DNA of 64,000 nucleotides, taken from positions 1 through 64,000 of the forward strand of contig JAFWEP010000027.1 in the NCBI GenBank assembly GCA_017512885.1. The letters are read 5' to 3'. This DNA comes from Erysipelotrichaceae bacterium (GTDB taxonomy: Bacteria > Bacillota_I > Bacilli_A > Erysipelotrichales > Erysipelotrichaceae). Positions 1 through 64,000 of this stretch are shown one piece after another (within the stretch, counting starts at the first letter, position 1; each line of letters opens with the position of its first letter). The notes under the pieces were generated by a model, which had not been told where the DNA came from, did no database searches, and worked only from the letters and a program-made list of their open reading frames with translations. The translations under genes were made by a program, and so were the position numbers.

Positions 1-8
1 ATCATCAT
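1..8 (-). CDS. Start of a gene leaving the window on the left
   Basis: On the minus strand an AAGGAGG ribosome site (13-19) precedes ATG ATG codons at 8-6 and 5-3. Only the first codons lie in the window, so no product can be named. The site is followed closely, on its upstream side, by a hairpin with a T-run (31-57) and three direct repeats (61-140), which suggests that this gene is regulated. That it is a gene start is inferred from the ribosome site alone. Confidence 0.5.
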
Positions 9-30
9 CCTTCCTCCTTAAGACCATCAT

Positions 31-57
31 AAAAAAACAGCAGGAAGATCCTGCTGA
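31..57 (-). terminator. Intrinsic terminator or attenuator before the leftmost gene
   Basis: An 8-bp stem (CAGCAGGA/TCCTGCTG, loop AGA, 39-57) is followed on the minus strand by seven T residues (38-32). It sits only about 12 nt before the ribosome site at 13-19. A terminator this close to a ribosome site either ends the upstream transcript or acts as an attenuator in the leader of the gene that leaves the window. Confidence 0.7.
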
Positions 58-60
58 TAA

Positions 61-140
61 ACCCTATGATTTCTTAAAGGCGTACCCCCACCCTATAAAA
101 CCTTAAAGGCGTATGGTCACCCTATGATTTCTTAAAGCGC
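61..140. repeat. Three imperfect 29-bp tandem direct repeats
   Basis: Copies begin at 61, 90 and 119, each opening with ACCCTAT and carrying TTAAAG in the middle; the third copy is cut at about 22 bp. Copies one and three are almost identical over 19 bases (ACCCTATGATTTCTTAAAG); the middle copy differs at a few positions. The 29-bp period is close to three helical turns. Position upstream of the leftmost minus-strand gene suggests regulator binding sites, but no binding protein can be named. Confidence 0.75.
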
Positions 141-146
141 CAAAGT

Positions 147-166
147 AAAAAGGCTGAGCCTTTTCG
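147..166 (-). terminator. Weak terminator after the HAD gene
   Basis: A hairpin AAAAGGC/GCCTTTT lies directly after the stop codon of the HAD gene at 167. The T-run is short and interrupted, so termination may be partial. Confidence 0.45.
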
Positions 167-814
167 TTACCATTCTCCGTTCAGGAACTTCTCCCGTACT
201 TCCAGCAGGCTGCTGCAGATGCAGGCCTTTTCTTTCATCTCTTCGTCTGCCGGAGAGAGATCGGGGATCATGACTGCCTTACAGCCGGCAGCACAGGCTG
301 CCCGGATGCCGTTGGGACTGTCTTCGAAGACGAAGCACTCCTGTGGCTTCCTGTCCAGTCTTTCCGCTGCCAGCAGGAAGATATCCGGCGCCGGTTTGCC
401 GTTCTGTACATCCCTGCCGCCGACGATGACATCGAAATAAGAAGAGATCTTCGCCAGTTCCAGGTGGTCTTTTATGGTCTCCACATCGGTGCTGCTGGCG
501 ATGGCGATCGGCCAGCCGTTCTCTTTCAGCCACTGCAGGAGTTCCCGTACACCGGGCTTCTCCGGCAGCGTATGTTTCGTATACTCTTTGACATAACGCA
601 TGCCTTCCGCATAGAAGGCAGCCGCATCCAGTTCCGGGTAGAAACGGTGGATGACCGCTTCCGAACCTTTGCCGGTCGTTCCGCGCAGGGCGGAAGTGAA
701 TTCTTCGCTGACCCCGAGACCGCGCTCTTCCGTCATCCTGTGCCAGGTATCGCAATACAGTCTTTCGGTATCGAAGAGGACACCGTCCATATCGAAGATC
801 GCTGCTTTTTTCAT
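167..814 (-). CDS. HAD-superfamily hydrolase, beta-phosphoglucomutase-like
   Basis: The 215-residue protein is a subfamily IA HAD phosphatase, which uses an aspartyl-phosphate intermediate and Mg2+ to hydrolyse or transfer phosphate on small metabolites. Motif I, FDMDGVLFD, has the nucleophile Asp8 and acid/base Asp10. Motif II is ASSTD, the Lys motif is in GKPAPD and motif III is EDSPNG. The frame is open to 853, but the upstream part overlaps a terminator. The ATG at 814 gives the usual MKK...FDMDG start and lies 7 nt after a TACAAT -10, so the mRNA is probably leaderless. Substrate is not predictable; beta-phosphoglucomutase and general sugar phosphatase activity are both possible. Confidence 0.88.
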   Translation of the reverse strand: MKKAAIFDMDGVLFDTERLYCDTWHRMTEERGLGVSEEFTSALRGTTGKGSEAVIHRFYPELDAAAFYAEGMRYVKEYTKHTLPEKPGVRELLQWLKENGWPIAIASSTDVETIKDHLELAKISSYFDVIVGGRDVQNGKPAPDIFLLAAERLDRKPQECFVFEDSPNGIRAACAAGCKAVMIPDLSPADEEMKEKACICSSLLEVREKFLNGEW

Positions 815-827
815 GGTTTCCATTGTA
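815..827 (-). promoter_or_regulatory. -10 element for a leaderless HAD transcript
   Basis: TACAAT (827-822, minus) is separated by 7 nt from the ATG at 814. No Shine-Dalgarno sequence is present. The -35 region coincides with the T-run of the preceding terminator. Confidence 0.5.
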
Positions 828-840
828 CTCAAAGTAAAGA

Positions 841-868
841 AAAAAGGAAACATCCTCAGGATGCTTCC
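841..868 (-). terminator. Terminator of the FMN/FAD reductase gene, stop codon in its loop
   Basis: A 10-bp stem with one mismatch (846-855 with 859-868) encloses the TGA stop (856-858) as its three-base loop. A T-run follows on the minus strand at 845-841. Coding sequence and terminator are thus merged. Confidence 0.85.
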
Positions 869-2895
869 TCTTCGGGTACCTGCCGCAGTCCGGCATTCAT
901 GCCGCTGAGGGCCGCATGTGCCAGTCCGTCTCCACTGTGGTAACTGCCGAGATAGCCGCCGGCGATCTCGCCGCAGGCGTAGAGGTGGGGGATCAGTTCT
1001 CCGTGGATGTCCCAGACCTGCATGTACTGGTTGACCAGGAGACCGCCGGGAGTCAGGTTCCGTCCGTTATTGACGGAAGCGACATAATAGGGAGAAGTGA
1101 TCTCACCGTTGAACTTTTCTCTGCCGTAGCGGTCACTGCGTTCTTCGCGGACCGCTTCGTTGTATTCTTCGAGGGAAGTGCGCAGCTTTTCCGGATCGAG
1201 CCCTTCACCGGCTGCGATCGCTTCGATGGAATCGTAGCTCTTGATCACGCCCATCGCTTCATAGCAGCGAACCAGCGCTGCCAGCTGTTCGCTGTACCCG
1301 GCCGCATTCCCGTTGAAGATCTCTACGTAGAAGGGGTCTTCCAGACGTCTCATGGCTCTGAGCAGGTCGTTGCCGTAGCGGACCTGTTCGTCTTCGAAAC
1401 GGCGGGAACGGTCGCCGGAGATCATCACTCCGCCGCCGGAGCGCAGCAGCGCCGGGCTGAGCGGGATGTGACGGTCAAGATCGACCGAGAGCTCGAGATG
1501 GACCTTGCCCATATCGATGACGTCCGCTTCCAGGACATCGATCGCCTGCCGGAAGAGGACGGAGGAAGAGGAACCGGCCTGGGGAAGCTCGGCATAGTCG
1601 CTGCCCCAGTATTCTTCGATCAGTTCGCTGTCGCCGGAGAAACCGCCGCAGGCCAGGATCAGATCGGTCCCGTAGTAGTTCTGTTTGTTGCCGTTAAGGT
1701 CCGTGACTTCCACGCCGCAGACCTCTTCCCCTTTGAAGAGGAAGCTCTCGGCGGTACTGCCGTAGCGGATCGAGACGCCCGCTTCTTCGGCAGCCTTGAC
1801 CAGATTCAGGATCATTTCGGGATTGCTGATGCGCAGCTGGTGGCCGCGGTTGACGTCGGAATACTCGGTCCCATTGATCTTCTCATCGTAGAAGGGGATA
1901 TTGAGGGAGGCGAAGAAGTCGATCAGGTCCTGACTGTGGGCAGCCGCATAGGCAGCCAGGTCGGTATCCCGGCCCTGGTCGGCCAGCCAGCGGTAGAAAC
2001 TGTCTTCATCGTCTTCGATGTTCAGGGAATGCTGGATGTCGGTATTGCCCAATAAGAAGGTGTTGTCGGCATATAAGGCATTGCCGCCGGGGAATTCCTT
2101 CGCTTCCAGCAGGATGACGGAAGCACCGCTCTGCGCAGCGCTGATCGCCGCCGTAAGGCCGGCTAATCCGCCGCCGATGACTAAGACATCGGCACGCTTG
2201 TTTTCGGCGCTGTAATCGAAGCGTACGGACGCTTCCCGGATCTTCAGCCGGGAGGGGGATCCGTAGGCCTGGCGGACACAGTCTTCGACGCCGTCGAGGA
2301 CCGCTTTGGAAGAGACGGTCGCTCCGCTGACGGTATCCAGAGCCAGAGTCTGATCGCTGACGATCTCTTCCGCCAGCATATCCATTACGTAACGGCCGGG
2401 CAGCAGCGATTCGTTGTTTTCGCCGAAATCGACGGAAGTGATCGCATCGTTGCTGAAAGTCACGCTGACACTGACCGGACCGTACATGCCTTCCGCCTCA
2501 GCGGTATAGGTACCGGCCTGATAACTGTCCCGCTTGGGATCGTTATAGGCCAGTTTCAGCGCCTTCTCTGCGGCCTGCAGGGAAGCTTCGCTGGTCCTGG
2601 TGGCTCCGCTGATCAGATCGACCTGGACGGTGGCGTTCTCGCTCATCTGTTTTGCCAGCTGCGGCAAAGCCTCTGCGCCCTGTTCCGTTTCGTTCTCTCC
2701 TTCCAGCGTGACCGAGAGGATCTTATCGCGGTCGACTTCCACAGAAGCCTTCACCTCTCCGCCGAAGCCATCGGCACTTGCGGTATATGTTCCCGGTTTG
2801 TAGGGGTGATAAACGTTGTCATTCTTTTCCTCGGATGCTGCACAGCCGGAAAACAGCAGCAGCAGACAGAGGGATATCACTGTTCTCTTTTTCAT
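856..2895 (-). CDS. FMN-binding, FAD-dependent reductase lipoprotein (fumarate/urocanate reductase-like)
   Basis: The 679-residue protein starts with a lipoprotein signal peptide whose lipobox is FSGC (Cys18), so it should be membrane-anchored outside the cell. Two FMN-binding domains follow (about 33-115 and 124-212). Each ends in the covalent-flavinylation motif that ApbE uses, D-x-x-SGAT (DLISGAT and DTVSGAT). The rest is a FAD_binding_2 flavoprotein of the fumarate reductase type, with dinucleotide motif VIGGGLAGLTAA near residue 240. The family reduces organic electron acceptors such as fumarate, urocanate or other enoates. No heme motif CxxCH is visible, so electrons likely arrive through the covalent FMNs. 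The gene is alone in its transcription unit. The acceptor cannot be read from sequence. Confidence 0.88.
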   Translation of the reverse strand: MKKRTVISLCLLLLFSGCAASEEKNDNVYHPYKPGTYTASADGFGGEVKASVEVDRDKILSVTLEGENETEQGAEALPQLAKQMSENATVQVDLISGATRTSEASLQAAEKALKLAYNDPKRDSYQAGTYTAEAEGMYGPVSVSVTFSNDAITSVDFGENNESLLPGRYVMDMLAEEIVSDQTLALDTVSGATVSSKAVLDGVEDCVRQAYGSPSRLKIREASVRFDYSAENKRADVLVIGGGLAGLTAAISAAQSGASVILLEAKEFPGGNALYADNTFLLGNTDIQHSLNIEDDEDSFYRWLADQGRDTDLAAYAAAHSQDLIDFFASLNIPFYDEKINGTEYSDVNRGHQLRISNPEMILNLVKAAEEAGVSIRYGSTAESFLFKGEEVCGVEVTDLNGNKQNYYGTDLILACGGFSGDSELIEEYWGSDYAELPQAGSSSSVLFRQAIDVLEADVIDMGKVHLELSVDLDRHIPLSPALLRSGGGVMISGDRSRRFEDEQVRYGNDLLRAMRRLEDPFYVEIFNGNAAGYSEQLAALVRCYEAMGVIKSYDSIEAIAAGEGLDPEKLRTSLEEYNEAVREERSDRYGREKFNGEITSPYYVASVNNGRNLTPGGLLVNQYMQVWDIHGELIPHLYACGEIAGGYLGSYHSGDGLAHAALSGMNAGLRQVPEEEAS

Positions 2896-2903
2896 ATCTT
2901 CCT

Positions 2904-2932
2904 ATTCTACGCTGATAGTGTGAGGAATGCAA
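2904..2932 (-). promoter_or_regulatory. Promoter of the reductase gene
   Basis: TTGCAT (2932-2927) and TAGAAT (2909-2904) are separated by 17 bp on the minus strand. The -10 ends 8 nt before the ATG at 2895, so the leader would be absent or only a nucleotide or two; the AGGAAG between them would hardly be transcribed. Confidence 0.65.
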
Positions 2933-3015
2933 AAAGAGGGATTTGCTCATGAACAGGCACCTCCCTTGACTATACTTATTACTATGATACAATCAAATCA
3001 CAATAAGAAAGGGGA

Positions 3016-3045
3016 GAAAAGGGATCACAGCCGTGATCCCTTTTC
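3016..3045 (-). terminator. Terminator after the 149-residue hypothetical gene
   Basis: A perfect 12-bp stem AAAAGGGATCAC/GTGATCCCTTTT with a four-base loop lies at 3017-3044, directly after the stop codon at 3046. Confidence 0.8.
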
Positions 3046-3495
3046 TTATTGGACGCTTTCCTTCAGGTCGTTCTGCCAGCGGTCATACAGGCGTTCCCGG
3101 CCTAAACGGCATTTGGGCGGCATGGCGGCATCGATCTCTTCCAGCATCTCCAGGGTGTCGTAGACGTTCTGTTCCGGATTGCGCAGGAAGGCTCTGCCGG
3201 CGATCTTCCAGTCGGCAATGATATAGACACCGTTGTCATAATTATCGGTATCCAGCCGGTCGATCGTGTCCATCCCGACACAGAGTCCCTGACAGCCGAA
3301 GAAGTTGCTGATGACGCAGCAGAGCGCTGCCCAGCCGTAACAGTCTTTCTCCGGAGAACGGTAACCCTGCAGACGGCAGTAACACAGGAACGCTTCCACG
3401 GAATCGCGGCCGCCGTTCCAATGCAGATAGAGACCGATATTGCGGCGCGGATCACGCAGTCCGGCTTCGGTCACGAGTACTGCTCGGTTTCCCAT
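3046..3495 (-). CDS. Conserved hypothetical protein, 149 residues
   Basis: I do not recognise a family with certainty. The protein is soluble, lacks a signal peptide, and is rich in Cys and aromatic residues in its middle third (two CxxC-like pairs near residues 38-70). It contains HWNGGRDS near the N-terminus and a segment resembling ADWKIAGR. A clear AAAGGAGG ribosome site stands 7 nt before the ATG. It is a single-gene unit between the reductase and the cyclo-ligase. The LHWNGGRDSVEAFL segment resembles small proteins often annotated as DUF-type in Firmicutes, but I assign no function. Confidence 0.75.
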   Translation of the reverse strand: MGNRAVLVTEAGLRDPRRNIGLYLHWNGGRDSVEAFLCYCRLQGYRSPEKDCYGWAALCCVISNFFGCQGLCVGMDTIDRLDTDNYDNGVYIIADWKIAGRAFLRNPEQNVYDTLEMLEEIDAAMPPKCRLGRERLYDRWQNDLKESVQ

Positions 3496-3555
3496 AGATC
3501 TCCTCCTTTCGGTATATTGTTTCCGGCAAAAGAGGAAATTCCTACCCTGAGAGCC

Positions 3556-4116
3556 TTATTTTTTAAAAAAGATGCATCTTTTTTCGGTGATCAGGAGGGG
3601 AAAACGGATATCGTGCTCTTCGGCAGGGATCTTTTCCGCCAGCAGCGCTTCCCGGCAGATCAGCACGGAAGGGACGGTGAGGTGTGCAAAGTAGCGGTCA
3701 TAGTAGCCTCCGCCGAAGCCCAGCCGGTTGCCTGACAGATCGGCAGAAAGGCAGGGGATCAGTGCCAGCGAGATCTCTTCCGGGGCCAGAAGGGGAGCGG
3801 AATGAGGAGGCTCTTCGATCCCGTAGAAGCCCGGATGCAGTTCGCTGAGGTCTTTGAGGATCCTGGCCTCCATGATCCCGTGGGGAAAGCAGAGCGGCAC
3901 CGCCAGGGTCTTGCCGTCATCCAGCACCTGCTGCAGGAAGGAGCGGGTAGCGATCTCTTCCGGACGGCTGACAAAGGAAAAGACGGCTTTGGCCTGCCGG
4001 TATTCCGGCAGGGCCAGGACCTGTTCGATGATCTTATGGTCTTCCGCTTTCTCTTCTTCGGTCAGAGAAAGAAGACGCTTTTTATACTCCTCACGCAGTC
4101 GTTTCTTTTCTTCCAT
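3556..4116 (-). CDS. 5-formyltetrahydrofolate cyclo-ligase
   Basis: The 186-residue protein converts 5-formyl-THF to 5,10-methenyl-THF with ATP, returning stored folate to one-carbon metabolism. The basic N-terminal KKRLREEYKKRLLSL segment and the C-terminal signature GFGGGYYDRY (about residues 134-143) are diagnostic and hold the ATP/Mg2+ and folate site. Length matches the family. The start is the ATG at 4116, which is preceded by TATAAT and a 6-nt gap and no Shine-Dalgarno sequence, indicating a leaderless mRNA. It is divergent from the hypothetical gene at 4158 and shares the palindromic ATTATAAT. Confidence 0.93.
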   Translation of the reverse strand: MEEKKRLREEYKKRLLSLTEEEKAEDHKIIEQVLALPEYRQAKAVFSFVSRPEEIATRSFLQQVLDDGKTLAVPLCFPHGIMEARILKDLSELHPGFYGIEEPPHSAPLLAPEEISLALIPCLSADLSGNRLGFGGGYYDRYFAHLTVPSVLICREALLAEKIPAEEHDIRFPLLITEKRCIFFKK

Positions 4117-4130
4117 ATCTTCATTATAAT
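4117..4130. promoter_or_regulatory. Divergent overlapping -10 elements
   Basis: The octamer ATTATAAT (4123-4130) reads as a -10 on both strands. On the minus strand TATAAT (4128-4123) is 6 nt from the cyclo-ligase ATG. On the plus strand TATAAT (4125-4130) is 27 nt from the ATG at 4158, leaving room for its AGAGAGG ribosome site. Confidence 0.6.
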
Positions 4131-4157
4131 GGATGTGACCGTAAAGAGAGGTATCCC

Positions 4158-4586
4158 ATGGCAGTCAATTCCATTTTCGATATGCGTTCGCCGGAAGAAC
4201 GCAAGAAAGACGACGAAGCTTACTACCGCCGCATGTTTCCCTTTGGAGAACGGCAGAAGGAATATGACCAGCATCTGCTGGAAGTGGGTGTTCCCCATCA
4301 GGATCAGAAGGAGAACCTCTATTTCCTGCTGTTAGCAAAGGAAGCTGTTCCGGAAGGAAAGGAAGCGCTTGGCAGATGGTACAATGACCGCCTGCTGAAA
4401 CGTTTCCGTGAGAATGAGAAGGCCTTTATCCTGTCGCTGGCGGAACTGGAGAAGGCAGCCGGATCTTTTGAAGATCTGCCGACCTATGAGGAAGTCCGGG
4501 ACCGTGCCCTGATCGTGGAGAAGGAAGTCCTGCCGACACTGCCGAAACCGAAGAAAAAGGGTTTCTGGCAGAAACTCTTTGGTTAG
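4158..4586 (+). CDS. Hypothetical protein, 142 residues, lysine-rich tail
   Basis: I cannot assign a family. The protein is highly charged, predicted mostly helical, and has no signal peptide. It ends in a basic-aromatic tail (KPKKKGFWQKLFG) that could be an amphipathic membrane- or nucleic-acid-binding element. An AGAGAGG ribosome site precedes the ATG. It appears monocistronic and is divergent from the folate gene; this gives no functional clue. Confidence 0.7.
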   Translation: MAVNSIFDMRSPEERKKDDEAYYRRMFPFGERQKEYDQHLLEVGVPHQDQKENLYFLLLAKEAVPEGKEALGRWYNDRLLKRFRENEKAFILSLAELEKAAGSFEDLPTYEEVRDRALIVEKEVLPTLPKPKKKGFWQKLFG

Positions 4587-4738
4587 CACTCATTTTCGAA
4601 AATAACAAAATTTTACATAATTCCGCTGAATTTCTGAGAAAGGACAGAGGTATCTTATAAGCGTAAGGTAAATGACCTTACGGATACGGAAAACCCCTGA
4701 CGTATCCTGCTCTCCCTTAATGTATAATATGCAGCTTG
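4587..4738 (+). ncRNA. Structured intergenic region, candidate leader RNA
   Basis: No gene is visible here. Two adjacent hairpins are evident: CGTAAGG/CCTTACG (4662-4682, 7-nt loop) and GGATACG/CGTATCC (4682-4707, 12-nt loop). A strong terminator (4739-4774) follows. A TATAAT at 4723-4728 lies between them but would give only a roughly 40-nt RNA. The order hairpin-hairpin-terminator-ribosome site upstream of the gene at 4820 resembles a regulatory leader, but it matches no riboswitch class that I know. It could equally be the 3' UTR of the preceding gene. Confidence 0.35.
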
Positions 4739-4774
4739 AAAACGAGACCTACCCCAGTCTCGTTTTTCTTTTTT
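4739..4774 (+). terminator. Strong intrinsic terminator before the ADP-ribosylglycohydrolase
   Basis: A 10-bp perfect stem AAAACGAGAC/GTCTCGTTTT (4739-4748, 4757-4766) is followed by a T-rich run to 4774. It ends transcription from the left or acts as the expression platform of a leader. Confidence 0.85.
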
Positions 4775-4819
4775 CGGATATCTCGTGATAGGATAGGGAA
4801 GAAGGCAGGAGGAACGTTT

Positions 4820-5914
4820 ATGAGCGAGAGTCTGGATCTGATCCGCGGCTGTCTCTTCGGCGGTGCGATCGGTGATGCCCTGGGATATGCGGTAGAGTTT
4901 CAGCGAGAGCCGGAGATCTTTGAGAAGTACGGTCCGGAAGGGATCCGGGAACCGGAGACGAAGGACGGCTGTGCTCTGTTTTCCGATGATACGCAGATGA
5001 CGCTGTTTACGGCCAACGCCCTGCTCTTGCGCAGCAGCGACCTCGCGGAAGGCTTCCGCAGCAAGGACTATCTGGCCTACTTCTGGGAAGCCTATCAGGA
5101 CTGGTTCTATACCCAGACCGAAGGTTCCTTTGCCGAACAGCCGCATCGCTGCTGGCTGAACCGGATCCCGGAGATGAATCAGAACCGTGACCCCGGAGCT
5201 ACCTGCATGAAGGCGCTGATGGACGGTACGCCGGGACGTATCGAAAGACCGATCAATCTTTCCAAAGGCTGCGGAGGGGTGATGCGTGTCGCCCCGATCG
5301 GGCTCTACTTCGAGGATGATGAGAGCTACGGAGTGGCGCTCCTGGCGGCACAGGCCGCTGCTCTGACCCACACCCATGAACTGGGCTATCTGCCGGCTGC
5401 CATGCTGGGGGAGATGATCAGTCTGCTGACCCATCGGCCGGAGCTGACCCTGCGGCAGTGTGCCGAAGAAGGTCTGCGGGCCGTACGGACGCTCTTCCCG
5501 CAGGCAAAGCATCTGTTGGAATTTGAAGACATTCTCCGCAAGGCGATCAGCCTTTCCCTGATCGAGGTCAATACCGACCTTGAGGCGGTGCATATGCTGG
5601 GTGAAGGCTGGGTCGCAGAAGAATGCCTGGCGATCGCTCTCTACTGTGCTCTGAAACATGAAGATGATCCGGTGAAGGCGCTGCGGACCGCCGTCAACCA
5701 CAACGGGGATTCCGATTCCACCGGTTCGGTCTGCGGTCAGATCCTGGGGGCCCGCAAAGGCTATCAGGCCCTGCCGGAGAACTGGCGTCTGCAGATCGAA
5801 GCGAAGAGCGTGATCGATCAGATCGCTGAAGATCTTTACTACGATGTTCCTGCCGATGCGGAAGCGAGAAGACTGTGGCACAAGCGGTATCCGCGGTATC
5901 GTGAGAATGTCTAA
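4820..5914 (+). CDS. ADP-ribosylglycohydrolase family protein
   Basis: The 364-residue protein belongs to the DraG/ARH family, metal-dependent hydrolases that remove ADP-ribose from proteins or small molecules. Signatures are GGAIGDALGYAVEF near residue 14, SDDTQMTLFTAN near residue 55 and the C-terminal metal site NHNGDSDSTGSVCG near residue 293. These acidic residues bind two Mg2+ or Mn2+. The ATG at 4820 is chosen because AGGAGG stands 7 nt upstream; in-frame codons further upstream lie in the terminator. The target is unknown and no ADP-ribosyltransferase neighbour is present. A terminator follows at 5917. Confidence 0.93.
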   Translation: MSESLDLIRGCLFGGAIGDALGYAVEFQREPEIFEKYGPEGIREPETKDGCALFSDDTQMTLFTANALLLRSSDLAEGFRSKDYLAYFWEAYQDWFYTQTEGSFAEQPHRCWLNRIPEMNQNRDPGATCMKALMDGTPGRIERPINLSKGCGGVMRVAPIGLYFEDDESYGVALLAAQAAALTHTHELGYLPAAMLGEMISLLTHRPELTLRQCAEEGLRAVRTLFPQAKHLLEFEDILRKAISLSLIEVNTDLEAVHMLGEGWVAEECLAIALYCALKHEDDPVKALRTAVNHNGDSDSTGSVCGQILGARKGYQALPENWRLQIEAKSVIDQIAEDLYYDVPADAEARRLWHKRYPRYRENV

Positions 5915-5916
5915 AT

Positions 5917-5941
5917 AAGATGCCCCTGCGGGGGCATCTTT
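5917..5941 (+). terminator. Terminator after the ADP-ribosylglycohydrolase
   Basis: A 10-bp stem AAGATGCCCC/GGGGCATCTT with a TGCG loop starts at the stop codon region and is followed by a short T stretch. Confidence 0.75.
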
Positions 5942-6024
5942 GTAGGTTTGTACGATGAAGAAAGGATCTGCCTTTTATACAATAGAAGCAGTTGGATAAG
6001 AACACTTATCATTTGGAGGAGACT

Positions 6025-7125
6025 ATGTCTTACAAGATCTTTACGCTCAGCCCCGGTTCTACCTCTACCAAACTGGCTGTTTTTGAAGATGACAAACAGA
6101 TCTTCAAAGCCAATGTCACTCATGATCCGGAAGTCCTGAAGTCCTTTACGGAGATCAAGGACCAGCTGCCTTTCCGCAAACAGACGATCCTCGATGAACT
6201 GGCCAAAGCCGGTATCGATCTGAAGGATATCGATGCGTATTCCGCCTATTCGGGAGGTCTCGTCCCGATGCAGGCCGGTTTCTATGCCGTCGATGACTTC
6301 GTTGTGGAAGATTCCTTTGCCGGCAGAGTCAATCACCCGGCGATCCTTGGTGCCGGTCTGATCTATGAACTGGCCGCTCCTTACGGAAAACCCTGCTTCA
6401 TCAATCCGCCGGATGCCGATGAATTCGAAGATCTGGCCCGTATCACCGGTATCAAAGGTGTCTACCGCGAATGCCGTGTACATATCCTGAACCAGAAGGA
6501 AGTCGCGATGCGCTATGCTGCCGAGATCGGCAAGGAGTACGAAGAAGGCAACTTCATCGTCGCTCACGTCGGCGGCGGTCTCTCCGTTTCCGCTCAGAAA
6601 CACGGCCGTATCGTCGACAGCAACGACGTCCTCAACGGCAGCGGACCGATGGCTCCGAACCGTTCCGGTACGGTACCGGCGATGCCGATCGTCAAGATGT
6701 GCTTCTCCGGCAAGTATACCGAGAAAGACATGAAGAACCTGATCGGTAAGACCGGCGGTCTGATCGATCATCTGGGAACGGATGATACCCGCAAGATCGA
6801 GGAGATGATCCATGCCGGATCCAAATATGCCAAACTGATCTACGATGCGATGGCTTACCAGCTGGCGAAGGAGATCGGTGCGCTCGCAGTCGTTATGGAC
6901 GGCAAGGTCGACGGCATCGTCCTGACCGGCGGGGTCTCCAACGACGAATACTTCGTTGAGAACGTCCGTAAGAAGGTCGACTGGATCGCTCCGGTCAAGG
7001 CTTACGGCGGAGACTTCGAGATGGAAGCTCTGGCAGCCGGTGCTATCCGCTGCCTGAAAGGTGAGGAGAAAGCCCTGTCTTACACGGCAGATCCGGTCTT
7101 CAAAGGCTTCGAGATCGACCTCTAA
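6025..7125 (+). CDS. buk: Butyrate kinase (first copy)
   Basis: The 366-residue protein is an ASKHA-fold acyl kinase that makes ATP from butyryl-phosphate (or a branched acyl-phosphate). The phosphate-binding loop SPGSTSTK is at the N-terminus, HVGGGLSVSA lies mid-protein, and a glycine-rich VLTGGVS segment lies near the C-terminus. Length fits the family. The ATG at 6025 has TTTGGAGGAG upstream. A TACAAT -10 (5978-5983) is present, but none of the palindromes found near the second copy. No phosphotransbutyrylase is adjacent, so it must work with an enzyme encoded elsewhere, perhaps the Pta at 17594. Substrate chain length cannot be fixed from sequence. Confidence 0.93.
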   Translation: MSYKIFTLSPGSTSTKLAVFEDDKQIFKANVTHDPEVLKSFTEIKDQLPFRKQTILDELAKAGIDLKDIDAYSAYSGGLVPMQAGFYAVDDFVVEDSFAGRVNHPAILGAGLIYELAAPYGKPCFINPPDADEFEDLARITGIKGVYRECRVHILNQKEVAMRYAAEIGKEYEEGNFIVAHVGGGLSVSAQKHGRIVDSNDVLNGSGPMAPNRSGTVPAMPIVKMCFSGKYTEKDMKNLIGKTGGLIDHLGTDDTRKIEEMIHAGSKYAKLIYDAMAYQLAKEIGALAVVMDGKVDGIVLTGGVSNDEYFVENVRKKVDWIAPVKAYGGDFEMEALAAGAIRCLKGEEKALSYTADPVFKGFEIDL

Positions 7126-7130
7126 AGACA

Positions 7131-7157
7131 AGAAAAGAGCTTCGGCTCTTTTTCTTT
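7131..7157 (+). terminator. Terminator of buk, abutting the next promoter
   Basis: An 8-bp stem AAAAGAGC/GCTCTTTT with a TTCG tetraloop is followed by CTTTG. The next gene's TATAAT begins only 4 nt later. Confidence 0.88.
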
Positions 7158-7160
7158 GGC

Positions 7161-7172
7161 TATAATAGAGAT
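7161..7172 (+). promoter_or_regulatory. -10 for a leaderless glycosyltransferase mRNA
   Basis: TATAAT (7161-7166) is 6 nt before the ATG at 7173. No Shine-Dalgarno sequence exists, and the -35 position falls inside the buk terminator. Confidence 0.65.
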
Positions 7173-8483
7173 ATGTCTGTACCGAAAATAAGTATCATCG
7201 TACCTGTATACAATGCCGAGAAAGCGATCGGACGCTGCATCGATTCGATCCTGAATGAGACCTGGCGGGACAGCGAACTGCTGCTGATCGATGACGGCAG
7301 CAAAGACCGTTCCCCTGAGATCCTTGATGAATATGCCGCTAAAGACGAAAGAGTGCGGGTCATCCACCAGCAGAATGCCGGCGTATCCGCTGCCCGCAAC
7401 CGGGCGCTGGCTGAAGCGAGGGGCGACTATATCCGTTTCCTGGATGCCGATGACTGGCTCAGCGAAGATTCCTCACGCCTGATGATCCGCAGCATCGAGG
7501 AAGACGGTTCCGATCTGGTGGTCGCCGATTTCTACCGGGTCGTCGGAGATCTGGTCGCTCAGCGCGGCAGCATCGACGTCAACGGCGTCCTGAGCCGCCG
7601 GGAATATGCCGAATACATGATGGCTTCCCCGGCTGACTACTACTACGGCGTCCTCTGGAACAAGCTCTACAAACGGGAGATCATCGAGAAGTATCAGCTG
7701 CGCTGCAATGAAAAGCTGAGCTTCTGTGAGGACTTCTGCTTCAATCTGGAATATATCCTGCACTGCGAAAAGATCTCCATCCTGACGGTACCGGTCTACT
7801 ACTACGTCAAGACCGACGGTTCGCTGGTCTCACAGAACCTGAATCCGGCCCGTCTGGTCCGGATGAAGACCGAGATCTTCCGTTATTACGATCAGTTCTA
7901 CCGGGAGGTCCTGGACGAAGAGAGCTACCGTGCTCAGCGTCCGGAGATCGCTTCCTTCCTGATCGCTGCGGCCGGAGACGAATTCGTTCTGCCTTTGGTA
8001 CCGGGCACCCGCAAACTGGGCGAAGAGGGAGTCTCGATCCTGAACGATACCGGGGAGGATCCGGTGCTCTTCCCGTACTACCTGCGCAAGCACTTTGCCC
8101 GTCTCTTCAATGACTGTGCGCTGCGTTTCCGGCTGGATCTGAAGGATGTGGAGATCTTCCGCCTGCTCTGCTACCGCGAGAAAGCGACTCTGAAGGAACT
8201 GGCTGATTTCAGCGGCACGCCTTCCGTCCTGCTGCTGCCGTCGTTAGAGAAGATGGCTTTGCGCCGTTATGTCGAGATCCGCTATCTGGGCGATGAGATC
8301 GAAGTGAGAGCCGGGAAGGAGAGCGAAGCGCTGTGCAGCGAGATCCAGAAAGCCGGTCAGCAGGGCTGGGAAGACCTGCTGCAGGATCTCAGTCCGGAAG
8401 AAGAAAAGGAGCTCTACCGTCTGTTAGGGAAAGTCGATGCGATCCTGAAACGGGAGAGACGCGGAAACGAAAGTGTTCTATAA
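7173..8483 (+). CDS. GT2 glycosyltransferase with a MarR-like C-terminal winged helix
   Basis: The 436-residue protein begins with a GT-A domain (ISIIVPVYNAE, DDGSKDRS, then the DxD-type FLDADDW near residue 90), using a nucleotide-sugar to extend a glycan, probably at the inner membrane face. After about residue 310 the sequence changes. Residues roughly 325-430 look like a winged-helix MarR-type fold: helices with REKATLKELADFSG, a two-strand wing LRRYVEIRYLGDEIEVR, and a terminal helix pair containing DLSPEEEKELYRLLGKV, which matches the typical MarR C-terminal dimerisation pattern. Such a fusion is unusual. No transmembrane segment is visible. The start is fixed by TATAAT-N6-ATG. Confidence 0.85.
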   Translation: MSVPKISIIVPVYNAEKAIGRCIDSILNETWRDSELLLIDDGSKDRSPEILDEYAAKDERVRVIHQQNAGVSAARNRALAEARGDYIRFLDADDWLSEDSSRLMIRSIEEDGSDLVVADFYRVVGDLVAQRGSIDVNGVLSRREYAEYMMASPADYYYGVLWNKLYKREIIEKYQLRCNEKLSFCEDFCFNLEYILHCEKISILTVPVYYYVKTDGSLVSQNLNPARLVRMKTEIFRYYDQFYREVLDEESYRAQRPEIASFLIAAAGDEFVLPLVPGTRKLGEEGVSILNDTGEDPVLFPYYLRKHFARLFNDCALRFRLDLKDVEIFRLLCYREKATLKELADFSGTPSVLLLPSLEKMALRRYVEIRYLGDEIEVRAGKESEALCSEIQKAGQQGWEDLLQDLSPEEEKELYRLLGKVDAILKRERRGNESVL

Positions 8484-8505
8484 TAAAGAAAAGGGGGACC
8501 TTATC

Positions 8506-8820
8506 ATGGAAGAAAAAGATGTAAAAGAAACTCTGACCGAAGTCAAGGAAAAGGCGGAAGAGCTGGCCGGCAAGGCTGCTGCCAAAGCCGGGGAACTGAA
8601 CGAGAAATTCAAGGAGAGCGAGACCGGCAGGAAACTGCTCGGTGAAGACGGCAAGCTGGACAGGGAAGATGTCGACCGTCTGCTGGAAGGTGCCAAAAAG
8701 AGCGTCCTGGGCGAAGACGGCAAGTTCGACGGAGAAGATGTCAAGCGCATCGCCGACAACGCCAAAGAAGGCCTGGGCAAGCTCGCCGGCAAGGTCAAGG
8801 GCCTGATCGATAAAGACTGA
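8506..8820 (+). CDS. Small charged protein with two DGKxDxEDV repeats
   Basis: The 104-residue protein has no signal peptide and is almost entirely helical and charged. Residues 1-40 form a KE-rich coiled region. Two repeats follow, LLGEDGKLDREDVDRLL and VLGEDGKFDGEDVKRIA, each with an Asp-Gly-Lys-x-Asp loop that resembles half of an EF-hand or dockerin loop. The end is glycine/lysine rich. The ATG at 8506 has AAGGGGG upstream. It lies just after the glycosyltransferase gene and may be co-transcribed. Calcium binding is possible but not shown; it could instead be a stress protein of the CsbD/YtxH style. Confidence 0.75.
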   Translation: MEEKDVKETLTEVKEKAEELAGKAAAKAGELNEKFKESETGRKLLGEDGKLDREDVDRLLEGAKKSVLGEDGKFDGEDVKRIADNAKEGLGKLAGKVKGLIDKD

Positions 8821-8826
8821 AACACT

Positions 8827-8913
8827 TTGTGTGCTTTCACAACAGAGGAGGAGAAAAGGCAGTGTTTATCTGTTTGCCTTTCCATTGTCCTCTGCCTGCC
8901 CTGACCCTATAAT
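8827..8913 (+). promoter_or_regulatory. Activator-type promoter of ACP1 with upstream operator
   Basis: Operator TTGTGTGCTTTCACAA (8827-8842) ends 43 bp before -35 TTGTCC (8885-8890). A 17-bp spacer leads to -10 TATAAT (8908-8913). The same geometry recurs at 9277, 13350, 17127, 21808 and 22010. The bases between operator and -35 also hold an imperfect AAAGGCA/TGCCTTT inverted repeat. Confidence 0.75.
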
Positions 8914-8942
8914 AGACTCATAAAGAAACAGGAGAAATGAAA

Positions 8943-9188
8943 ATGTCAAGAGAAGAAATCGTTGAGACTCTGATCTCACTTTGTGCCAAGACTTACCGCA
9001 AGAATGCTGCCGACCTGAGCGAAGCGACCACTTTCGCAGAAGATCTGAAAGGACCGTCCGTCCTCTTCGTCGGTCTGACCTCCCTGATCGAATCCGAATG
9101 TGATGTCATGCTGTCGATCACGGAAGCTGCCGGTGCCAAGACGATCGGTGAACTGGCCGATCTGGTCTTCTCCCGCCAGGGCGAATAA
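8943..9188 (+). CDS. Atypical acyl carrier protein (ACP1)
   Basis: The 81-residue protein has ACP size, acidic character and four-helix layout. The usual DSL attachment motif is replaced: EDLKGPSVLFVGLTSLIE places Ser39 after Gly-Pro rather than Asp. Ser39 is the only candidate for 4'-phosphopantetheine in that place. Two ATGs compete; 8943 is preferred because GGAG is 8 nt upstream, against 2 nt for 8937. It has its own promoter with the regulon operator and a terminator after it, so it is a single-gene unit. It probably serves the neighbouring acyl metabolism rather than fatty acid synthesis. Whether it is phosphopantetheinylated is open. Confidence 0.78.
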   Translation: MSREEIVETLISLCAKTYRKNAADLSEATTFAEDLKGPSVLFVGLTSLIESECDVMLSITEAAGAKTIGELADLVFSRQGE

Positions 9189-9195
9189 GACTTCC

Positions 9196-9222
9196 AGCCG
9201 CGCAAGCGGCTTTTTCTTTTTA
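9196..9222 (+). terminator. Terminator of ACP1
   Basis: Stem AGCCGC/GCGGCT with GCAA tetraloop followed by TTTTCTTTTT. Confidence 0.9.
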
Positions 9223-9230
9223 CAAAAGCT

Positions 9231-9245
9231 TTGTTCTGCACACAA
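9231..9245. promoter_or_regulatory. Additional operator-like site upstream of the MFS promoter
   Basis: TTGTTCTGCACACAA resembles the regulon element (TTGT...ACAA) but is not followed by a -35 at the usual distance. It may be an auxiliary site 32 bp before the main operator at 9277. Confidence 0.35.
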
Positions 9246-9276
9246 TTGCGGAAAACGATATCTGTTCATTTTTTCA

Positions 9277-9363
9277 TTGTGTAAAAACACAAAAACCTAC
9301 TTTCGACTCTCGTGTATTTTGTAGGATGGAAACATTGAGACATCAGCTTGTGAAAACTATACT
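9277..9363 (+). promoter_or_regulatory. Activator-type promoter of the first MFS gene
   Basis: Operator TTGTGTAAAAACACAA (9277-9292) is a perfect inverted repeat with 6-bp arms. Its end is 43 bp before -35 TTGAGA (9335-9340). A 17-bp spacer leads to -10 TATACT (9358-9363). Confidence 0.8.
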
Positions 9364-9391
9364 AAAGGTAGTTTTTATAAAAACTGTTTAT

Positions 9392-9417
9392 TTCTATGGG
9401 TTGCGCACCCCATAGAA
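9392..9417 (+). other. Hairpin in the MFS leader
   Basis: TTCTATGGG/CCCATAGAA with an 8-nt loop lies between the predicted transcription start and the AGGAGG at 9455. It lacks a T-run, so it is not a terminator. It may stabilise or regulate the leader. Confidence 0.5.
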
Positions 9418-9466
9418 GCTTTACAGAATGTTTTTCTGTTCCCAAAACCATAATAGGAGGCAAGTT

Positions 9467-10756
9467 ATGTCTAAAAAGGGGAAAGGCGGTGCCAGCGACT
9501 TCGGTCCGAAGGGCTGGATCATCGTCCTGGTATCAATCGTTTACTTCTATCTGAGCACTGCTGTTACATCTGATGGCGCTAACACGATCAATGCTGTCAT
9601 GCAGCAGAAATTCGGTCTGCAGTCCCTCGCTCCGCTGACATTAGGTCAGACGCTGGGCGGCTGGCTGACTGTCCTGACGATCCCGGTCTTCACCGCGATC
9701 GCTCAGAAGACCGGCGTCAAGAACGTCATCATCGTTTCGCTGGCGATCTTCGCGGTCTGCACATGGTTCATCTTCCATGCTTCTTCCGTTCGCGTTTACC
9801 AGATCTTCGTAACGCTGGCCTGCGCTACACTGATCGGTTTCTCGATGGTCGGTACCGGACAGCTCGGTGCGAACTGGTTCCCGACCAAGAAGGGTATGTA
9901 CATGGGCATCGCAACCTTCGGTATCCCGATCGCTGCGGCTTCTGTCAACCTGATGATGAATGCCATGATGGGCTTCATGCCGTTTGAAAACATCTCCTTC
10001 TTCTTCATTATCGTTTCGATCATCGCGATCATCCTGACCGTCGTCTTCGTCAAGAACAACCCTGAAGAAGCAGGTGCTTTCCCGGATAACGACCAGACCA
10101 TGACCAAGGAAAAGGCTGCTGAGATCGCTGCCAAGGCAGAAGCGATCAAGGCTTCCTCTCCGTGGACGACCAAGAAGGTCCTTTCCTTCAAAGAGACCTG
10201 GATGATCGCTATCGGCTGGGGCTTCCTGATGGGCGGCGCCGGCGGCATCATCTCTCAGTTCGTTGCAGCCGGTATCTCCTGGGGTCACCCGATGAGCTAC
10301 CCGATCATGCTGCTGACGGTCATGTTCCCGGTAGGTATCTTCTTCTCCTGGTTCATTGGTTACGTTGATACCAAGTGGGGCACCAAGGCTGCTTCGCTGG
10401 TCGTCTGTGCCATGGAGATCTTCGGTGCTCTGGTTGCCGGTCTCTTCGGTCATAACGGCGTTGCGCTGGCTCTGGGCGGCGGTTGCTTCATGGGCGCTAT
10501 GTCCGGCGGCAACAACCTGACCATGTCCGTTACCGGTACCAAGTTCGGTCGTTTCGACTTCAACAATGCCTGGTCTGTCATCTCCGTTATCACGAAGGTC
10601 ATCAGCTCCTCGTTCATCGTTCTGGTCTCGATCGTTGCCGGTAAGATCGGCTACACCGGTGCTTACATCGCTGTTGCCTGCACGGTCGTCATCGCTGCTC
10701 TGGTCATCTGGAAGACCGATCTGACCTGCGTCGGACGTATCGATCTGGAAGACTAA
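9467..10756 (+). CDS. MFS transporter, OFA/NarK-like
   Basis: The 429-residue protein has about 12 hydrophobic helices and belongs to the major facilitator superfamily, likely importing an organic anion in exchange or with protons. The cytoplasmic loop NWFPTKKGMYMG between helices 4 and 5 resembles the OFA and nitrate/anion families. A hydrophilic central loop lies near residues 195-225. The ATG at 9467 has AGGAGG 6 nt upstream; earlier in-frame codons have no ribosome site. It is driven by the regulon promoter at 9277-9363 and ended by a terminator at 10786. The substrate is not predictable but probably feeds the island's acyl pathway. Confidence 0.9.
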   Translation: MSKKGKGGASDFGPKGWIIVLVSIVYFYLSTAVTSDGANTINAVMQQKFGLQSLAPLTLGQTLGGWLTVLTIPVFTAIAQKTGVKNVIIVSLAIFAVCTWFIFHASSVRVYQIFVTLACATLIGFSMVGTGQLGANWFPTKKGMYMGIATFGIPIAAASVNLMMNAMMGFMPFENISFFFIIVSIIAIILTVVFVKNNPEEAGAFPDNDQTMTKEKAAEIAAKAEAIKASSPWTTKKVLSFKETWMIAIGWGFLMGGAGGIISQFVAAGISWGHPMSYPIMLLTVMFPVGIFFSWFIGYVDTKWGTKAASLVVCAMEIFGALVAGLFGHNGVALALGGGCFMGAMSGGNNLTMSVTGTKFGRFDFNNAWSVISVITKVISSSFIVLVSIVAGKIGYTGAYIAVACTVVIAALVIWKTDLTCVGRIDLED

Positions 10757-10785
10757 GAAGAGTCATTCGCTAAGTGCGCATAATT

Positions 10786-10834
10786 CCGGGGAGGGCGGGA
10801 TCTCATCTCAGATCTCCCTCCCCGGTTTTTCTTT
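10786..10834 (+). terminator. Long-stem terminator after the first MFS gene
   Basis: CCGGGGAGGG pairs with CCCTCCCCGG (10816-10825), with a further inner pairing, followed by TTTTTCTTT. Confidence 0.88.
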
Positions 10835-10857
10835 GAACGGATCAGGGGGTAAAAACG

Positions 10858-12084
10858 ATGTCAAAGAAGAAGAGCACCTTTCTAAGCGTTGCTTTCGTTC
10901 TGGCGGCTGTATCGATGCTGTGCCAGAACGTTGCCACCCAGATGCTGAATACGACCTTGTCGCCGTTCGCCAACTATCTCTGGCAGTCCAAGACGATGGG
11001 TGGGCTCTTAACGTCCTTCTTCAACATCGGTTCGATCGTGATGGCTTTCCTGTCCGGTCCGCTGATCGAAAGACTGGGCAAACGCAAGAGCATCTTCCTC
11101 TTCAGTCTGCTCTACGGTTTCGCGACCCTGCTCTTTGTGTTCATGCCGAAAGAAGGCGTCTCGCTTTTTGCGAGAGTATTGCAGGGCATCGCCAAAGGGG
11201 TGGTGACCGTTGCCTGCGCTTCCGTCGTTGCGGAAGTGACGCCGGATGAGAATATGAACGAAGGAATGGGGATCTATGGCCTGGGCAATACGCTCTCCAT
11301 GGCCTTCGGTCCGATGATCGCTTTGAACCTGATCGGCACCGAAAACAACTACTCCGCCATGTTTCTGGCCTGTGCTGCCTTTGCGGCCTGCGGTGCGCTC
11401 TTCGGAGCGGGGATCCGCTATACTCCGAAGAAAACGGAGAAAGCGGAAGTGAGGAGCGAAGAATACCACGGCGTCTGGAAGCTCATTGAAAAGAATGCCC
11501 TGCCGGCCGGGATCAACTATACGATCTTCTTCGCATCCTTTGCCTGCGTACTGGTCTTCTCGACGGTCTATGCCCAGGAGATCCTGGGCCTCTCCGCCAA
11601 CCAGATCAGCAGCTTCTACATGGTGGCGGCCGCGACCATGTTCGTGGTAAGGCTCTTTGCCGGAAAGATCGCTGACCGGCACGGTGAACTGACCATGATC
11701 ATCCCCGGCCATCTCTGCATCATCGCTCTGCTTCTGCTGCTGACCTACGGCTGCAAAGGAGAAGCGACCTATCCGATGTTCCTCTTCTGCGGAGCGCTCT
11801 ACGGGATCGGCAATGCGACGGTACAGCCGGCATTGAACTCGATCGCTATCGTGGATTCTCCGGCGGAACGTTCTTCCATTGCCAATGCAACTTTCTATTT
11901 CCTGATGGATTTCGGTATCCTGTTCTCCTCTTCGGTATTCGGGCAGGTCATCGACAAAGCTGCAACTCCGATGCAGGGCTATACGGTCACGTATCTGGCA
12001 TCGGTCGGTATCAATCTGCTGTCGCTCTTCCTGGCGGTGACTTTCATGAGCCGTAAGGCCAGAAGGAAACGCAGCGCGAAATAA
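10858..12084 (+). CDS. MFS transporter (tandem paralogue 1)
   Basis: The 408-residue protein has about 12 membrane helices and is an MFS member of the DHA1-like type. Recognisable is the loop between helices 2 and 3 (GPLIERLGKRKS). It is clearly paralogous to the next gene: both have NEGMG...LGNT...AFGPM in helix 5 and YHGVWKLIEK in the central loop. The ATG at 10858 has CAGGGGG upstream. No regulon operator precedes it, so expression may come from read-through or a weaker promoter. It may import or export a relative of the substrate handled by the island. Confidence 0.88.
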   Translation: MSKKKSTFLSVAFVLAAVSMLCQNVATQMLNTTLSPFANYLWQSKTMGGLLTSFFNIGSIVMAFLSGPLIERLGKRKSIFLFSLLYGFATLLFVFMPKEGVSLFARVLQGIAKGVVTVACASVVAEVTPDENMNEGMGIYGLGNTLSMAFGPMIALNLIGTENNYSAMFLACAAFAACGALFGAGIRYTPKKTEKAEVRSEEYHGVWKLIEKNALPAGINYTIFFASFACVLVFSTVYAQEILGLSANQISSFYMVAAATMFVVRLFAGKIADRHGELTMIIPGHLCIIALLLLLTYGCKGEATYPMFLFCGALYGIGNATVQPALNSIAIVDSPAERSSIANATFYFLMDFGILFSSSVFGQVIDKAATPMQGYTVTYLASVGINLLSLFLAVTFMSRKARRKRSAK

Positions 12085-12105
12085 TCTGTGCCAAAGGAGA
12101 ATATC

Positions 12106-13344
12106 ATGTCGAAAAAACAAACGATCTGGACCAAGGATTTTATCCTGATCTGTCTGGCCGCTCTGGCGACCAATATCACCATGCGCATGCTGGACAGCAA
12201 TCTGGCTTCCTACGCCAGTGTTACCTGGGACTCCCGTTCCTTAGGCGGCCAGCTGACCAGTTTCTTCAATGTCGGTTCGATCCTGATGGCCTTCTTTGCC
12301 GGACGTCTGGTCGACCTCAAGGGCAGAAGGAACATGCTGATGGCTTTCTGCATCATCTTTGCGATCCCGACGATCGCCATGGCGCTGATCCCCTTACCGG
12401 GCGTCGCTCTGGGCGTACGTCTGATCCAGGGTGTCGCCAAGGGTGTCGTGACCGTAGCGATGGCTTCCGTCGTATCGGATATCACTCCGCGCGAACGGAT
12501 GAACGAAGGCATGGGCATGTTCAACCTGGGCAATACGATCAGTTTTGCCTTCGGACCGATGCTGGGTCTTTCTTTAGTCGATAACGGCGGCTATAAGCTG
12601 ATGTTCATCGTCTGTGCGGTCTGCTACGCCTTGGGTGGCGTGATCGCTTACTTCATCAACTACGAGAAGGATCAGAAGCCTGTCGAGACCGTCAAAAAGG
12701 AAGAGACTCCGGTCCCTGCCAGGGAATACCACGGCGTATGGAAACTGATCGAAAAGAAAGCCCTGATCCCGTCCCTGATCAATACCGTCTTCTTCGGCGG
12801 TTATGCCTGCATCCTGGTCTTCCTGACGGTCTATTCGCAGGAGATCCTGCATCTCTCTTCGACGCAGATCTCCTTCTTCTACACGGTCGCTGCCGCAGCG
12901 ATGCTGATCGTTCGTCTGGCAACGGCGAAAGTTGCCGATAAGTTCGGCACCCTGGCAGTCGTCGTTCCGGGCATGCTGGTGGAAGCAGGAGCCCTGCTGC
13001 TGCTGAACGGTCCGGCCAAGAACAGCTATATCGCTTTCCTGGCTGCCGGCGCCTGCTACGGCATCGGCATGGCTGTCGTCTCTCCGGCGCTCAATGCGGC
13101 TGCTGTCGTCGACTCTCCGGCAGACCGTACTGCTACCGCCAACGCCAGCTATTACTTCATGATGGATTTCGGCGTCCTCTTCGCTTCCGCCGGTTTCGGT
13201 GCCCTGATCGATGCTTCCCCGACCCTGGAAGCCGGTTATTCCCGGACCTTCCTGATCAGTGTCGGGATCATTCTGCTCTGCATCGTGCTGACCCTGCTGA
13301 CGATGAATGACAAAGCCCGGGCAAAGCGTCGGGAAGCCGAATGA
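12106..13344 (+). CDS. MFS transporter (tandem paralogue 2)
   Basis: The 412-residue protein is a second MFS carrier, 21 nt downstream of its paralogue and surely in the same transcript. AAAGGAG is 6 nt before the ATG at 12106; the in-frame ATG at 12088 has no ribosome site. Shared motifs are those listed for the gene at 10858, plus a lysine/glutamate-rich central loop (residues about 185-205). Tandem duplication followed by divergence suggests either two related substrates or a heterodimer; the sequence does not decide. Confidence 0.88.
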   Translation: MSKKQTIWTKDFILICLAALATNITMRMLDSNLASYASVTWDSRSLGGQLTSFFNVGSILMAFFAGRLVDLKGRRNMLMAFCIIFAIPTIAMALIPLPGVALGVRLIQGVAKGVVTVAMASVVSDITPRERMNEGMGMFNLGNTISFAFGPMLGLSLVDNGGYKLMFIVCAVCYALGGVIAYFINYEKDQKPVETVKKEETPVPAREYHGVWKLIEKKALIPSLINTVFFGGYACILVFLTVYSQEILHLSSTQISFFYTVAAAAMLIVRLATAKVADKFGTLAVVVPGMLVEAGALLLLNGPAKNSYIAFLAAGACYGIGMAVVSPALNAAAVVDSPADRTATANASYYFMMDFGVLFASAGFGALIDASPTLEAGYSRTFLISVGIILLCIVLTLLTMNDKARAKRREAE

Positions 13345-13349
13345 AAGCG

Positions 13350-13435
13350 TTTAACTTTTGCACAAAAACGATCTGATTTCCTTGTTATTCCTTGGACAAT
13401 GAAACATTGTCCCTCGACTGCAACGATTCTACAAT
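13350..13435 (+). promoter_or_regulatory. Activator-type promoter of the CocE hydrolase with a -35 palindrome
   Basis: A degenerate operator TTTAACTTTTGCACAA (13350-13365) has a good right half, GCACAA. It ends 42 bp before -35 TTGTCC (13407-13412). A 17-bp spacer leads to -10 TACAAT (13430-13435). A separate perfect inverted repeat GGACAATG-AAA-CATTGTCC (13394-13412) covers the -35 and could be a repressor site. Confidence 0.7.
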
Positions 13436-13489
13436 GAAGGTATCAATGGGTGTACGATCCATAAATATCATTGAAAGGAGTGGATTAAA

Positions 13490-15355
13490 TTGAAAAAGTA
13501 CACTGCTTGGCCGGGTATCATCGGTTATACTCCGGAAGACACCGAACACTTCAAGACCGTTAAGCGTGAGATCAACGGTAAGGAAGTAGACATCATCTTC
13601 CGTAAGGGTACCCCGGGCATTACCTATGAAGTTGCCAACCAGCTTCGTGCCGAAGGCAAGATGGTCCCGGATTTCTCCATCTGCCCGGATCTCAATCCGC
13701 GCACGTACATTGCGACTTCCGTAGCTCCGCACATCATCTGCGAACAGGATCTTTCCATGAAGACCCGCGACGGTGTACGTCTGTACTTTGACCTCTATCG
13801 TCCGGCAAACACCACGGAACCGCTGCCGCTGATCGTCTGCTGGGCTCCGTTCGGCAAGAGGCCTCACGAAGGTCAGGACGGCTGGAAGCTGATGGGCGTA
13901 CCGCCTCAGACTGTTTCCGAAATGTCCAAGTTCGAAGCTGCTGACCCGGGCTACTGGTGCCGTTACGGTTACGCAGTCGCTAACGTTGACCCGCGTGGTG
14001 TCGGCCATTCGGAAGGCGATACCGTTCTGTGGGGCGAAGAAGACGGCAAGGACGGCGCTGACTTCATCGACTGGGCCGGCGAACAGTCCTGGTGCAACGG
14101 CCGTGTCACTCTGTTCGGTAACTCCGGTGTCTGCATGGTCATCTGGCGTATCGCTGCTGAGCAGCCGAAACACCTGGCCTGCATCGGCGCCTGGGAAGGT
14201 ACCGGCGATATGTACCGTGAGTCTCTGACTTACAACGGTATCCCGCGTCCGTTCTTTGAAGGCATGATCGTTGGTTCCTGCGCCTGCAGCAACTACATCG
14301 AAGACAACATCAACATGCTGATCGCTCACCCGTTCTACGATGACTTCTGGAAGACGAAGACTCCGCACTGGGAGAAGATCAAAGTTCCGGCATATGTCTG
14401 CGCCGGTCTCTGCCACTTCCATCTGAGAGGCTCCTGTGAAGGCTTCCGCAAGATCCGTTCCCCGAAGAAATGGTTCCGTATGCACCGTGATATGGAATGG
14501 CCGGATACCTACAACCCGGACAACATGGACGATCTGCGCAAGTTCTACGACCGTTACCTGAAGGATGTCCGCAACGGTTGGGAATTCACACCGAAGGTAC
14601 GTGTTGACGTCATGGATGCCTATGGCTTCGACTACGCTCACAACCAGGAAGAAGACAACTTCCCGATCCCGCGTACTCAGTACACGAAGTTCTATCTGGA
14701 TGCTTCCAAGATGGGCATGAGCCTTGAACCGGTCGCTGAAGAATCCGAAGTCGTCTACAACAACTACGTAGAATACAACCCGGATGTTCAGTTCGAAGTC
14801 ACCAAGGACAGCGGCATGATCAACTTCGATTACAAGTTCAACAAGGATACCGAGATCATCGGTTACATGAAGCTGCACCTCTGGATCGAATGCCGCGGAT
14901 ACGACAACATGGATATGTTCTTCCGTATCAAGAAACTGGGTGTTGACGGCGAATACCTGCCGCTGCACTGCATGAAGGAACCGTTCACAGGCGCCTGGGG
15001 CCAGGGCCGCGGTGCTCGCCGTGAACTCGATCCGAAACTCTCCACCGACTACTGCCCGGTCCAGGCTCATCAGAAGGATGAACCGATGGAACAGGGTGTC
15101 GTCTACCCGGTCGATTACGAGATCCAGCCGACTGCCCGTATCTGGCATAAGGGCGAAACGCTGCGTCTGCAGATCTCTGCTGACTTCATCGTCAACGAGT
15201 GGTATGAAGATGTCCGTATGGCCTTCGTCACCGACAATGGTGAAAAGGGTGAAGCGAAGCACGTCATCCACACCGGCGGTCAGTATGATTCCTACCTGCA
15301 GCTGCCGGTCATCCCGCCGAAGTATGTTGCGGGTGACTACGTCATCGATAAGTAA
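13490..15355 (+). CDS. CocE/NonD-family alpha/beta hydrolase
   Basis: The 621-residue protein has an X-Pro dipeptidyl-peptidase S15-type alpha/beta hydrolase domain, followed by the C-terminal jelly-roll domain of the family (from about residue 390). CocE-type enzymes hydrolyse esters or amides of aryl or acyl groups. The nucleophile is Ser212 in LFGNSGV; DPRGVGHSEG precedes it. There is no signal peptide, so it acts in the cytoplasm on an imported substrate. The start is TTG at 13490, with AAAGGAG 9 nt upstream. It has a regulon promoter and a terminator at 15367. It is a good candidate for the first catabolic step of the island; the bond it cleaves is unknown. Confidence 0.9.
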   Translation: MKKYTAWPGIIGYTPEDTEHFKTVKREINGKEVDIIFRKGTPGITYEVANQLRAEGKMVPDFSICPDLNPRTYIATSVAPHIICEQDLSMKTRDGVRLYFDLYRPANTTEPLPLIVCWAPFGKRPHEGQDGWKLMGVPPQTVSEMSKFEAADPGYWCRYGYAVANVDPRGVGHSEGDTVLWGEEDGKDGADFIDWAGEQSWCNGRVTLFGNSGVCMVIWRIAAEQPKHLACIGAWEGTGDMYRESLTYNGIPRPFFEGMIVGSCACSNYIEDNINMLIAHPFYDDFWKTKTPHWEKIKVPAYVCAGLCHFHLRGSCEGFRKIRSPKKWFRMHRDMEWPDTYNPDNMDDLRKFYDRYLKDVRNGWEFTPKVRVDVMDAYGFDYAHNQEEDNFPIPRTQYTKFYLDASKMGMSLEPVAEESEVVYNNYVEYNPDVQFEVTKDSGMINFDYKFNKDTEIIGYMKLHLWIECRGYDNMDMFFRIKKLGVDGEYLPLHCMKEPFTGAWGQGRGARRELDPKLSTDYCPVQAHQKDEPMEQGVVYPVDYEIQPTARIWHKGETLRLQISADFIVNEWYEDVRMAFVTDNGEKGEAKHVIHTGGQYDSYLQLPVIPPKYVAGDYVIDK

Positions 15356-15366
15356 TCATCAAAACG

Positions 15367-15399
15367 AAAAGAAGGTCCTGAGCGGGGACCTTCTTTTAT
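15367..15399. terminator. Bidirectional terminator between convergent CocE and PucR genes
   Basis: AAGAAGGTCC/GGACCTTCTT with a T-run on the plus side and a shorter one on the minus side. Confidence 0.88.
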
Positions 15400-15413
15400 T
15401 TTGTTCAGAAAGA

Positions 15414-17033
15414 TCAGAGGATCGAAGCGCTCTCCATCAGCGTCTGCGGAATGGTGATGATCCGCAGGGTACGCAGGATGCGTAAGCCCATCATCATCTT
15501 GTAGATGTCTTCGCCGTGGGTCAGATCGCAGTTCAGGATGTCCTTGATCTTGGCCAGCCGGTAGAGCAGGGTGTTCTTATGGATGAAGAGCTGCGCGGCA
15601 GCTTTGGTGGTGTTGCCGTAATTCTCCAGATAGATATAGAGCGTGGTGACCAGATCGGACTGGTTCTCCTTGTCGTGTTCGACCAGTTCCAGCAGCTGCG
15701 GACTGCAGTAGCTTAAGAGATCATCGTGTCTTTCGATCACATGCAGGGCTTCGATCGGAGCCAGATCCTCGAAGTAGGAGACGACCCAGTTCTCATAGAT
15801 GTCGCCCAGTTCCCCGGCCTTCTTGGCCTGGGCATAGTGTCTCTTCGTATCGCCCAGGTTGCGGAACATGTTGCTGACGCCGATCAGCAGATGGTTGGTA
15901 CGGGCCAGCTGTTCCGCTTCGGCATTGATGTAGTCGGTGATCTTGGCGTCGTTGCTGAGGTTGAAGAGGATGACCAGTTCCGTTTCCCGGATGAGGTAGA
16001 AACTGTTGCTGAGCTTTGCCCCTAACTGGGTAGCGATGATGTCGAAGGAAGAGGCATCGATGTTCTTCTGACGGGGCGAAGCGGTGATGACGGCCAGATA
16101 GAATTTATCCCGCAGTTTGATGATCTTGTTGACACGGGTCATCTGGTAGGCGGTATCCGAAGGCACATCCCCGTAGGAGAGCAGATAATTCAGGAACTGA
16201 GCCTTGACCTCGTTCCGGTTGCGGGTGAACAGGGTCTTCTTCTGCAGTTCCTGGGAAAGGACTTCGCCGACCCGCCAGAAGTAGAGCTCATCCACTTCCT
16301 GGAAGGGATGATTCTTCTCCAACAGGATGATGAAGCCGACTTCGATATTCCTGACCCGGATGATCGAGGTCATCTGATTGCAGTTCAGGACCGGGTTAAA
16401 GGAAGTCTTGCTGACGAGCGAGAGACTGCGGATCTCGTCCAGGACTTCGTTCTGTACGAAACCCAGATTGAAGAAATCTTCTACGGATACGATCTTGTTG
16501 GAATTGATCTGCTGCAGGGCAGCTGACAGAGCCGGGTCATTCGCTATGACCTCCGGATCTACGGAATAATTCACGCCGAAGACGCCGACGCTGAAGACGA
16601 AGAGCGGGTTCTGCAGGATGCTGTGTGCGGTATCCAGGATGTGCTGTGCGCCTTCGTTGTCAAAGAGAGCCTGAGTCAGGATGCGCATCGTTTCGTGTAC
16701 GTCTTCTTCCAGAGCCAGACGGCGGGCTACGAAATGCAGGACTTCCTGCATGCCGGAATTCTCGTTCTCCACGAAGATCAGATTGTCGATATGAGAGAGG
16801 ACTTCCTCCGGGACTTCGCAGCGTCTGCCGACGACCACGATGTTCAGATTCACCATCTCTGTCTGCAGATTCAGAAGGTCTTTGATTGTGCCGATGTACA
16901 CTGCATTTTTCAGCAGTACGTCCTCCAGCCGGTAGAGGGGAAAGATCCCGCCGAAAAAGGCGTTTGGATTCTTTAATGTATGAACGTAATACTGGTATAT
17001 ACTCAGCAGGTTCAGAAGGTCATTAATGTTCAT
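15414..17033 (-). CDS. PucR/CdaR-family transcriptional regulator
   Basis: The 539-residue protein ends in the PucR C-terminal helix-turn-helix (about 470-530: YLENYGNTTKAAAQLFIHKN followed by TLLYRLAKI), the hallmark of PucR/CdaR activators of catabolic genes. The N-terminal two thirds form ligand-sensing domains without membrane helices. The frame extends to 17096, but GAAAGGAC lies 7 nt before ATG 17033. Its promoter (TTGTGC, 17 bp, TATAAT) overlaps a copy of the palindrome found at six island promoters. I infer that this protein binds those sites, activating the island and repressing itself. Binding is not proved. Confidence 0.9.
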   Translation of the reverse strand: MNINDLLNLLSIYQYYVHTLKNPNAFFGGIFPLYRLEDVLLKNAVYIGTIKDLLNLQTEMVNLNIVVVGRRCEVPEEVLSHIDNLIFVENENSGMQEVLHFVARRLALEEDVHETMRILTQALFDNEGAQHILDTAHSILQNPLFVFSVGVFGVNYSVDPEVIANDPALSAALQQINSNKIVSVEDFFNLGFVQNEVLDEIRSLSLVSKTSFNPVLNCNQMTSIIRVRNIEVGFIILLEKNHPFQEVDELYFWRVGEVLSQELQKKTLFTRNRNEVKAQFLNYLLSYGDVPSDTAYQMTRVNKIIKLRDKFYLAVITASPRQKNIDASSFDIIATQLGAKLSNSFYLIRETELVILFNLSNDAKITDYINAEAEQLARTNHLLIGVSNMFRNLGDTKRHYAQAKKAGELGDIYENWVVSYFEDLAPIEALHVIERHDDLLSYCSPQLLELVEHDKENQSDLVTTLYIYLENYGNTTKAAAQLFIHKNTLLYRLAKIKDILNCDLTHGEDIYKMMMGLRILRTLRIITIPQTLMESASIL

Positions 17034-17067
17034 GATGCTGTCCTTTCCGGCGAAACAAACCTTTCTC

Positions 17068-17096
17068 ATTATAGGGGTTTTGTGTGATTCGCACAA
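17068..17096 (-). promoter_or_regulatory. PucR-family gene promoter overlapped by the regulon operator
   Basis: On the minus strand -35 TTGTGC (17096-17091) and -10 TATAAT (17073-17068) are 17 bp apart. The operator TTGTGTGATTCGCACAA (17080-17096) covers the -35 and most of the spacer, the position of a repressor site, as expected for autoregulation. Confidence 0.75.
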
Positions 17097-17126
17097 GGGA
17101 TGGACATTTCGCAGTTTTCGGTTTGC

Positions 17127-17212
17127 TTGTTTGATTGCACAAGGTCCTTCCCGGGATCTGCTTTGTTTTGGGGAACCTGCACATTGTTTGTCAAAAGAGA
17201 AACAAATAGAAT
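17127..17212 (+). promoter_or_regulatory. Activator-type promoter of ACP2
   Basis: Operator TTGTTTGATTGCACAA (17127-17142) ends 42 bp before -35 TTGTTT (17184-17189). A 17-bp spacer leads to -10 TAGAAT (17207-17212). Confidence 0.78.
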
Positions 17213-17228
17213 GATATTGTCAAAAGGT

Positions 17229-17245
17229 AAGGGCACTGCGCCCTT
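17229..17245 (+). other. Hairpin just before the ACP2 ribosome site
   Basis: AAGGGC/GCCCTT with a 5-nt loop lies 2 nt before AGGAGG (17248-17253). It may affect translation or mRNA stability, like the leader hairpin at 9392. Confidence 0.5.
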
Positions 17246-17261
17246 GCAGGAGGTTAAGGAA

Positions 17262-17510
17262 ATGACAATTCAGGAAGAAGTAATCGAAGTATTAAAGAAC
17301 AAGGCTGCCAAGCTGTTTGGCGTCGATCCCAACACGCTGGGACCGGAGACCCGTTTCATCGATGATCTGGGCTGCAAGTCCGTCAACATCGTTCAGTTCT
17401 CCGCTGCTCTGGAAGATGAATACGAACTGGAAGTTTCCTACATGGAACTGGCCAGAAAGAAGACCTTCCAGGAAGCTGCTGACTACATGGCCAGTCTGAT
17501 CGAGGGCTAA
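17262..17510 (+). CDS. Atypical acyl carrier protein (ACP2)
   Basis: The 82-residue protein is ACP-like (LFGVDPNTLGPETRFIDDLG is typical of helix 1 and the loop). The attachment motif reads GCKSVNIVQF, so Ser40 is present but Asp is replaced by Lys and Leu by Val. AGGAGG stands 8 nt before the ATG. It has its own regulon promoter and a terminator (17524), and is followed by Pta. It differs from ACP1 at the motif but shares the loss of Asp, so both may be read by an unusual phosphopantetheinyl transferase or act unmodified. Its likely role is acyl carriage in the island pathway. Confidence 0.82.
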   Translation: MTIQEEVIEVLKNKAAKLFGVDPNTLGPETRFIDDLGCKSVNIVQFSAALEDEYELEVSYMELARKKTFQEAADYMASLIEG

Positions 17511-17523
17511 ATCTAAAAAGAAC

Positions 17524-17547
17524 CGGCAGTCGTACGGCTGCCGTTTT
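17524..17547 (+). terminator. Terminator of ACP2
   Basis: CGGCAG/CTGCCG stem followed by TTTT. It separates ACP2 from pta, so pta needs partial read-through or its own start. Confidence 0.7.
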
Positions 17548-17558
17548 CATGAAGGGTA

Positions 17559-17576
17559 TTGTGCAAAGTAGCACAA
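17559..17576. promoter_or_regulatory. Perfect palindrome of the regulon type directly before pta
   Basis: TTGTGC-AAAGTA-GCACAA has perfect 6-bp arms and lies 17 nt before the pta ATG. It has no promoter at the downstream distance used by the other sites. It overlaps a weak TATTGT -10 candidate, so it may repress or act as a roadblock. Confidence 0.65.
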
Positions 17577-17593
17577 AGAAAGGAAACACTACT

Positions 17594-18595
17594 ATGGATA
17601 TCATGGAAAAGATCTACGCGCAGGCTGCTGCTGATCCGCAGCGCGTAGCGTTCCCGGAAGCCACGGAAGAAAAGATCCTGCTGGCTGGCCGCGAGTGTGT
17701 CGACAAGGGTCTGGTCAAGCCGGTCCTGGTCGGTGATCCGGCTGCCATCAAGGCCGCTGCCGAGAGCTTCAGCATCTCTCTGGACGGTATGGAGATCTAC
17801 GATGCCGTCGACGAAGAAAAACTGAATGAGCTCGTACAGGAATACCTGCAGATCAACGATATGTTCTCGGAGAAATCCCTGAAGAGAAAGGGCGCCAAGG
17901 ACCCGATGTTCGTAGCCGACTATCTGCTGGCTCTGGGCAAGGTCGACGCTTCCTTCGCCGGTCTGACCCATACGACCGGTGACGTCATCGCTGCCGGCGC
18001 TGCTTATGTCGGACTGCAGGACGGCATCACCACTCCTTCTTCGATCGGTATCTTCAAGATCCCGGGATACGAAGGATCCGAAGGCGAACTGCTGGGCTTC
18101 GGTGATTCCGCTGTCTGCGTCAATCCGGGACCGGAAGAACTGGCTTCCATCGCCATGTCCGCCTGTGAGACCGTTTCTTCGCTCTTAGGCTGGGAGCCGC
18201 GCTGCGCCATGCTGAGCTACTCTACGGACGGTTCTGCTGAGAGCCCGCTGGTCGAGAAGGTCCGCGAAGCTCTGCGCATCGTTAAGGAAAAGAAACCGGA
18301 TCTGAAGATCGACGGCGAATTCCAGCTGGATGCTGCGATCAACCCGGCTGTTGCTGCCAAGAAGGTCAAGAGAGAAAGTGCTGTTGCCGGTAAGGCCAAC
18401 ATCATCATCTGGCCGGATATCAACGTCGGCAATATCGGTGTCAAACTGGTCCAGACCTTCGGCCGTGCCGATGCCTACGGACCTCTGCTCCAGGGCTTCA
18501 AGAAGATCGTATGCGACTGCTCCAGAGGTGCGCCGGTCTCCGAACTGGTCGGCAATATCGCCATGGCTGCTGTCCGTGCACAGAAGCTGAAATAA
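17594..18595 (+). CDS. pta: Phosphate acyltransferase (phosphotransacetylase-like)
   Basis: The 333-residue protein transfers an acyl group from CoA to phosphate, giving the acyl-phosphate used by the downstream kinase. The C-terminal half has class I Pta signatures: IDGEFQLDAAI, NIIIWPDINVGNIGVKLVQ and the Ser-Arg of CDCSRGAP. It resembles Pta more than phosphotransbutyrylase, although its partner is annotated as butyrate kinase; the chain length accepted is therefore uncertain. The start at 17594 has AAAGGAAA upstream. It lies 10 nt before buk, so the two form an operon. Confidence 0.9.
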   Translation: MDIMEKIYAQAAADPQRVAFPEATEEKILLAGRECVDKGLVKPVLVGDPAAIKAAAESFSISLDGMEIYDAVDEEKLNELVQEYLQINDMFSEKSLKRKGAKDPMFVADYLLALGKVDASFAGLTHTTGDVIAAGAAYVGLQDGITTPSSIGIFKIPGYEGSEGELLGFGDSAVCVNPGPEELASIAMSACETVSSLLGWEPRCAMLSYSTDGSAESPLVEKVREALRIVKEKKPDLKIDGEFQLDAAINPAVAAKKVKRESAVAGKANIIIWPDINVGNIGVKLVQTFGRADAYGPLLQGFKKIVCDCSRGAPVSELVGNIAMAAVRAQKLK

Positions 18596-18605
18596 GGTAC
18601 GGACG

Positions 18606-19712
18606 ATGGCTGACTACAAGGTATTTGCGATCAATCCCGGTTCCACTTCCACCAAGATCGCTCTCTTTGAAGGAGAGAAGTGCCTCTTCTCCAAGACCGT
18701 CGATCATGATGCAGCTGAACTGAAGAAATTTGCCGGCGTTTCCGATCAGCTTCCTTACCGTAAGGAAACGATCATGAACGCTCTGAAAGAAGCCGGTGTC
18801 ACGCTGGACGGTGTCGACGCTTTCGTCGGACGCGGCGGCGGACTGCTGGCGATCGAAGGCGGCGTCTACGCTGTCAACGATATCCTGCTTGACCATGCGA
18901 CCAGAGGGGCCAACGGTGTTCAGCACCCGGCTCAGTTAGGTCCGCAGATCGCTCATGAACTGGCTGCTGCTGCCGGAAAACCGGCCTTCGTCGTCAATCC
19001 TCCGGATACGGATGAACTGCAGGACGAAGCCCGTATGACCGGTATCAAGGGCGTCTACCGTCATGTCCACCTGCATGCCCTGAACCTGAAGGAGACTGCG
19101 ATCCGTCATGCCAAGTCCCAGGGCAAGAAGTATGAAGAACAGAACTATGTCGTCTGTCACCTGGGCGGCGGTCTCTCTGTCAGTGCTCATCGCAAAGGTC
19201 AGATGGTCGACGGCAACGACATCGTCGGCGGCGACGGACCGATGGCTCCGACCCGCTGCGGTGCGGTCCCGACGACGGAAATGATCAAGCTCTGCTTCGC
19301 TGAAGGCGCCAACCGCAAGGAACTGACCAACCTGGCCATGAAGACCGGCGGTCTGGTCTCTCATCTGGGAACTTCCGATGCCCGTGAAGTCCGCAAGATG
19401 ATCGCAGCCGGCGACAAGAATGCCGAGAGAGCCTGGAAGGCCATGGTCTACCAGATCTGCAACTATATCGGTTCCATGGCGACCGTCCTGCACGGACAGG
19501 TCGACGGCATCCTCTTAGGCGGCGGTATGGTTCATGACGAAGGTCTCGTCAATGACATCAAAGAGGCCTGCGGCTGGATCGCCCCGATCTATGCCTATCC
19601 GGGTGAATTCGAGATGGAAGCGATGGCAGCAGGTGCCAACCGTGTCCTGAACGGTGAGGAAAAACTGAAGGAATACACCGGGAAACCTCGCTGGGAAGGC
19701 TTCAACGACTAA
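18606..19712 (+). CDS. buk: Butyrate kinase (second copy)
   Basis: The 368-residue acyl kinase is paralogous to the gene at 6025. Signatures are NPGSTSTKIALFEGE at the N-terminus, CHLGGGLSVSAHRKGQMVDGN mid-protein and a glycine-rich GILLGGGM near the end. It makes ATP from the acyl-phosphate produced by the adjacent phosphate acyltransferase. The start lies 10 nt after the pta stop, with only a weak ribosome site, so translation may be coupled. A strong terminator (19727) follows. Substrate could be butyrate, acetate or a branched or longer acid. Confidence 0.93.
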   Translation: MADYKVFAINPGSTSTKIALFEGEKCLFSKTVDHDAAELKKFAGVSDQLPYRKETIMNALKEAGVTLDGVDAFVGRGGGLLAIEGGVYAVNDILLDHATRGANGVQHPAQLGPQIAHELAAAAGKPAFVVNPPDTDELQDEARMTGIKGVYRHVHLHALNLKETAIRHAKSQGKKYEEQNYVVCHLGGGLSVSAHRKGQMVDGNDIVGGDGPMAPTRCGAVPTTEMIKLCFAEGANRKELTNLAMKTGGLVSHLGTSDAREVRKMIAAGDKNAERAWKAMVYQICNYIGSMATVLHGQVDGILLGGGMVHDEGLVNDIKEACGWIAPIYAYPGEFEMEAMAAGANRVLNGEEKLKEYTGKPRWEGFND

Positions 19713-19726
19713 CTGAAAGAGCTGCG

Positions 19727-19761
19727 TGCATGGCGGCTGAGTGCCGCCATGCATATTTTTT
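19727..19761 (+). terminator. Strong terminator after pta-buk
   Basis: An 11-bp stem TGCATGGCGGC/GCCGCCATGCA (19727-19737, 19743-19753) is followed by TATTTTTT. The next coding frame begins inside it, so a downstream start was chosen. Confidence 0.92.
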
Positions 19762-19769
19762 GCCAAAAT

Positions 19770-20573
19770 ATGGAAGAATTCTATACCAATCGTGAGGGGC
19801 GTAAACTGTTCGTCCGCCGGGAAGGAGAAGGGGAGACGATCCTGCTGATCCACGGAGCAATGGTCGATGCGGATTTCTATGCGGATCTTTCAAAGATCCT
19901 TTCCAGGAGATATCAGGTCATCACTTATGACCGCCGCGCTTACTCCCGTTCGGAGGACTGCGAAGATGCGTCTCTGACCTCACAGGTCGAAGATGCAGCA
20001 GAGCTCCTGAAAGCTTACGGCAGCGGAAGAGCGGTCGTGGTCGGCTGCAGCGCCGGCGCTCTGATCGCCCTGAAACTGGCAGAACGCTATCCGGAACTGG
20101 TCCGCCGCACCTATATCGACGAAGCGCCGCTGATCTTCTTCAGCGATGCACTGAACGAAGAAGAAAAACAGTGGCTGTCGGAGATGAGTGAACTGGTCGA
20201 TGCCGGCAAGGTCCGCAAAGCGCTGATGAAGTTCATCATCGTCTTTGCCAGCATACCTGATCCGCATGCCAGGATCCTGCCGCCGGAAATGGTCGATCAG
20301 CAGATGAAGAACGGCAATGTCTATATTGCCCGGGAGTATCCGGAACAGTTCCGTCTGCGCGAAGACTTTTATGACTGGGAGCAGCTTGCGCAGCGCGATA
20401 TCGTCTGGCTGATCGGAGATACCAGCAAGGATCTCTATGCCGCTAAGACCACGAAAGCGGCGGCTGCCAGACTGGATCAGAGCGTCTTCTGCATCGGTGG
20501 CGGACACAATGCCGCCCGTGACCTGCCGGAAGAGTTCGCCTGCTTCCTCTGCGGTCATCTGCAGCTTCATTAA
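19770..20573 (+). CDS. Alpha/beta hydrolase
   Basis: The 267-residue cytoplasmic protein has the alpha/beta hydrolase fold: the oxyanion segment LLIHGAMVDADF, the nucleophile elbow VGCSAGA (Ser near residue 100), and a C-terminal GGGHNAARD His. It resembles lactone or carboxylester hydrolases. The ATG at 19770 follows the pta-buk terminator directly and has no Shine-Dalgarno sequence, so transcription start is unclear. It overlaps no other gene and is followed after 12 nt by the MFS gene, with which it forms an operon. It may hydrolyse an ester or lactone, or an acyl-thioester, of the island's substrate. Confidence 0.85.
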   Translation: MEEFYTNREGRKLFVRREGEGETILLIHGAMVDADFYADLSKILSRRYQVITYDRRAYSRSEDCEDASLTSQVEDAAELLKAYGSGRAVVVGCSAGALIALKLAERYPELVRRTYIDEAPLIFFSDALNEEEKQWLSEMSELVDAGKVRKALMKFIIVFASIPDPHARILPPEMVDQQMKNGNVYIAREYPEQFRLREDFYDWEQLAQRDIVWLIGDTSKDLYAAKTTKAAAARLDQSVFCIGGGHNAARDLPEEFACFLCGHLQLH

Positions 20574-20585
20574 AGGAGAATAGAA

Positions 20586-21803
20586 ATGGATTACACAAAG
20601 AAAAGATGGCAGGTATTGATCGCCTGCTGCCTGGTAAACCTCTGCATCGGTTCGCTCTACGCCTGGAGCGTATTCGCCGGACCGCTGCTGGAAAAATTCA
20701 ATGGTCTCGGTGCGAACCTGAGCAGTCTGGCCATCGTCTTCACGATCGCCAACGGCGTCGGTCCGATCACGATGATCTCCGGCGGTTTCTTCAATGACCG
20801 TCTGGGTCCGAAATGGGTCATCTTCTTAGGCGGCATCCTGTTCGGTCTGGGCATGATCTTCTCCGGAAGAGTGACCGGTCTCGGCGGACTGATCCTGACT
20901 TACGGTCTGATGGTCGGTCTCGGCATCGGTCTGATCTACGGCGCTACCGTCAGCAACTGCGTCAAGTTCTTCCCTGACAAGAAGGGCCTGATCGGCGGTC
21001 TGACCACTGCTGCCTACGGTGCTTCCTCGGTCATCATCCCGCCGGTCGTCGTCCGCATCAATGCGGCGATGGGCATCGAGAAGACCTTCCTGATCATCGG
21101 CCTGGTCATGCTGGCGGTGATCTGTGCCTCTTCCTTCCTGATCCTGAAATGTCCGGACGGTTTCCTGCCGGAAGGCTATGTCCCGCCGGTCCGCAGCGGA
21201 GGAAACAAGGCTGTCGACTACGACTGGAAGGGGATGCTGAAAAGCGTTACCTTCTATGTCATGTTCCTGATGCTGCTCTGCGGGGCGTTCTCCGGTCTGA
21301 TGGTCACCTCTTCTGCATCGGCCTTCTCCCAGAAGATGGCCGGCATGGATGTGGCACAGGCTGCCAATATCGTCTCGCTGATCGCTCTCTTCAATACCTT
21401 CGGCCGGATCGCTGCCGGCTATATCTCCGACAAGATCGGTGCTGTCAACACGATGAGCCTGAGCTTCGTACTGGCGATCCTCGGTCAGCTCTGCGTCTAC
21501 TTCTCACAGAACGGCAATGTCCTCTATTATCTGGGCTGCGCCCTGATCGGCTTCTGCTTCGGTTCTCTGATGGGCACCTACCCCGGCTTTACCGCCGGTC
21601 AGTTCGGCAGCAAGCACAACAGCGTCAACTACGGCATCATGTTTATCGGTTTCGCAGCTGCCGGTTATTTCGGACCGCAGATCATGAACTCGATCTATGC
21701 TGCCGGCGGACAGTACCGTCCCGCTTTCCTGGTCGCTGCCGGAATGTCGGCGGTCGGACTCTTGCTGAGCTTCGTCTTCCGGAAACTGCAGGTAAAGCAC
21801 TGA
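20586..21803 (+). CDS. OFA-family MFS transporter
   Basis: The 405-residue protein has the oxalate/formate antiporter hallmark near its start, CIGSLYAWSVFAGPL, and about 12 membrane helices. The family exchanges carboxylates across the membrane, or couples them to protons. AAAGGAG stands 6 nt before the ATG. It follows the alpha/beta hydrolase gene in one operon. It probably exports the acid product or imports the acyl substrate of the island. Exact substrate is not predictable. Confidence 0.92.
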   Translation: MDYTKKRWQVLIACCLVNLCIGSLYAWSVFAGPLLEKFNGLGANLSSLAIVFTIANGVGPITMISGGFFNDRLGPKWVIFLGGILFGLGMIFSGRVTGLGGLILTYGLMVGLGIGLIYGATVSNCVKFFPDKKGLIGGLTTAAYGASSVIIPPVVVRINAAMGIEKTFLIIGLVMLAVICASSFLILKCPDGFLPEGYVPPVRSGGNKAVDYDWKGMLKSVTFYVMFLMLLCGAFSGLMVTSSASAFSQKMAGMDVAQAANIVSLIALFNTFGRIAAGYISDKIGAVNTMSLSFVLAILGQLCVYFSQNGNVLYYLGCALIGFCFGSLMGTYPGFTAGQFGSKHNSVNYGIMFIGFAAAGYFGPQIMNSIYAAGGQYRPAFLVAAGMSAVGLLLSFVFRKLQVKH

Positions 21804-21807
21804 TCGT

Positions 21808-21893
21808 CTGTGCATTGGCACAATAAATCGTGAATTAAGTCACAGATATTCAGGACTCTGTACATATCTTCTTGCAGAGAAGGGGAATATACT
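21808..21893 (+). promoter_or_regulatory. First activator-type promoter upstream of the thiolase
   Basis: Operator CTGTGCATTGGCACAA (21808-21823) ends 42 bp before -35 TATCTT (21865-21870). A 17-bp spacer leads to -10 TATACT (21888-21893). The -35 is poor, as expected for an activator-dependent promoter. Confidence 0.65.
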
Positions 21894-22009
21894 ATCCTTA
21901 ATAGGAATCTACAACCTGTTTCCTACATCCCGACAGTTCCTGGAAATTCCCCTTTCTATCTTGCCATTTGGAATCTGTCGTCTGCACGGCTTCGGTCGTG
22001 CTTTTAATT

Positions 22010-22097
22010 TTGTGCGATTTATACAAAATCAGCGAACTGTGTGAAAGTGCTTTTAGAAAATGCGTACATAGTACAGCGGATAGGTCTGCACTACAAT
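22010..22097 (+). promoter_or_regulatory. Second activator-type promoter upstream of the thiolase
   Basis: Operator TTGTGCGATTTATACAA (22010-22026) ends 43 bp before -35 TAGTAC (22069-22074). A 17-bp spacer leads to -10 TACAAT (22092-22097). The 317-bp gap between the OFA gene and the thiolase holds these two promoter modules and no gene. Confidence 0.72.
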
Positions 22098-22120
22098 AAA
22101 AACAAGGAGGTAAATGACCT

Positions 22121-23419
22121 ATGTATCATATCAATAAGACCGAGATACATCCCTATAAGCGGAGCGTTTCGATCATCGGTGTCGGCTGTACGCCCTTCAT
22201 GAACACCATCGATAATCCGGAAACGAACGGCTTAACGGAGGGTGAACTCTTCGGCTATGCCGGACTGCAGGCGATGGAAGATGCCGGCGTCCGTCCCAAA
22301 GATGTCGATTTCTACTACCATGGCTGCGCCAGCCCGCTGAACGGTTCCAACTACCTGACTCCGAACATGCAGGTAGCGGAATGGGTCGGTATGCGCGGCA
22401 AGGCTTCCATCCATCATTCGGAAGCCTGCTGCACCGGTTATCTGGGCCTTGAACTGGCCGCCAATGCGATCGCCTCCGGCAAGTATGACTGTGTCCTGAC
22501 CGGTGCGGTCGAATACGGTGACGGTCTGGCGATCCAGGGCCTGCCCTCGATCTACCGTAAGAAGTTCAGCTTCCAGGAATTCCAGATCTCGACGGAATGG
22601 CTCACCGACAATGCCTACACCCGTCATCTGCTCTGCAACATCGGACACGACAACAGCGCGCTCTGGTATCAGACGCAGTACGGTCTCACGGATGATGAGA
22701 TCGACAAGGCACTCTGCCAGCTGGCTGTCATTGCCCGCCGCAATACCGTCAACAACCCTCTCGCCATCATTCATAAGACTTATGACGAAGACGCAAAGGA
22801 AGCCGGATTCGATAATGTCCTGGACTACATGCAGTCCGCCTTCAACCCGAAGGTCGGCGGCATCATGCGTATCTCCGGTCTGGAACAGAAGTGCGACGGC
22901 GCTGCTGCTGTCCTGCTCTGCGCCACGGAGAAAGTCGAAGAACTGACGCACGGCAAAGTGAAGCCGATCGAAGTCCTCGGTATCGGCTGTGCTGCTCTGG
23001 AAGCCTCCAACCCCTATCTGGAAGTCTACGGCACGATGGAAGCAGACCGTCAGGTCAAAGCCCGCACCGGCATCGATCCTTCCGAGATCGACCTGCTCTA
23101 CGCCAATGACTTCATCATCGGCTCTCAGCTGATCGCTGCCGATATCTCCGGCTATATCCCGAAGGGTGAAGGCTGGAAGTATGTCATGGACGGACGTACC
23201 GGCAAGGACGGCGATAAGCCGATCAACCCGAACGGCGGACGTACTGCCTTCGGTCATGCCCATGCGGCATCCGGTCTGGCAGACGTCTACGATGCTGTCA
23301 AGCAGATGAGAGGTCTGGCCGGTGATCATCAGGTCAAGAAGACCGTCAATACGACCTATCTGCGCGGTTTCGGTGGTGGACAGAACCTCTGTGACATCAT
23401 CATCCGCAACAAGGACTAA
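22121..23419 (+). CDS. Thiolase-family protein (SCPx/DUF35-partner type)
   Basis: The 432-residue protein has the thiolase fold. The active-site Cys is in EACCTGYLG (Cys103, aligned with CASG; Cys104 is adjacent). The second histidine motif is GHAHAASG instead of GHPxGATG, and the C-terminal Cys motif is GGGQNLCD. Archaeal-type and steroid-side-chain thiolases of this group work with a DUF35 OB-fold partner, and such a gene follows directly. It therefore may carry out thiolytic or retro-Claisen/retro-aldol C-C cleavage of an acyl-CoA (or acyl-ACP). AAGGAGG precedes the ATG. It is under two regulon promoters. Confidence 0.88.
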   Translation: MYHINKTEIHPYKRSVSIIGVGCTPFMNTIDNPETNGLTEGELFGYAGLQAMEDAGVRPKDVDFYYHGCASPLNGSNYLTPNMQVAEWVGMRGKASIHHSEACCTGYLGLELAANAIASGKYDCVLTGAVEYGDGLAIQGLPSIYRKKFSFQEFQISTEWLTDNAYTRHLLCNIGHDNSALWYQTQYGLTDDEIDKALCQLAVIARRNTVNNPLAIIHKTYDEDAKEAGFDNVLDYMQSAFNPKVGGIMRISGLEQKCDGAAAVLLCATEKVEELTHGKVKPIEVLGIGCAALEASNPYLEVYGTMEADRQVKARTGIDPSEIDLLYANDFIIGSQLIAADISGYIPKGEGWKYVMDGRTGKDGDKPINPNGGRTAFGHAHAASGLADVYDAVKQMRGLAGDHQVKKTVNTTYLRGFGGGQNLCDIIIRNKD

Positions 23420-23429
23420 GGAGGGTACC

Positions 23430-23855
23430 ATGGCTGTTAAATTGGAACGGATCGTAAAGAAGTATTACGACGCCCTGGAAGAAGGGAAAGTACTGAGCCG
23501 CGTCTGCAAGGAATGCGGTTCTACGGAATGGCCTCCGGTCATGGCCTGCAATGTCTGCGGCTGCACCGATATGGAATGGAAAGAGATCAGCGGTGAAGGC
23601 GTCATCACGAACTTCGTGCTGCCTTCGGTCATGTCCTTAAAACCGCAGTGGAAGGAACTGGAGCCCTATGGCTACGGTGTCGTTCAGCTGAAGGAAGGCC
23701 CGGAAAAGAATGTTATGGTCATGGGCCTGACCAAGAAGAACGAGAAGGAAGTACGGGCCAACCTGCCGTATCCCTGCCACGTAAAGATCGTACAGCGGGA
23801 AACACCGGTCGGAAAGTACAAGACCGCTGTCTTCGAGCTGGGACCGAAAGAATAA
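23430..23855 (+). CDS. DUF35 zinc-ribbon/OB-fold acyl-CoA-associated protein
   Basis: The 141-residue protein has a rubredoxin-like zinc ribbon (CKECG near residue 26 and CNVCGC near residue 41) and a C-terminal OB fold with EGVITNFV. Such proteins form complexes with thiolases and bind the CoA part of the substrate or position the thiolase subunits. AAGGAGGG stands 5 nt before the ATG. It starts 11 nt after the thiolase stop and ends at a strong terminator, so the pair is an operon. By analogy with archaeal thiolase-DUF35 and bacterial Ltp2-DUF35, it should be required for thiolase activity. Confidence 0.92.
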   Translation: MAVKLERIVKKYYDALEEGKVLSRVCKECGSTEWPPVMACNVCGCTDMEWKEISGEGVITNFVLPSVMSLKPQWKELEPYGYGVVQLKEGPEKNVMVMGLTKKNEKEVRANLPYPCHVKIVQRETPVGKYKTAVFELGPKE

Positions 23856-23872
23856 CTTCCTCCTATAGGAAG

Positions 23873-23904
23873 AGACCGGGAGCCGTTTCCCGGTCTTTCT
23901 TTTT
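23873..23904 (+). terminator. Terminator of the thiolase operon
   Basis: AGACCGGGA/TCCCGGTCT with a T-rich run. Confidence 0.9.
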
Positions 23905-23937
23905 GCGTTATGATGATAGAGATGAGGAGGGAACACG

Positions 23938-24306
23938 ATGTTTCTGATCTGGGGAGTCGGCGATCAGCGCAGCGAGATCGCCTTTGATCAATGGATGGAC
24001 TGTCCGAACTGCCGGCAGGAAGCGCAGATCTGTATCTGGAAGCTGCAGACATCTCTGAACATCTTCTTTATTCCGACATTCCGCTGGAATACCCGCTACT
24101 ATGCGCAATGCGGCTCCTGCGGAAAAGCGATCCAGCTGAGCGATGATCTCGGCCGGCAGATCGAGAAGGGGCAGATCCGGCATATCAATCCGGAACTCTT
24201 CGCTCCGGCCGGGAGACCTTCAGCCCTGTACTGTCCTTCCTGCGGGGAAAAGCTGCGTGAGGCAGCCAATTTCTGCCCGCGCTGCGGGGCAAGACTGCAT
24301 GAATAA
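23938..24306 (+). CDS. Zinc-ribbon protein, 122 residues
   Basis: Three CxxC pairs are certain, at CPNC, CGSC and CPSC-x14-CPRC, the last forming a complete C-terminal zinc ribbon. The middle, NIFFIPTFRW, is hydrophobic and could be a short membrane or surface segment. GAGGAGGG lies 7 nt before the ATG. The next gene overlaps it by 8 nt, and a third gene overlaps that one by 4 nt, so the three are one operon. No function is known to me. Confidence 0.78.
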   Translation: MFLIWGVGDQRSEIAFDQWMDCPNCRQEAQICIWKLQTSLNIFFIPTFRWNTRYYAQCGSCGKAIQLSDDLGRQIEKGQIRHINPELFAPAGRPSALYCPSCGEKLREAANFCPRCGARLHE

Positions 24307-24721
24307 GCTGCCGCCCCGGGAGAAGGTCCCGGAAGCCTTTACGGCGATCGCTGACGGACGGATCAGCCTGCAGGAGGGGGAGGCTTTCTGCGGCTCTTCC
24401 GACGGGAAGAAACGCTATCATATCCGTTTTCGGGGCGACCGTTACGTCTCGGATGACAATGCCAGCTACTGGCAGGGCTATCCCGGTTATCCGGTCATTG
24501 CGGTGCTGCTGCTGGAAGGGAAACTGACGCTGAAAGAAGAAGCGAAACTCTTTGCTGGGATCAACTGGCATGAGCTGAATAAGAAACACAAACGGAACTA
24601 TCGCAAAGCCTATGAGGAAGTCCTGCAGTCTCTGCCGGATCCGGCCAAGGCGGATGCGTATGTGGAAGAAGTTTATCAGGCATTGTGCGTTATGCCGATA
24701 GAGATCGGGAGGAAGCTTTGA
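24299..24721 (+). CDS. Hypothetical protein, 140 residues
   Basis: I recognise no family. The protein has YHIRFRGDRYVSDDN near residue 40, a WQGYPGYPVIAVLLLEGKL segment near residue 55, and a basic end. It begins 8 nt before the preceding stop, so it is translationally coupled to it. It has no signal peptide and no cysteine cluster, unlike both neighbours. It probably belongs to the same complex or process as the two zinc-ribbon proteins. Confidence 0.75.
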   Translation: MNKLPPREKVPEAFTAIADGRISLQEGEAFCGSSDGKKRYHIRFRGDRYVSDDNASYWQGYPGYPVIAVLLLEGKLTLKEEAKLFAGINWHELNKKHKRNYRKAYEEVLQSLPDPAKADAYVEEVYQALCVMPIEIGRKL

Positions 24722-26013
24722 ATCCGGAAGAAGAAAGAGTGATCAGGGCCTGGGAAGCCGATGACCGGGACTTTTTTGATCGTTTCGTAAAGGAATACCA
24801 GGAATGGCCGGAAAGCGGCAAAGAGCCGCAGGGCGCCGGGCAGGATGTCCGGCACTATCTGGATCTGCAGCAGAAAAGGATCGCCCAGCACGGTCTGCAG
24901 CTGAAACTGCAGCTCGATCCTTTTGAGGTCCCGCCGATCTCTGCCTATAAGGTCTTTCCGGCGCTCTACCGCGACCGCATCCAGCGCAGTCTGGTCTACC
25001 GTTCCTATCATCTGCAGAAGGAATGGAAACGGAAGGGGAAGACGCTCCTGCGGGAGAAAGGCGAGATCACCCTCTATCAGACGCTGATCTCAGCTGATGT
25101 ACGGGATGAGCGACTGGCAGCTACAGAGATCGTCTGTCCTTCCTGCGGCGCCGCCGTGAAGATCAGGGAACTGGAAGAAGGCTGTCCGTACTGCGGTACA
25201 CACTATGTGATGCAGGATCTCTTTCCGAAGGTGATCGACCTTTATACGCTGCCCACTCCGGGCAACGAAGAAAGGACCATGAATCCGCAGATCCGTCGCT
25301 GGTGTTTCAGCGGGGCAGGGATCCTGGTGCTTTTTGCGCTCTGCACAGCTTTCCTTAACCGGGCGGCTTATACGGAAGCGCTGGCTTATGTCGGTCTGGT
25401 CTTTTCTCTGCTGTTCGCTGCAGCGGCCGGTGCCTTCCTGGGCTATCTGGCTTACAGTTTTTCGCTGCTGATCGGGCTCTTCGGACAGCTCAGCGAATCG
25501 CTGCCGCTGGCTTTCGGAGGCCGGGGCAGCCGCAGGAAGATCCGCCGGGAACTGATGAGCTATGATCCGTCATTCACCTATGAATATCTGCAGGGCAAAG
25601 CGATGTCCCTGCTGAGGATCATCTTATTTGAAAAGGATCCGCTGGATTCCGCTCTGTATCAGGGCGCTCCGCCCGATCCTTCCTTCGCACAGCTGGTCGA
25701 TATCGCTTACCGCGGTGCGCTGAATGTCGAGAAAGTCGAAAAGGAGGCAGAAAGCCTGGCGGTGACGCTGCGCTTATATCTGCTGAATACCTATGACCGC
25801 GGAGAACGGCTCGAGGAGAAGAAGGAAGTCCTGCATATGCGGATGGTCTATGCCGGAAAACCGGAAGAAGAACCGCTCTTCCGGGTACAGCGGGTCAGAT
25901 GTCCGTCCTGCGGAAGCAGTTATGATGCAGCATACGCCAAGCGCTGTCCTTCCTGCGGCAGCTGCAATGAATTCGAGAGGAAGGGCTGGATCGTTACCGA
26001 GATCCGGCGTTAA
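24718..26013 (+). CDS. Membrane protein with two zinc ribbons, Tim44-like C-terminal region
   Basis: The 431-residue protein has a zinc ribbon near residue 138 (CPSCG, then CPYCG), two or three hydrophobic segments near residues 200-260 and a second zinc ribbon at the C-terminus (CPSCG twice). The region between the membrane part and the C-terminal ribbon has a helical pattern that could be Tim44-like. TTG at 24718 is the likely start: GGGAGG lies 5 nt upstream and the codon overlaps the previous stop (TTGA). An ATG at 24685 lacks a ribosome site. The arrangement suggests a membrane complex; no substrate can be named. Confidence 0.7.
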   Translation: MNPEEERVIRAWEADDRDFFDRFVKEYQEWPESGKEPQGAGQDVRHYLDLQQKRIAQHGLQLKLQLDPFEVPPISAYKVFPALYRDRIQRSLVYRSYHLQKEWKRKGKTLLREKGEITLYQTLISADVRDERLAATEIVCPSCGAAVKIRELEEGCPYCGTHYVMQDLFPKVIDLYTLPTPGNEERTMNPQIRRWCFSGAGILVLFALCTAFLNRAAYTEALAYVGLVFSLLFAAAAGAFLGYLAYSFSLLIGLFGQLSESLPLAFGGRGSRRKIRRELMSYDPSFTYEYLQGKAMSLLRIILFEKDPLDSALYQGAPPDPSFAQLVDIAYRGALNVEKVEKEAESLAVTLRLYLLNTYDRGERLEEKKEVLHMRMVYAGKPEEEPLFRVQRVRCPSCGSSYDAAYAKRCPSCGSCNEFERKGWIVTEIRR

Positions 26014-26015
26014 GA

Positions 26016-26040
26016 AAAGAGGCTCTGCAGAGCCTCTTTA
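26016..26040. terminator. Palindromic bidirectional terminator
   Basis: AAAGAGGCTCT/AGAGCCTCTTT, a perfect palindrome with a 2-nt loop, between convergent genes. The Nudix stop codon overlaps its edge. Confidence 0.8.
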
Positions 26041-26460
26041 TTCATCGCTTTCCTGTTCTTTGAGGTATTTCCGGACCCGCCGCAGGACGGCTACGTCGTC
26101 CTGATAGGCCAGCAGGGCCAGTGCCTCGGTATAGGGGAACCATTCGACTTTTTCGATCCCCGGATCTTCCTCGCAGTTGGCTTCGCCGCCGATGATATTG
26201 CCGATGAAGTAAGTAACCGTTTTATGAGTGCCGGGTTTCGGCAGGTAAGAAGAGGTCTCCCGGAAGCCGGGTTCCAGCAGGATATCGTATCCACTCTCTT
26301 CTTTTACTTCCCGGATCGCTGTTTCCTCTTCAGTCTCATCCCCGTCGGTATGTCCCTTCGGGAAGCCCCAGTGAGAAGCCAGGTGTTTGACGAGGAGCAC
26401 TTCGTATCGTTCCTCGTTTTTTCGCAACATAACAGCGCCGCAGGATCTTTCTTCGATCAT
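26038..26460 (-). CDS. Nudix hydrolase, Ap4A hydrolase-like
   Basis: The 140-residue protein has a complete Nudix box, G-x5-E-x7-REVKEESG (about residues 38-60), which binds Mg2+ and cleaves nucleoside diphosphate-linked compounds. The spacing and the following GETSSYLPKPG-like region resemble bis(5'-nucleosyl)-tetraphosphatases. The start at 26460 has GGAGGGG 5 nt upstream; the ATG at 26478 does not. Exact substrate not predictable. Confidence 0.9.
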   Translation of the reverse strand: MIEERSCGAVMLRKNEERYEVLLVKHLASHWGFPKGHTDGDETEEETAIREVKEESGYDILLEPGFRETSSYLPKPGTHKTVTYFIGNIIGGEANCEEDPGIEKVEWFPYTEALALLAYQDDVAVLRRVRKYLKEQESDE

Positions 26461-26528
26461 AGTTTCCCCTCCGGACAAAACGTCCTTTATTATTTTATAT
26501 CGTTTTCCGTTCTTCTTTCAATCTTCGT

Positions 26529-26540
26529 TATAATGAAGAC
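26529..26540 (+). promoter_or_regulatory. -10 for a leaderless cca mRNA
   Basis: TATAAT (26529-26534) is 6 nt before the ATG at 26541; no Shine-Dalgarno sequence and only a weak -35. Confidence 0.65.
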
Positions 26541-27719
26541 ATGAAAGACAGGGAACTGGCGGAGGCGATCGCCCGCCGGGTAAAAGAGAAGAACGGCAGG
26601 GCTTACTATGTCGGAGGCTGTGTCCGGGATGCTGTACTGGGAAGGGAAGGAAAGGATCTGGATATCGAAGTCTACGGTCTCTATCCGGAGGAACTGGAGA
26701 AGCTGCTGCAGGGATTCGGAGCGGTGAAGGCAGTCGGAAAGAGCTTCGGCATCTTTACGCTGGCTCATGCCGGACTGGACATCGCGCTGCCCCGGACCGA
26801 ACGCAAGATCGGGGACACCCATCATTCTTTCTTTACACATGCCGACCCCTTCCTGCCGGAAGAAGAAGCCTGCCGGCGCCGGGATTTCACGATGAATGCA
26901 CTGCTGGAAGATGTGCTGAGCGGAGAACGCAAAGACTATTTCGGCGGTCTGCAGGATATCCGGGAGAAGAAGATCGCCCTGATCGATCCGCTGCATTTCC
27001 CGGAAGATCCGCTGCGGGTCCTGCGGGCTGCCCGCTTTGCCGCCCAGCTGGATTTCTTCGTGGAGGAAGAGACCCGGAAGGTCTGTTCCGGGATCGATCT
27101 TTCGACCCTGTCGAAGGAAAGAGTCTTCGAAGAGAGCGAGAAAGCCCTGCTCGCCCCTCAGCCGGAGAGGTATTTCGAAGAACTGCAGCGCATGGGACAG
27201 CTCTCTGTCTGGTATCCGGAACTGGAAGGCATGCACTATGAGGAGGTCCTGAGAAGAGCTCTGCCTCTGCGGGAGGAGGCCGAACATCCGGCAGCATTCC
27301 TGCTGGCAGTCCTGCTCAGTGATCTGCCGCTCACAGCCAGAAAAGCGTTATTGGACCGCCTCAGCAACGAAAAAGAGATCCGCCATCAGGCTCTGAGCTT
27401 CCCGGAATACCGCCGGGAACTGCAGACGCAGGAAGAGGCCTTCGCGCTCTTTGACAGCGAGAAGCAGCATCATGACCTCGCATTGTATCTCTCGCTGTAC
27501 GTGCCCGGAGCGTGGAAAGAATACCATGAAACCTATGAAGAGTTCCTGCAGAAAGATCATGTCAGCGGCAGTGATCTCCTGGCGCTGGGCATTCCGGCCG
27601 GTGCCGGACTGGGAGAACTGCTGAAGAAGATCCGCAAGGAAGAATATACCCGCAGCAAGGAGGATATCCTGCGGGAATGGAAGGAGAAAGGATGCATCGA
27701 CTGGAAAAATGCCGATTGA
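26541..27719 (+). CDS. cca: tRNA CCA nucleotidyltransferase / poly(A) polymerase-family enzyme
   Basis: The 392-residue protein has the class II nucleotidyltransferase head: [13 protein letters not shown] near residue 21, then DLDIEVYG with the metal-binding Asp pair, then RRDFTMNAL. It adds or repairs the CCA end of tRNAs. The only tRNA gene in the window has its CCA encoded, so the enzyme would act in repair there. The ATG at 26541 is fixed by TATAAT-N6. The next gene overlaps it by 28 nt, so they are co-transcribed. A dedicated poly(A) polymerase is less likely. Confidence 0.9.
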
Positions 27720-28144
27720 CGAATATGTGTCTGCTGGAGTCGGAAGGAAAGTATCTGGTCCAGGTCAGGACCAAGGAAGACTGGCCGGGACTGACCTTTC
27801 CGGGAGGACATGTGGAACCGGGTGAGAGCCTCCGGGAAGCGATGATCCGGGAATTCCGGGAGGAGACCGGTCTGACCCTGCTGGATCCGCTCCTGAAGGG
27901 GATCGAGGAATTCCGGACGGAAGAGGAAGACCGCTACTTCATCTTCTTCTACAAAGCCACCCGTTACGAGGGAGAGATCGCTTCTTCCGGCGAAGGGGAG
28001 ATCTTCTGGATCCCGAAGGAGGACTTCGGAAAGTATCCGCCTTCCCTGGATATCGAAGACATCCTGCGGGTCATTGAAGACGACAGTATCTCCGAGCTTC
28101 GCTATTACTGGGAAAATGGGGAATGGAAGCACTGTTTGGAGTAA
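27692..28144 (+). CDS. Nudix hydrolase, 8-oxo-dGTPase-like
   Basis: The 150-residue protein has a full Nudix box [20 protein letters not shown] followed by ETGL. Its sequence is of the MutT/YtkD type that cleans oxidised nucleotides, although other substrates are possible. The start at 27692 has AAGGAG 5 nt upstream and lies inside the end of cca, which couples the two genes; an ATG at 27677 has no ribosome site. Confidence 0.88.
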
Positions 28145-28187
28145 AAATAACGGTTATTGGATATAATAAAAGAAAGGAGCGTGTTTT

Positions 28188-28844
28188 ATGAAATTCTTTC
28201 TGGATACTGCAAACGTTGAAGAGATCCGTCAGGCTGCCGAGATGGGCGTGATCTGCGGAGTCACCACCAATCCTTCTCTGATCGCCAAGGAAGGCCGGGA
28301 TTTTCATGAAGTCATCAAAGAGATCACTTCGATCGTTGACGGTCCGATCTCCGGTGAAGTCAAGGCCACGACGACCGATGCCGCCGGCATGATCGCCGAA
28401 GGACGCGAGATCGCCAAGATCCACCCCAACATGGTCGTCAAGATCCCGATGACGGCCGAAGGTCTCAAAGCCATCAAGGTCCTTTCCGCCGAAGGCATCA
28501 AGACCAACTGCACCCTGATCTTTACCGCTAACCAGGCTCTGCTGGCAGCCCGGGCCGGTGCCTCCTATGTGTCTCCCTTCCTGGGAAGACTGGATGACAT
28601 CAGCACCGACGGTGTCGCTCTGGTCGAAGAAGTGGCCGAGATGTTCCGGGCAGCCGGAGACATCAGGACGGAGATCATCGCTGCTTCCGTCCGCCATCCG
28701 ATCCATGTGACGCAGTGTGCTCTGGCCGGTGCGCATATCGCTACCGTACCGTACAAGGTCATCATGCAGATGCTGAAGCATCCGCTGACCGATGCCGGCA
28801 TCGAAAAGTTCAAGAAAGACTATATCGCCGTATTCGGTGAATAA
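28188..28844 (+). CDS. Transaldolase-like fructose-6-phosphate aldolase
   Basis: The 218-residue protein is of the short transaldolase (MipB/TalC) class. It starts [12 protein letters not shown]; the Schiff-base Lys lies in MVVKIPMT (about residue 86). It either transfers a dihydroxyacetone unit or cleaves fructose-6-phosphate. GAAAGGAG stands before the ATG. Together with the split transketolase at 59771-61506 it gives a non-oxidative pentose phosphate branch. Decameric form is known for the family. Confidence 0.93.
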
Positions 28845-28873
28845 AAAAAGAGACCTGCAGAGATGCAGGTCTC
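28843..28873 (-). terminator. Terminator of the KdpE gene
   Basis: GAGACCTGCA/TGCAGGTCTC with a four-base loop. The T-run (seven A residues on the plus strand, 28843-28849) is on the minus side; the KdpE stop lies at its edge. It cannot terminate the plus-strand aldolase well, because no T-run follows on that side. Confidence 0.82.
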
Positions 28874-29561
28874 AGTACTTTAAGAGACGGTAACCGATCC
28901 CGACATGGGTCTGGATCATGCCCCGGGCATCGGGGCTTTTTTCGATCTTGCGGCGCAGGGAAGCCATATTGACCCGGAGATTGGCTTTGACGCTCTCATC
29001 CGGTACGCAGTGCCAGATCTCCTTCATCAGGTAGCTGTGGGTCAGCACCTTTCCGGCATGCTGGGCCAGCAGGGTCAGCAGCCGGTACTCGACCGGAGTC
29101 AGATGGATGATCTCACCGTTCAGGGTGACTTCCTGGGCATCCCTATCGATCTGCAGGACGCCGTTGACGAAGAGCGGGGAGGCCGGTTCATCGGAGCTTA
29201 CATACTGCAGACGGCGGGCGGTGGAACGCAGGCGGGCCAGCAGTTCCTCTACCGAGAAGGGCTTGGTCAGGTAATCGTCGGCTCCGGCATCGAGGGCGGT
29301 GATCTTGTCGCTGTCTTCGCTGCGGGCCGAGATGACGATGATCGGCGCCTGTGAGAATCCGCGGACGCTCTCGATGACTTCGACGCCGTCGATATCCGGA
29401 AGCCCCAGATCGAGCAGGATGATGTCCGGCGCATGGGAAGCGGCCTGCAGGATCGCTTCCTTTCCGTTCTGGGCGATCTGGTAATGATAGTCGCTGCTGC
29501 GCAGGGTGGCCGCGATCAGATTGGCGACAGAGCGGTCATCTTCAACGATCAGGATATTCAT
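28872..29561 (-). CDS. kdpE: KdpE-like response regulator
   Basis: The 229-residue protein has a receiver domain with phospho-acceptor Asp in LLDLGLPD (about residue 52) and Lys in TKPFSVEELLARL, then an OmpR/PhoB-type winged helix with VNMASLRRKIE. It overlaps the kinase gene by 20 nt, with AAGGAG inside that gene. It should regulate potassium uptake genes in response to the neighbouring KdpD-like kinase. Confidence 0.92.
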   Translation of the reverse strand: MNILIVEDDRSVANLIAATLRSSDYHYQIAQNGKEAILQAASHAPDIILLDLGLPDIDGVEVIESVRGFSQAPIIVISARSEDSDKITALDAGADDYLTKPFSVEELLARLRSTARRLQYVSSDEPASPLFVNGVLQIDRDAQEVTLNGEIIHLTPVEYRLLTLLAQHAGKVLTHSYLMKEIWHCVPDESVKANLRVNMASLRRKIEKSPDARGMIQTHVGIGYRLLKY

Positions 29562-31440
29562 AGTCGACTCCTTTCAGACAGAAGGTCACGATGGTGCCGT
29601 GCGGCTCATTGTCCTTTACTTCGATAGTCTCCCCGTGAGCCTGGATGATGGAAGCGCAGAGGGAGAGGCCCAGACCCAGGGAACGGCTGCCGTCGGCAGC
29701 CCGTCCGTCGGTCCGGAAACGTTCAAAGAGGTGGATCTTCCTTTCGTCGGAGATGCCTTCTCCGTTATCGATCACCCGGAAGCGGACCTTATCCTCCTCC
29801 CGGAAGGCTTCGACCCGGATCTCACTGCCGGCCGGGGTATATTTGATGGCATTGTTCAGCAGATTGATCAGCACCTGGATGATCAGCCGGGCATCGGCTT
29901 CGACCAGCAGGTCTTCTTCACACTGCAGGGTGATCTGATGATCCTGCTTGTGACGGTCGGCATGTTCCAGAGCTTCGCGGATCAGGTCTTCCGCCAGTTC
30001 GACCGAGGTATGGATCTCCTGCGTGCTTTCGATGCGGCTCATGGCCAGAAGGTTCTCGGCCATCTCGTTCAGCCAGCCGCTGTCATCGAGGATGTCGCCG
30101 GCGATGCGCCGGACTTCCTCCTCTTCCGGGGCGGAACGCAGCAGGCTCTCGGCATTGCCGGAGATGGCGGTCAGTGGGGTACGGAAATCATGGGAGAGCG
30201 AACGCAGCAGATCGGCCCGGAACTTCTCGTTCTCGGCCAGGATCAGGGCATTCTCTCTTTCTCTGGCGTTGGTCAGGTTGTCCAGCATCAGCGAACACTC
30301 CGCACAGAGCGAACGCAGGATGTGGTCTTCGTAGCTGTCGAGCTCTCCCTCCCGTTCCACGCTGAGGAGCGCATAGAGGTGCTTGCTGCCGCGGATCGGC
30401 AGGACCAGCACCTTCTCCCCGCTGGCTCCGGGAAGCAGAGGATCGGCGCATAAGCTCTCAGAGAGTTCTTTCTCTTCGGCGGGGTAAGGTTCATTCCGTT
30501 CACCTTCCTGCCAGCAGTGCAGTTCTCCGGGCTTCCCGTTCTCACAGCGCCGGAAGGCGATGCGCCGCTGCAGCAGCTCGCGCAGCTGCCGGGCGGTGAT
30601 CTCCAGACAGTCTTCCTCGTCGGAGGCTTCCTGCAGGTCTTCGTTGAATTCCAGCAGGATGCGGGTACGGGCGGCATTGGCGGAGGCCTGCCGGGCATTC
30701 TCCTTCAGCCGGGAGGCGAGAGTACCGGCGATCAGCGATGCCATAAACATGACGAAGTAGGTGACCAGATAGCGGGTATCGTAGACGAGCAGGGTAAAGC
30801 GGGGCTCGGTGAACAGGAAGTTGAACAGCAGGAAGCTGGCAAAGGCGCAGAGCGCACCGTAGATGCGGTCGGCAGTCACGACGGAAACGATCAGCGAAGC
30901 CAGGATATAGACGGTGATGATGTTGGCGTTCTCGTACTGCGAAAGGAAGATCAGCCAGCAGATCAGGGTCGCTCCGGCTTCGATCAGGATGGCTGCCAGC
31001 AGGTCCCGCGGAGAGAAGCGTTTCTTCTGTCCGGCGATCTGCAGCTGGGAACGGTTCTCGATCCCGCTGTCCGGGATGATATGGATCTCGGCATCCGGCA
31101 CATATTCCAGCAGCCGGTTGGCCAGGCTGTTCTGGGCATTCAACGAGGAAGGCGGACTGCCTAAGAAGATCTCGCTGACGCTGCGGGAACGGGCCAGATC
31201 AGCGATCCGGTAAGCCGGATCGCTGCCTTCCAGGATCTCGACCTGGGCTCCCAGCTCCGTTGCCAGAGCGATATTCTCCTGTAATCTCTTTTCATCGTCG
31301 GCTTTCAGTTTCCGCTGCGGATCGCGGACATAGACTCCGGTAAACGGACTATGCAAAAGAGCTGCCGTACGGGCAGCAGAGCGGATGATCCGGGCGTTGC
31401 TGGGTGAAGATGAAAGGCAGACCAGGATGTGTGCGGTCAT
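29542..31440 (-). CDS. KdpD-like sensor kinase without the N-terminal KdpD domain
   Basis: The 632-residue protein starts directly with a Usp domain (about 1-125), continues with the four-helix DUF4118 membrane domain (about 165-265), a GAF-like linker, then the HisKA H-box SHDFRTPLT (His near residue 410) and the ATP-binding DNGEGISD and GLGLSLCASI. Full-length KdpD (about 890 residues) has a further N-terminal sensing and nucleotide-binding domain, which is missing here. The start at 31440 is the M of MTAHILVCL, overlapping the upstream stop in ATGA. It is in an operon with KtrB/KtrA instead of KdpFABC. Confidence 0.9.
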   Translation of the reverse strand: MTAHILVCLSSSPSNARIIRSAARTAALLHSPFTGVYVRDPQRKLKADDEKRLQENIALATELGAQVEILEGSDPAYRIADLARSRSVSEIFLGSPPSSLNAQNSLANRLLEYVPDAEIHIIPDSGIENRSQLQIAGQKKRFSPRDLLAAILIEAGATLICWLIFLSQYENANIITVYILASLIVSVVTADRIYGALCAFASFLLFNFLFTEPRFTLLVYDTRYLVTYFVMFMASLIAGTLASRLKENARQASANAARTRILLEFNEDLQEASDEEDCLEITARQLRELLQRRIAFRRCENGKPGELHCWQEGERNEPYPAEEKELSESLCADPLLPGASGEKVLVLPIRGSKHLYALLSVEREGELDSYEDHILRSLCAECSLMLDNLTNARERENALILAENEKFRADLLRSLSHDFRTPLTAISGNAESLLRSAPEEEEVRRIAGDILDDSGWLNEMAENLLAMSRIESTQEIHTSVELAEDLIREALEHADRHKQDHQITLQCEEDLLVEADARLIIQVLINLLNNAIKYTPAGSEIRVEAFREEDKVRFRVIDNGEGISDERKIHLFERFRTDGRAADGSRSLGLGLSLCASIIQAHGETIEVKDNEPHGTIVTFCLKGVDYEYPDR

Positions 31441-31895
31441 AGTTTTCCTTCCTGACAGGCTCGGCAGAGGCATTGCCAGTCCTCTTCGGAAAGAGCGGAG
31501 GAGGAACTGAGGATCAGGGACTGTTCCCGGGTATCGAGAGGCTCCAGGAGCGTTTCATTGCAGTTCTGGGCAGCCGGGTAGTAGGAGAAGCGAAGTTTTC
31601 TCTTGCCGGAAGGCAGCGTGCTGCTGCTCAGCACCAGATCCAGTTTCTGATCCTTCAGGCGGCGGTCCAGTTCCTTTCTCTCTCCTTCGAAGAAAGAAGC
31701 GTCTTCGTCCAACAGGCTGACGCTCCTGCGGGCCAGGGGAAGCAGGAAGGGGCTGTCCATGCCGATCCGTAGCTTTCTTTTATTATAGCGTGGAAAGGTG
31801 TTCGTTTCCTGTACTTCCGGCAGATGATCCAGCAGGCGGTAGATCAATAGGCTCAGCAGCAGGAAACAGGGGATCAGCAGGAACTCGCTGATCAT
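31437..31895 (-). CDS. Small membrane-anchored protein in the potassium operon
   Basis: The 152-residue protein has one N-terminal hydrophobic segment (about residues 3-20) and a soluble domain with the run KLDLVLSSSTLPSGKRKLRF. The domain shows a weak resemblance to a fragment of a periplasmic-binding fold, which I would not assert. It lies between the KtrA and KdpD-like genes and overlaps both by 4 nt (ATGA), so the five genes are translationally linked. It may be a signal-passing element between transporter and kinase. Confidence 0.72.
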   Translation of the reverse strand: MISEFLLIPCFLLLSLLIYRLLDHLPEVQETNTFPRYNKRKLRIGMDSPFLLPLARRSVSLLDEDASFFEGERKELDRRLKDQKLDLVLSSSTLPSGKRKLRFSYYPAAQNCNETLLEPLDTREQSLILSSSSALSEEDWQCLCRACQEGKL

Positions 31896-32545
31896 TTTCG
31901 TAAATGGAAGCAGTTCTCAATATCCTCTTCCCGGCCCAGGACCAGGATCCGGGCTTCTGCCGGCAGGGGCATATCCGGTTCCAGCGCTGCCTGCATCTCA
32001 CCATTACTGCGCAGACCGAGGATATTGAGCCGAAATCTGCGGCGGATATTGATCTCGCGCAGGGTCTTCCCGGCCCAGAGGGCAGGGACGTCCACTTCGT
32101 AGATCGCATAGCCGTCGGAGAGGTCGATGTAGTTGCTGATGTGGTCGGAACTGCAGCGGATGGCGGTCCAGACCGCCAGCTGCTTCTCCGGGAAGATGAC
32201 TTCGTCGGCGCCGTTGCGCAGCAGGAACTTTTCCTGCGAATGGGAGGTCGCCCGGGCGATGATCTTCTGGGCGCCCAGTTCCTTCAGGTTGGAGGTCGTT
32301 TCCAGGGAAGCCAGGAAACTGTCGCCGATCGCCACGATGCAGGTATCGTAGTCGCGTACGCCCAGCGAACGCAGGAACTCGATGTTGCGGCCGTCACCGA
32401 TCTGAGCGCCGGTCACATAGGAAAGGACGGCATTGACCTTTTCTTCGTTGGTATCGACGGCCATGACCTGAGCATCCAGTTCATAGAGTTTTTTCGCGGT
32501 ATAGGAACCGAAACGTCCCAGACCGATCAGCAGTATATTTTTCAT
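31892..32545 (-). CDS. ktrA: KtrA/TrkA potassium-uptake regulatory subunit
   Basis: The 217-residue protein has an N-terminal RCK Rossmann domain (IGLGRFGSYTAKKL) and a C-terminal TrkA_C domain, the single-unit KtrA layout. It binds nucleotides and gates the membrane subunit. The ATG at 32545 overlaps the KtrB stop in ATGA. A longer reading frame to 32983 is antisense-like and not used. Confidence 0.93.
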   Translation of the reverse strand: MKNILLIGLGRFGSYTAKKLYELDAQVMAVDTNEEKVNAVLSYVTGAQIGDGRNIEFLRSLGVRDYDTCIVAIGDSFLASLETTSNLKELGAQKIIARATSHSQEKFLLRNGADEVIFPEKQLAVWTAIRCSSDHISNYIDLSDGYAIYEVDVPALWAGKTLREINIRRRFRLNILGLRSNGEMQAALEPDMPLPAEARILVLGREEDIENCFHLRK

Positions 32546-33837
32546 CCTACCATGATCCTTTCTTCCGGATAGCGGAGCAGTGAACGCTGCGATACGACGG
32601 CATAAGCCAGAGTCAGACCGCCGACGCGGCCGAAATACATGCAGAAGCAGAGCAGGAGCTTCGAGGAGAGATGCAGGCCGGGCGTGACGCCTAAGCTGAG
32701 CCCGACCGTACCCAGGGCTGAAGCACATTCGAAGAGGCAGGCCAGGATCGGCAGACCTTCCCGTACCGACAGGAACATCGTGCCCAGCAGAAGCTGTCCG
32801 CCGTAGAGCAGCAGCAGCGCCAGTGAGGATTCCCTGACCCGTTGGGGAAAGCGTCTGCCGAAGGCAGAGACTTCCTTGCCCTGGATCAGCGACTTGACTT
32901 CGCAGACCAGCACGAAGAGGGTCGTGGTCTTGATGCCTCCGGCAGTGGAGCCGGGAGAGCCTCCCACCAGCATCAGTATGCACATCAGGAAGAGCGAAGC
33001 TTCACTGAGCGACAGCAGGTCGATGGTATTGAAACCGGCCGTGCGGGTCGTGACCGACTGGAAGAGTGCACTCAGGAAACTGCCGTGGGTATCCTTCAGG
33101 AGAAAGAGCGCCGGAAAGAGGATCAGACAGGGCGTGGTCAGCAGGATGATCCGGGTCTGCAGCGACCATCTGCGCCAGCGGATCCCGTTGCGGTAGAGAT
33201 CATCCCAGGTCAGGAAGCCGATGCCGCCGACGATGATCAGGGCCATGATCACGATATTGAGCAGGGGATCGCGGCCGTAGAAGGTGAGCGAGGAGTAGCC
33301 TCCGTTGATATCGAAACCGGCATTGCAGAAAGCGGAAACAGAATGGAAGAGTGCCATCCAGATCCCTTTCAGGCCATGCCGGGGCAGGAATACCGGCAGG
33401 AGACAGAGGGTGCCGATCCCTTCGATCAGCAGGCTGCCCTTGATGATGAAGAGTGCCAGTCTGGCCAGACCGGCCTGCTGCGGGGCATTGACCGCATCCT
33501 GCAGGGTACTGCGCTGCATCAGGGAGATCTTCCTTCCCGAGAAGATCGTGATCAGTACGGCGATCGTGACGACGCCGATCCCGCCGATCTGGATCAGAAA
33601 GAGGATGACGGCCTGTCCGAAGAGGGTCCAGTGGGTCGCAGTATCGGCAACGACCAGTCCGGTCACGCAGCAGGCGGAGACCGAAGTAAAGAAGGCCGTC
33701 GAGAAAGAGACCCTGCCTTCGGCAACACTGAAGGGCAGACAGAGCAGCAGGGTGCCGGTCATGATCAGTGCGAAGGTGCTGAGCAGGATGATCTGGAAGG
33801 TATTGATCTTTTTCAGGAAGGGAAAGAGATCTTTCAT
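32542..33837 (-). CDS. ktrB: KtrB/TrkH potassium transporter membrane subunit
   Basis: The 431-residue protein has four pore repeats. Their selectivity-filter turns are CVTGL, SAFCNAGF, TTRTAGF and SALGTVGL. It forms the K+ (possibly Na+-coupled) channel-like transporter with KtrA. It is the first gene of the five-gene operon. A TAGCAT -10 candidate lies 6 nt before the ATG and no Shine-Dalgarno sequence is visible, consistent with a leaderless start. Confidence 0.92.
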   Translation of the reverse strand: MKDLFPFLKKINTFQIILLSTFALIMTGTLLLCLPFSVAEGRVSFSTAFFTSVSACCVTGLVVADTATHWTLFGQAVILFLIQIGGIGVVTIAVLITIFSGRKISLMQRSTLQDAVNAPQQAGLARLALFIIKGSLLIEGIGTLCLLPVFLPRHGLKGIWMALFHSVSAFCNAGFDINGGYSSLTFYGRDPLLNIVIMALIIVGGIGFLTWDDLYRNGIRWRRWSLQTRIILLTTPCLILFPALFLLKDTHGSFLSALFQSVTTRTAGFNTIDLLSLSEASLFLMCILMLVGGSPGSTAGGIKTTTLFVLVCEVKSLIQGKEVSAFGRRFPQRVRESSLALLLLYGGQLLLGTMFLSVREGLPILACLFECASALGTVGLSLGVTPGLHLSSKLLLCFCMYFGRVGGLTLAYAVVSQRSLLRYPEERIMVG

Positions 33838-33911
33838 ACTTTTATGCTAGAAAAAAAGACCTAAAAGCAGTGTTAAAGATCTTTGTCCGGATATAAAGAA
33901 TCCATAAAGAA

Positions 33912-33931
33912 AGACCCCTTTGGGGGTCTCA
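33912..33931 (-). terminator. Terminator of the MATE gene
   Basis: AGACCCC/GGGGTCT stem, with the gene's stop codon at its edge, followed on the minus strand by TTTCTTT. Confidence 0.6.
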
Positions 33932-35299
33932 GGCAACGAGTCTGGTAAGGTTGACGGCCCAGCGGTTGCTGGAGAAACGCTGCAGGCCGATCAGCATGCG
34001 GACCAGCTGTTCGGTCTGCACCAGTAAGAAGATCAGGGTGAAGTTGGTCAGTCCCAGTCCGTTGACCAGGAAGAAGGCTAAGGGGATCCCAACGGCCCAC
34101 ATGACCCCGGCATCCAGGAACATCAGGAAGCGGGAATCGCCGCCGGCCCGCAGACAGGAGAAAATGACCACGATGACCAGCCGGAAGGCGATCCGCACGG
34201 CGGATGCCCTTACGACGCCGACTGCGGTCAGGAAGGTCAGGGGATCTTCCATGCTGAAGAGCCAGACGATGGGGTGGGCAGCAGCGATGATGATCAGGGT
34301 CAATGCACCCGCCAGCATGAAGGCCAGTCCCAGGAAGTAACGGCTCTCTTTCTTGGCGGTATCGATATCGTTTTTGCCCAACTCTGCTCCCAGGATCATG
34401 CCGGTCGCTACGGAGAGACCGTTGCAGACGGACATGAAGAGACGCAGGATGGTGTTGCCGACGTGGTAGGCATCGGTGATGCGGGTGCCTAACTGCGCAT
34501 AGGCTTTCAGATACATCGAGGAACCGAAGGTAAAGAAAGCTTCGTTGATGATGGTCGGATAGGTCCGGCGCATGATCGGTCTGACGAATTTGAGATCCAG
34601 GGCGAACATCTCCTGCGGCCAGCCGATGAAGGGGACTCTTTTCGAAATAGCATAGACCGTGTAGCAGGTCACGGAGAAGCACTGGGCGATCAGGGTGCCC
34701 CAGGCGGCGCCTTCGACGCCTAACTGCGGACAGCCGAATTTACCGAAGATCAGCAGATAGTTCAGTCCGGCATTCACGAACATGGCGCTGGAGCCGATAT
34801 ACATCGGCACCGTCGTGCGGTGGATGCAGCGGAAGAAATAGTTGAAGACGAAGGCGATGCATAAAGGCAGATAGGAGAAGCGAACGATCCGCATATAGCG
34901 CAAGGCGCTCTCGATGACGGCCGGATCCTTGACATAGAAGGAAGCGATCGGCTGCGCAAAGAAGGAGATGACCGTCGTCCAGAGCAGGGCGAGGGTGCCG
35001 CAGATGGTCAGGGAAAGCCCGAAGGCCCGGCGCAGATTGTGTTTGTCGTTGGCGCCAAAGAACTGCGAAGCGAAGATCCCGACACCTTCCATGACTCCGA
35101 AGCAGACCGTGGCGACCATGCTTTCGAGCTGGGAGGCGACACCGACCGCGGAGACTTCTCCGATCCGGGAGACCATCATCGTATCGACGATGCCCATCGA
35201 AGAACTCAGCAGCTGCTGCAGGACACTGGGCACTGCCAGTCTGGCAGCCCGCTGGTAGAAGCCGGAAGGACCGATATACTTCTCTTTGACGTTTTCCAT
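33929..35299 (-). CDS. MATE-family efflux transporter
   Basis: The 456-residue protein has about 12 membrane helices in two related halves, each with a MATE-like start (LAVPSVLQQLLSSSMGIVDTM and a second half near residue 230). It should export cationic drugs or metabolites with Na+ or H+ exchange. The ATG at 35299 is preceded by TATAAT-N6 without a Shine-Dalgarno sequence. Confidence 0.92.
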   Translation of the reverse strand: MENVKEKYIGPSGFYQRAARLAVPSVLQQLLSSSMGIVDTMMVSRIGEVSAVGVASQLESMVATVCFGVMEGVGIFASQFFGANDKHNLRRAFGLSLTICGTLALLWTTVISFFAQPIASFYVKDPAVIESALRYMRIVRFSYLPLCIAFVFNYFFRCIHRTTVPMYIGSSAMFVNAGLNYLLIFGKFGCPQLGVEGAAWGTLIAQCFSVTCYTVYAISKRVPFIGWPQEMFALDLKFVRPIMRRTYPTIINEAFFTFGSSMYLKAYAQLGTRITDAYHVGNTILRLFMSVCNGLSVATGMILGAELGKNDIDTAKKESRYFLGLAFMLAGALTLIIIAAAHPIVWLFSMEDPLTFLTAVGVVRASAVRIAFRLVIVVIFSCLRAGGDSRFLMFLDAGVMWAVGIPLAFFLVNGLGLTNFTLIFLLVQTEQLVRMLIGLQRFSSNRWAVNLTRLVA

Positions 35300-35311
35300 G
35301 GTGCTATTATA
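35300..35311 (-). promoter_or_regulatory. -10 for a leaderless MATE mRNA
   Basis: TATAAT (35311-35306, minus) is 6 nt from the ATG at 35299. Confidence 0.65.
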
Positions 35312-35379
35312 TGCCAGTTTTCATCTTTTTACATAACAGAATGCATGAATTTTCAATTATGAAAACTTTACAAAGAAAA

Positions 35380-35402
35380 GGGAACAGGTCAATCCTGTTC
35401 CC
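35380..35402 (-). terminator. Terminator of addA with the stop codon in the loop
   Basis: GGGAACAGG/CCTGTTCCC (35380-35388, 35394-35402) encloses the TGA stop (35389-35391) of addA in its five-base loop; TTTTCTTTG follows on the minus strand. Confidence 0.88.
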
Positions 35403-38400
35403 AGTGCAGTTCGATGAAACGCTCATTCGCCGTGGAATAGAGATAGGCTTTTAGCTGCTTCTGCGGGTAAGCCCGCCGCAGGACGGCAGCGTAGCTCTTC
35501 TGCTGCGGCAGATAGCGGCGGATCAGTTCTTCGTCGGTGACGTTCACGTCGGTCTTGTAGTCAAAGAGCACGAGATCGTCTTCCCCGATGGCCAGGAAAT
35601 CCATGAAGCCATGTAAGAGGCTTCCTTTCTTTCTCTCGTAGAAGGAGTACTCCTGAACGAACTCGTGGTCCTTCTGCAGTCCTCTGATGAGCGGGGAACG
35701 GCTGAAGGAGAGGATCATCTGCAGTTCTTTGGGAGTGAGGGAAGGATCGATCGCCAGCAATGCGGATTCATCGACTTCCCACCGGTAATCGATCCGGGCA
35801 AAGACTTCATGGATACGGGTACCGTAGTCCATGCCCTTGATCGCTTCGAAGTTCAGGGCAAGCTCATGTTCCTCGAACGAGGAAGGCGAGAGGTTCTCGA
35901 CCATTTCGGCCCGGAAGTCCTTGTGCGGGAGCTCCTGCTGTTCCGCTATTGTCGTTGGCAGGCGGTAGAGCTGCGGCTCTTCTTCCTGGTCGATGATCTC
36001 GAGCAGAGGATCTTCTCCCATCAGGGAGGAGAGGTAGGAAGAAGCGCCCTTGCGCTGATAGAGCAGGCTCTCTCCTTCGGCATAATCCTCATCCTTTTCG
36101 AAGGCGTCGATCATGACCAGTCTTCGCTTGGCCCGGGTCAGGGCTACATAGAGCAGCCGCTGGTATTCCTGCAGGTCTTCCAGATCATCCTTTGCCAGGA
36201 TCGCCCGCCGGTTCAGGGTCGGGTAGGTCTCCTTCGTTTCCGGATCGACCAGTGAGAAACCGATACCGAGATCCTCGTCACAGACCAGGACGGCGTGTTT
36301 CTCCTGCTGCAGGGAACGGTGTCCGGTCAGCAGGAAGACCGAATCGTATTCCAGACCTTTGGAGTTATGGATGGTCATGACCTTGACGACCGGTGCCTCT
36401 TCCGATACGGCGGAAGCCGATTCCAGCTGTTCTTCCTTGGTATCCTCGATGAAGGAGGTCATCTCCCGGAGCGTCGTAAAGCCGTAGGAAGGCAGTTTCT
36501 CCAGGAAGTAGTTCAGGTTGGTCTCCTCTTCCGGCGGAAGTTTGTCATAGAGGTCATGCAGAGCCAGGATAGCCTGCGTCAGTTCACAGAGACGGCCGGC
36601 ATCGGCCAGAGGCTGCAAAGTCTTCAGATCGGAAGCCAGCGGTTCGATCTGCCAGAGCTGATCCTTCTGCCGGAGCAGTTCGTCATCGCTGAGACCGTAG
36701 GCCGGAGAGACCAGTACGGCCGTACGCGCAAAGCGGTCGGACGGATCGAGCAGGAGCTTGTACCAGCTGAGCAGACAGTCCATGGCCGCTGAAGCGAAGA
36801 AACCTTCGCGGTCCTTGATGAAGTAGGGGATGCCGCACCGGCGGAAGACGCTGCGTACTTCTGCCTTCTCTCCGTGCGAGCGCAGCAGTACCGCCATATC
36901 CCGGAACTCCGTTCCTTCCTCGTGGGCCTTCAGGATCTCCTGAGCCAGGCCCTGAGCCCGCAGCAGACGTCCTCCTCTGCGGACCCCTTCCGGCAGATGC
37001 ATCCGCAGAAAGCGGACCGGAACGTTGCCTTCACGCTGTGCGTCCAGTTCGTCGCGCTGCGCATCGCTTTCGTCGAAAGCCGTGCCGCGCAGGTTCATCA
37101 GCTGCGAGAAGAGGGCGTTGTTGAAGGAGATGATGTTGGCTTTGGAACGGTAGTTGCTGCGGATATGGATCTTGCGGAAGGAAGGATCTTCGTTCAGACG
37201 CTGCATGATCGCCGGTTTGGCGTTGCGGAAACGATAGATCGACTGCTTGACATCACCGACCAGGAAGAGGTCGTCTCTGGCCAGGAGCGAGATCAGCTGC
37301 CACTGGCTCTCGCTGGTATCCTGGAATTCATCGACCATGATCTCCTGATAACGGGAAGCCAGCTGGTCGGCGATCATGCCGTCATGGGCGGTCAGGATCG
37401 CATAGGCGTAGTGTTCGAAATCGCCGAAATCGAGGCAGTCATGGCGCTGCTTGATCTGCCGGTAGCGCAGGAAGAGCTGTTCACTGAGCTGCAGCAGCTG
37501 TTCCTCATAAGGCAGGGAAGCCTGCCAGGCTCTGAGCAGTTTACCGGGATCGCTCAGCGAGCCCGCTATCTTCTTCATCTGTACAGCCGCTTCGTCACGG
37601 GCGTTTTTGAAGCGCAGCAGCTCCGGCGTATCTTCTTCGCCTTTCTTTTTGCGGACGCCCGGCAGTTTGGGGAAACTGCGGCAGCGCAGCAGGAAAGAAG
37701 GATAGTCCTCTTCCTGCAGCAGGTCTTCGGTCAGCGAAACGATCGTCTGATAGTCTGTCTGCAGGGCTTCCGGGGCAGAATGCAGGCATTCCTGTAAGGG
37801 TGCCCGGCAGAGGCGCAGACGGTCCTTGATCTCCCGGAAAAAAGGATCGCGCAGCTCCTGAGGCAGTTCTTCGTAGCTCTGTGCCGGACAGTGTCTTCTT
37901 TCCGCGAACCAGCGCAGCGGATCGGCAGAGGCAGCTGCCTTCTCGCTGATCTTCAGGAGCGCTTCGATCAGAGTCTGGCGGGAGAAGAGCGAGCCCGACA
38001 AGAGGCGGTTCAGCTCTGCGGCATCGGTCTCCTGCAGGACCTCTTCGGCCGCCTGCTGGCGGTAGAGGGCCCGATGTCCGTCATCCAGGATGTTTTCGGC
38101 AGCCGAACGGGGCAGACCGATCACATAGTAGAATTCCTTGATCACGGACAGACAGAAGGAGTGGATGGTGGAGATATTGGCATCAGCGACCAGCGTCAGC
38201 TGTCTCTTTAAGAAGGCATCTTCGGGGTCTTTGGCCAGCGCTTCGCTGAGCGCTTTCTGCAGACGTTTCTGCATGTTGGCGGCAGCTGCTTCGGTAAAGG
38301 TCATGGCTGCGATCGCCGAGAGATCGACGCGGTCTTTGACGATCCTTTCCAGCAGACGCTGGACCAGGACGGTCGTCTTGCCGCCGCCGGCCGAGGCGAA

Positions 38401-38466
38401 GACCAGGATGTTCTGCCCGCGGGCCGAAACGGCTGCCTGCTGGTCAGGGTTCAGGTGGTTGCTCAT
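35389..38466 (-). CDS. addA: AddA (RexA) helicase-nuclease subunit
   Basis: The 1025-residue protein has the UvrD-type helicase layout with Walker A FASAGGGKTT, DEFQDTSESQW as motif II, and a C-terminal RecB-like nuclease with DYKTD in LVLFDYKTDV. With AddB it resects double-strand ends to load RecA. It overlaps addB by 4 nt (ATGA). It is shorter than the B. subtilis protein (about 1230) but has all core motifs. Confidence 0.94.
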   Translation of the reverse strand: MSNHLNPDQQAAVSARGQNILVFASAGGGKTTVLVQRLLERIVKDRVDLSAIAAMTFTEAAAANMQKRLQKALSEALAKDPEDAFLKRQLTLVADANISTIHSFCLSVIKEFYYVIGLPRSAAENILDDGHRALYRQQAAEEVLQETDAAELNRLLSGSLFSRQTLIEALLKISEKAAASADPLRWFAERRHCPAQSYEELPQELRDPFFREIKDRLRLCRAPLQECLHSAPEALQTDYQTIVSLTEDLLQEEDYPSFLLRCRSFPKLPGVRKKKGEEDTPELLRFKNARDEAAVQMKKIAGSLSDPGKLLRAWQASLPYEEQLLQLSEQLFLRYRQIKQRHDCLDFGDFEHYAYAILTAHDGMIADQLASRYQEIMVDEFQDTSESQWQLISLLARDDLFLVGDVKQSIYRFRNAKPAIMQRLNEDPSFRKIHIRSNYRSKANIISFNNALFSQLMNLRGTAFDESDAQRDELDAQREGNVPVRFLRMHLPEGVRRGGRLLRAQGLAQEILKAHEEGTEFRDMAVLLRSHGEKAEVRSVFRRCGIPYFIKDREGFFASAAMDCLLSWYKLLLDPSDRFARTAVLVSPAYGLSDDELLRQKDQLWQIEPLASDLKTLQPLADAGRLCELTQAILALHDLYDKLPPEEETNLNYFLEKLPSYGFTTLREMTSFIEDTKEEQLESASAVSEEAPVVKVMTIHNSKGLEYDSVFLLTGHRSLQQEKHAVLVCDEDLGIGFSLVDPETKETYPTLNRRAILAKDDLEDLQEYQRLLYVALTRAKRRLVMIDAFEKDEDYAEGESLLYQRKGASSYLSSLMGEDPLLEIIDQEEEPQLYRLPTTIAEQQELPHKDFRAEMVENLSPSSFEEHELALNFEAIKGMDYGTRIHEVFARIDYRWEVDESALLAIDPSLTPKELQMILSFSRSPLIRGLQKDHEFVQEYSFYERKKGSLLHGFMDFLAIGEDDLVLFDYKTDVNVTDEELIRRYLPQQKSYAAVLRRAYPQKQLKAYLYSTANERFIELHWEQD

Positions 38467-40970
38467 TCTTCTTCCTCCTCAGTCCGCAGGCTCTGCGGAT
38501 ACAGGATCCGTTCCGTGTAGCCTTCCCGTCCTTTGAAACGGCAGATCTCGGCGTAGGAACAGAAAGTACAGGCTCCTTCGGACGGTTCCAGAGGGATCTC
38601 TCCTTCGGAGAGCCGCCGGTAAAGCTCCCGGTAGATCGTATGGAAGGCATCCTTTACCTTTTCCGGATCGAAACAGGCATCCTTGCGCATGCCGTTCTTT
38701 CCTCCGCCCTGCAGGCAGGAGAGGGCATTGTATTCCCCTTCGACCTGCTGCAGGACCTTTCCCTTCAGGACATGGGAACTGAGGAAGTTCTTCTGCGGAT
38801 CGGCTTCCTTTTCATAGATGCCCTTGCTGAGACTGGCGTCGTATTCTTCCTGACGGGAGCGGGGATGGGTGACATTGAGATAGAAAGCACCGGCCGGCGT
38901 CTTTCCGCTCTCTGCCGCATACAGCAGCAGGTACGTCAGCAGCTGCAGCTGGCGGCCGCTGACGATCTCTTTTTCTTTCAGTTCGTGGACGGAAGTCTTG
39001 TAGTCCAGGATCCGGAAATCCTCACCGCAGGTATCGACCCGGTCGATACTGCCGTATAAACGCAGTTTCAGATCCTCCTCGTCATAGAGCAGGGTATCGA
39101 AACGATGTTCGAATGCTGTCGGCTGATAAGCCGTCTCGGCTTCCATCTGACGCAGGAAACGGAATTCCTGCTGCAGGGACAGCAGCAGGTTCTCGCGGGC
39201 ATCGGCGATCTCTTTCTGTCTGCGCGGATAGAGTCGGAGCAGACGTTCGAAATGCGGCTCTAACAGTTCCTGCCAGTCCTCTTCGGAAGTCTCCGTATAG
39301 GCCTTGCCGTACTTCGTCAGCAGTTTCTCGAAGAAATCATGCAGGATCGTTCCGAAGGATGCCGGATCGAGACCGAAGGTCTGCGGGTCTTTCAGTTTCA
39401 GGCCATAGGACAGGAAATAGCTGTAAGGACATTGCCAGTAACGTTCAAAAGCGGAAACAGAACCCTGCAGGATCCCTTCCGGCAGGAAGGCGGCTTTGGA
39501 GAGATCGGGATCCAGAGCGTGTTTCCTTTCAGGGAGCGCCTGCGGGCGGGTCAGGGCCATCTCCTTACGGGGCAGTTTCTTTTCTTCGATGAGATAGGAG
39601 AATTCGCTGGGCTTCCCGTCATAGCTGCCGGCCGGATTGAAATAGAAGGTCTCTGCGGAAGCCTCCAGATAGGACAGCTTCTGCAGATGCGCCTGATAGC
39701 GGCTCTCCAGGGAAGGATAGGCCGTACCCGAGAGATCTTCTTCCCGCAGCAGTCCGCTGAGGGTGCGGAAGCAGGGATAAGACGTCTGCGAAGCATCGAA
39801 GACGAAGAGAAATCTCTTTCCGTAGACCGGCTCCTGCAGGGTGCTGATCAGCAGGCCTTCGGTACCGGGCAGCTGCCGCTGACAGCCGTTCAGTTCTTCG
39901 ATCAGCCAGGGCAGGTAGTCATCCTGCATCAGCCGTCCCCGTTCTTCCAGGAAATTCTTCAGCCGGCGCTCTTCGGGGTCGCCGCAGACGATCAGGGCAA
40001 AAGCACAGTTCAGCGCTTCCTGCAGGGATCTGCAGGATGTGAGCTGCTGCAGGCCCTGCGCCAGGGCGCTGCGGACTGCTTCAGCCTTTTTCTCGGTATC
40101 GGCATAGTAACGTGTTTCCTGCTGCAGCCGCTCATAGGGGATGTTCAGGTCAAAGGAGGAAGCGTGATCCTCCTGATAACGGTAAAAAGCTTCGTGATCG
40201 CGGCCGAAGATGCGCAGAGCAGCGATCTCTTCCGCATTCGCCCGGCAGGGTTCCTGATAATAGCGCAAGAGGGCCTGCAGTTTCCGGGCCGGCAGCGAGG
40301 TCTCTGCCCGCAGGGGCCGGAAGGGGACCTGATAACGCTGTAAGAGAGCTTCCAGGACGGTATCCTCATCTTCCTTGCAGAGCACGAAGGCGCAGTCCTC
40401 CAGCGGCAGATCCTCACGGATGATATACTGCAGAGCCGTTTCGAACTGCGCAGCCTCGTCATTGACGGGGACCTGCCAGGAACGATGGCTGTCCGCTTTC
40501 GGCAGGACGGCGAGCTTCTTCGCGCCATGGGCAAGCAGTACAGCTACCACTTCCTGCTCGAAGGGGTCGTAGGGTTCTTCGCTGATCAGGAAACCTTCGA
40601 AGGAAGATCCCTGCAGCTGTTCAAAGAAGCGGGCATAGTCCCGGCCCTGCAGGGCGGAGAGCACGCTTTTCAGTTCGGGATGGACAGGCAGTTCAGCGAC
40701 CGCGATGCGCTGTTCGTCGAGCAGCCGGCGGTCCCTGATGACTTCCCGCAGGAAACCGCTGTCGGAACGGTTCTCCCGGAAGAGCTGCAGATCCAGGCCC
40801 TGCACCCGTTTCGCCTGTTCATAGAGCGAGACTTCCGGCGGAAAAAAAGAAGCGATCCACTGACGGATATCCTTTACTTCCAGATCGAAGAGGGTATCGC
40901 CCTCCCGGGCAAAGAACTGCTGCAGGATCGTCGGGATCTGTGCATGATGAGTCAGGATCGTACGTTTCAT
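38463..40970 (-). CDS. addB: AddB (RexB) nuclease subunit
   Basis: The 835-residue protein has the C-terminal nuclease (DFRILDYKTSV near residue 640) and the iron-sulfur Cys motif CTFCSYAEIC near residue 800. It has no N-terminal Walker A motif, so it is closer to RexB-type partners, and is shorter than the usual 1100-1160. The ATG at 40970 is set by TATAAT-N6 without a Shine-Dalgarno sequence. Confidence 0.92.
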   Translation of the reverse strand: MKRTILTHHAQIPTILQQFFAREGDTLFDLEVKDIRQWIASFFPPEVSLYEQAKRVQGLDLQLFRENRSDSGFLREVIRDRRLLDEQRIAVAELPVHPELKSVLSALQGRDYARFFEQLQGSSFEGFLISEEPYDPFEQEVVAVLLAHGAKKLAVLPKADSHRSWQVPVNDEAAQFETALQYIIREDLPLEDCAFVLCKEDEDTVLEALLQRYQVPFRPLRAETSLPARKLQALLRYYQEPCRANAEEIAALRIFGRDHEAFYRYQEDHASSFDLNIPYERLQQETRYYADTEKKAEAVRSALAQGLQQLTSCRSLQEALNCAFALIVCGDPEERRLKNFLEERGRLMQDDYLPWLIEELNGCQRQLPGTEGLLISTLQEPVYGKRFLFVFDASQTSYPCFRTLSGLLREEDLSGTAYPSLESRYQAHLQKLSYLEASAETFYFNPAGSYDGKPSEFSYLIEEKKLPRKEMALTRPQALPERKHALDPDLSKAAFLPEGILQGSVSAFERYWQCPYSYFLSYGLKLKDPQTFGLDPASFGTILHDFFEKLLTKYGKAYTETSEEDWQELLEPHFERLLRLYPRRQKEIADARENLLLSLQQEFRFLRQMEAETAYQPTAFEHRFDTLLYDEEDLKLRLYGSIDRVDTCGEDFRILDYKTSVHELKEKEIVSGRQLQLLTYLLLYAAESGKTPAGAFYLNVTHPRSRQEEYDASLSKGIYEKEADPQKNFLSSHVLKGKVLQQVEGEYNALSCLQGGGKNGMRKDACFDPEKVKDAFHTIYRELYRRLSEGEIPLEPSEGACTFCSYAEICRFKGREGYTERILYPQSLRTEEEEE

Positions 40971-40982
40971 GTCTCTATTATA
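40971..40982 (-). promoter_or_regulatory. -10 for a leaderless addB-addA mRNA
   Basis: TATAAT (40982-40977, minus) is 6 nt before the ATG at 40970. Confidence 0.65.
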
Positions 40983-41049
40983 CCCTTGTCGGCTGCTCCT
41001 GCAGGCAGGAAAAGAAGACAGGAGGCTATTGGCTGAAGAAAACGGGTAT

Positions 41050-41065
41050 TTGCATGCGGATGCAA
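41050..41065. promoter_or_regulatory. Palindrome upstream of a small reading frame
   Basis: TTGCAT-GCGG-ATGCAA has perfect 6-bp arms and lies 30 nt before AAAGGAG. It may be an operator for the small gene at 41108. Confidence 0.45.
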
Positions 41066-41107
41066 AGGGAATGATACCAAATATGTTATATATAAAAGGA
41101 GATAACT

Positions 41108-41176
41108 ATGAAAACAGGTATCTTAATCCGGCAAAATGGAAACGTTTGCAGGCATTATCCGCAAACGGATTCATAA
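41108..41176 (+). CDS. Candidate 22-residue small peptide gene
   Basis: A 22-codon frame (MKTGILIRQNGN then VCRHYPQTDS) follows AAAGGAG (41095-41101) at a 6-nt spacing, a good ribosome site. The 309-bp gap between addB and the ATP synthase operon has no other gene. A strong inverted repeat CGTTTGC/GCAAACG (41143-41167) lies inside the frame. It could be a leader peptide or a small regulatory RNA with a chance frame; there is no known homologue to cite. Confidence 0.4.
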   Translation: MKTGILIRQNGNVCRHYPQTDS

Positions 41177-41244
41177 CGATTTGTTCATAAACAAATGCAA
41201 TTGCCGAAAATACGAATGTGAAAGGTTTATCTTTTTGTTTTGTA

Positions 41245-41279
41245 TTGACGAAAGAATGAGGAGAAAGTAGAATGGCAGT
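41245..41279 (+). promoter_or_regulatory. ATP synthase operon promoter, leaderless
   Basis: TTGACG (41245-41250), 17 bp, TAGAAT (41268-41273), then 6 nt to the GTG at 41280. Here both hexamers are good, which supports the leaderless reading of the weaker cases. Confidence 0.8.
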
Positions 41280-41450
41280 GTGAAAAAGGGGTTAATATTT
41301 TTGGGGTGCGGCACAACGATCGTGACCACGATCCTTCTGGGGATATGGTTGGGACAGCGTTACGGGCATCCTCTGGCCGGGATCCTGGGCGGATTTGCGG
41401 CTGCGCTCCTGTTTCTCTATTCAGCAGCCAGGGAGAGCAGTAAGTTATGA
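41280..41450 (+). CDS. AtpZ-like small protein of the ATP synthase operon
   Basis: The 56-residue protein has two hydrophobic segments, as in the ATPase_gene1 (AtpZ) family, which helps assemble the F-type rotor or moves Mg2+ or Ca2+. The GTG start is chosen because it lies exactly 6 nt after the TAGAAT -10; GAGGAG is 16 nt away and would be too distant. It overlaps the next gene by 4 nt (ATGA). This gene is easily missed because it is short and begins with GTG. Confidence 0.75.
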   Translation: MKKGLIFLGCGTTIVTTILLGIWLGQRYGHPLAGILGGFAAALLFLYSAARESSKL

Positions 41451-41812
41451 TCCAAGAACATAAACGCTCTTACGGTATATCCTGTCTGATCGGCCTGGCG
41501 GCTGCGTTCATCTTTTTTTTCGCAGAGCTGCGTACGGTCAGCGCCGGGATCATCCTGGGGCTCGCCTTCTACGGGGTCTATCTGCTGCTGCTGACCTTCA
41601 GCGTCAGCCGCATGCTGGAGGACCGCAGCAGTGAAGGCAGCGCCTACGTCCTGCTCTATGTCCTGCGCATCCTGCTGCTGGGACTGCCACTCTTATGCGG
41701 AGCGCTGTTCCCGGACATCTTCAACATCTTCGGCGCCTTTGGAGCCATTCTGCTCAATAAGATCGTGACCGTCATCCTGTATGGCGTCATCGGAAAGAAG
41801 GGGAATCTATGA
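41447..41812 (+). CDS. atpI: AtpI-like ATP synthase accessory protein
   Basis: The 121-residue protein has four membrane helices and the position and length of AtpI (ATP synthase subunit I), which assists c-ring assembly. It overlaps both neighbours by 4 nt. Identification rests on position and topology more than on motif. Confidence 0.75.
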   Translation: MIQEHKRSYGISCLIGLAAAFIFFFAELRTVSAGIILGLAFYGVYLLLLTFSVSRMLEDRSSEGSAYVLLYVLRILLLGLPLLCGALFPDIFNIFGAFGAILLNKIVTVILYGVIGKKGNL

Positions 41813-42510
41813 CTGTAACTCTTCAGAAGGAAGTACCTTCCATTCTCATCCTGACGGCACTGCTCTGCATCCTCTGTGTCGTCGCCAACGGCAAAATGAA
41901 AAAATTCCTGGAGAATCCGTTCCGTCAGCCGACTGGCCTCGTCTTCGCCGTGCTGACCTTCGTCGAATGGATCGAAGGCATGGTCGCTCAGGTCATGGGC
42001 GCCAAGCGGGTCGAGGGCTATGCTCCGTACATCGGCTCGCTGGCTCTGTACCTGGTCGTTGCCAACCTCTCCGGTCTCTTCGGATTCAACACTCCGACGA
42101 TGAACCTGAGCGTTACCCTGGCCCTGGCTGCCATCACCTGGGTCCTGATCCAGCGGGCATCGCTGAAGACCAGCGGTGTCGGCAGCTATGTCCACGGCCT
42201 CTTCGAACCTTTCCCGTTCATGGTCGCCGGCAACGTGATCTCCAAGTTCACGCCGTTCATCTCGCTGTCCATGCGTCTCTTCGGCAACATCCTCAGCGGC
42301 TCGGTCCTGATGTCGCTGGTCTACTCTGCCTGCAGCAGCCTGACCAATCTGCTGTTTGGCTGGACGGGTCTCTCGTCCTTCAATATCTGCGGGGTCGCGA
42401 TCGCACCGATCCTGCACGCTTACTTTGATGTATTTTCTGGATGCATCCAGATGTACATATTTATTTCCCTGACCATGGCTTTCGTCAGCAATGAGTTAGG
42501 AGAGGAATAG
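41809..42510 (+). CDS. atpB: ATP synthase F0 subunit a
   Basis: The 233-residue protein has the helical layout of subunit a. The essential Arg lies in SMRLFGNILSGSVLM. It forms the ion half-channels facing the c-ring. It overlaps atpI by 4 nt. Confidence 0.94.
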   Translation: MTVTLQKEVPSILILTALLCILCVVANGKMKKFLENPFRQPTGLVFAVLTFVEWIEGMVAQVMGAKRVEGYAPYIGSLALYLVVANLSGLFGFNTPTMNLSVTLALAAITWVLIQRASLKTSGVGSYVHGLFEPFPFMVAGNVISKFTPFISLSMRLFGNILSGSVLMSLVYSACSSLTNLLFGWTGLSSFNICGVAIAPILHAYFDVFSGCIQMYIFISLTMAFVSNELGEE

Positions 42511-42522
42511 GAGGAAAAATTC

Positions 42523-42759
42523 ATGGAAGTTTCAATCGGACAAGGCTTAATCGCCATCGGCGCTGCGATCGCAGTATTCACCGGCTTTGCAACCGGATTC
42601 GGAGAAGGTTCTGTTGCGAAACAGGCTGTTGAATCCGTCGGTAAGAATCCGGAAGCCATCAACGAGATCCGTACCCTGATGATCCTGGGTGACGCTATCT
42701 CCGAGACCTGCGCTATCTACGGCTTGCTTGTTGCTATCCTGCTCATCTTCGTCTTCTAA
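42523..42759 (+). CDS. atpE: ATP synthase F0 subunit c, possible Na+ two-carboxylate type
   Basis: The 78-residue hairpin of two helices has the ion-binding Glu61 in DAISETCAIYG, with Thr62 and Tyr66 in the places of Ser66 and Tyr70 of the Ilyobacter tartaricus c-ring. Helix 1 reads GFGEGSVAKQ, placing Glu28 where Ilyobacter has Gln32. Two carboxylates at these positions are known in the Fusobacterium nucleatum Na+ rotor. This suggests Na+ coupling here, which is an inference. Confidence 0.95.
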   Translation: MEVSIGQGLIAIGAAIAVFTGFATGFGEGSVAKQAVESVGKNPEAINEIRTLMILGDAISETCAIYGLLVAILLIFVF

Positions 42760-42797
42760 GACCAGCTTCGCTTACAACCTAGAAAGGACCAAACAGT

Positions 42798-43313
42798 ATG
42801 GATATTGATGTTGCGCAGCAACTCTTTCCAAACTGGCTCACGGTCGTCACGCAGTTATGCGCGACAGGTGTTCTGTTCCTCTTTGTAAAGAAGCTTCTCT
42901 GGAAACCGGCTAAAGAGATCATTGGCAAGCGTCAGGAACTGATGCAGAACAAACTGATCGAAGCCGAGAGAATGAGTACGGAGGCGCGTCTCAACCGCGA
43001 TGCTTCCGATAAGGAACTCAAGGAAGTTCAGACCAAAGCCCGTGATATGATCGACAACGCCAAGAAAGAAGCAAATGCGGAAAAAGATCGTATCATTGCC
43101 GAGGCAAATCGCCAGGCCGCAGCCAACCTGGAAAAAGCGAACACAACGATAGAAAAACAGAAAGAAGAACTGCGTAAGGATCTCCAGAAGGAGATCGTGG
43201 ATGTTGCTCTTGCTGCCAGCGCCAAGCTGCTGGAAAAGAGTGATCTGGAAGCTCAGGAGAAGGCATCGCTTGAATCCTTCGTGAAGGAGATCTCCGATGA
43301 ATCCGGTAAGTGA
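42798..43313 (+). CDS. atpF: ATP synthase subunit b
   Basis: The 171-residue protein has one N-terminal membrane helix and a long charged helix that forms the peripheral stalk. AGAAAGGAC stands before the ATG. It overlaps atpH by 17 nt. Confidence 0.94.
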   Translation: MDIDVAQQLFPNWLTVVTQLCATGVLFLFVKKLLWKPAKEIIGKRQELMQNKLIEAERMSTEARLNRDASDKELKEVQTKARDMIDNAKKEANAEKDRIIAEANRQAAANLEKANTTIEKQKEELRKDLQKEIVDVALAASAKLLEKSDLEAQEKASLESFVKEISDESGK

Positions 43314-43827
43314 GCGCTACGCAGAAGCCTTCTTCTCGCTTGCGTTAGATGAGGGAAAAGTTGCTCTGCTGAGAGAACAGGTCGAGAGCCTTCTCGGTGT
43401 TTTCGACAGGCAGACGATCAAGTTCCTCGACACACGCTCTATCAGCAAGCAGGAAAAGAAAGATGTCCTTTCGGAAGTCTTTAAGGACGCCGACAAGGAC
43501 CTGAAGAACCTGGTCTGTTTACTGGTCGATACCGGCCGTTCCCACTATGTCAACGAGATCCTGGAGGGCTTCGTGGAACTCAGCAATGAGGAACTGGGCA
43601 TCCAGGAAGTTACGGTCTATTCTGCCCGTAAGCTGACAGAGAGCGAACTGGAACAGATCAAAAAGGCTGTTGAAGCCAAGATCAGAAAAACCGTTGAGAT
43701 CGAGAACCGCATCGACGAAACGTTGCTGGCCGGTACTCGCATCTACATTAACGACCGTGTTTACGACTCTTCTCTGAAAGCGAAAGTAAGTCACCTGAAA
43801 GAAGAGTTATTGAAAGAAAGCTGGTGA
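43297..43827 (+). CDS. atpH: ATP synthase subunit delta
   Basis: The 176-residue protein ([15 protein letters not shown] at the start, typical of OSCP/delta) caps the alpha3-beta3 head and joins it to the b stalk. It starts inside the end of atpF. Confidence 0.94.
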
Positions 43828-43831
43828 AGAA

Positions 43832-45354
43832 ATGGATCTTAAACCGCAAGAGATTAGTGCGTTATTAAAGGAACGCATCAAACACTACGAAGATAAGATC
43901 GAGGCGGACGATATCGGCCGTGTTATCACCGTAGGTGACGGCATTGCTCTCGCACAGGGCCTGGATAAGGTCATGGCCAACGAGCTCGTTGAATTCGAAG
44001 ACGGAACCATGGGCATGGTCCTCAACCTTGAGGAAGATTCTGTTGGTATCGTTATCCTGGGTTCCGACGAGAACATCAAGGAAGGCCAGAGCATTAAGCG
44101 TACCAAGAGTATCGTCGAAGTCAAAGTCGGTGATGCTCTGCTGGGCCGGGTCGTCAACGCCATCGGTGAACCGATCGACCAGAAGGGACCGATCGCTTCC
44201 GATAAGTATCGTCCGATCGAACGTGTAGCTCCGGGTGTCATGACCCGTAAGAGCGTCCATCAGCCGCTGATGACCGGCTTGAAAGTCATCGACTCCATGA
44301 TCCCGATCGGTAAGGGTCAGCGTGAGCTGATCATCGGCGACCGTCAGACCGGTAAGACCGCTCTGGCGATCGATACGATCCTGAACCAGAAGGGTAAGGA
44401 TGTCATCTGTATTTATGTTGCTATCGGTCAGAAGGCTTCGACCGTTGCGCAGTTAGTGGAAAAACTGAGAACGAACGGTGCCATGGAATACACGACTGTC
44501 GTCATGGCTTCCGCTTCCGAATCGGCTCCGATGCTGTACATCGCTCCGTATGCCGGATGTGCGATGGGTGAAGAGTGGATGGAACAGGGCAAGGATGTCC
44601 TGATCGTCTACGATGACCTGTCCAAGCACGCTGTTGCTTACCGTGCAATGTCGCTGCTGCTCCGCCGTCCTCCGGGACGTGAAGCTTTCCCGGGCGATGT
44701 CTTCTATCTGCATTCCCGTCTGCTGGAAAGAGCCTGCAAGCTGTCTGATGCTTTAGGCGCCGGTTCTCTGACCGCGCTGCCGATCATCGAGACGCAGGCC
44801 GGCGATATCTCCGCCTACATTCCGACCAACGTCATCTCCATTACCGATGGTCAGATCTTCCTGCAGACTGAACTGTTCAACTCCGGTCAGCGTCCGGCTG
44901 TCGATTCCGGTCTTTCCGTTTCGCGTGTCGGTTCTGCCGCACAGTTCAAGGCAGTCAAGGCTGTTTCCAAGGGTCTGAAACTGGAACTGGCCCAGTATGC
45001 AGAAATGCTGAGTTTCTCGCAGTTCGGTTCCGATCTGGATCCGGTCACGCAGAAGACCATCGACCATGGTGCCCGTCTGCAGGAGATCCTGAAGCAGGCC
45101 CAGTACTCTCCGCTCTCGATGTCCGAGCAGGTGCTCTCCATCTTCGCGGCTGAGAATGGTTATATCGATAAGCTCCCGATCGAACAGGTCCTGCCGTTCG
45201 AAAAGAAGCTTCATCAGTATATGCATGCCAACTACCAGGAACTGCTGGATAAGATGGAAGAAAAGGGCAGTCTCGACGACGAGATGATGACCACCATGAA
45301 GGAAGGGGTTGCTGGAGCCCTTCACGAATTCCTTATTATTAACGGAGAAGCATA

Positions 45355-45355
<1 letters not shown>
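43832..45355 (+). CDS. atpA: ATP synthase subunit alpha
   Basis: The 507-residue protein has the P-loop GDRQTGKT (about 170) and the signature [17 protein letters not shown]. It is the non-catalytic nucleotide-binding subunit of F1. Length is normal. It overlaps atpG by 1 nt. Confidence 0.97.
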
Positions 45356-47997
<2,642 letters not shown>

Positions 47998-48002
47998 AAA
48001 AG

Positions 48003-48029
48003 AAAGGAGGAATTCGTTCCTCCTTTTTT
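48003..48029. terminator. Bidirectional terminator after the ATP synthase operon
   Basis: AAAGGAGGAA/TTCCTCCTTT with a TTCG loop and T-runs on both strands, between convergent atpC and the GNAT gene. Confidence 0.92.
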
Positions 48030-48030
48030 G

Positions 48031-48516
48031 TCAGATTTGTTTCTGATAGGCGACCCGGGGATCTCCGTTCGCCAGATAGATGACTCCGCAATACGTGAAT
48101 CCGCGGGAAGTCAGCAGGCTGCGCATGGGGACATTGTCTTCGTGCGTATCGATCCGGAGGTCGGGACACTGCTGCAGGGCCCAGTCCAGGCAGAAGGAGG
48201 CAGCTCCTCTGACCTTGCGGGCGGAAGCGAAACGATGGATGACACCGTATTCGTTATCGTTCAGCCACTCTCCGTCGATCTTCAGATAAGTGGGATCGAC
48301 GCCTTTCTTATAGATAAAGACGGCCAGGACCTGTTCCTTCTCGTCGACACAGACGTAGGAATCACCGCTCTCGATGTCTGCAATGATGACCTTTTCCGGC
48401 GGCCAGTGGTGAGCCCACTGGGTCTTGTTGCCGGACTGGCGCATGAAGATACGGGCTTTGTTGTAGATGACTTCGACCTGCCGCAGGTCGTTCATCGTCG
48501 TCTGTCGTACGTACAT
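48031..48516 (-). CDS. GNAT-family N-acetyltransferase
   Basis: The 161-residue protein has the GNAT layout, with the acyl-CoA segment RFASARKVRGAASFCLDWA (about residues 90-108) and IDTHEDNVPMRSLLTSRGF near the end. Substrate is unknown. The start lies 7 nt after a TATAAT. Confidence 0.87.
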   Translation of the reverse strand: MYVRQTTMNDLRQVEVIYNKARIFMRQSGNKTQWAHHWPPEKVIIADIESGDSYVCVDEKEQVLAVFIYKKGVDPTYLKIDGEWLNDNEYGVIHRFASARKVRGAASFCLDWALQQCPDLRIDTHEDNVPMRSLLTSRGFTYCGVIYLANGDPRVAYQKQI

Positions 48517-48552
48517 GGCACTTATTATAGAGTATCAGAAAAGAAAAAACAA
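48517..48552 (-). promoter_or_regulatory. Promoter of the GNAT gene
   Basis: TTGTTT, 17 bp, TATAAT (48529-48524), then 7 nt to the ATG at 48516, with no Shine-Dalgarno sequence. It is a near-miss of the 6-nt rule. Confidence 0.55.
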
Positions 48553-48619
48553 AGTTTGTGAATGAACAACGCAGATTACAATAACTATGTTATAATCTAG
48601 GATACAAAAGGAGAAGAAA

Positions 48620-50260
48620 ATGACTCAGGATGATATCGTATATGTAACCGGTCATATGCATCCGGATACCGATTCTGTAGCCGCTGCCATCGCCTATGCC
48701 TTCTTTAAAAGGACGCAGGGCGTTCGTGCCGTTCCCTGCCGTCTGGGCGAACTGAACGCAGAGACCAAATACCTGCTGGACCGCTTCGGTTTCGATGAAC
48801 CGATGCTGCTGCAGGATGCTCGTAAGACGCTGGCGGAGATCGATCTGGATGCTCCGATCTCGATCTCTCCGGATACCACGATCCGCAGGACCCTGCAGGT
48901 CATGCAGGATGAAGATCAGCCTTACCTTGGGGTAACGGATGAGGAAAAGTATCTGATCGGTATGGTCACCAAGAGTGACCTGGTCAATGTCGGTCTGGGC
49001 GATACCGCTTTGGGTATCGAACTGCTGAAGCAGACCCCTGTCAAGAATATTGCGGAAACGATCGAAGGTACGCTGTACTATGATGATCCGGAAGTTCATA
49101 TGAACGGTAAGGTCAGTATCATTGCCTTAACCGCGGCCAAACTGGAAAAATACGATATCCGGGACCGTGTCGTCATCATGGGCGATGATCCGGAATCACA
49201 GTTGGAACTGATCAAGAAAGGTGCCGGCGTCCTGATCGTCGTCTGGTCCAACGACATCCGTGAAGATGTACTGGAAGCAGCGAAGAAGAACCACTGCCCG
49301 ATCATCCTTTCCGGTCATGGATCGATGAACACTTCCCGTTACATCTATTTCGCTCCGCCGGTCAAACTGATCATGAACCGTCAGCCGGTCACCTTCCGGG
49401 AAGATGAACTGGCAGAAGATGTCAGCAAGAAGATCACCGCTTATCGTTTCCGGGCTTTCCCGGTCATCGATGATGAGCAGCATCTGAAAGCCTATGTCGG
49501 ACGTCATCACCTGATGAACTACAAGAATAAGAAGATCATCCTGGTCGACCATAACGAATTCTCGCAGTCGGTCCGGGCGATCGAGAAGGCGCAGCTGCTG
49601 GAAGTCATCGACCATCACCGCATCAACGACTTCGCGACCAATCAGCCAGTCAACTTCCGTAACGAGATCATCGGTTCCACCGCGACCATCGTTCAGAAGA
49701 TCTACCGTGAGAACCAGATCCCGATCCCGCCGAATATGGCCGGACTGCTGCTGGGTGCCGTTCTTTCCGATACGCTGATGTTCCAGAGTCCGACGACCAC
49801 GCAGGTCGACATCGATGCTGCCAACGTACTGGCTGCTCTGGGCGATCTGGACATCAAGACCTTCGGCAAGGATATGTTCAGTGCTTCTTCCGACATCAAG
49901 GGCAAGAAGTTCTATGATCTGATCAACCAGGACATCAAGTTCTTCGAGATCCGCGATGTCAAGACCATGGTCTCGCAGATCATCGTTCCGGAGCTTTCCG
50001 TCTTCGCGGAGCGTGAAGAAGAGATCCTGCGGGCGATGGAGACCTTCGTCGGCAAGAAGAACCTCGACCTGCTGGTCGTAGCAACGACCGGTATCCTTGA
50101 TAATGGCAGCATCTTCTATGCCGCCGGTGAAAAAGCCAAGTGGATGGAAGAAGCTTTCCCGAATCAGAGAGGGGAAAGACGTTCTCTGCAGAAGGGCATC
50201 GTATCCCGGAAGAAGCAGATCGTACCGGCGATCACCGAAGTTATCAACAAGTACGCGTAA
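48620..50260 (+). CDS. ppaC: Manganese-dependent inorganic pyrophosphatase with CBS and DRTGG domains
   Basis: The 546-residue protein is a family II pyrophosphatase. The N-terminal DHH motifs are HMHPDTDSVAA, then a CBS and DRTGG insertion (about 70-290), then LVDHNEFSQS and the DHH of EVIDHHRIND, and a DHHA2 end. It hydrolyses PPi with Mn2+; the insertion lets adenine nucleotides regulate it. AAAAGGAG precedes the ATG; TATAAT lies at 48589. Confidence 0.94.
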   Translation: MTQDDIVYVTGHMHPDTDSVAAAIAYAFFKRTQGVRAVPCRLGELNAETKYLLDRFGFDEPMLLQDARKTLAEIDLDAPISISPDTTIRRTLQVMQDEDQPYLGVTDEEKYLIGMVTKSDLVNVGLGDTALGIELLKQTPVKNIAETIEGTLYYDDPEVHMNGKVSIIALTAAKLEKYDIRDRVVIMGDDPESQLELIKKGAGVLIVVWSNDIREDVLEAAKKNHCPIILSGHGSMNTSRYIYFAPPVKLIMNRQPVTFREDELAEDVSKKITAYRFRAFPVIDDEQHLKAYVGRHHLMNYKNKKIILVDHNEFSQSVRAIEKAQLLEVIDHHRINDFATNQPVNFRNEIIGSTATIVQKIYRENQIPIPPNMAGLLLGAVLSDTLMFQSPTTTQVDIDAANVLAALGDLDIKTFGKDMFSASSDIKGKKFYDLINQDIKFFEIRDVKTMVSQIIVPELSVFAEREEEILRAMETFVGKKNLDLLVVATTGILDNGSIFYAAGEKAKWMEEAFPNQRGERRSLQKGIVSRKKQIVPAITEVINKYA

Positions 50261-50261
50261 G

Positions 50262-50286
50262 AAAAGAGCTCCGGCTCTTTTCTTTA
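50262..50286 (+). terminator. Terminator of ppaC, abutting the sua5 promoter
   Basis: AAAAGAGC/GCTCTTTT with a TCCG loop; TATAAT begins 8 nt after the stem. The arrangement nearly repeats that at 7131-7172. Confidence 0.88.
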
Positions 50287-50289
50287 AGG

Positions 50290-50301
50290 TATAATCGAAT
50301 C
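50290..50301 (+). promoter_or_regulatory. -10 for a leaderless sua5-glyA mRNA
   Basis: TATAAT (50290-50295) is 6 nt before the ATG at 50302; no Shine-Dalgarno sequence; terminator occupies the -35 region. Confidence 0.68.
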
Positions 50302-50907
50302 ATGAATACGAATCTGTATGCTCCTCAGCAGCTGGAAGAAGTGGCTGCTGTCCTGAAGGAAGGAAAAGTGATCGCTTTTCCGACGGATACTGTTTTCGGC
50401 CTGGGCTGTGTCTATGATGATCCGGCTGCCGTAGAGAGAGTCAAGAAAGCGAAGGAACGGGATGAAGGCAAACCGCTGCCGATGATGTGCAGCAGTGCGG
50501 AGATGACCGAGAAGGCCGCTGTGGTCAGCGAGGATGCGAAGAAGCTGATGCGCCGTTTCTGCCCCGGTGCCCTGACGCTGGTCATGAAAAAAAGAGAAGA
50601 AGTCCCTGCTTTCGTTACGAACGGAAGAGATACGATCGCGATCCGGATCCCGGATGATCCCTGGATCCTGGAACTGATCGATCATATCGGGAAACCGTTG
50701 CTGGTGACCTCTGCCAATATCTCCGGGGAACCTTCCCTGCAGTACTGGCAGGAGGTACGGGAAAAACTGAACGGCAGGATCGACGGGATCGTAACAGCGG
50801 ATGCCGGCAGTTCGACCGCCAGTACGATCATCGATCTGAGCGATGGTTTCCGGCTCCTGCGGCAGGGGAAGATCACGGAAGAAGAACTGAAGGAGGTCCT
50901 GAAATGA
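50302..50907 (+). CDS. Threonylcarbamoyl-AMP synthase (Sua5/YrdC)
   Basis: The 201-residue protein makes threonylcarbamoyl-AMP for the universal t6A37 tRNA modification. It has the YrdC signatures [17 protein letters not shown] near residue 20 and SANISGEPS near residue 143. Length fits the short YrdC form with little of the Sua5 C-terminal domain. It overlaps glyA by 4 nt (ATGA). Confidence 0.93.
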
Positions 50908-52121
50908 AAGATCCGGCAGTATTCGCGGCGATCGCACGCGAAAGAGAAAGACAGGAAAACAATATCGAACTGATCGCTTCCGAGAACTATGTCTCTCCGG
51001 AAGTGAGAGAAGCGACCGGCTCGATCCTGACCAATAAATATGCGGAAGGCTATCCCTCCCGCCGCTATTACGGCGGCTGTGTCTATGTCGATGAAGCAGA
51101 AGAACTGGCAAGGAAGTATCTGAAGGAACTTTTCGGTGCGGAACATGTCAACGTACAGCCGCACAGCGGTTCACAGGCCAACATGGCCGTCTATATGTCC
51201 GTTCTGAAGCCCGGGGATACGATCCTGGGTATGGATCTGAAGGCCGGAGGGCATCTGACCCACGGCTACGGTCTGAACTTCAGCGGACAGATCTATCATT
51301 CGGAGAGCTACGGCGTCGACCGTGACAGTGAGATGATCGACTACGAAGCGGTAAGACAGAAAGCGCTGGAAGTGCGCCCGCAGATGATCGTTGCCGGAGC
51401 CTCGGCTTATCCGCGGGAGATCGATTTTGCCGCCTTCCGGAAAATCGCTGACGAAGTCGGCGCTTACCTGATCGTTGACATGGCCCATATCGCCGGGCTG
51501 GTCGCTGCCGGCGAACACATGTCCCCGGTCCCTTACGCGGACTTTGTGACCTCTACCACCCACAAGACCCTGCGCGGTCCCCGCGGCGGCATCATCCTCT
51601 GCAAGGAACAGTATGCCAAAGCGCTGGACCGGGCTGTCTTCCCCGGTATGCAGGGCGGCCCGCTGATGCATATCATCGCTGCGAAGGCACAGTGCTTCTA
51701 TGAAGCCCTGCAGCCGGCTTATAAGGAGTATATGCACCAGGTGAAGGTCAATGCCTCAGTGCTGGCAAAAACGCTGCAGGAGGGCGGTCTGCGCATCGTA
51801 TCCGGAGGAACGGACAACCATCTCCTGCTGGTCGATCTGACTGCTTTCGGGATCAGCGGCAAACAGGCGGAGACGGTGCTGGATGAAGTCCATATCACCT
51901 GCAACAAGAATGCGATCCCCTTCGATCCGCTCAAACCTGCGGTCACCAGCGGGATCCGCTTGGGAACACCGGCCATGACGACCCGCGGTTTCCGGGAAAA
52001 AGAGTTCCGCAAAGTAGGGGAACTGATCCTGCGGGTGCTGGCCGATCCGGAAAACGAAGAAACGAAGAAGAACGTCACGGAAGAAGTCCTGGAACTGACT
52101 TCCCGTTATCCCCTGCCATGA
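50904..52121 (+). CDS. glyA: Serine hydroxymethyltransferase
   Basis: The 405-residue PLP enzyme converts serine and THF to glycine and methylene-THF. The PLP Lys is in [14 protein letters not shown] (about residue 220); ENYVSPEV and [11 protein letters not shown] are further signatures. It connects to the folate gene at 3556. It follows sua5 with a 4-nt overlap. Confidence 0.97.
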
Positions 52122-52780
52122 AGAAGACGGTCCTGAAGAAGATCCTCTTTATGCATGCCCATCTGATCGTTGATGAGCGCAGAGAGTATCTGGACGGTTC
52201 CTTGGCCGTAGAAGACGGCCGTATCCGCAATGTCTTTCCCCAGAGCGACCGGCTCTATGGGGACCTCTCGGACTATCCTCTGCTGGATATGAAGGGCAGC
52301 ATCCTGCTGCCGGCTTTCGCCTGCATCGGCGGCGATCCCGTTCCGGAAGAGGGGATCCTGAACATCCTCGAAGAGGAAGCGCCGCTGGCTTATCAGGATA
52401 TCTTCCGGGATGCCTCCGTATCAGAGAAAGAGGCAACGCCTTTCGCAAAGGCACTGGCGGACGAAGAGGCCTATAAGAGCTTCCGCTGTCCCCCGTCGCT
52501 GCCGGAAGAAGACCTGCGGATCCTTCTGAAAGTCTCCCGGCGGGACCGGCTGATCCTGCTGCCGGAGGAGGGGAAGATGCTGGAAGAAGTGCGCAGACTG
52601 CGGAAACTGGGCCTTCCCTGGCGCAGCATCGTCGCTTTCACTTCCCGCAATCTGCTGGCCCAGCAGGGCCGGCCGGCCTCGGAGGGCAGCTTTGCCCGAG
52701 GCAATGAGGTCAGGCTGCTGGCGCTGACGAAAGAAGAGGAACGGCTGTTCGTTCTGGATAAGGAGGTGCTGCAGCGATGA
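52118..52780 (+). CDS. Diverged NagA/amidohydrolase-like protein, metal motif lost
   Basis: The 220-residue protein begins like the composite domain of N-acetylglucosamine-6-phosphate deacetylase ([12 protein letters not shown] and [11 protein letters not shown]), where active family members continue with a HxH metal motif; here the sequence reads [11 protein letters not shown] instead. The expected barrel is much shortened, since NagA has about 380 residues. It overlaps glyA and the next gene by 4 nt each, so it is intact and translated, not a decayed remnant. It may be a regulatory or scaffold derivative. Confidence 0.7.
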
Positions 52781-53043
52781 ATCTGCTTTATGTACTGCGT
52801 TTATTCGTCTATTTCGTCTGCTTTGCGGCCAGTCTCTTTGCGCTGAGCGCTTTGGACTTTCAGCGGGCTCTGAAGAAGAATGCCAATCCGGCAGCAGCCC
52901 AGCTGCTGTATCTCTTCCTGGCGATGGCTCTGGCATACCTGCTGGGACAGTTCCTGATGGGACTGATGCTGACGTTCTGGAGCATCACCCCTTCCGGAGA
53001 AGTGACCGGGGCATTACCCCTTTACTGCTTCTCTGTGCTATAA
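52777..53043 (+). CDS. DUF1146-family membrane protein (YwzB-like)
   Basis: The 88-residue protein has two hydrophobic segments, with ALSALDFQR after the first, as in DUF1146 proteins that in Firmicutes are often near ATP synthase or cell-wall genes. Function is unknown. It overlaps the previous gene by 4 nt. The TATAAT at 53039 near its end probably serves tagO. Confidence 0.85.
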   Translation: MNLLYVLRLFVYFVCFAASLFALSALDFQRALKKNANPAAAQLLYLFLAMALAYLLGQFLMGLMLTFWSITPSGEVTGALPLYCFSVL

Positions 53044-53063
53044 TTCGTAACAGTGAGGAATCT

Positions 53064-54212
53064 GTGAATCTTGTCTTAGGAGCTCTGCCGTACTTTCTGA
53101 CGGCGTTTCTGATCTCGGTGCTGTTTACCCCGATCGCCAAAAGGATCGGGTTTTTCCTCGGCATTTATGCCGTAGAGAATCAGCGTACCGTTCATCACGG
53201 ACGCATCGTACGGATCGGCGGACTGGCCATCTATATCGCATTCATCATCACGATGGCGGTCTACGTCAAGGCGGATACGACCATCAATGCGATCCTGATC
53301 GGTTCCCTGATCCTGTTTATCGGCGGGGTGATCGATGATATGTTCGATCTGAAGCCGATGATCAAACTGGGTTTTGAAGTGGCCGCGGCACTGTTCGTGC
53401 TGGCCTTCGGCGGGATCGAACTGGGCACCATCCATCTGCCTTTCCTGAGCATCGATTCCAAGGCCTTTTCCTACTTCGTCTCCTTCTGCTGGATCATCGG
53501 GGTCTCCAATGCGATCAACCTGATGGACGGCCTGGATGGTCTTGCTGCCGGGATCTCCTTCATCATGATCTCGGTCATCGGCCTGATCGGCTTCTTTATG
53601 GGCAGAAGGGATATCTGTGTGATCTCGCTGATCCTGATCGGTGCGATCGGCGGTTTCCTGCCTTATAACTTCCATCCGGCCAGCATCTTCATGGGAGACT
53701 GTGCTGCCCTGTTCTTGGGCTATATCATCGCCTGCCTGGCCCTGCTGGGCTTCAAATCGACAGCCTTCATCACCCTGGGCTTCCCGATCATCATCCTCTT
53801 CGTGCCGCTGGCCGATACCGTTCTGGCCATCCTGCGCCGGAAGAGCCAGGGCAAGAAGATCACCGAAGCGGACCGCTCCCACCTGCATCATGTCCTGATG
53901 TACAAGATGGGTCTTTCCCACCGCAATACGGTCCTGGTGCTGTACTTCGTGACCTTCCTCTTTGCCTGCGATGCGGTGCTGATGTATTTCCATGAGGGCT
54001 GGGGACTGGCCCTGCTGGCAGTGCTGTTCGGACTGGCCTGGATCTTCATCGAACTGACGGGAATGATCAACCCGCATTTCCATCCGCTGATCGGTCTCCT
54101 GCGCCGGACGATCGGTCATCCGGTCAAGAAGGAAGATGCCTTCTTCGAAGCCAACAAGCTGGAATATGCCCGGCGGCCGGAACTCCCGCCGCGCGAAGAA
54201 AATGAGAACTGA
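53064..54212 (+). CDS. tagO: Undecaprenyl-phosphate N-acetylglucosaminyl-1-phosphate transferase
   Basis: The 382-residue membrane enzyme starts wall polymer synthesis by moving GlcNAc-1-phosphate to undecaprenyl-phosphate. The Asp motifs DLKPMIKLG and NLMDGLDGLAAG, the catalytic FMGDCAALF, and the terminal HxxH (HHVL) are present, with about 11 helices. GTG at 53064 follows GTGAGGA. A terminator follows at 54212. Confidence 0.94.
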   Translation: MNLVLGALPYFLTAFLISVLFTPIAKRIGFFLGIYAVENQRTVHHGRIVRIGGLAIYIAFIITMAVYVKADTTINAILIGSLILFIGGVIDDMFDLKPMIKLGFEVAAALFVLAFGGIELGTIHLPFLSIDSKAFSYFVSFCWIIGVSNAINLMDGLDGLAAGISFIMISVIGLIGFFMGRRDICVISLILIGAIGGFLPYNFHPASIFMGDCAALFLGYIIACLALLGFKSTAFITLGFPIIILFVPLADTVLAILRRKSQGKKITEADRSHLHHVLMYKMGLSHRNTVLVLYFVTFLFACDAVLMYFHEGWGLALLAVLFGLAWIFIELTGMINPHFHPLIGLLRRTIGHPVKKEDAFFEANKLEYARRPELPPREENEN

Positions 54213-54234
54213 CGGATCGAAAGATCCGTTTTTC
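54212..54234 (+). terminator. Terminator of tagO
   Basis: ACGGATC/GATCCGT with GAAA tetraloop and TTTT. Confidence 0.9.
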
Positions 54235-54274
54235 TGTGACCGTATCGGGAAGAAGCGGTACAGTAGTAGTGAAG

Positions 54275-54841
54275 ATGGAAGACAGAGAGATCGTAGAACT
54301 CTTCCTGCAGCGCCGGGAAGAAGCGATAGAAGAAACGAGCCGCAAGTATCAGGGCTATTGTTTTGCGCTGTCCAGAAGGATCCTCGCAGACCGTCAGGAC
54401 ATCGAGGAAGTCTTTTCCGATGCCCTGCTGGCGCTCTGGAACTCCATCCCGCCGGAGATCCCACATATCCTTTCCGCCTATCTGACGAAGATCATCCGGA
54501 ACCTGTCCTTAAAGAGATACCGCGACCGAAGCACGCAGAAGCGGGGCGGAGGAGAGATCACCCTGGCTTTGGAAGAGCTGGAAGGCTGTATCCCCTCCGG
54601 AGAGGATCCGGCGGAAAAGTGGAAGGAGAAACAGCTGCAGGAGTGCCTGAACCGCTTCCTGAAGACCCTTCCCGAAGAGAACCGCAATGTCTTCCTGGCC
54701 CGTTACTGGCATCTGTATTCGGTCAGGGAGATCACGGAACGGACCGGTTATTCCGCTTCAAAAGTGAAGATGATGCTGCTGCGGGACCGGGAGAAACTGA
54801 GAGAGCATCTGCGAAAGGAGGGCTACGATGAAAGCGTATGA
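54275..54841 (+). CDS. ECF-type sigma factor
   Basis: The 188-residue protein has sigma region 2 (DRQDIEEVFSDALLALW, about 44-60) and region 4 (TLPEENRNVFLARYWHLYS then REITERTGYSASKVKMMLLR). ATG at 54275 was chosen; an earlier in-frame start at 54236 lies at the end of the terminator. TACAGT (54259) with GTGACC at 17 bp is a possible promoter. It overlaps the next gene by 14 nt. Confidence 0.92.
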   Translation: MEDREIVELFLQRREEAIEETSRKYQGYCFALSRRILADRQDIEEVFSDALLALWNSIPPEIPHILSAYLTKIIRNLSLKRYRDRSTQKRGGGEITLALEELEGCIPSGEDPAEKWKEKQLQECLNRFLKTLPEENRNVFLARYWHLYSVREITERTGYSASKVKMMLLRDREKLREHLRKEGYDESV

Positions 54842-55481
54842 TCTGCTGAAAGAGATGAACGATCTGCCGGAAGAATGGATCGAAGCTTCGGCATTCCAGA
54901 AGCCAAAGAAGAAAACGGACTACGCCCTCTGGCTGCGTCCGGCGCTGGCATTCGTGCTGGTCCTGGTCTTTGCCTCTGCTCTGCGGCAGACGCTCTTTAA
55001 AGGCAAGGGCGCTGCTGCTCCGGCAGCCGCATCCTCCATTGCCCTGTACAACGAAGATGCCGCCCAGGAGACGGCTGATGAGGGCTATGCCTCTGCTGCC
55101 GCAGGCGCTCTGCCCCGTTATCTGGCCCTGGACGGCGATCTCTATGAACTCAGCGATCCGGCAGTTACAGAAGATATGCTGGAGAACGCAAGGACCGAGG
55201 AGATCCAGGCCGCTGCCGAAGGAAAGAAGGTCTACACGGATGCGCTTGGCAATGCGGTGATCGTAGAGACCGATGCTGAAGGGGAGAGCTTCCTGCTGGA
55301 CGGACAGTGCTACCGCAGGATCGCCCATCCGCTGGCGGAGTATCAGGGGAAGAGCTGGCAGTTATCAGCTCCGGCGGACATCCCGGTAGAGGGTATAAGT
55401 GAAGAGGTCTTCCTGTACGAAGGAAATGTCTACTGGAATCTGGAAGGCTACGGAGTCTGGCTCCTGGAGGAAGTGAAATGA
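54828..55481 (+). CDS. Membrane-anchored partner of the ECF sigma factor (anti-sigma candidate)
   Basis: The 217-residue protein has a cytoplasmic N-terminal part (about 1-33, with PEEWIEASA), one membrane helix (about 35-55) and an external domain rich in Ala then acidic residues. Its place directly after and overlapping the sigma gene, and its one-helix topology, fit an anti-sigma factor, although no ASD or zinc HxxxCxxC motif is visible. Confidence 0.75.
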   Translation: MKAYDLLKEMNDLPEEWIEASAFQKPKKKTDYALWLRPALAFVLVLVFASALRQTLFKGKGAAAPAAASSIALYNEDAAQETADEGYASAAAGALPRYLALDGDLYELSDPAVTEDMLENARTEEIQAAAEGKKVYTDALGNAVIVETDAEGESFLLDGQCYRRIAHPLAEYQGKSWQLSAPADIPVEGISEEVFLYEGNVYWNLEGYGVWLLEEVK

Positions 55482-56236
55482 AGAGACGGATATCGATCCT
55501 GCTGATCCTCGCACTCTCTGCCTGTGCCGCGCAGGCCCCTTCGTCGGTGAGCGGACCGATACAGACAGAACTGCCGGAGGAACCTGTAGCAGAGACGCCG
55601 GAAGAAGCAGGAAAGATGATCCGCCTCGAAGGAACGATCTATCGGGAGACGGAAGAGTTCGGGGATATCCCGCGCTGCGGGAATCTGGACTTCTACCTGG
55701 AGTCCTGCGAAGGGGAGTTTCCGGAAGAAGGAGACTATGCGAACTTTCCGCTGTTTTCTATGCATAGGGACGGAGATGATCCTTTCGGCAAAGGCGGGCA
55801 GCGCTCTTTCTGGCCGAACCGGATCGAGATCCCGACAGAGGAAGGCTGGCGCGTCTTTGCGGCAGATGAAGGCGAAGGACCGCTGGACATCGCTGTCGGA
55901 AAGCTGAATGATCATACACTGGAGATCACACTGGCGAATCCTACGGCGGAGACCGTATCCTACGCCTATACCGGCTGGCAGGGCAGAAGCCTGTTCTTCC
56001 TGATCCGTGATGCGCGGGGATCGCTGGCGATCGCGGATGTCACGACTGACGGCGCCCTGAAAGGAGAACTGCCGAGCGGAGAGAGCACGGTCCTGACGGT
56101 CGAAGTTCCCGAACGGGAGGAACTGCAGCGGGAAGGAGCCTTTCTCCGTATCCAGCTCTGTACCGGTGAAAGCGAAAAGAATTACCAATTCATCGAACTG
56201 CCCTGGGCAGAGTTTGCGGAAATGCCTTTCGATTAA
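55478..56236 (+). CDS. Lipoprotein of the ECF sigma operon
   Basis: The 252-residue protein has a lipobox LSAC (Cys15) and a large external beta-rich domain with repeated acidic patches. Its middle, NHTLEITLANPTAETVSY-like, resembles an Ig or BsuPI-type fold. It overlaps the membrane protein gene by 4 nt. It may sense an envelope condition and pass it to the anti-sigma candidate. Confidence 0.78.
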   Translation: MKRRISILLILALSACAAQAPSSVSGPIQTELPEEPVAETPEEAGKMIRLEGTIYRETEEFGDIPRCGNLDFYLESCEGEFPEEGDYANFPLFSMHRDGDDPFGKGGQRSFWPNRIEIPTEEGWRVFAADEGEGPLDIAVGKLNDHTLEITLANPTAETVSYAYTGWQGRSLFFLIRDARGSLAIADVTTDGALKGELPSGESTVLTVEVPEREELQREGAFLRIQLCTGESEKNYQFIELPWAEFAEMPFD

Positions 56237-56261
56237 AGATAAGCTGCGGCTTATCTTTTTT
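56235..56261 (+). terminator. Terminator of the ECF operon
   Basis: AAGATAAG/CTTATCTT followed by TTTT. TAGAAT (56271) for the next gene follows within 10 nt. Confidence 0.88.
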
Positions 56262-56294
56262 GTCCCGTGCTAGAATGGGTACGGAGGTCTGTAT

Positions 56295-57788
56295 ATGACG
56301 AAAGAAGAAGCTCTGACTTATTACGATGAATGGCAGCAGAAATACAATGCCTATGCCTTACTGCTGAGTACGGCATCCTTTGATGCAGAAACGATCGCTC
56401 CGCCGGCCGGCAGCAATGCCCGCAATGAAGCGCTGTCTTTCCTGTACGGAGAGATGCACGATATCGAGACCGATCCGAAGATCCTGGAAGTGCTGGAGGT
56501 CCTAAAGGACAGTGAAGATCCTGTTCTGGCCAGAAGGGTCGCTCTGGACCGCAGATCCTTACTGGCGACAGCCTGCCTCAGCAAGGAGGAAGTCACGGCT
56601 TTCAGCCGGGAACAGCTGGATGCCTTCGATGACTGGCAGATCGCCAAACATGAGAAAGACTATGCCCGTTTTGAACCACATCTCCTGAAACTGATCGAGT
56701 TCTCGAAGACCTTCGCAAAGAAAAGGGAACCGGAAAAGGATCCCTATGAAGTCTATCTGGATGATTACGAAGAGGGGATGACCCGGAAGGACTACGATGA
56801 ATTCTTCGAGCTGATCCGCAAGGAGATCTCTCCCCTGGTCAAGGCCGTAGCGGCCAAGGACGGCTTCATCGACGATTCCTTCCTGCACCGTTACTACGAC
56901 AAAGAGCGTCAGGCGAAGTTCGGCAAAGCCATCAACGAATTCATGGCCTTCGATCCTTCCTGGGGCTACATGGGCGTCAGCGAACATCCCTTCACCGACG
57001 GTCTCTCCCTGAACGATGTGCGGATCACGACCGCCTATGAGGAACATGATGTCTCGCAATCGCTGTACTCCATCGTCCATGAGACCGGACACGCCTACTT
57101 CGAACATCAGGTCTCAGCGGAATATGCCGGGACCTCCCTGCATCGGGCGATCTCTTCCGGCATGCATGAAAGCCAGAGCCGATTCCTGGAGAACTACATC
57201 GGACGCAGGGAATCCTTCCTGCAGAACCTGTATCCGACCCTGCAGGAACTGTATCCGCAGGAGCTGAAGGACATCGGTCTGCATGAATTCTGGAAAGCCG
57301 TCAATGTCTCCCGTCCTTCCCTGATCCGTACGGCAGCCGATGAGCTGACCTACCCCCTGCACATCCTGATCCGCTATGAGATCGAGAAGATGATCTTTGA
57401 CGGTACGGCCGATCTGCAGCAGCTCAATACGCTCTGGAACCGGAAATATAAGGAATACCTGGGCATCGAAGTCCCGGATGACGGTGTCGGCATCCTGCAG
57501 GATGTGCACTGGAGCGGAGCCTCCTTCGGTTACTTCCCGACCTATGCCCTGGGTTCGGCGATCGGCGCGCAGCTATTGACGGCGATGGAGAAGGATCTCG
57601 ACATCGATGCCCTGCTGCAGGAAGGGAAGTTCACAGCGGTCACCGACTGGCTGAAGGAACACTTCCAGAAGCACGGAGCCCGCTATACCTTCAAGGAAGC
57701 GGTAAAACTGGCGACCGGAGAAGAGTTCAGTCCGCACTACTACATCGATTATCTGAAAAAGAAATATACAGCGCTTTACGAACTGTAA
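56295..57788 (+). CDS. Carboxypeptidase Taq (M32 metallopeptidase)
   Basis: The 497-residue cytoplasmic zinc peptidase has HETGH (about residue 261) in SIVHETGHAYFEHQ and the downstream ESQSRF with its metal-binding Glu. It removes C-terminal residues from peptides. ACGGAGG precedes the ATG. Confidence 0.95.
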   Translation: MTKEEALTYYDEWQQKYNAYALLLSTASFDAETIAPPAGSNARNEALSFLYGEMHDIETDPKILEVLEVLKDSEDPVLARRVALDRRSLLATACLSKEEVTAFSREQLDAFDDWQIAKHEKDYARFEPHLLKLIEFSKTFAKKREPEKDPYEVYLDDYEEGMTRKDYDEFFELIRKEISPLVKAVAAKDGFIDDSFLHRYYDKERQAKFGKAINEFMAFDPSWGYMGVSEHPFTDGLSLNDVRITTAYEEHDVSQSLYSIVHETGHAYFEHQVSAEYAGTSLHRAISSGMHESQSRFLENYIGRRESFLQNLYPTLQELYPQELKDIGLHEFWKAVNVSRPSLIRTAADELTYPLHILIRYEIEKMIFDGTADLQQLNTLWNRKYKEYLGIEVPDDGVGILQDVHWSGASFGYFPTYALGSAIGAQLLTAMEKDLDIDALLQEGKFTAVTDWLKEHFQKHGARYTFKEAVKLATGEEFSPHYYIDYLKKKYTALYEL

Positions 57789-57790
57789 AC

Positions 57791-57822
57791 GAAAGACCTC
57801 CCGAACGGGAGGTCTTTTTACC
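57791..57822. terminator. Bidirectional terminator between M32 and a membrane gene
   Basis: AAAGACCTCCC/GGGAGGTCTTT, perfect 11-bp stem. Confidence 0.9.
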
Positions 57823-58408
57823 AGATCCAGAAGGCAGCTAAGAGGAACAGCAGGCCCAGCGGGATAGCCAGGATCCCGTAGATCCTTTCGGATCCGGGAT
57901 CGATGCGGAAGTTTTCCGGGTGTTTCGGATCGACGTAGATCCGGTAGGGATCACCTTCCCGATAGGCAGCCGCCAGTCCGCTTGAGACATCATCTTTGGA
58001 GATGCCTTCATAGACATCTTCCTCGAGCTCGTAACGGAAACGCAGATAGGAAGCGGCCGCGGCGGTCTTCTTCTCCGGCTTCTGCTCAAAGGTGACGGGA
58101 CCCAGATATTCACCGCTGACCGGCAGGGAATAGACTTTGGGAGCCCGCAGGGCATTGATCCCGGCATAGAGAAAATAGAGGGCGATCAGCGCAAAGAAGA
58201 GCGAAGTCGTAAAGCGGGTCTCGGCAAAGAAGGACAGTGCGCCCAGGGCGATCAGCGCCAGAGCGCGCAGGATCTTGACGATATTCTCCCGGCGCTGGTC
58301 CTTGGAGTAGTCCAGGATCGCCAGTACCAGGAGATAAGCGCCGCCGGCAGTCAGAGCTGCGCCGAGATAAGTCAGGATGAATCCGGCTAACGAGAGATAG
58401 TATTCCAT
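57818..58408 (-). CDS. Membrane protein with a DUF3592-like region, 196 residues
   Basis: The protein has four or five hydrophobic helices and an extracellular or cytoplasmic beta-domain near residues 100-170, with YLRFRYELEEDVYEGISKDD, which resembles DUF3592-type folds. It overlaps the rarA stop by 1 nt (TGATG), so it is in the rarA operon. No function can be given. Confidence 0.75.
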   Translation of the reverse strand: MEYYLSLAGFILTYLGAALTAGGAYLLVLAILDYSKDQRRENIVKILRALALIALGALSFFAETRFTTSLFFALIALYFLYAGINALRAPKVYSLPVSGEYLGPVTFEQKPEKKTAAAASYLRFRYELEEDVYEGISKDDVSSGLAAAYREGDPYRIYVDPKHPENFRIDPGSERIYGILAIPLGLLFLLAAFWIW

Positions 58409-59670
58409 CAGTTTCCTCCGTACAGTTTCTTCAGATCGGAAGTCCTTCCGATCTTCTTCAGTTCTTTATAGACTTGCTGGAGCTGCTGTTCGTAACGATT
58501 CCCGGCAAAGGAAGGGAAGAGGTCGAGATCTCTGATCTCATCGGGCAGATACTGGATGCGGTGGAAGCAGTCTGTCCGTTCATAGGAGTACTGTTCTTCA
58601 GGGGCCAGACCGACCGGAGTAAGGCGCAGATAGCGCGGCATCTCGTAAGCGTGGGTCTTTGCCAGTTCCCGGACATGTTCGGCTGCTGCAGAGGCGGTGC
58701 GGGACTTGGCGCTGAGACAGAGGTCGATCACGTGTACGCCCAAGGGGATGATCGCTTCCGGGAAGCCGACTTCACGCACTGTGCTGCAGACCGAGGCAGT
58801 ACGGGCGCAGAGGGCCGGATTGGCCAGGCCGACTTCCTCATAGGCGATGACCTGCAGCCGGCGCAGGATCGCTTCCTCCTCACCGGCCTGAGCCAGCTGG
58901 CCCAGGTAGTAGAGAGCAGCATTAGGATCGGAACCGCGGATGCTTTTCTGGAAGGCACTGAGCAGGTCGTAATAGCCGTCTTCGCTGCCGAAGGAACGGG
59001 AGTTGCTGACGCGGGTATACTCCTTGACGATCTCTTCGCTGATGAGCCCGTCTTTGGCGTAGACAGCGGAGATCTCAAGGATGTTCAGGGCATAGCGGAT
59101 GTCTCCGTTCACGGTATCGATGATCCGCTGCAGAGCGCTCTCTTCGATCGTATATTCTCCGTTCAGTCCTTCCGGTGCGGCCAGTGCCCGCTGCAGGGCA
59201 TCCCGGATATCGGCGGGAGTCAGGGCCTTCAGTTCGATCATATGGGCCCGGCTGCGGATCGCCGGATTGATCGCATGGTAGGGATTGGCGGTCGTGGCCC
59301 CTAAGAGGATGACCGAACCGTCTTCCAGATGAGGCAGCAAGAGATCCTGCTTGTCCTTGTTCAGACGGTGGACCTCATCGCAGATGAGGACCAGCGGACC
59401 GCTCATCTTCGCTTCGAAGAAGACGGCATCGAGGTCTTTCTTGCTGCCGGTCACGGCATTGAAACTGCGGTAGGGACGGTGCAGTTCTTCGGCGATCACT
59501 CTGGCCAGAGTCGTCTTGCCGACGCCCGGAGGACCGAAAAAGATCAGTGAAAAGATCTGCTCATTCTCCACGAGACGGGTGATCAGACCGTCCTTTCCGA
59601 CCAAGTGCTGCTGGCCGATGATATCCTGCAGTCTGCGCGGGCGCAGACGGAATGCGAGAGGTTCTTTCAT
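58408..59670 (-). CDS. rarA: Replication-associated recombination protein A (AAA ATPase)
   Basis: The 420-residue clamp-loader-like ATPase has Walker A GPPGVGKT (about 47), Walker B LICDEVHRLNK and the sensor LGATTANPYHAINPAIRSR. It acts at stalled replication forks. The start is fixed by TAAAAT-N6-ATG. Confidence 0.95.
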   Translation of the reverse strand: MKEPLAFRLRPRRLQDIIGQQHLVGKDGLITRLVENEQIFSLIFFGPPGVGKTTLARVIAEELHRPYRSFNAVTGSKKDLDAVFFEAKMSGPLVLICDEVHRLNKDKQDLLLPHLEDGSVILLGATTANPYHAINPAIRSRAHMIELKALTPADIRDALQRALAAPEGLNGEYTIEESALQRIIDTVNGDIRYALNILEISAVYAKDGLISEEIVKEYTRVSNSRSFGSEDGYYDLLSAFQKSIRGSDPNAALYYLGQLAQAGEEEAILRRLQVIAYEEVGLANPALCARTASVCSTVREVGFPEAIIPLGVHVIDLCLSAKSRTASAAAEHVRELAKTHAYEMPRYLRLTPVGLAPEEQYSYERTDCFHRIQYLPDEIRDLDLFPSFAGNRYEQQLQQVYKELKKIGRTSDLKKLYGGN

Positions 59671-59682
59671 GCCCTTATTTTA
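59671..59682 (-). promoter_or_regulatory. -10 for a leaderless rarA mRNA
   Basis: TAAAAT (59682-59677, minus) is 6 nt from the ATG at 59670. Confidence 0.55.
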
Positions 59683-59770
59683 TCGTTTCGTTTGCCGAAA
59701 GAAAAGGACGATTCAAGGCACAAAACAGCAGGGGATTTGATAGAATAGATGCGTAAGGGAGGAATTTTCT

Positions 59771-60586
59771 ATGGATAATAATGAACTGCGTAAACACGCA
59801 GCCAATGTACGCCAGAAGATCGTGACCATGGTCTATGACGCACAGTCCGGACACCCGGGCGGATCACTGGGTGCTGCCGATATCCTGACGACGCTGTACT
59901 TCGAAGAGATGGATATCAATGAAGCCAATCTGAAAACGACGAAGCGTGACCGTTTCGTGCTGTCCAAGGGGCATACATCTCCGGCTCTCTATGCAGTCCT
60001 GGATGAGAAAGGTCTGCTGAAGGAAGATCTGAAGAGCTTCCGTCAGCTGGATTCCAATCTGCAGGGACATCCGAATATGAACGAAGTTCCCGGCGTCGAT
60101 ATGTCGACCGGTTCGCTGGGACAGGGCGTCTCTACGGCTGTCGGTATGGCCATCGCCAACAAGCTCGACAAGGTCCCGTACCGGGTCTATGCCCTGGTCG
60201 GTGACGGCGAGAGCGAAGAAGGCATCGTCTGGGAAGCAATGATGGCGGCCGCTCATTATCAGCTCGATAATTTCTGCGTGATCTTTGATCAGAACGGCCT
60301 GCAGATCGACGGCAACGTTCAGGATGTCATCGGTCCGCTGCCTTTAAAAGAAAAAGCCGAAGCATTCGGCCTGCATGCCGTGGAATGCGACGGTCACGAC
60401 TATGATGCGATCAAAGCTGCGCTGAAGGAAGCCCGTGAGACCAAGGGCCAGCCGACGGCGATCATTGCCCATACCGTCAAGGGCAAGGGCGTCTCCTTCA
60501 TGGAGAACAATTACGCCTGGCATGGTTCCGCTCCGAATACCGAGCAGTATGAACAGGCTATGAAAGAACTGAAGGGAGAAGACTAA
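59771..60586 (+). CDS. Transketolase, N-terminal subunit
   Basis: The 271-residue protein holds the thiamine-diphosphate-binding half: the start QSGHPGGSLGAADIL, GDGESEEGIVWEA with the Mg2+ site, and HTVKGKGVSFME. With the next gene it makes a split transketolase. AGGGAGG precedes the ATG; TAGAAT lies at about 59742. Confidence 0.94.
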   Translation: MDNNELRKHAANVRQKIVTMVYDAQSGHPGGSLGAADILTTLYFEEMDINEANLKTTKRDRFVLSKGHTSPALYAVLDEKGLLKEDLKSFRQLDSNLQGHPNMNEVPGVDMSTGSLGQGVSTAVGMAIANKLDKVPYRVYALVGDGESEEGIVWEAMMAAAHYQLDNFCVIFDQNGLQIDGNVQDVIGPLPLKEKAEAFGLHAVECDGHDYDAIKAALKEARETKGQPTAIIAHTVKGKGVSFMENNYAWHGSAPNTEQYEQAMKELKGED

Positions 60587-61506
60587 TGGCACAGGAAACA
60601 AGAAATGCGTATGGTCAGGAATTAGCGAAACTGATCCAGGAACGCGAAGATATCGTCGTCCTTGATGCCGACCTGACGAAGTCCACCAAGACTGCGGAAG
60701 CCAAGAAAGTCTGCCCGGAACGTCATTTCAACGCCGGTATCGCCGAAGCCAACATGATGGGTATGGCTGCCGGTCTGGCTGCTTCCGGTAAGACGGTCTT
60801 TGCCTCTTCCTTTGCCGTCTTCGCTGCCGGCAGAGCCTTTGAGATCATCCGTAACTCGATCTGCTACCCGAATCTGAACGTCAAGGTCTGCGCCACGCAT
60901 GCCGGTCTCTCTGTCGGTGAAGACGGTGCATCCCACCAGTCTATCGAAGATGTCGCGATCATGCGTTCCCTGCCGAACATGTCCGTCTTCGTTCCCTGCG
61001 ATCAGTATGAAACCAAGGCAGTCATCGACTATGTCGCTGATCTGAAGGGTCCGTGCTATGTCCGTCTGGGACGCGGCAAGGTCGAAGATGTCTTCAATGA
61101 AGAGACGGTCTTTGACTTCACCAAGGTCAGAGTCCTGAAGGAAGGCAAGGATGTCGTTCTGTTCGCCATGGGCCTGATGGTCCAGGAAGCCCTGAAAGCT
61201 GCTGAAGAACTGGAAAAGGAAGGCATCTCCTGCTCGGTGATCAACGTTTCCTGTCTGAAGCCTCTGGATAAGGAAGGCGTCAAAAAAGCCCTCCAGAGCC
61301 ATAAGAAAGCCTTCTGTCTGGAAGAACACAACGTGATCGGCGGTCTCTTCTCCGCTGTTGCGGAAACAGCCGTACAGACAGAGTCCTGCCCGGTCTATCC
61401 GATCGGTGTCGAAGATACCTTCGGTGAATCCGGCCCGGCGGCCAAGGTGCTGAAGAAATACGGCATCTGTGCAGAACACGTCGTAGAAGTCGTAAAGGCA
61501 CACTGA
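60586..61506 (+). CDS. Transketolase, C-terminal subunit
   Basis: The 306-residue protein is the PYR and C-terminal half, with FNAGIAEANMMGMAAGLA and the catalytic-Glu-bearing region near it. It overlaps its partner by 1 nt (TAATG). A terminator follows. Confidence 0.94.
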   Translation: MAQETRNAYGQELAKLIQEREDIVVLDADLTKSTKTAEAKKVCPERHFNAGIAEANMMGMAAGLAASGKTVFASSFAVFAAGRAFEIIRNSICYPNLNVKVCATHAGLSVGEDGASHQSIEDVAIMRSLPNMSVFVPCDQYETKAVIDYVADLKGPCYVRLGRGKVEDVFNEETVFDFTKVRVLKEGKDVVLFAMGLMVQEALKAAEELEKEGISCSVINVSCLKPLDKEGVKKALQSHKKAFCLEEHNVIGGLFSAVAETAVQTESCPVYPIGVEDTFGESGPAAKVLKKYGICAEHVVEVVKAH

Positions 61507-61509
61507 AAA

Positions 61510-61537
61510 ACAAGGCGATCGCAATGATCGCCTTTTT
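61510..61537. terminator. Bidirectional terminator after transketolase
   Basis: AAGGCGATC/GATCGCCTT with T-runs on both sides. Confidence 0.88.
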
Positions 61538-62336
61538 AAATGAGTTCGAGATGCCGGAAGGCATTGTAGATGCCGTCTTCCCGGACATCGCTCGTGACAT
61601 AGTCCGCGCAGGCTTTGACCTCATCAGAGGCATTGCCCATGGCGACGCCGATCCCGGCTTCCTTCAGCATCTCCCGGTCGTTCTGGGAATCGCCGAAGCA
61701 GATCGCTTCTTCCAGCCGGAAGCCGCTCTTCTCCAGCATCTCCCGTACGCCGGTCGATTTGTTGAAGGAGGCGGGGTAGGCTTCTGCTGCCTGGGAGCGG
61801 GCTTTGACCGTCTGCAGGGAAGGATACTTCTTCATGAAGGAGAAGATCGTTTCGAGATCCCCATGCATGAAGAGATCGAGGGGCATGCCCCATTCTTCGT
61901 GGGTGTTACGCAGGAGGGTATCGTCCTTCAGTCCGGTCCGCGTCGCCCCACCGACGAGATAGAAGTCGCAGAAGCGTTCGTACTGGTGATAGACGGCCAT
62001 GCCCTGGGGGAATTTGCAGGCAAAGGCGATGTCATTCTGCAGGCAGTCGTTCAGGACGCCGAGGAAGTCGGCTTCACTGAAACGATGGACGCTGAGGATC
62101 TCGCCCTGCGGGGTGTACTGCATCATGCCGTTGCAGGAGGTGATCGCCCGGGGCTGTACCTCGTCAATGATCCAGGGCAGGATGTAGACTTTGGAACGTC
62201 CGGTCGCCAGGAAGAGGGTATGACCGTTCTGACGGGCCAGACGGAGCGCTTCCTTTGTGGAAGCAGGCAGTTCGGCAGCCCGGAAGGGGACCAGGGTGTC
62301 ATCGATATCGAAGACCAGTGCTGTAGGCTTGCGCAT
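61536..62336 (-). CDS. Cof-type HAD phosphatase
   Basis: The 266-residue protein has motif I VFDIDDTLVPF, LFLATGRS and the terminal GDSQNDREML of the Cof/YbiV class (C2B cap), which dephosphorylate sugar phosphates or FMN. AGGAGG is 7 nt before the ATG at 62336; longer frames run into the tRNA gene. Confidence 0.93.
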   Translation of the reverse strand: MRKPTALVFDIDDTLVPFRAAELPASTKEALRLARQNGHTLFLATGRSKVYILPWIIDEVQPRAITSCNGMMQYTPQGEILSVHRFSEADFLGVLNDCLQNDIAFACKFPQGMAVYHQYERFCDFYLVGGATRTGLKDDTLLRNTHEEWGMPLDLFMHGDLETIFSFMKKYPSLQTVKARSQAAEAYPASFNKSTGVREMLEKSGFRLEEAICFGDSQNDREMLKEAGIGVAMGNASDEVKACADYVTSDVREDGIYNAFRHLELI

Positions 62337-62349
62337 GGCAGTTCCTCCT

Positions 62350-62373
62350 AAAAGAAAAGCCCGGTAGAGGGCT
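62350..62373 (-). terminator. Terminator of the tRNA gene, just before the HAD ribosome site
   Basis: AGCCC/GGGCT stem followed on the minus strand by TTTTCTTTT; AGGAGG of the HAD gene follows immediately. HAD expression may therefore depend on read-through from the tRNA promoter. Confidence 0.65.
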
Positions 62374-62383
62374 GGATCATCAA

Positions 62384-62476
62384 TGGCGGAGACAGTGGGA
62401 TTCGAACCCACGTGCCGGTTTGACCCGACAACTCGATTTCGAGTCGAGCTCGTTATGACCGCTTCGATATATCTCC
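62384..62476 (-). tRNA. tRNA-Ser, anticodon CGA
   Basis: The 93-nt tRNA folds as a class II tRNA. Its acceptor stem is GGAGATA/TGTCTCC, anticodon stem CTCGA/TCGAG with loop CTCGAAA, a long variable arm, and T-arm GTGGG TTCGAAT CCCAC. CCA is encoded after discriminator G. It reads UCG codons. Confidence 0.95.
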
Positions 62477-62509
62477 AACGGAGATTCTATCATACTTCCA
62501 GGAAAACCG

Positions 62510-63046
62510 CTATGACTTTTCTTTCTTTGCGTCGAGGAAACGCTTCAGTTTGCTGAGCGGGTTCTCCCGGTAGTTCAGACCGGCTTCCTGCAGAAAGGCG
62601 AGACCTTCCGCATAGGAAGCGGTATCGGCATCGTAAAGTTCGAATTCAAACTCGTAGTCGGTGATCCCCAGATAATGGTTCTCATCGAGGCAGATCTCTC
62701 CGCTCTCTCCCTGATACAGATGACGGACCGTCAGCAGATCGCCCAGATAGAGGGGCTCCCTGAGCGCGAACTGCTGCAGCACTTCCTGTACATAGGGATC
62801 GGAGAAGTCATCCTCGGGGATCTCTTTCTCGTATTCACGGTGACCGCCGGGGACACGCTCCTTCAGGGTGAAGACCCGTTTTCCGCTGTCCGGGAATTCC
62901 CGGATGCGCAGGGCGCAGTGCTCATTGCCCTGATAGTAATGGTTGATCTGGGTCGTGACCGTAAAGTCCCGGAGGGAACAGAGGACATCGAATTCTTCTT
63001 TGCTCAGAAGCATCTTTGCTTCCTTCTCGATTCTGGCTTTTGGCAT
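62510..63046 (-). CDS. CYTH-domain protein (YjbK-like)
   Basis: The 178-residue protein has the N-terminal ExExK of the CYTH triphosphate tunnel metalloenzyme family (IEKEAKM, Glu-Lys-Glu-Ala-Lys) and the LDENHYLG central strand. Members hydrolyse inorganic triphosphate, thiamine triphosphate or similar. ATG at 63046 is set by TATAAT-N6. Confidence 0.9.
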   Translation of the reverse strand: MPKARIEKEAKMLLSKEEFDVLCSLRDFTVTTQINHYYQGNEHCALRIREFPDSGKRVFTLKERVPGGHREYEKEIPEDDFSDPYVQEVLQQFALREPLYLGDLLTVRHLYQGESGEICLDENHYLGITDYEFEFELYDADTASYAEGLAFLQEAGLNYRENPLSKLKRFLDAKKEKS

Positions 63047-63061
63047 GGTTTCATTATATAC
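63047..63061. promoter_or_regulatory. Divergent -10 elements for CYTH and PTS genes
   Basis: On the minus strand TATAAT (63058-63053) is 6 nt from the CYTH ATG. On the plus strand TATACT in the same AT-rich run precedes the PTS gene, whose CCGGAG stands before ATG 63084. Confidence 0.55.
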
Positions 63062-63083
63062 TAAGGAAGAAATCCGGAGAACT

Positions 63084-64000
63084 CATGAAAAAAACGAACC
63101 TTTTATACGAATATATGAAACTGCCGATCCGGGTCCTCTGCTTCGGTTTTGTGCTGCTGGCAGTCGGTTTCCTGATCCAGAATGAAAACGTCAATATCTT
63201 CTATACCTTCCGCAATACCTATATCCTGATCGCTGCGGAAGTCTGCCGCCGCTGCGGCGAAGCCATCATCAACCTGTGGCCACTCTTTCTGCTGACGAGC
63301 CTCGTTGCCAAACGGGCGAACAGCGGGGTGCCGATGGCCATGGCTGTCTTCGGCTTCCTGGTCTTCCAGGTCGTCACGATGATCTTCTCTACGGACAGCT
63401 ACAGTCCGCAGGCCTATCTCACACTGTTCGGGATCTCCTTTGATGCGACCCGCATCCCGGTCAGCAGCACCGGGATCCACTACCCGCTGAATATCGGACT
63501 GCCGGGCATCTTCATCGTTGCCTACATCACCCGCTATGTCTTCGTCCGTTCACGCAACCGCAGTTCCTATTCCCTGCTCAGTTTCCTGAACCAGGATACG
63601 GCTGCTTTCCTCTATGAACTGTTCCTCTGTGCTCTGGCCGCCTTCGGCATCACCCTGCTGTATCCGGCCTTCAACAGTTTCCTGCAGCAGCTGATCGAGC
63701 GGATCGCTTCCAACATCTCCGATCCCGCCAATATGGCGCTTTACGGTGTCCTGGACCGCGTCCTTTCCGCTCTGGGCATGCCCGATCTGATCCGGGTCCC
63801 GTTCTGGTTCACTTCCCTGGGCGGTTCCTATCAGAGCATCGCCGGCGAGAATATCGTCGGGGATGTCGCGATCTGGAACTACTTTACGGAAGCCAGCGGC
63901 AGTTTTGCCGGGGCCGGACGTTTCATCACGCCCTATTACTGCCTGAACCTGTTCGTCCTGCCGGCGATCTATATCGGCATGTATGCCAGCATCACCGACC
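63084..64000 (+). CDS. PTS EIIC (glucose/maltose-type), cut by the window edge
   Basis: The frame starts at ATG 63084 and is open to the window end (305 residues seen). It has about eight hydrophobic helices and RVLSALGMPDLIRVPFWF, consistent with the PTS_EIIC fold. CCGGAGA is 5-6 nt before the ATG. EIIB or EIIA domains may follow outside the window. It resembles glucose/maltose-family permeases; the sugar is not known. Confidence 0.8.

What the first reader, a model, noticed from the sequence alone, without database searches (positions are those of the whole stretch)
8943..23855. Possible undescribed acyl-catabolic system: two ACPs, four carriers, CocE, Pta-Buk, hydrolase and thiolase-DUF35
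Co-regulated genes cover import (MFS/OFA), hydrolysis (CocE, alpha/beta hydrolase), C-C cleavage (thiolase with DUF35 partner) and substrate-level ATP formation (Pta, Buk). No dehydrogenase, hydratase or CoA ligase is present, so this is not ordinary beta-oxidation. Two ACP-like proteins lacking DSL and driven by the same operator point to ACP-linked or otherwise unusual acyl handling. The combination is one I do not recognise.
Basis: inference. Interest (0 to 1): 0.72.

Follow-up and report, generated by a model that had tools for sequence, protein, structure and literature searches.

The report
ACP-tethered, CoA-sparing acyl energy pathway
A gut bacterium carries a conserved set of genes in which a small acyl carrier protein, rather than free coenzyme A, appears to pass acyl groups cut from an unknown compound to the two enzymes that turn them into ATP; if true, this is an undescribed way for gut and rumen bacteria to make energy.

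Summary
The genes are as described and belong together. Two modules recur in Erysipelotrichaceae and in Lachnospiraceae and Oscillospiraceae MAGs from gut and rumen: thiolase–DUF35–ACP–Pta–Buk, and ACP–CocE–(PPTase)–Pta–Buk. The window carries both, with PucR, four MFS carriers and one shared operator. In its 2.09-Mb genome only six exact TTGTGN6-8CACAA sites exist. Four are in this cluster and one is upstream of a second thiolase–DUF35-ACP locus.

The ACPs lack "DSL" but keep the phosphopantetheine serine (71/71). They are fused to DUF35 (12 cases) or to CocE through an Ala/Pro linker (2 genomes), and dedicated PPTase genes lie beside them. The Pta of these operons is one clade that keeps the catalytic Ser/Arg but has lost all three arginines at the CoA contacts (0/63, against 19/19 in housekeeping Ptas). 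The genome has no KAS I/II and no fatty-acid ACP, so these ACPs are not for lipid synthesis.

Best reading: CocE and thiolase–DUF35 load acyl groups onto holo-ACP; Pta makes acyl-phosphate from acyl-ACP; Buk makes ATP. Substrate and direction are not shown. No description was found in the open-access library searched. All evidence is from sequence.

The parts
8827..8842 (.). operator TTGTGTGCTTTCACAA upstream of ACP1
   Evidence: exact palindrome; one of 6 in the genome
8943..9188 (+). ACP1, acyl carrier protein of the DUF35-linked type (Ser in GPSV)
   Evidence: PF00550 above cut-off; 45-56% identical to the ACP domain of DUF35-ACP fusions in L045, L051, L052 and L053
9277..9292 (.). operator TTGTGTAAAAACACAA upstream of MFS1
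9467..10756 (+). MFS1 carrier (OFA-like)
   Evidence: PF07690; conserved in G001 (90%) and Dielma fastidiosa (64%) modules; CAI rank 3 of 64
10858..12084 (+). MFS2 carrier
   Evidence: PF07690; homologue in L048
12106..13344 (+). MFS3 carrier, 48% identical to MFS2
   Evidence: PF07690; homologues in L048 and L053
13490..15355 (+). CocE/NonD-family alpha/beta hydrolase (TTG start), proposed acyl donor to ACP2
   Evidence: PF02129 + PF08530; ACP gene adjacent or fused in relatives; CAI rank 1 of 64
15414..17069 (-). PucR-family regulator (start at 17033, 17069 or 17096)
   Evidence: HTH_30 and GGDEF_2; conserved next to the ACP2 module
17080..17096 (.). operator TTGTGTGATTCGCACAA between PucR and ACP2
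   Evidence: counterparts in L048, L052 and L058
17127..17142 (.). second operator-like site TTGTTTGATTGCACAA (1 mismatch)
17262..17510 (+). ACP2, acyl carrier protein of the CocE/Pta-linked type (Ser40 in CKSV)
   Evidence: PF00550; Ser invariant
17559..17576 (.). operator TTGTGCAAAGTAGCACAA upstream of Pta-Buk
17594..18595 (+). Pta of the ACP-associated clade; only PF01515 protein in the genome
   Evidence: PF01515; catalytic Ser/Arg kept, Arg28/87/133 of M. thermophila Pta lost
18606..19712 (+). butyrate kinase family acyl kinase (Buk)
   Evidence: TIGR02707, 403.6 bits against cut-off 289.1
19770..20573 (+). small alpha/beta hydrolase
   Evidence: PF00561; homologue in L048 and several Clostridia loci
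20586..21803 (+). OFA / SfMCT-type monocarboxylate MFS carrier
   Evidence: NF049980, 411.8 bits against cut-off 320
21808..21823 (.). operator-like site CTGTGCATTGGCACAA (1 mismatch)
22010..22026 (.). operator-like site TTGTGCGATTTATACAA (1 mismatch) upstream of thiolase
22121..23419 (+). thiolase-fold enzyme with invariant Cys103 and His379
   Evidence: PF22691 and PF00108; A1 alignment; PDB profile hits to BbsA-type, PhlC and archaeal thiolases
23430..23855 (+). DUF35 (zinc ribbon + OB) partner of the thiolase
   Evidence: PF01796 and PF12172; next to the thiolase in 69/69 testable loci
6025..7125 (+). second butyrate-kinase-like protein (Buk0), possible further member
   Evidence: 50% identical to Buk; homologue near MFS1 in L048, and a Buk/Buk0-like kinase directly behind ACP2 in L053

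Best explanation
The block encodes an ACP-tethered, CoA-sparing route for energy-conserving acyl cleavage. A dedicated holo-ACP takes acyl groups from two kinds of acyl-enzyme: the serine of the CocE hydrolase (ester or amide cleavage, used as an acyltransferase) and the cysteine of the thiolase-DUF35 pair (C-C cleavage of a beta-dicarbonyl or C-acyl compound, as in PhlC or BbsAB). The Pta of this clade converts acyl-S-ACP and phosphate to acyl-phosphate and holo-ACP. Buk then makes the free acid and ATP. MFS carriers import the substrate and export the acid. PucR switches the regulon on through TTGTG(N6-8)CACAA operators. Shown by sequence: the gene set, its conservation, the fusions, the invariant Ser, the PPTases, the Pta residue losses and the regulon-specific operator. 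Inferred: the acyl transfers, the direction, PucR as the operator-binding protein, and the substrate.
For: (1) Co-occurrence: thiolase-DUF35 in 69/69 testable loci, ACP next to it in 56/63, Pta or Buk close by in 35/41 (layouts). (2) Fusions: DUF35-ACP in 12 cases, Thio-DUF35 in 7, ACP-(Ala/Pro linker)-CocE in L157, ACP-ACP-CocE in L242. (3) ACP gene beside nearly every CocE of this group. (4) PPTase genes in or beside the operons, e.g. ACP-CocE-ACPS-Pta-Buk in L058. (5) Ppant serine 71/71. (6) Pta: Arg28, Arg87 and Arg133 of M. thermophila Pta absent in 63/63 operon Ptas, which form one clade, while Ser309 and Arg310 are kept in 63/63; 19/19 housekeeping Ptas keep all. (7) No KAS I/II; the only other PP-binding protein is DltC in a dlt operon; this is the only Pta in the genome. 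(8) Operator. (9) Codon adaptation: CocE, Pta, MFS1, Buk and Thio rank 1, 2, 3, 4 and 6 of 64 window genes. (10) Import systems near relatives: SBP_bac_5 and MFS_2 carriers.
Against: No enzyme activity, acyl-ACP or holo-ACP has been measured. Pta and Buk are reversible, so direction is not fixed by sequence. Seven thiolase-DUF35 loci have no ACP next door (L111, L113, L115, L116, L130, L141, L172). The role of the lost Arg residues rests on published work on one archaeal Pta that I know but did not read here. The single Pta of this genome might also serve acetyl-CoA. The substrate is unknown. Loci are not fully independent (many are related MAGs).
Confidence: 0.6

Rival explanations
1. Biosynthetic direction: Buk and Pta spend ATP to activate short-chain acids as acyl-ACP, and thiolase-DUF35 (like PhlBC or MucBC) and CocE use acyl-ACP to acylate a small molecule that MFS carriers export.
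For: Pta and Buk are reversible; ACP, PPTase, thiolase-DUF35 and MFS genes resemble a small biosynthetic cluster; the thiolase matches PhlC and the MucABC acyltransferase complex in the PDB; SnoaL-like protein near L119.
Against: Module genes have the highest codon adaptation in the window, in the range of rpoB/rpoC; importers (SBP_bac_5, OFA/SfMCT, MFS_2) and reductase modules recur near relatives; a PhlA/HMGS-like third subunit, present in PhlABC, is missing from the module.
Confidence: 0.22
2. Ordinary CoA-dependent acyl catabolism in which the ACPs play no catalytic role or a regulatory one.
For: All enzyme families have CoA-dependent relatives; the same genome has a CoA-linked thiolase-DUF35 cluster with type III CoA-transferases.
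Against: Recurrent ACP fusions to DUF35 and CocE, PPTases in the operons, invariant Ser, and loss of all three CoA-contact arginines in the Pta clade.
Confidence: 0.1
3. CocE is an acyl-ACP thioesterase that releases acids from ACP, not an acyltransferase that loads it.
For: CocE-family proteins are hydrolases; ACP-CocE fusions would also fit a thioesterase.
Against: Direct hydrolysis would waste the thioester that the adjacent Pta-Buk would conserve; ACP-CocE-PPTase-Pta-Buk operons without a thiolase (L058) need a loading enzyme, and CocE is the only candidate in the operon.
Confidence: 0.12
4. The ACPs belong to fatty-acid, lipid or teichoic-acid synthesis and sit here by chance.
For: PF00550 family members.
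Against: No KAS I/II in the genome; DltC is a separate gene in a dlt operon; conserved linkage, fusions and shared operator.
Confidence: 0.02

Closest known systems
Pta-AckA and Ptb-Buk pathways
   Same: Same two enzyme families making acyl-phosphate and ATP
   Different: Here Pta has lost the CoA-contact arginines and is linked to a dedicated ACP and PPTase
Citrate lyase (CitD) and malonate decarboxylase (MdcC) ACPs
   Same: A dedicated ACP used outside lipid synthesis, in catabolism (own knowledge)
   Different: The ACPs here are PF00550-type; no citrate lyase or malonate decarboxylase domain was found in the module; here the ACP would feed Pta-Buk
PhlABC, MucABC and archaeal thiolase/HMGS/DUF35 complexes
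   Same: Thiolase plus DUF35; PhlC makes and breaks C-acyl bonds through an acyl-Cys and lacks the CoA-binding residues (PMC6392133)
   Different: No PhlA/HMGS-like subunit here; an ACP is present
BbsAB (benzoylsuccinyl-CoA thiolase) and Ltp2-ChsH2
   Same: Two-subunit thiolase-DUF35 enzymes that cleave C-C bonds
   Different: Those act on CoA thioesters; no ACP
PlsX
   Same: Makes acyl-phosphate from acyl-ACP (own knowledge), a precedent for ACP as donor to an acyl-phosphate former
   Different: Anabolic (phospholipids), different family
CocE/NonD hydrolases (closest solved: 3ib3, S. aureus)
   Same: S15 + PepX_C domains, Ser nucleophile region conserved
   Different: Operon-linked or fused ACP; no such link found described

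Membership tests
CoA-dependent phosphotransacetylase (Pta) | PF01515 fold and catalytic Ser309/Arg310 | tested here: met
   63/63
CoA-dependent phosphotransacetylase (Pta) | Arg87 and Arg133 (CoA phosphate contacts) and Arg28 | tested here: not met
   0/63 in the operon clade, 19/19 in housekeeping Ptas
CoA-dependent phosphotransacetylase (Pta) | Activity with CoA | not testable with these tools
   needs enzyme assay
Butyrate kinase | Above the TIGR02707 cut-off | tested here: met
   403.6 bits against 289.1
Acyl carrier protein | PP-binding fold with modifiable Ser | tested here: met
   ACP domain pLDDT 90-96 in the fusion model
Acyl carrier protein | Phosphopantetheine attached | not testable with these tools
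   PPTase genes adjacent in relatives; two PPTase-family genes in the own genome
Fatty-acid synthesis ACP | DSL motif and FASII genes in the genome | tested here: not met
Citrate lyase / malonate decarboxylase ACP system | CitD/MdcC-type ACP with lyase or decarboxylase subunits | tested here: not met
   only PF00550 and the listed families found in the module
PhlABC / HMGS-thiolase-DUF35 complex | Thiolase and DUF35 subunits | tested here: met
PhlABC / HMGS-thiolase-DUF35 complex | Third KASIII/HMGS-like subunit | tested here: not met
   none among module genes
Two-subunit thiolase-DUF35 (BbsAB, Ltp2-ChsH2) | Thiolase plus DUF35 with catalytic Cys and His | tested here: met
   Cys103 and His379 invariant
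CocE/NonD hydrolase | S15 and PepX_C domains, Ser nucleophile | tested here: met
CocE/NonD hydrolase | Complete Ser-His-Asp triad | tested here: inconclusive
   Ser212 and His332 invariant; Asp259 of cocaine esterase aligns to His309
Beta-oxidation | Dehydrogenase, hydratase and CoA ligase with the thiolase | tested here: not met
   none in 8943-23855

The most novel reading that the evidence does not exclude
A fermentation route in gut and rumen bacteria in which a protein-bound phosphopantetheine replaces coenzyme A at every step from bond cleavage to substrate-level phosphorylation, with an ACP-specific phosphotransacylase and ester- and C-C-cleaving enzymes that load the ACP directly.
Probability: 0.5. 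Interest if true: 0.9.

Novelty: new variant of a known kind. Interest (0 to 1): 0.77.

Why it matters
Pta–kinase ATP formation is taught as strictly CoA-based. A clade of Pta without the CoA contacts, tied to its own ACP, PPTase and ACP-fused cleaving enzymes, would be an ACP-dependent energy pathway. It recurs in Lachnospiraceae, Oscillospiraceae and Erysipelotrichaceae of gut and rumen, including the cultured Dielma fastidiosa and Pseudobutyrivibrio xylanivorans, and would therefore be common and testable. It would also give these bacteria a way to keep part of the bond energy of esters and C-acyl compounds that simple hydrolysis loses, and would change how 'Pta' and 'butyrate kinase' genes are read in predictions of short-chain fatty acid production.

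Tried and rejected
Fatty-acid-synthesis ACPs: rejected, no KAS I/II and no FAS ACP. ACPs as decayed or non-functional because 'DSL' is missing: rejected, Ser 71/71. Chance operators: rejected. Beta-oxidation: rejected, no such genes. Citrate lyase / malonate decarboxylase: no such domains. AlphaFold of the ACP–CocE fusion: ACP domain confident (pLDDT 90-96), residues 88-156 below 50, hydrolase core poor from a shallow alignment (mean 61.7), so docking was not interpreted. AlphaFold of the Thio-DUF35 fusion: moderate (mean 66.1); the fold search returned thiolases of the SCP2, archaeal, BbsA, PhlC and MucC types without a clear winner. Substrate from neighbours: reductases (FMN_red, FAD_binding_2, NfnB-like), GFO/IDH/MocA, SnoaL-like, AKR-4Fe4S, amidohydrolase and Opp-type importers recur, but no single substrate follows. 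Paper searches in open-access full text gave no description of this combination. Self-trained gene calls failed on some loci (antisense ORFs); tblastn layouts were used instead.
Full report
WHAT IS THERE. The window is contig C4:1-64000 of a 2.09-Mb genome.

CONSERVATION. Relatives show two recurrent modules. Module A is thiolase–DUF35–ACP–Pta–Buk: G045 (L055), G040 (L056), G004 (L057; contig ends after Pta), Dielma fastidiosa (L053, L054) and many Clostridia loci. Module B is ACP–CocE–(PPTase)–Pta–Buk with PucR: L058, L061, L232, L233, L241-L244 and others. In 80 loci from named genomes, found with a thiolase alignment, DUF35 follows the thiolase in 69/69 testable cases, an ACP follows in 56/63, and Pta or Buk lies within a few kb in 35/41. 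These loci come from Lachnospiraceae, Oscillospiraceae, Erysipelotrichaceae, Pseudobutyrivibrio, Clostridium caldaquaticum and other taxa, mostly gut and rumen. They are not all independent. In the own genome a second thiolase / DUF35-ACP pair sits beside rpoC on C49.

ACP IS PHYSICALLY LINKED TO BOTH CLEAVING ENZYMES. ACP domains are fused to DUF35 in 12 cases (two ACP domains in L099 and L100) and to CocE in L157 (ACP, Ala/Pro-rich linker, CocE in one 715-residue frame) and L242 (ACP-ACP-CocE, 832-residue frame). Thiolase and DUF35 are fused in 7 cases. AlphaFold gives the fused ACP domain pLDDT 90-96 and the linker below 50. PPTase genes lie within or beside the operons. The serine is invariant in 71/71 module ACPs, followed by V/I in 65 and by S/T in 6.

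A PTA THAT HAS LOST ITS COA CONTACTS. I aligned 63 operon Ptas with Methanosarcina thermophila Pta (chain 1qzt, residues taken) and with 19 housekeeping Ptas of relatives. Ser309 and Arg310 are kept in 63/63. Arg28, Arg87 and Arg133 are absent in 63/63, and kept in 19/19 housekeeping Ptas. The 63 form one clade (FastTree support 0.90). From my own knowledge of mutagenesis of that enzyme (Iyer and Ferry 2001, not read here), Arg87 contacts the 3'-phosphate and Arg133 the 5'-phosphate of CoA. Loss of exactly these contacts with the catalytic pair intact is what a donor without the adenosine-nucleotide part of CoA, such as acyl-ACP, would allow. D. fastidiosa (G026) and G004 hold both kinds of Pta; the window genome holds only this kind.

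NOT LIPID SYNTHESIS. The own genome has no KAS I/II. Its only other PP-binding protein is a DltC-like protein beside dlt genes.

REGULATION. The palindrome TTGTGN6-8CACAA is strongly enriched in the block's intergenic DNA. Genome-wide there are six exact sites: four here, one at C49:2402-2417 about 0.2 kb upstream of the second thiolase, and one at C34 of other context. Similar sites lie upstream of CocE or between PucR and ACP2 in L048, L049, L051, L052, L058 and L061. That PucR binds them is inferred from the divergent gene pair.

EXPRESSION. Against a small rpoB/rpoC/rplL/rplJ reference set, CocE, Pta, MFS1, Buk and thiolase rank 1, 2, 3, 4 and 6 of 64 window genes; module genes are higher than the rest (Mann-Whitney p = 0.0008, 13 against 51). 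This fits a heavily used metabolic route better than a minor biosynthetic cluster, but is indirect.

MECHANISM. Thiolase-DUF35 enzymes such as PhlBC form an acyl-cysteine from a C-acyl donor and can work without the CoA-binding residues (PMC6392133). The module thiolase keeps the Cys (C103) and the His (H379). CocE keeps its Ser and a conserved His; the acid is uncertain. The simplest chain is acyl-enzyme to acyl-S-ACP, then acyl-phosphate (Pta), then acid and ATP (Buk). Shown: genes, linkages, residue losses. Inferred: every chemical step, and the direction. The substrate is open. The thiolase suggests a beta-dicarbonyl or C-acyl compound and CocE an ester or amide; recurrent reductases near relatives suggest an unsaturated or aromatic precursor in those species.

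COMPARISON. The same genome holds a contrasting thiolase–DUF35 cluster with an HMGS-like protein and type III CoA-transferases and no ACP or Pta (L062), so CoA-linked and ACP-linked versions coexist. Catabolic ACPs are known in citrate lyase and malonate decarboxylase, and acyl-phosphate from acyl-ACP is known from PlsX (own knowledge). I found no description of an ACP-linked Pta–kinase route in the open-access library; subscription papers and preprints were not searched.

VERDICT. The catabolic reading is likely but not proven. I rate it a new variant of a known kind (Pta–Buk energy conservation with ACP in place of CoA), close to categorically new if acyl-ACP turnover by this Pta is shown.

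Noticed in passing
6025-7125: Second butyrate-kinase-like gene without a Pta beside it; a similar kinase sits directly behind ACP2 in L053, so it may be an accessory acyl kinase of the same system.
   Followed up: partly
8506-8820: Small charged protein of 104 aa with two similar repeats (LLGEDGKLDxEDV...), codon adaptation among the top six in the window, no Pfam match.
   Followed up: no
856-2895: Putative lipoprotein with FMN-binding and FAD_binding_2 domains, like extracellular flavin reductases; possible electron-acceptor system.
   Followed up: no
L062:3109-15979 (own genome C38:160109-172979): Separate CoA-linked cluster: PucR-like regulator, CitMHS carriers, HMGS-like protein with a zinc ribbon, thiolase, two type III CoA-transferases, alpha/beta hydrolases, MR/MLE enolase.
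   Followed up: partly
L059:56-12998: CocE paralogue inside a cluster with ETF subunits, BcrAD-type activator, 2-hydroxyacyl-CoA dehydratase, type III CoA-transferase and AMP-ligase, next to sugar-type ABC genes; conserved in G001 and G003.
   Followed up: partly
G000 whole genome: No KAS I/II, no fatty-acid ACP and only one PTA_PTB protein found; the species may depend on external fatty acids.
   Followed up: partly
L111, L113, L115, L116, L130, L141, L172: Thiolase-DUF35 loci of the same family without an adjacent ACP; unexplained exceptions.
   Followed up: no
G000:C34:192783-192800: The one exact operator palindrome outside the system, TTGTGGATATATCCACAA; context not resolved.
   Followed up: partly
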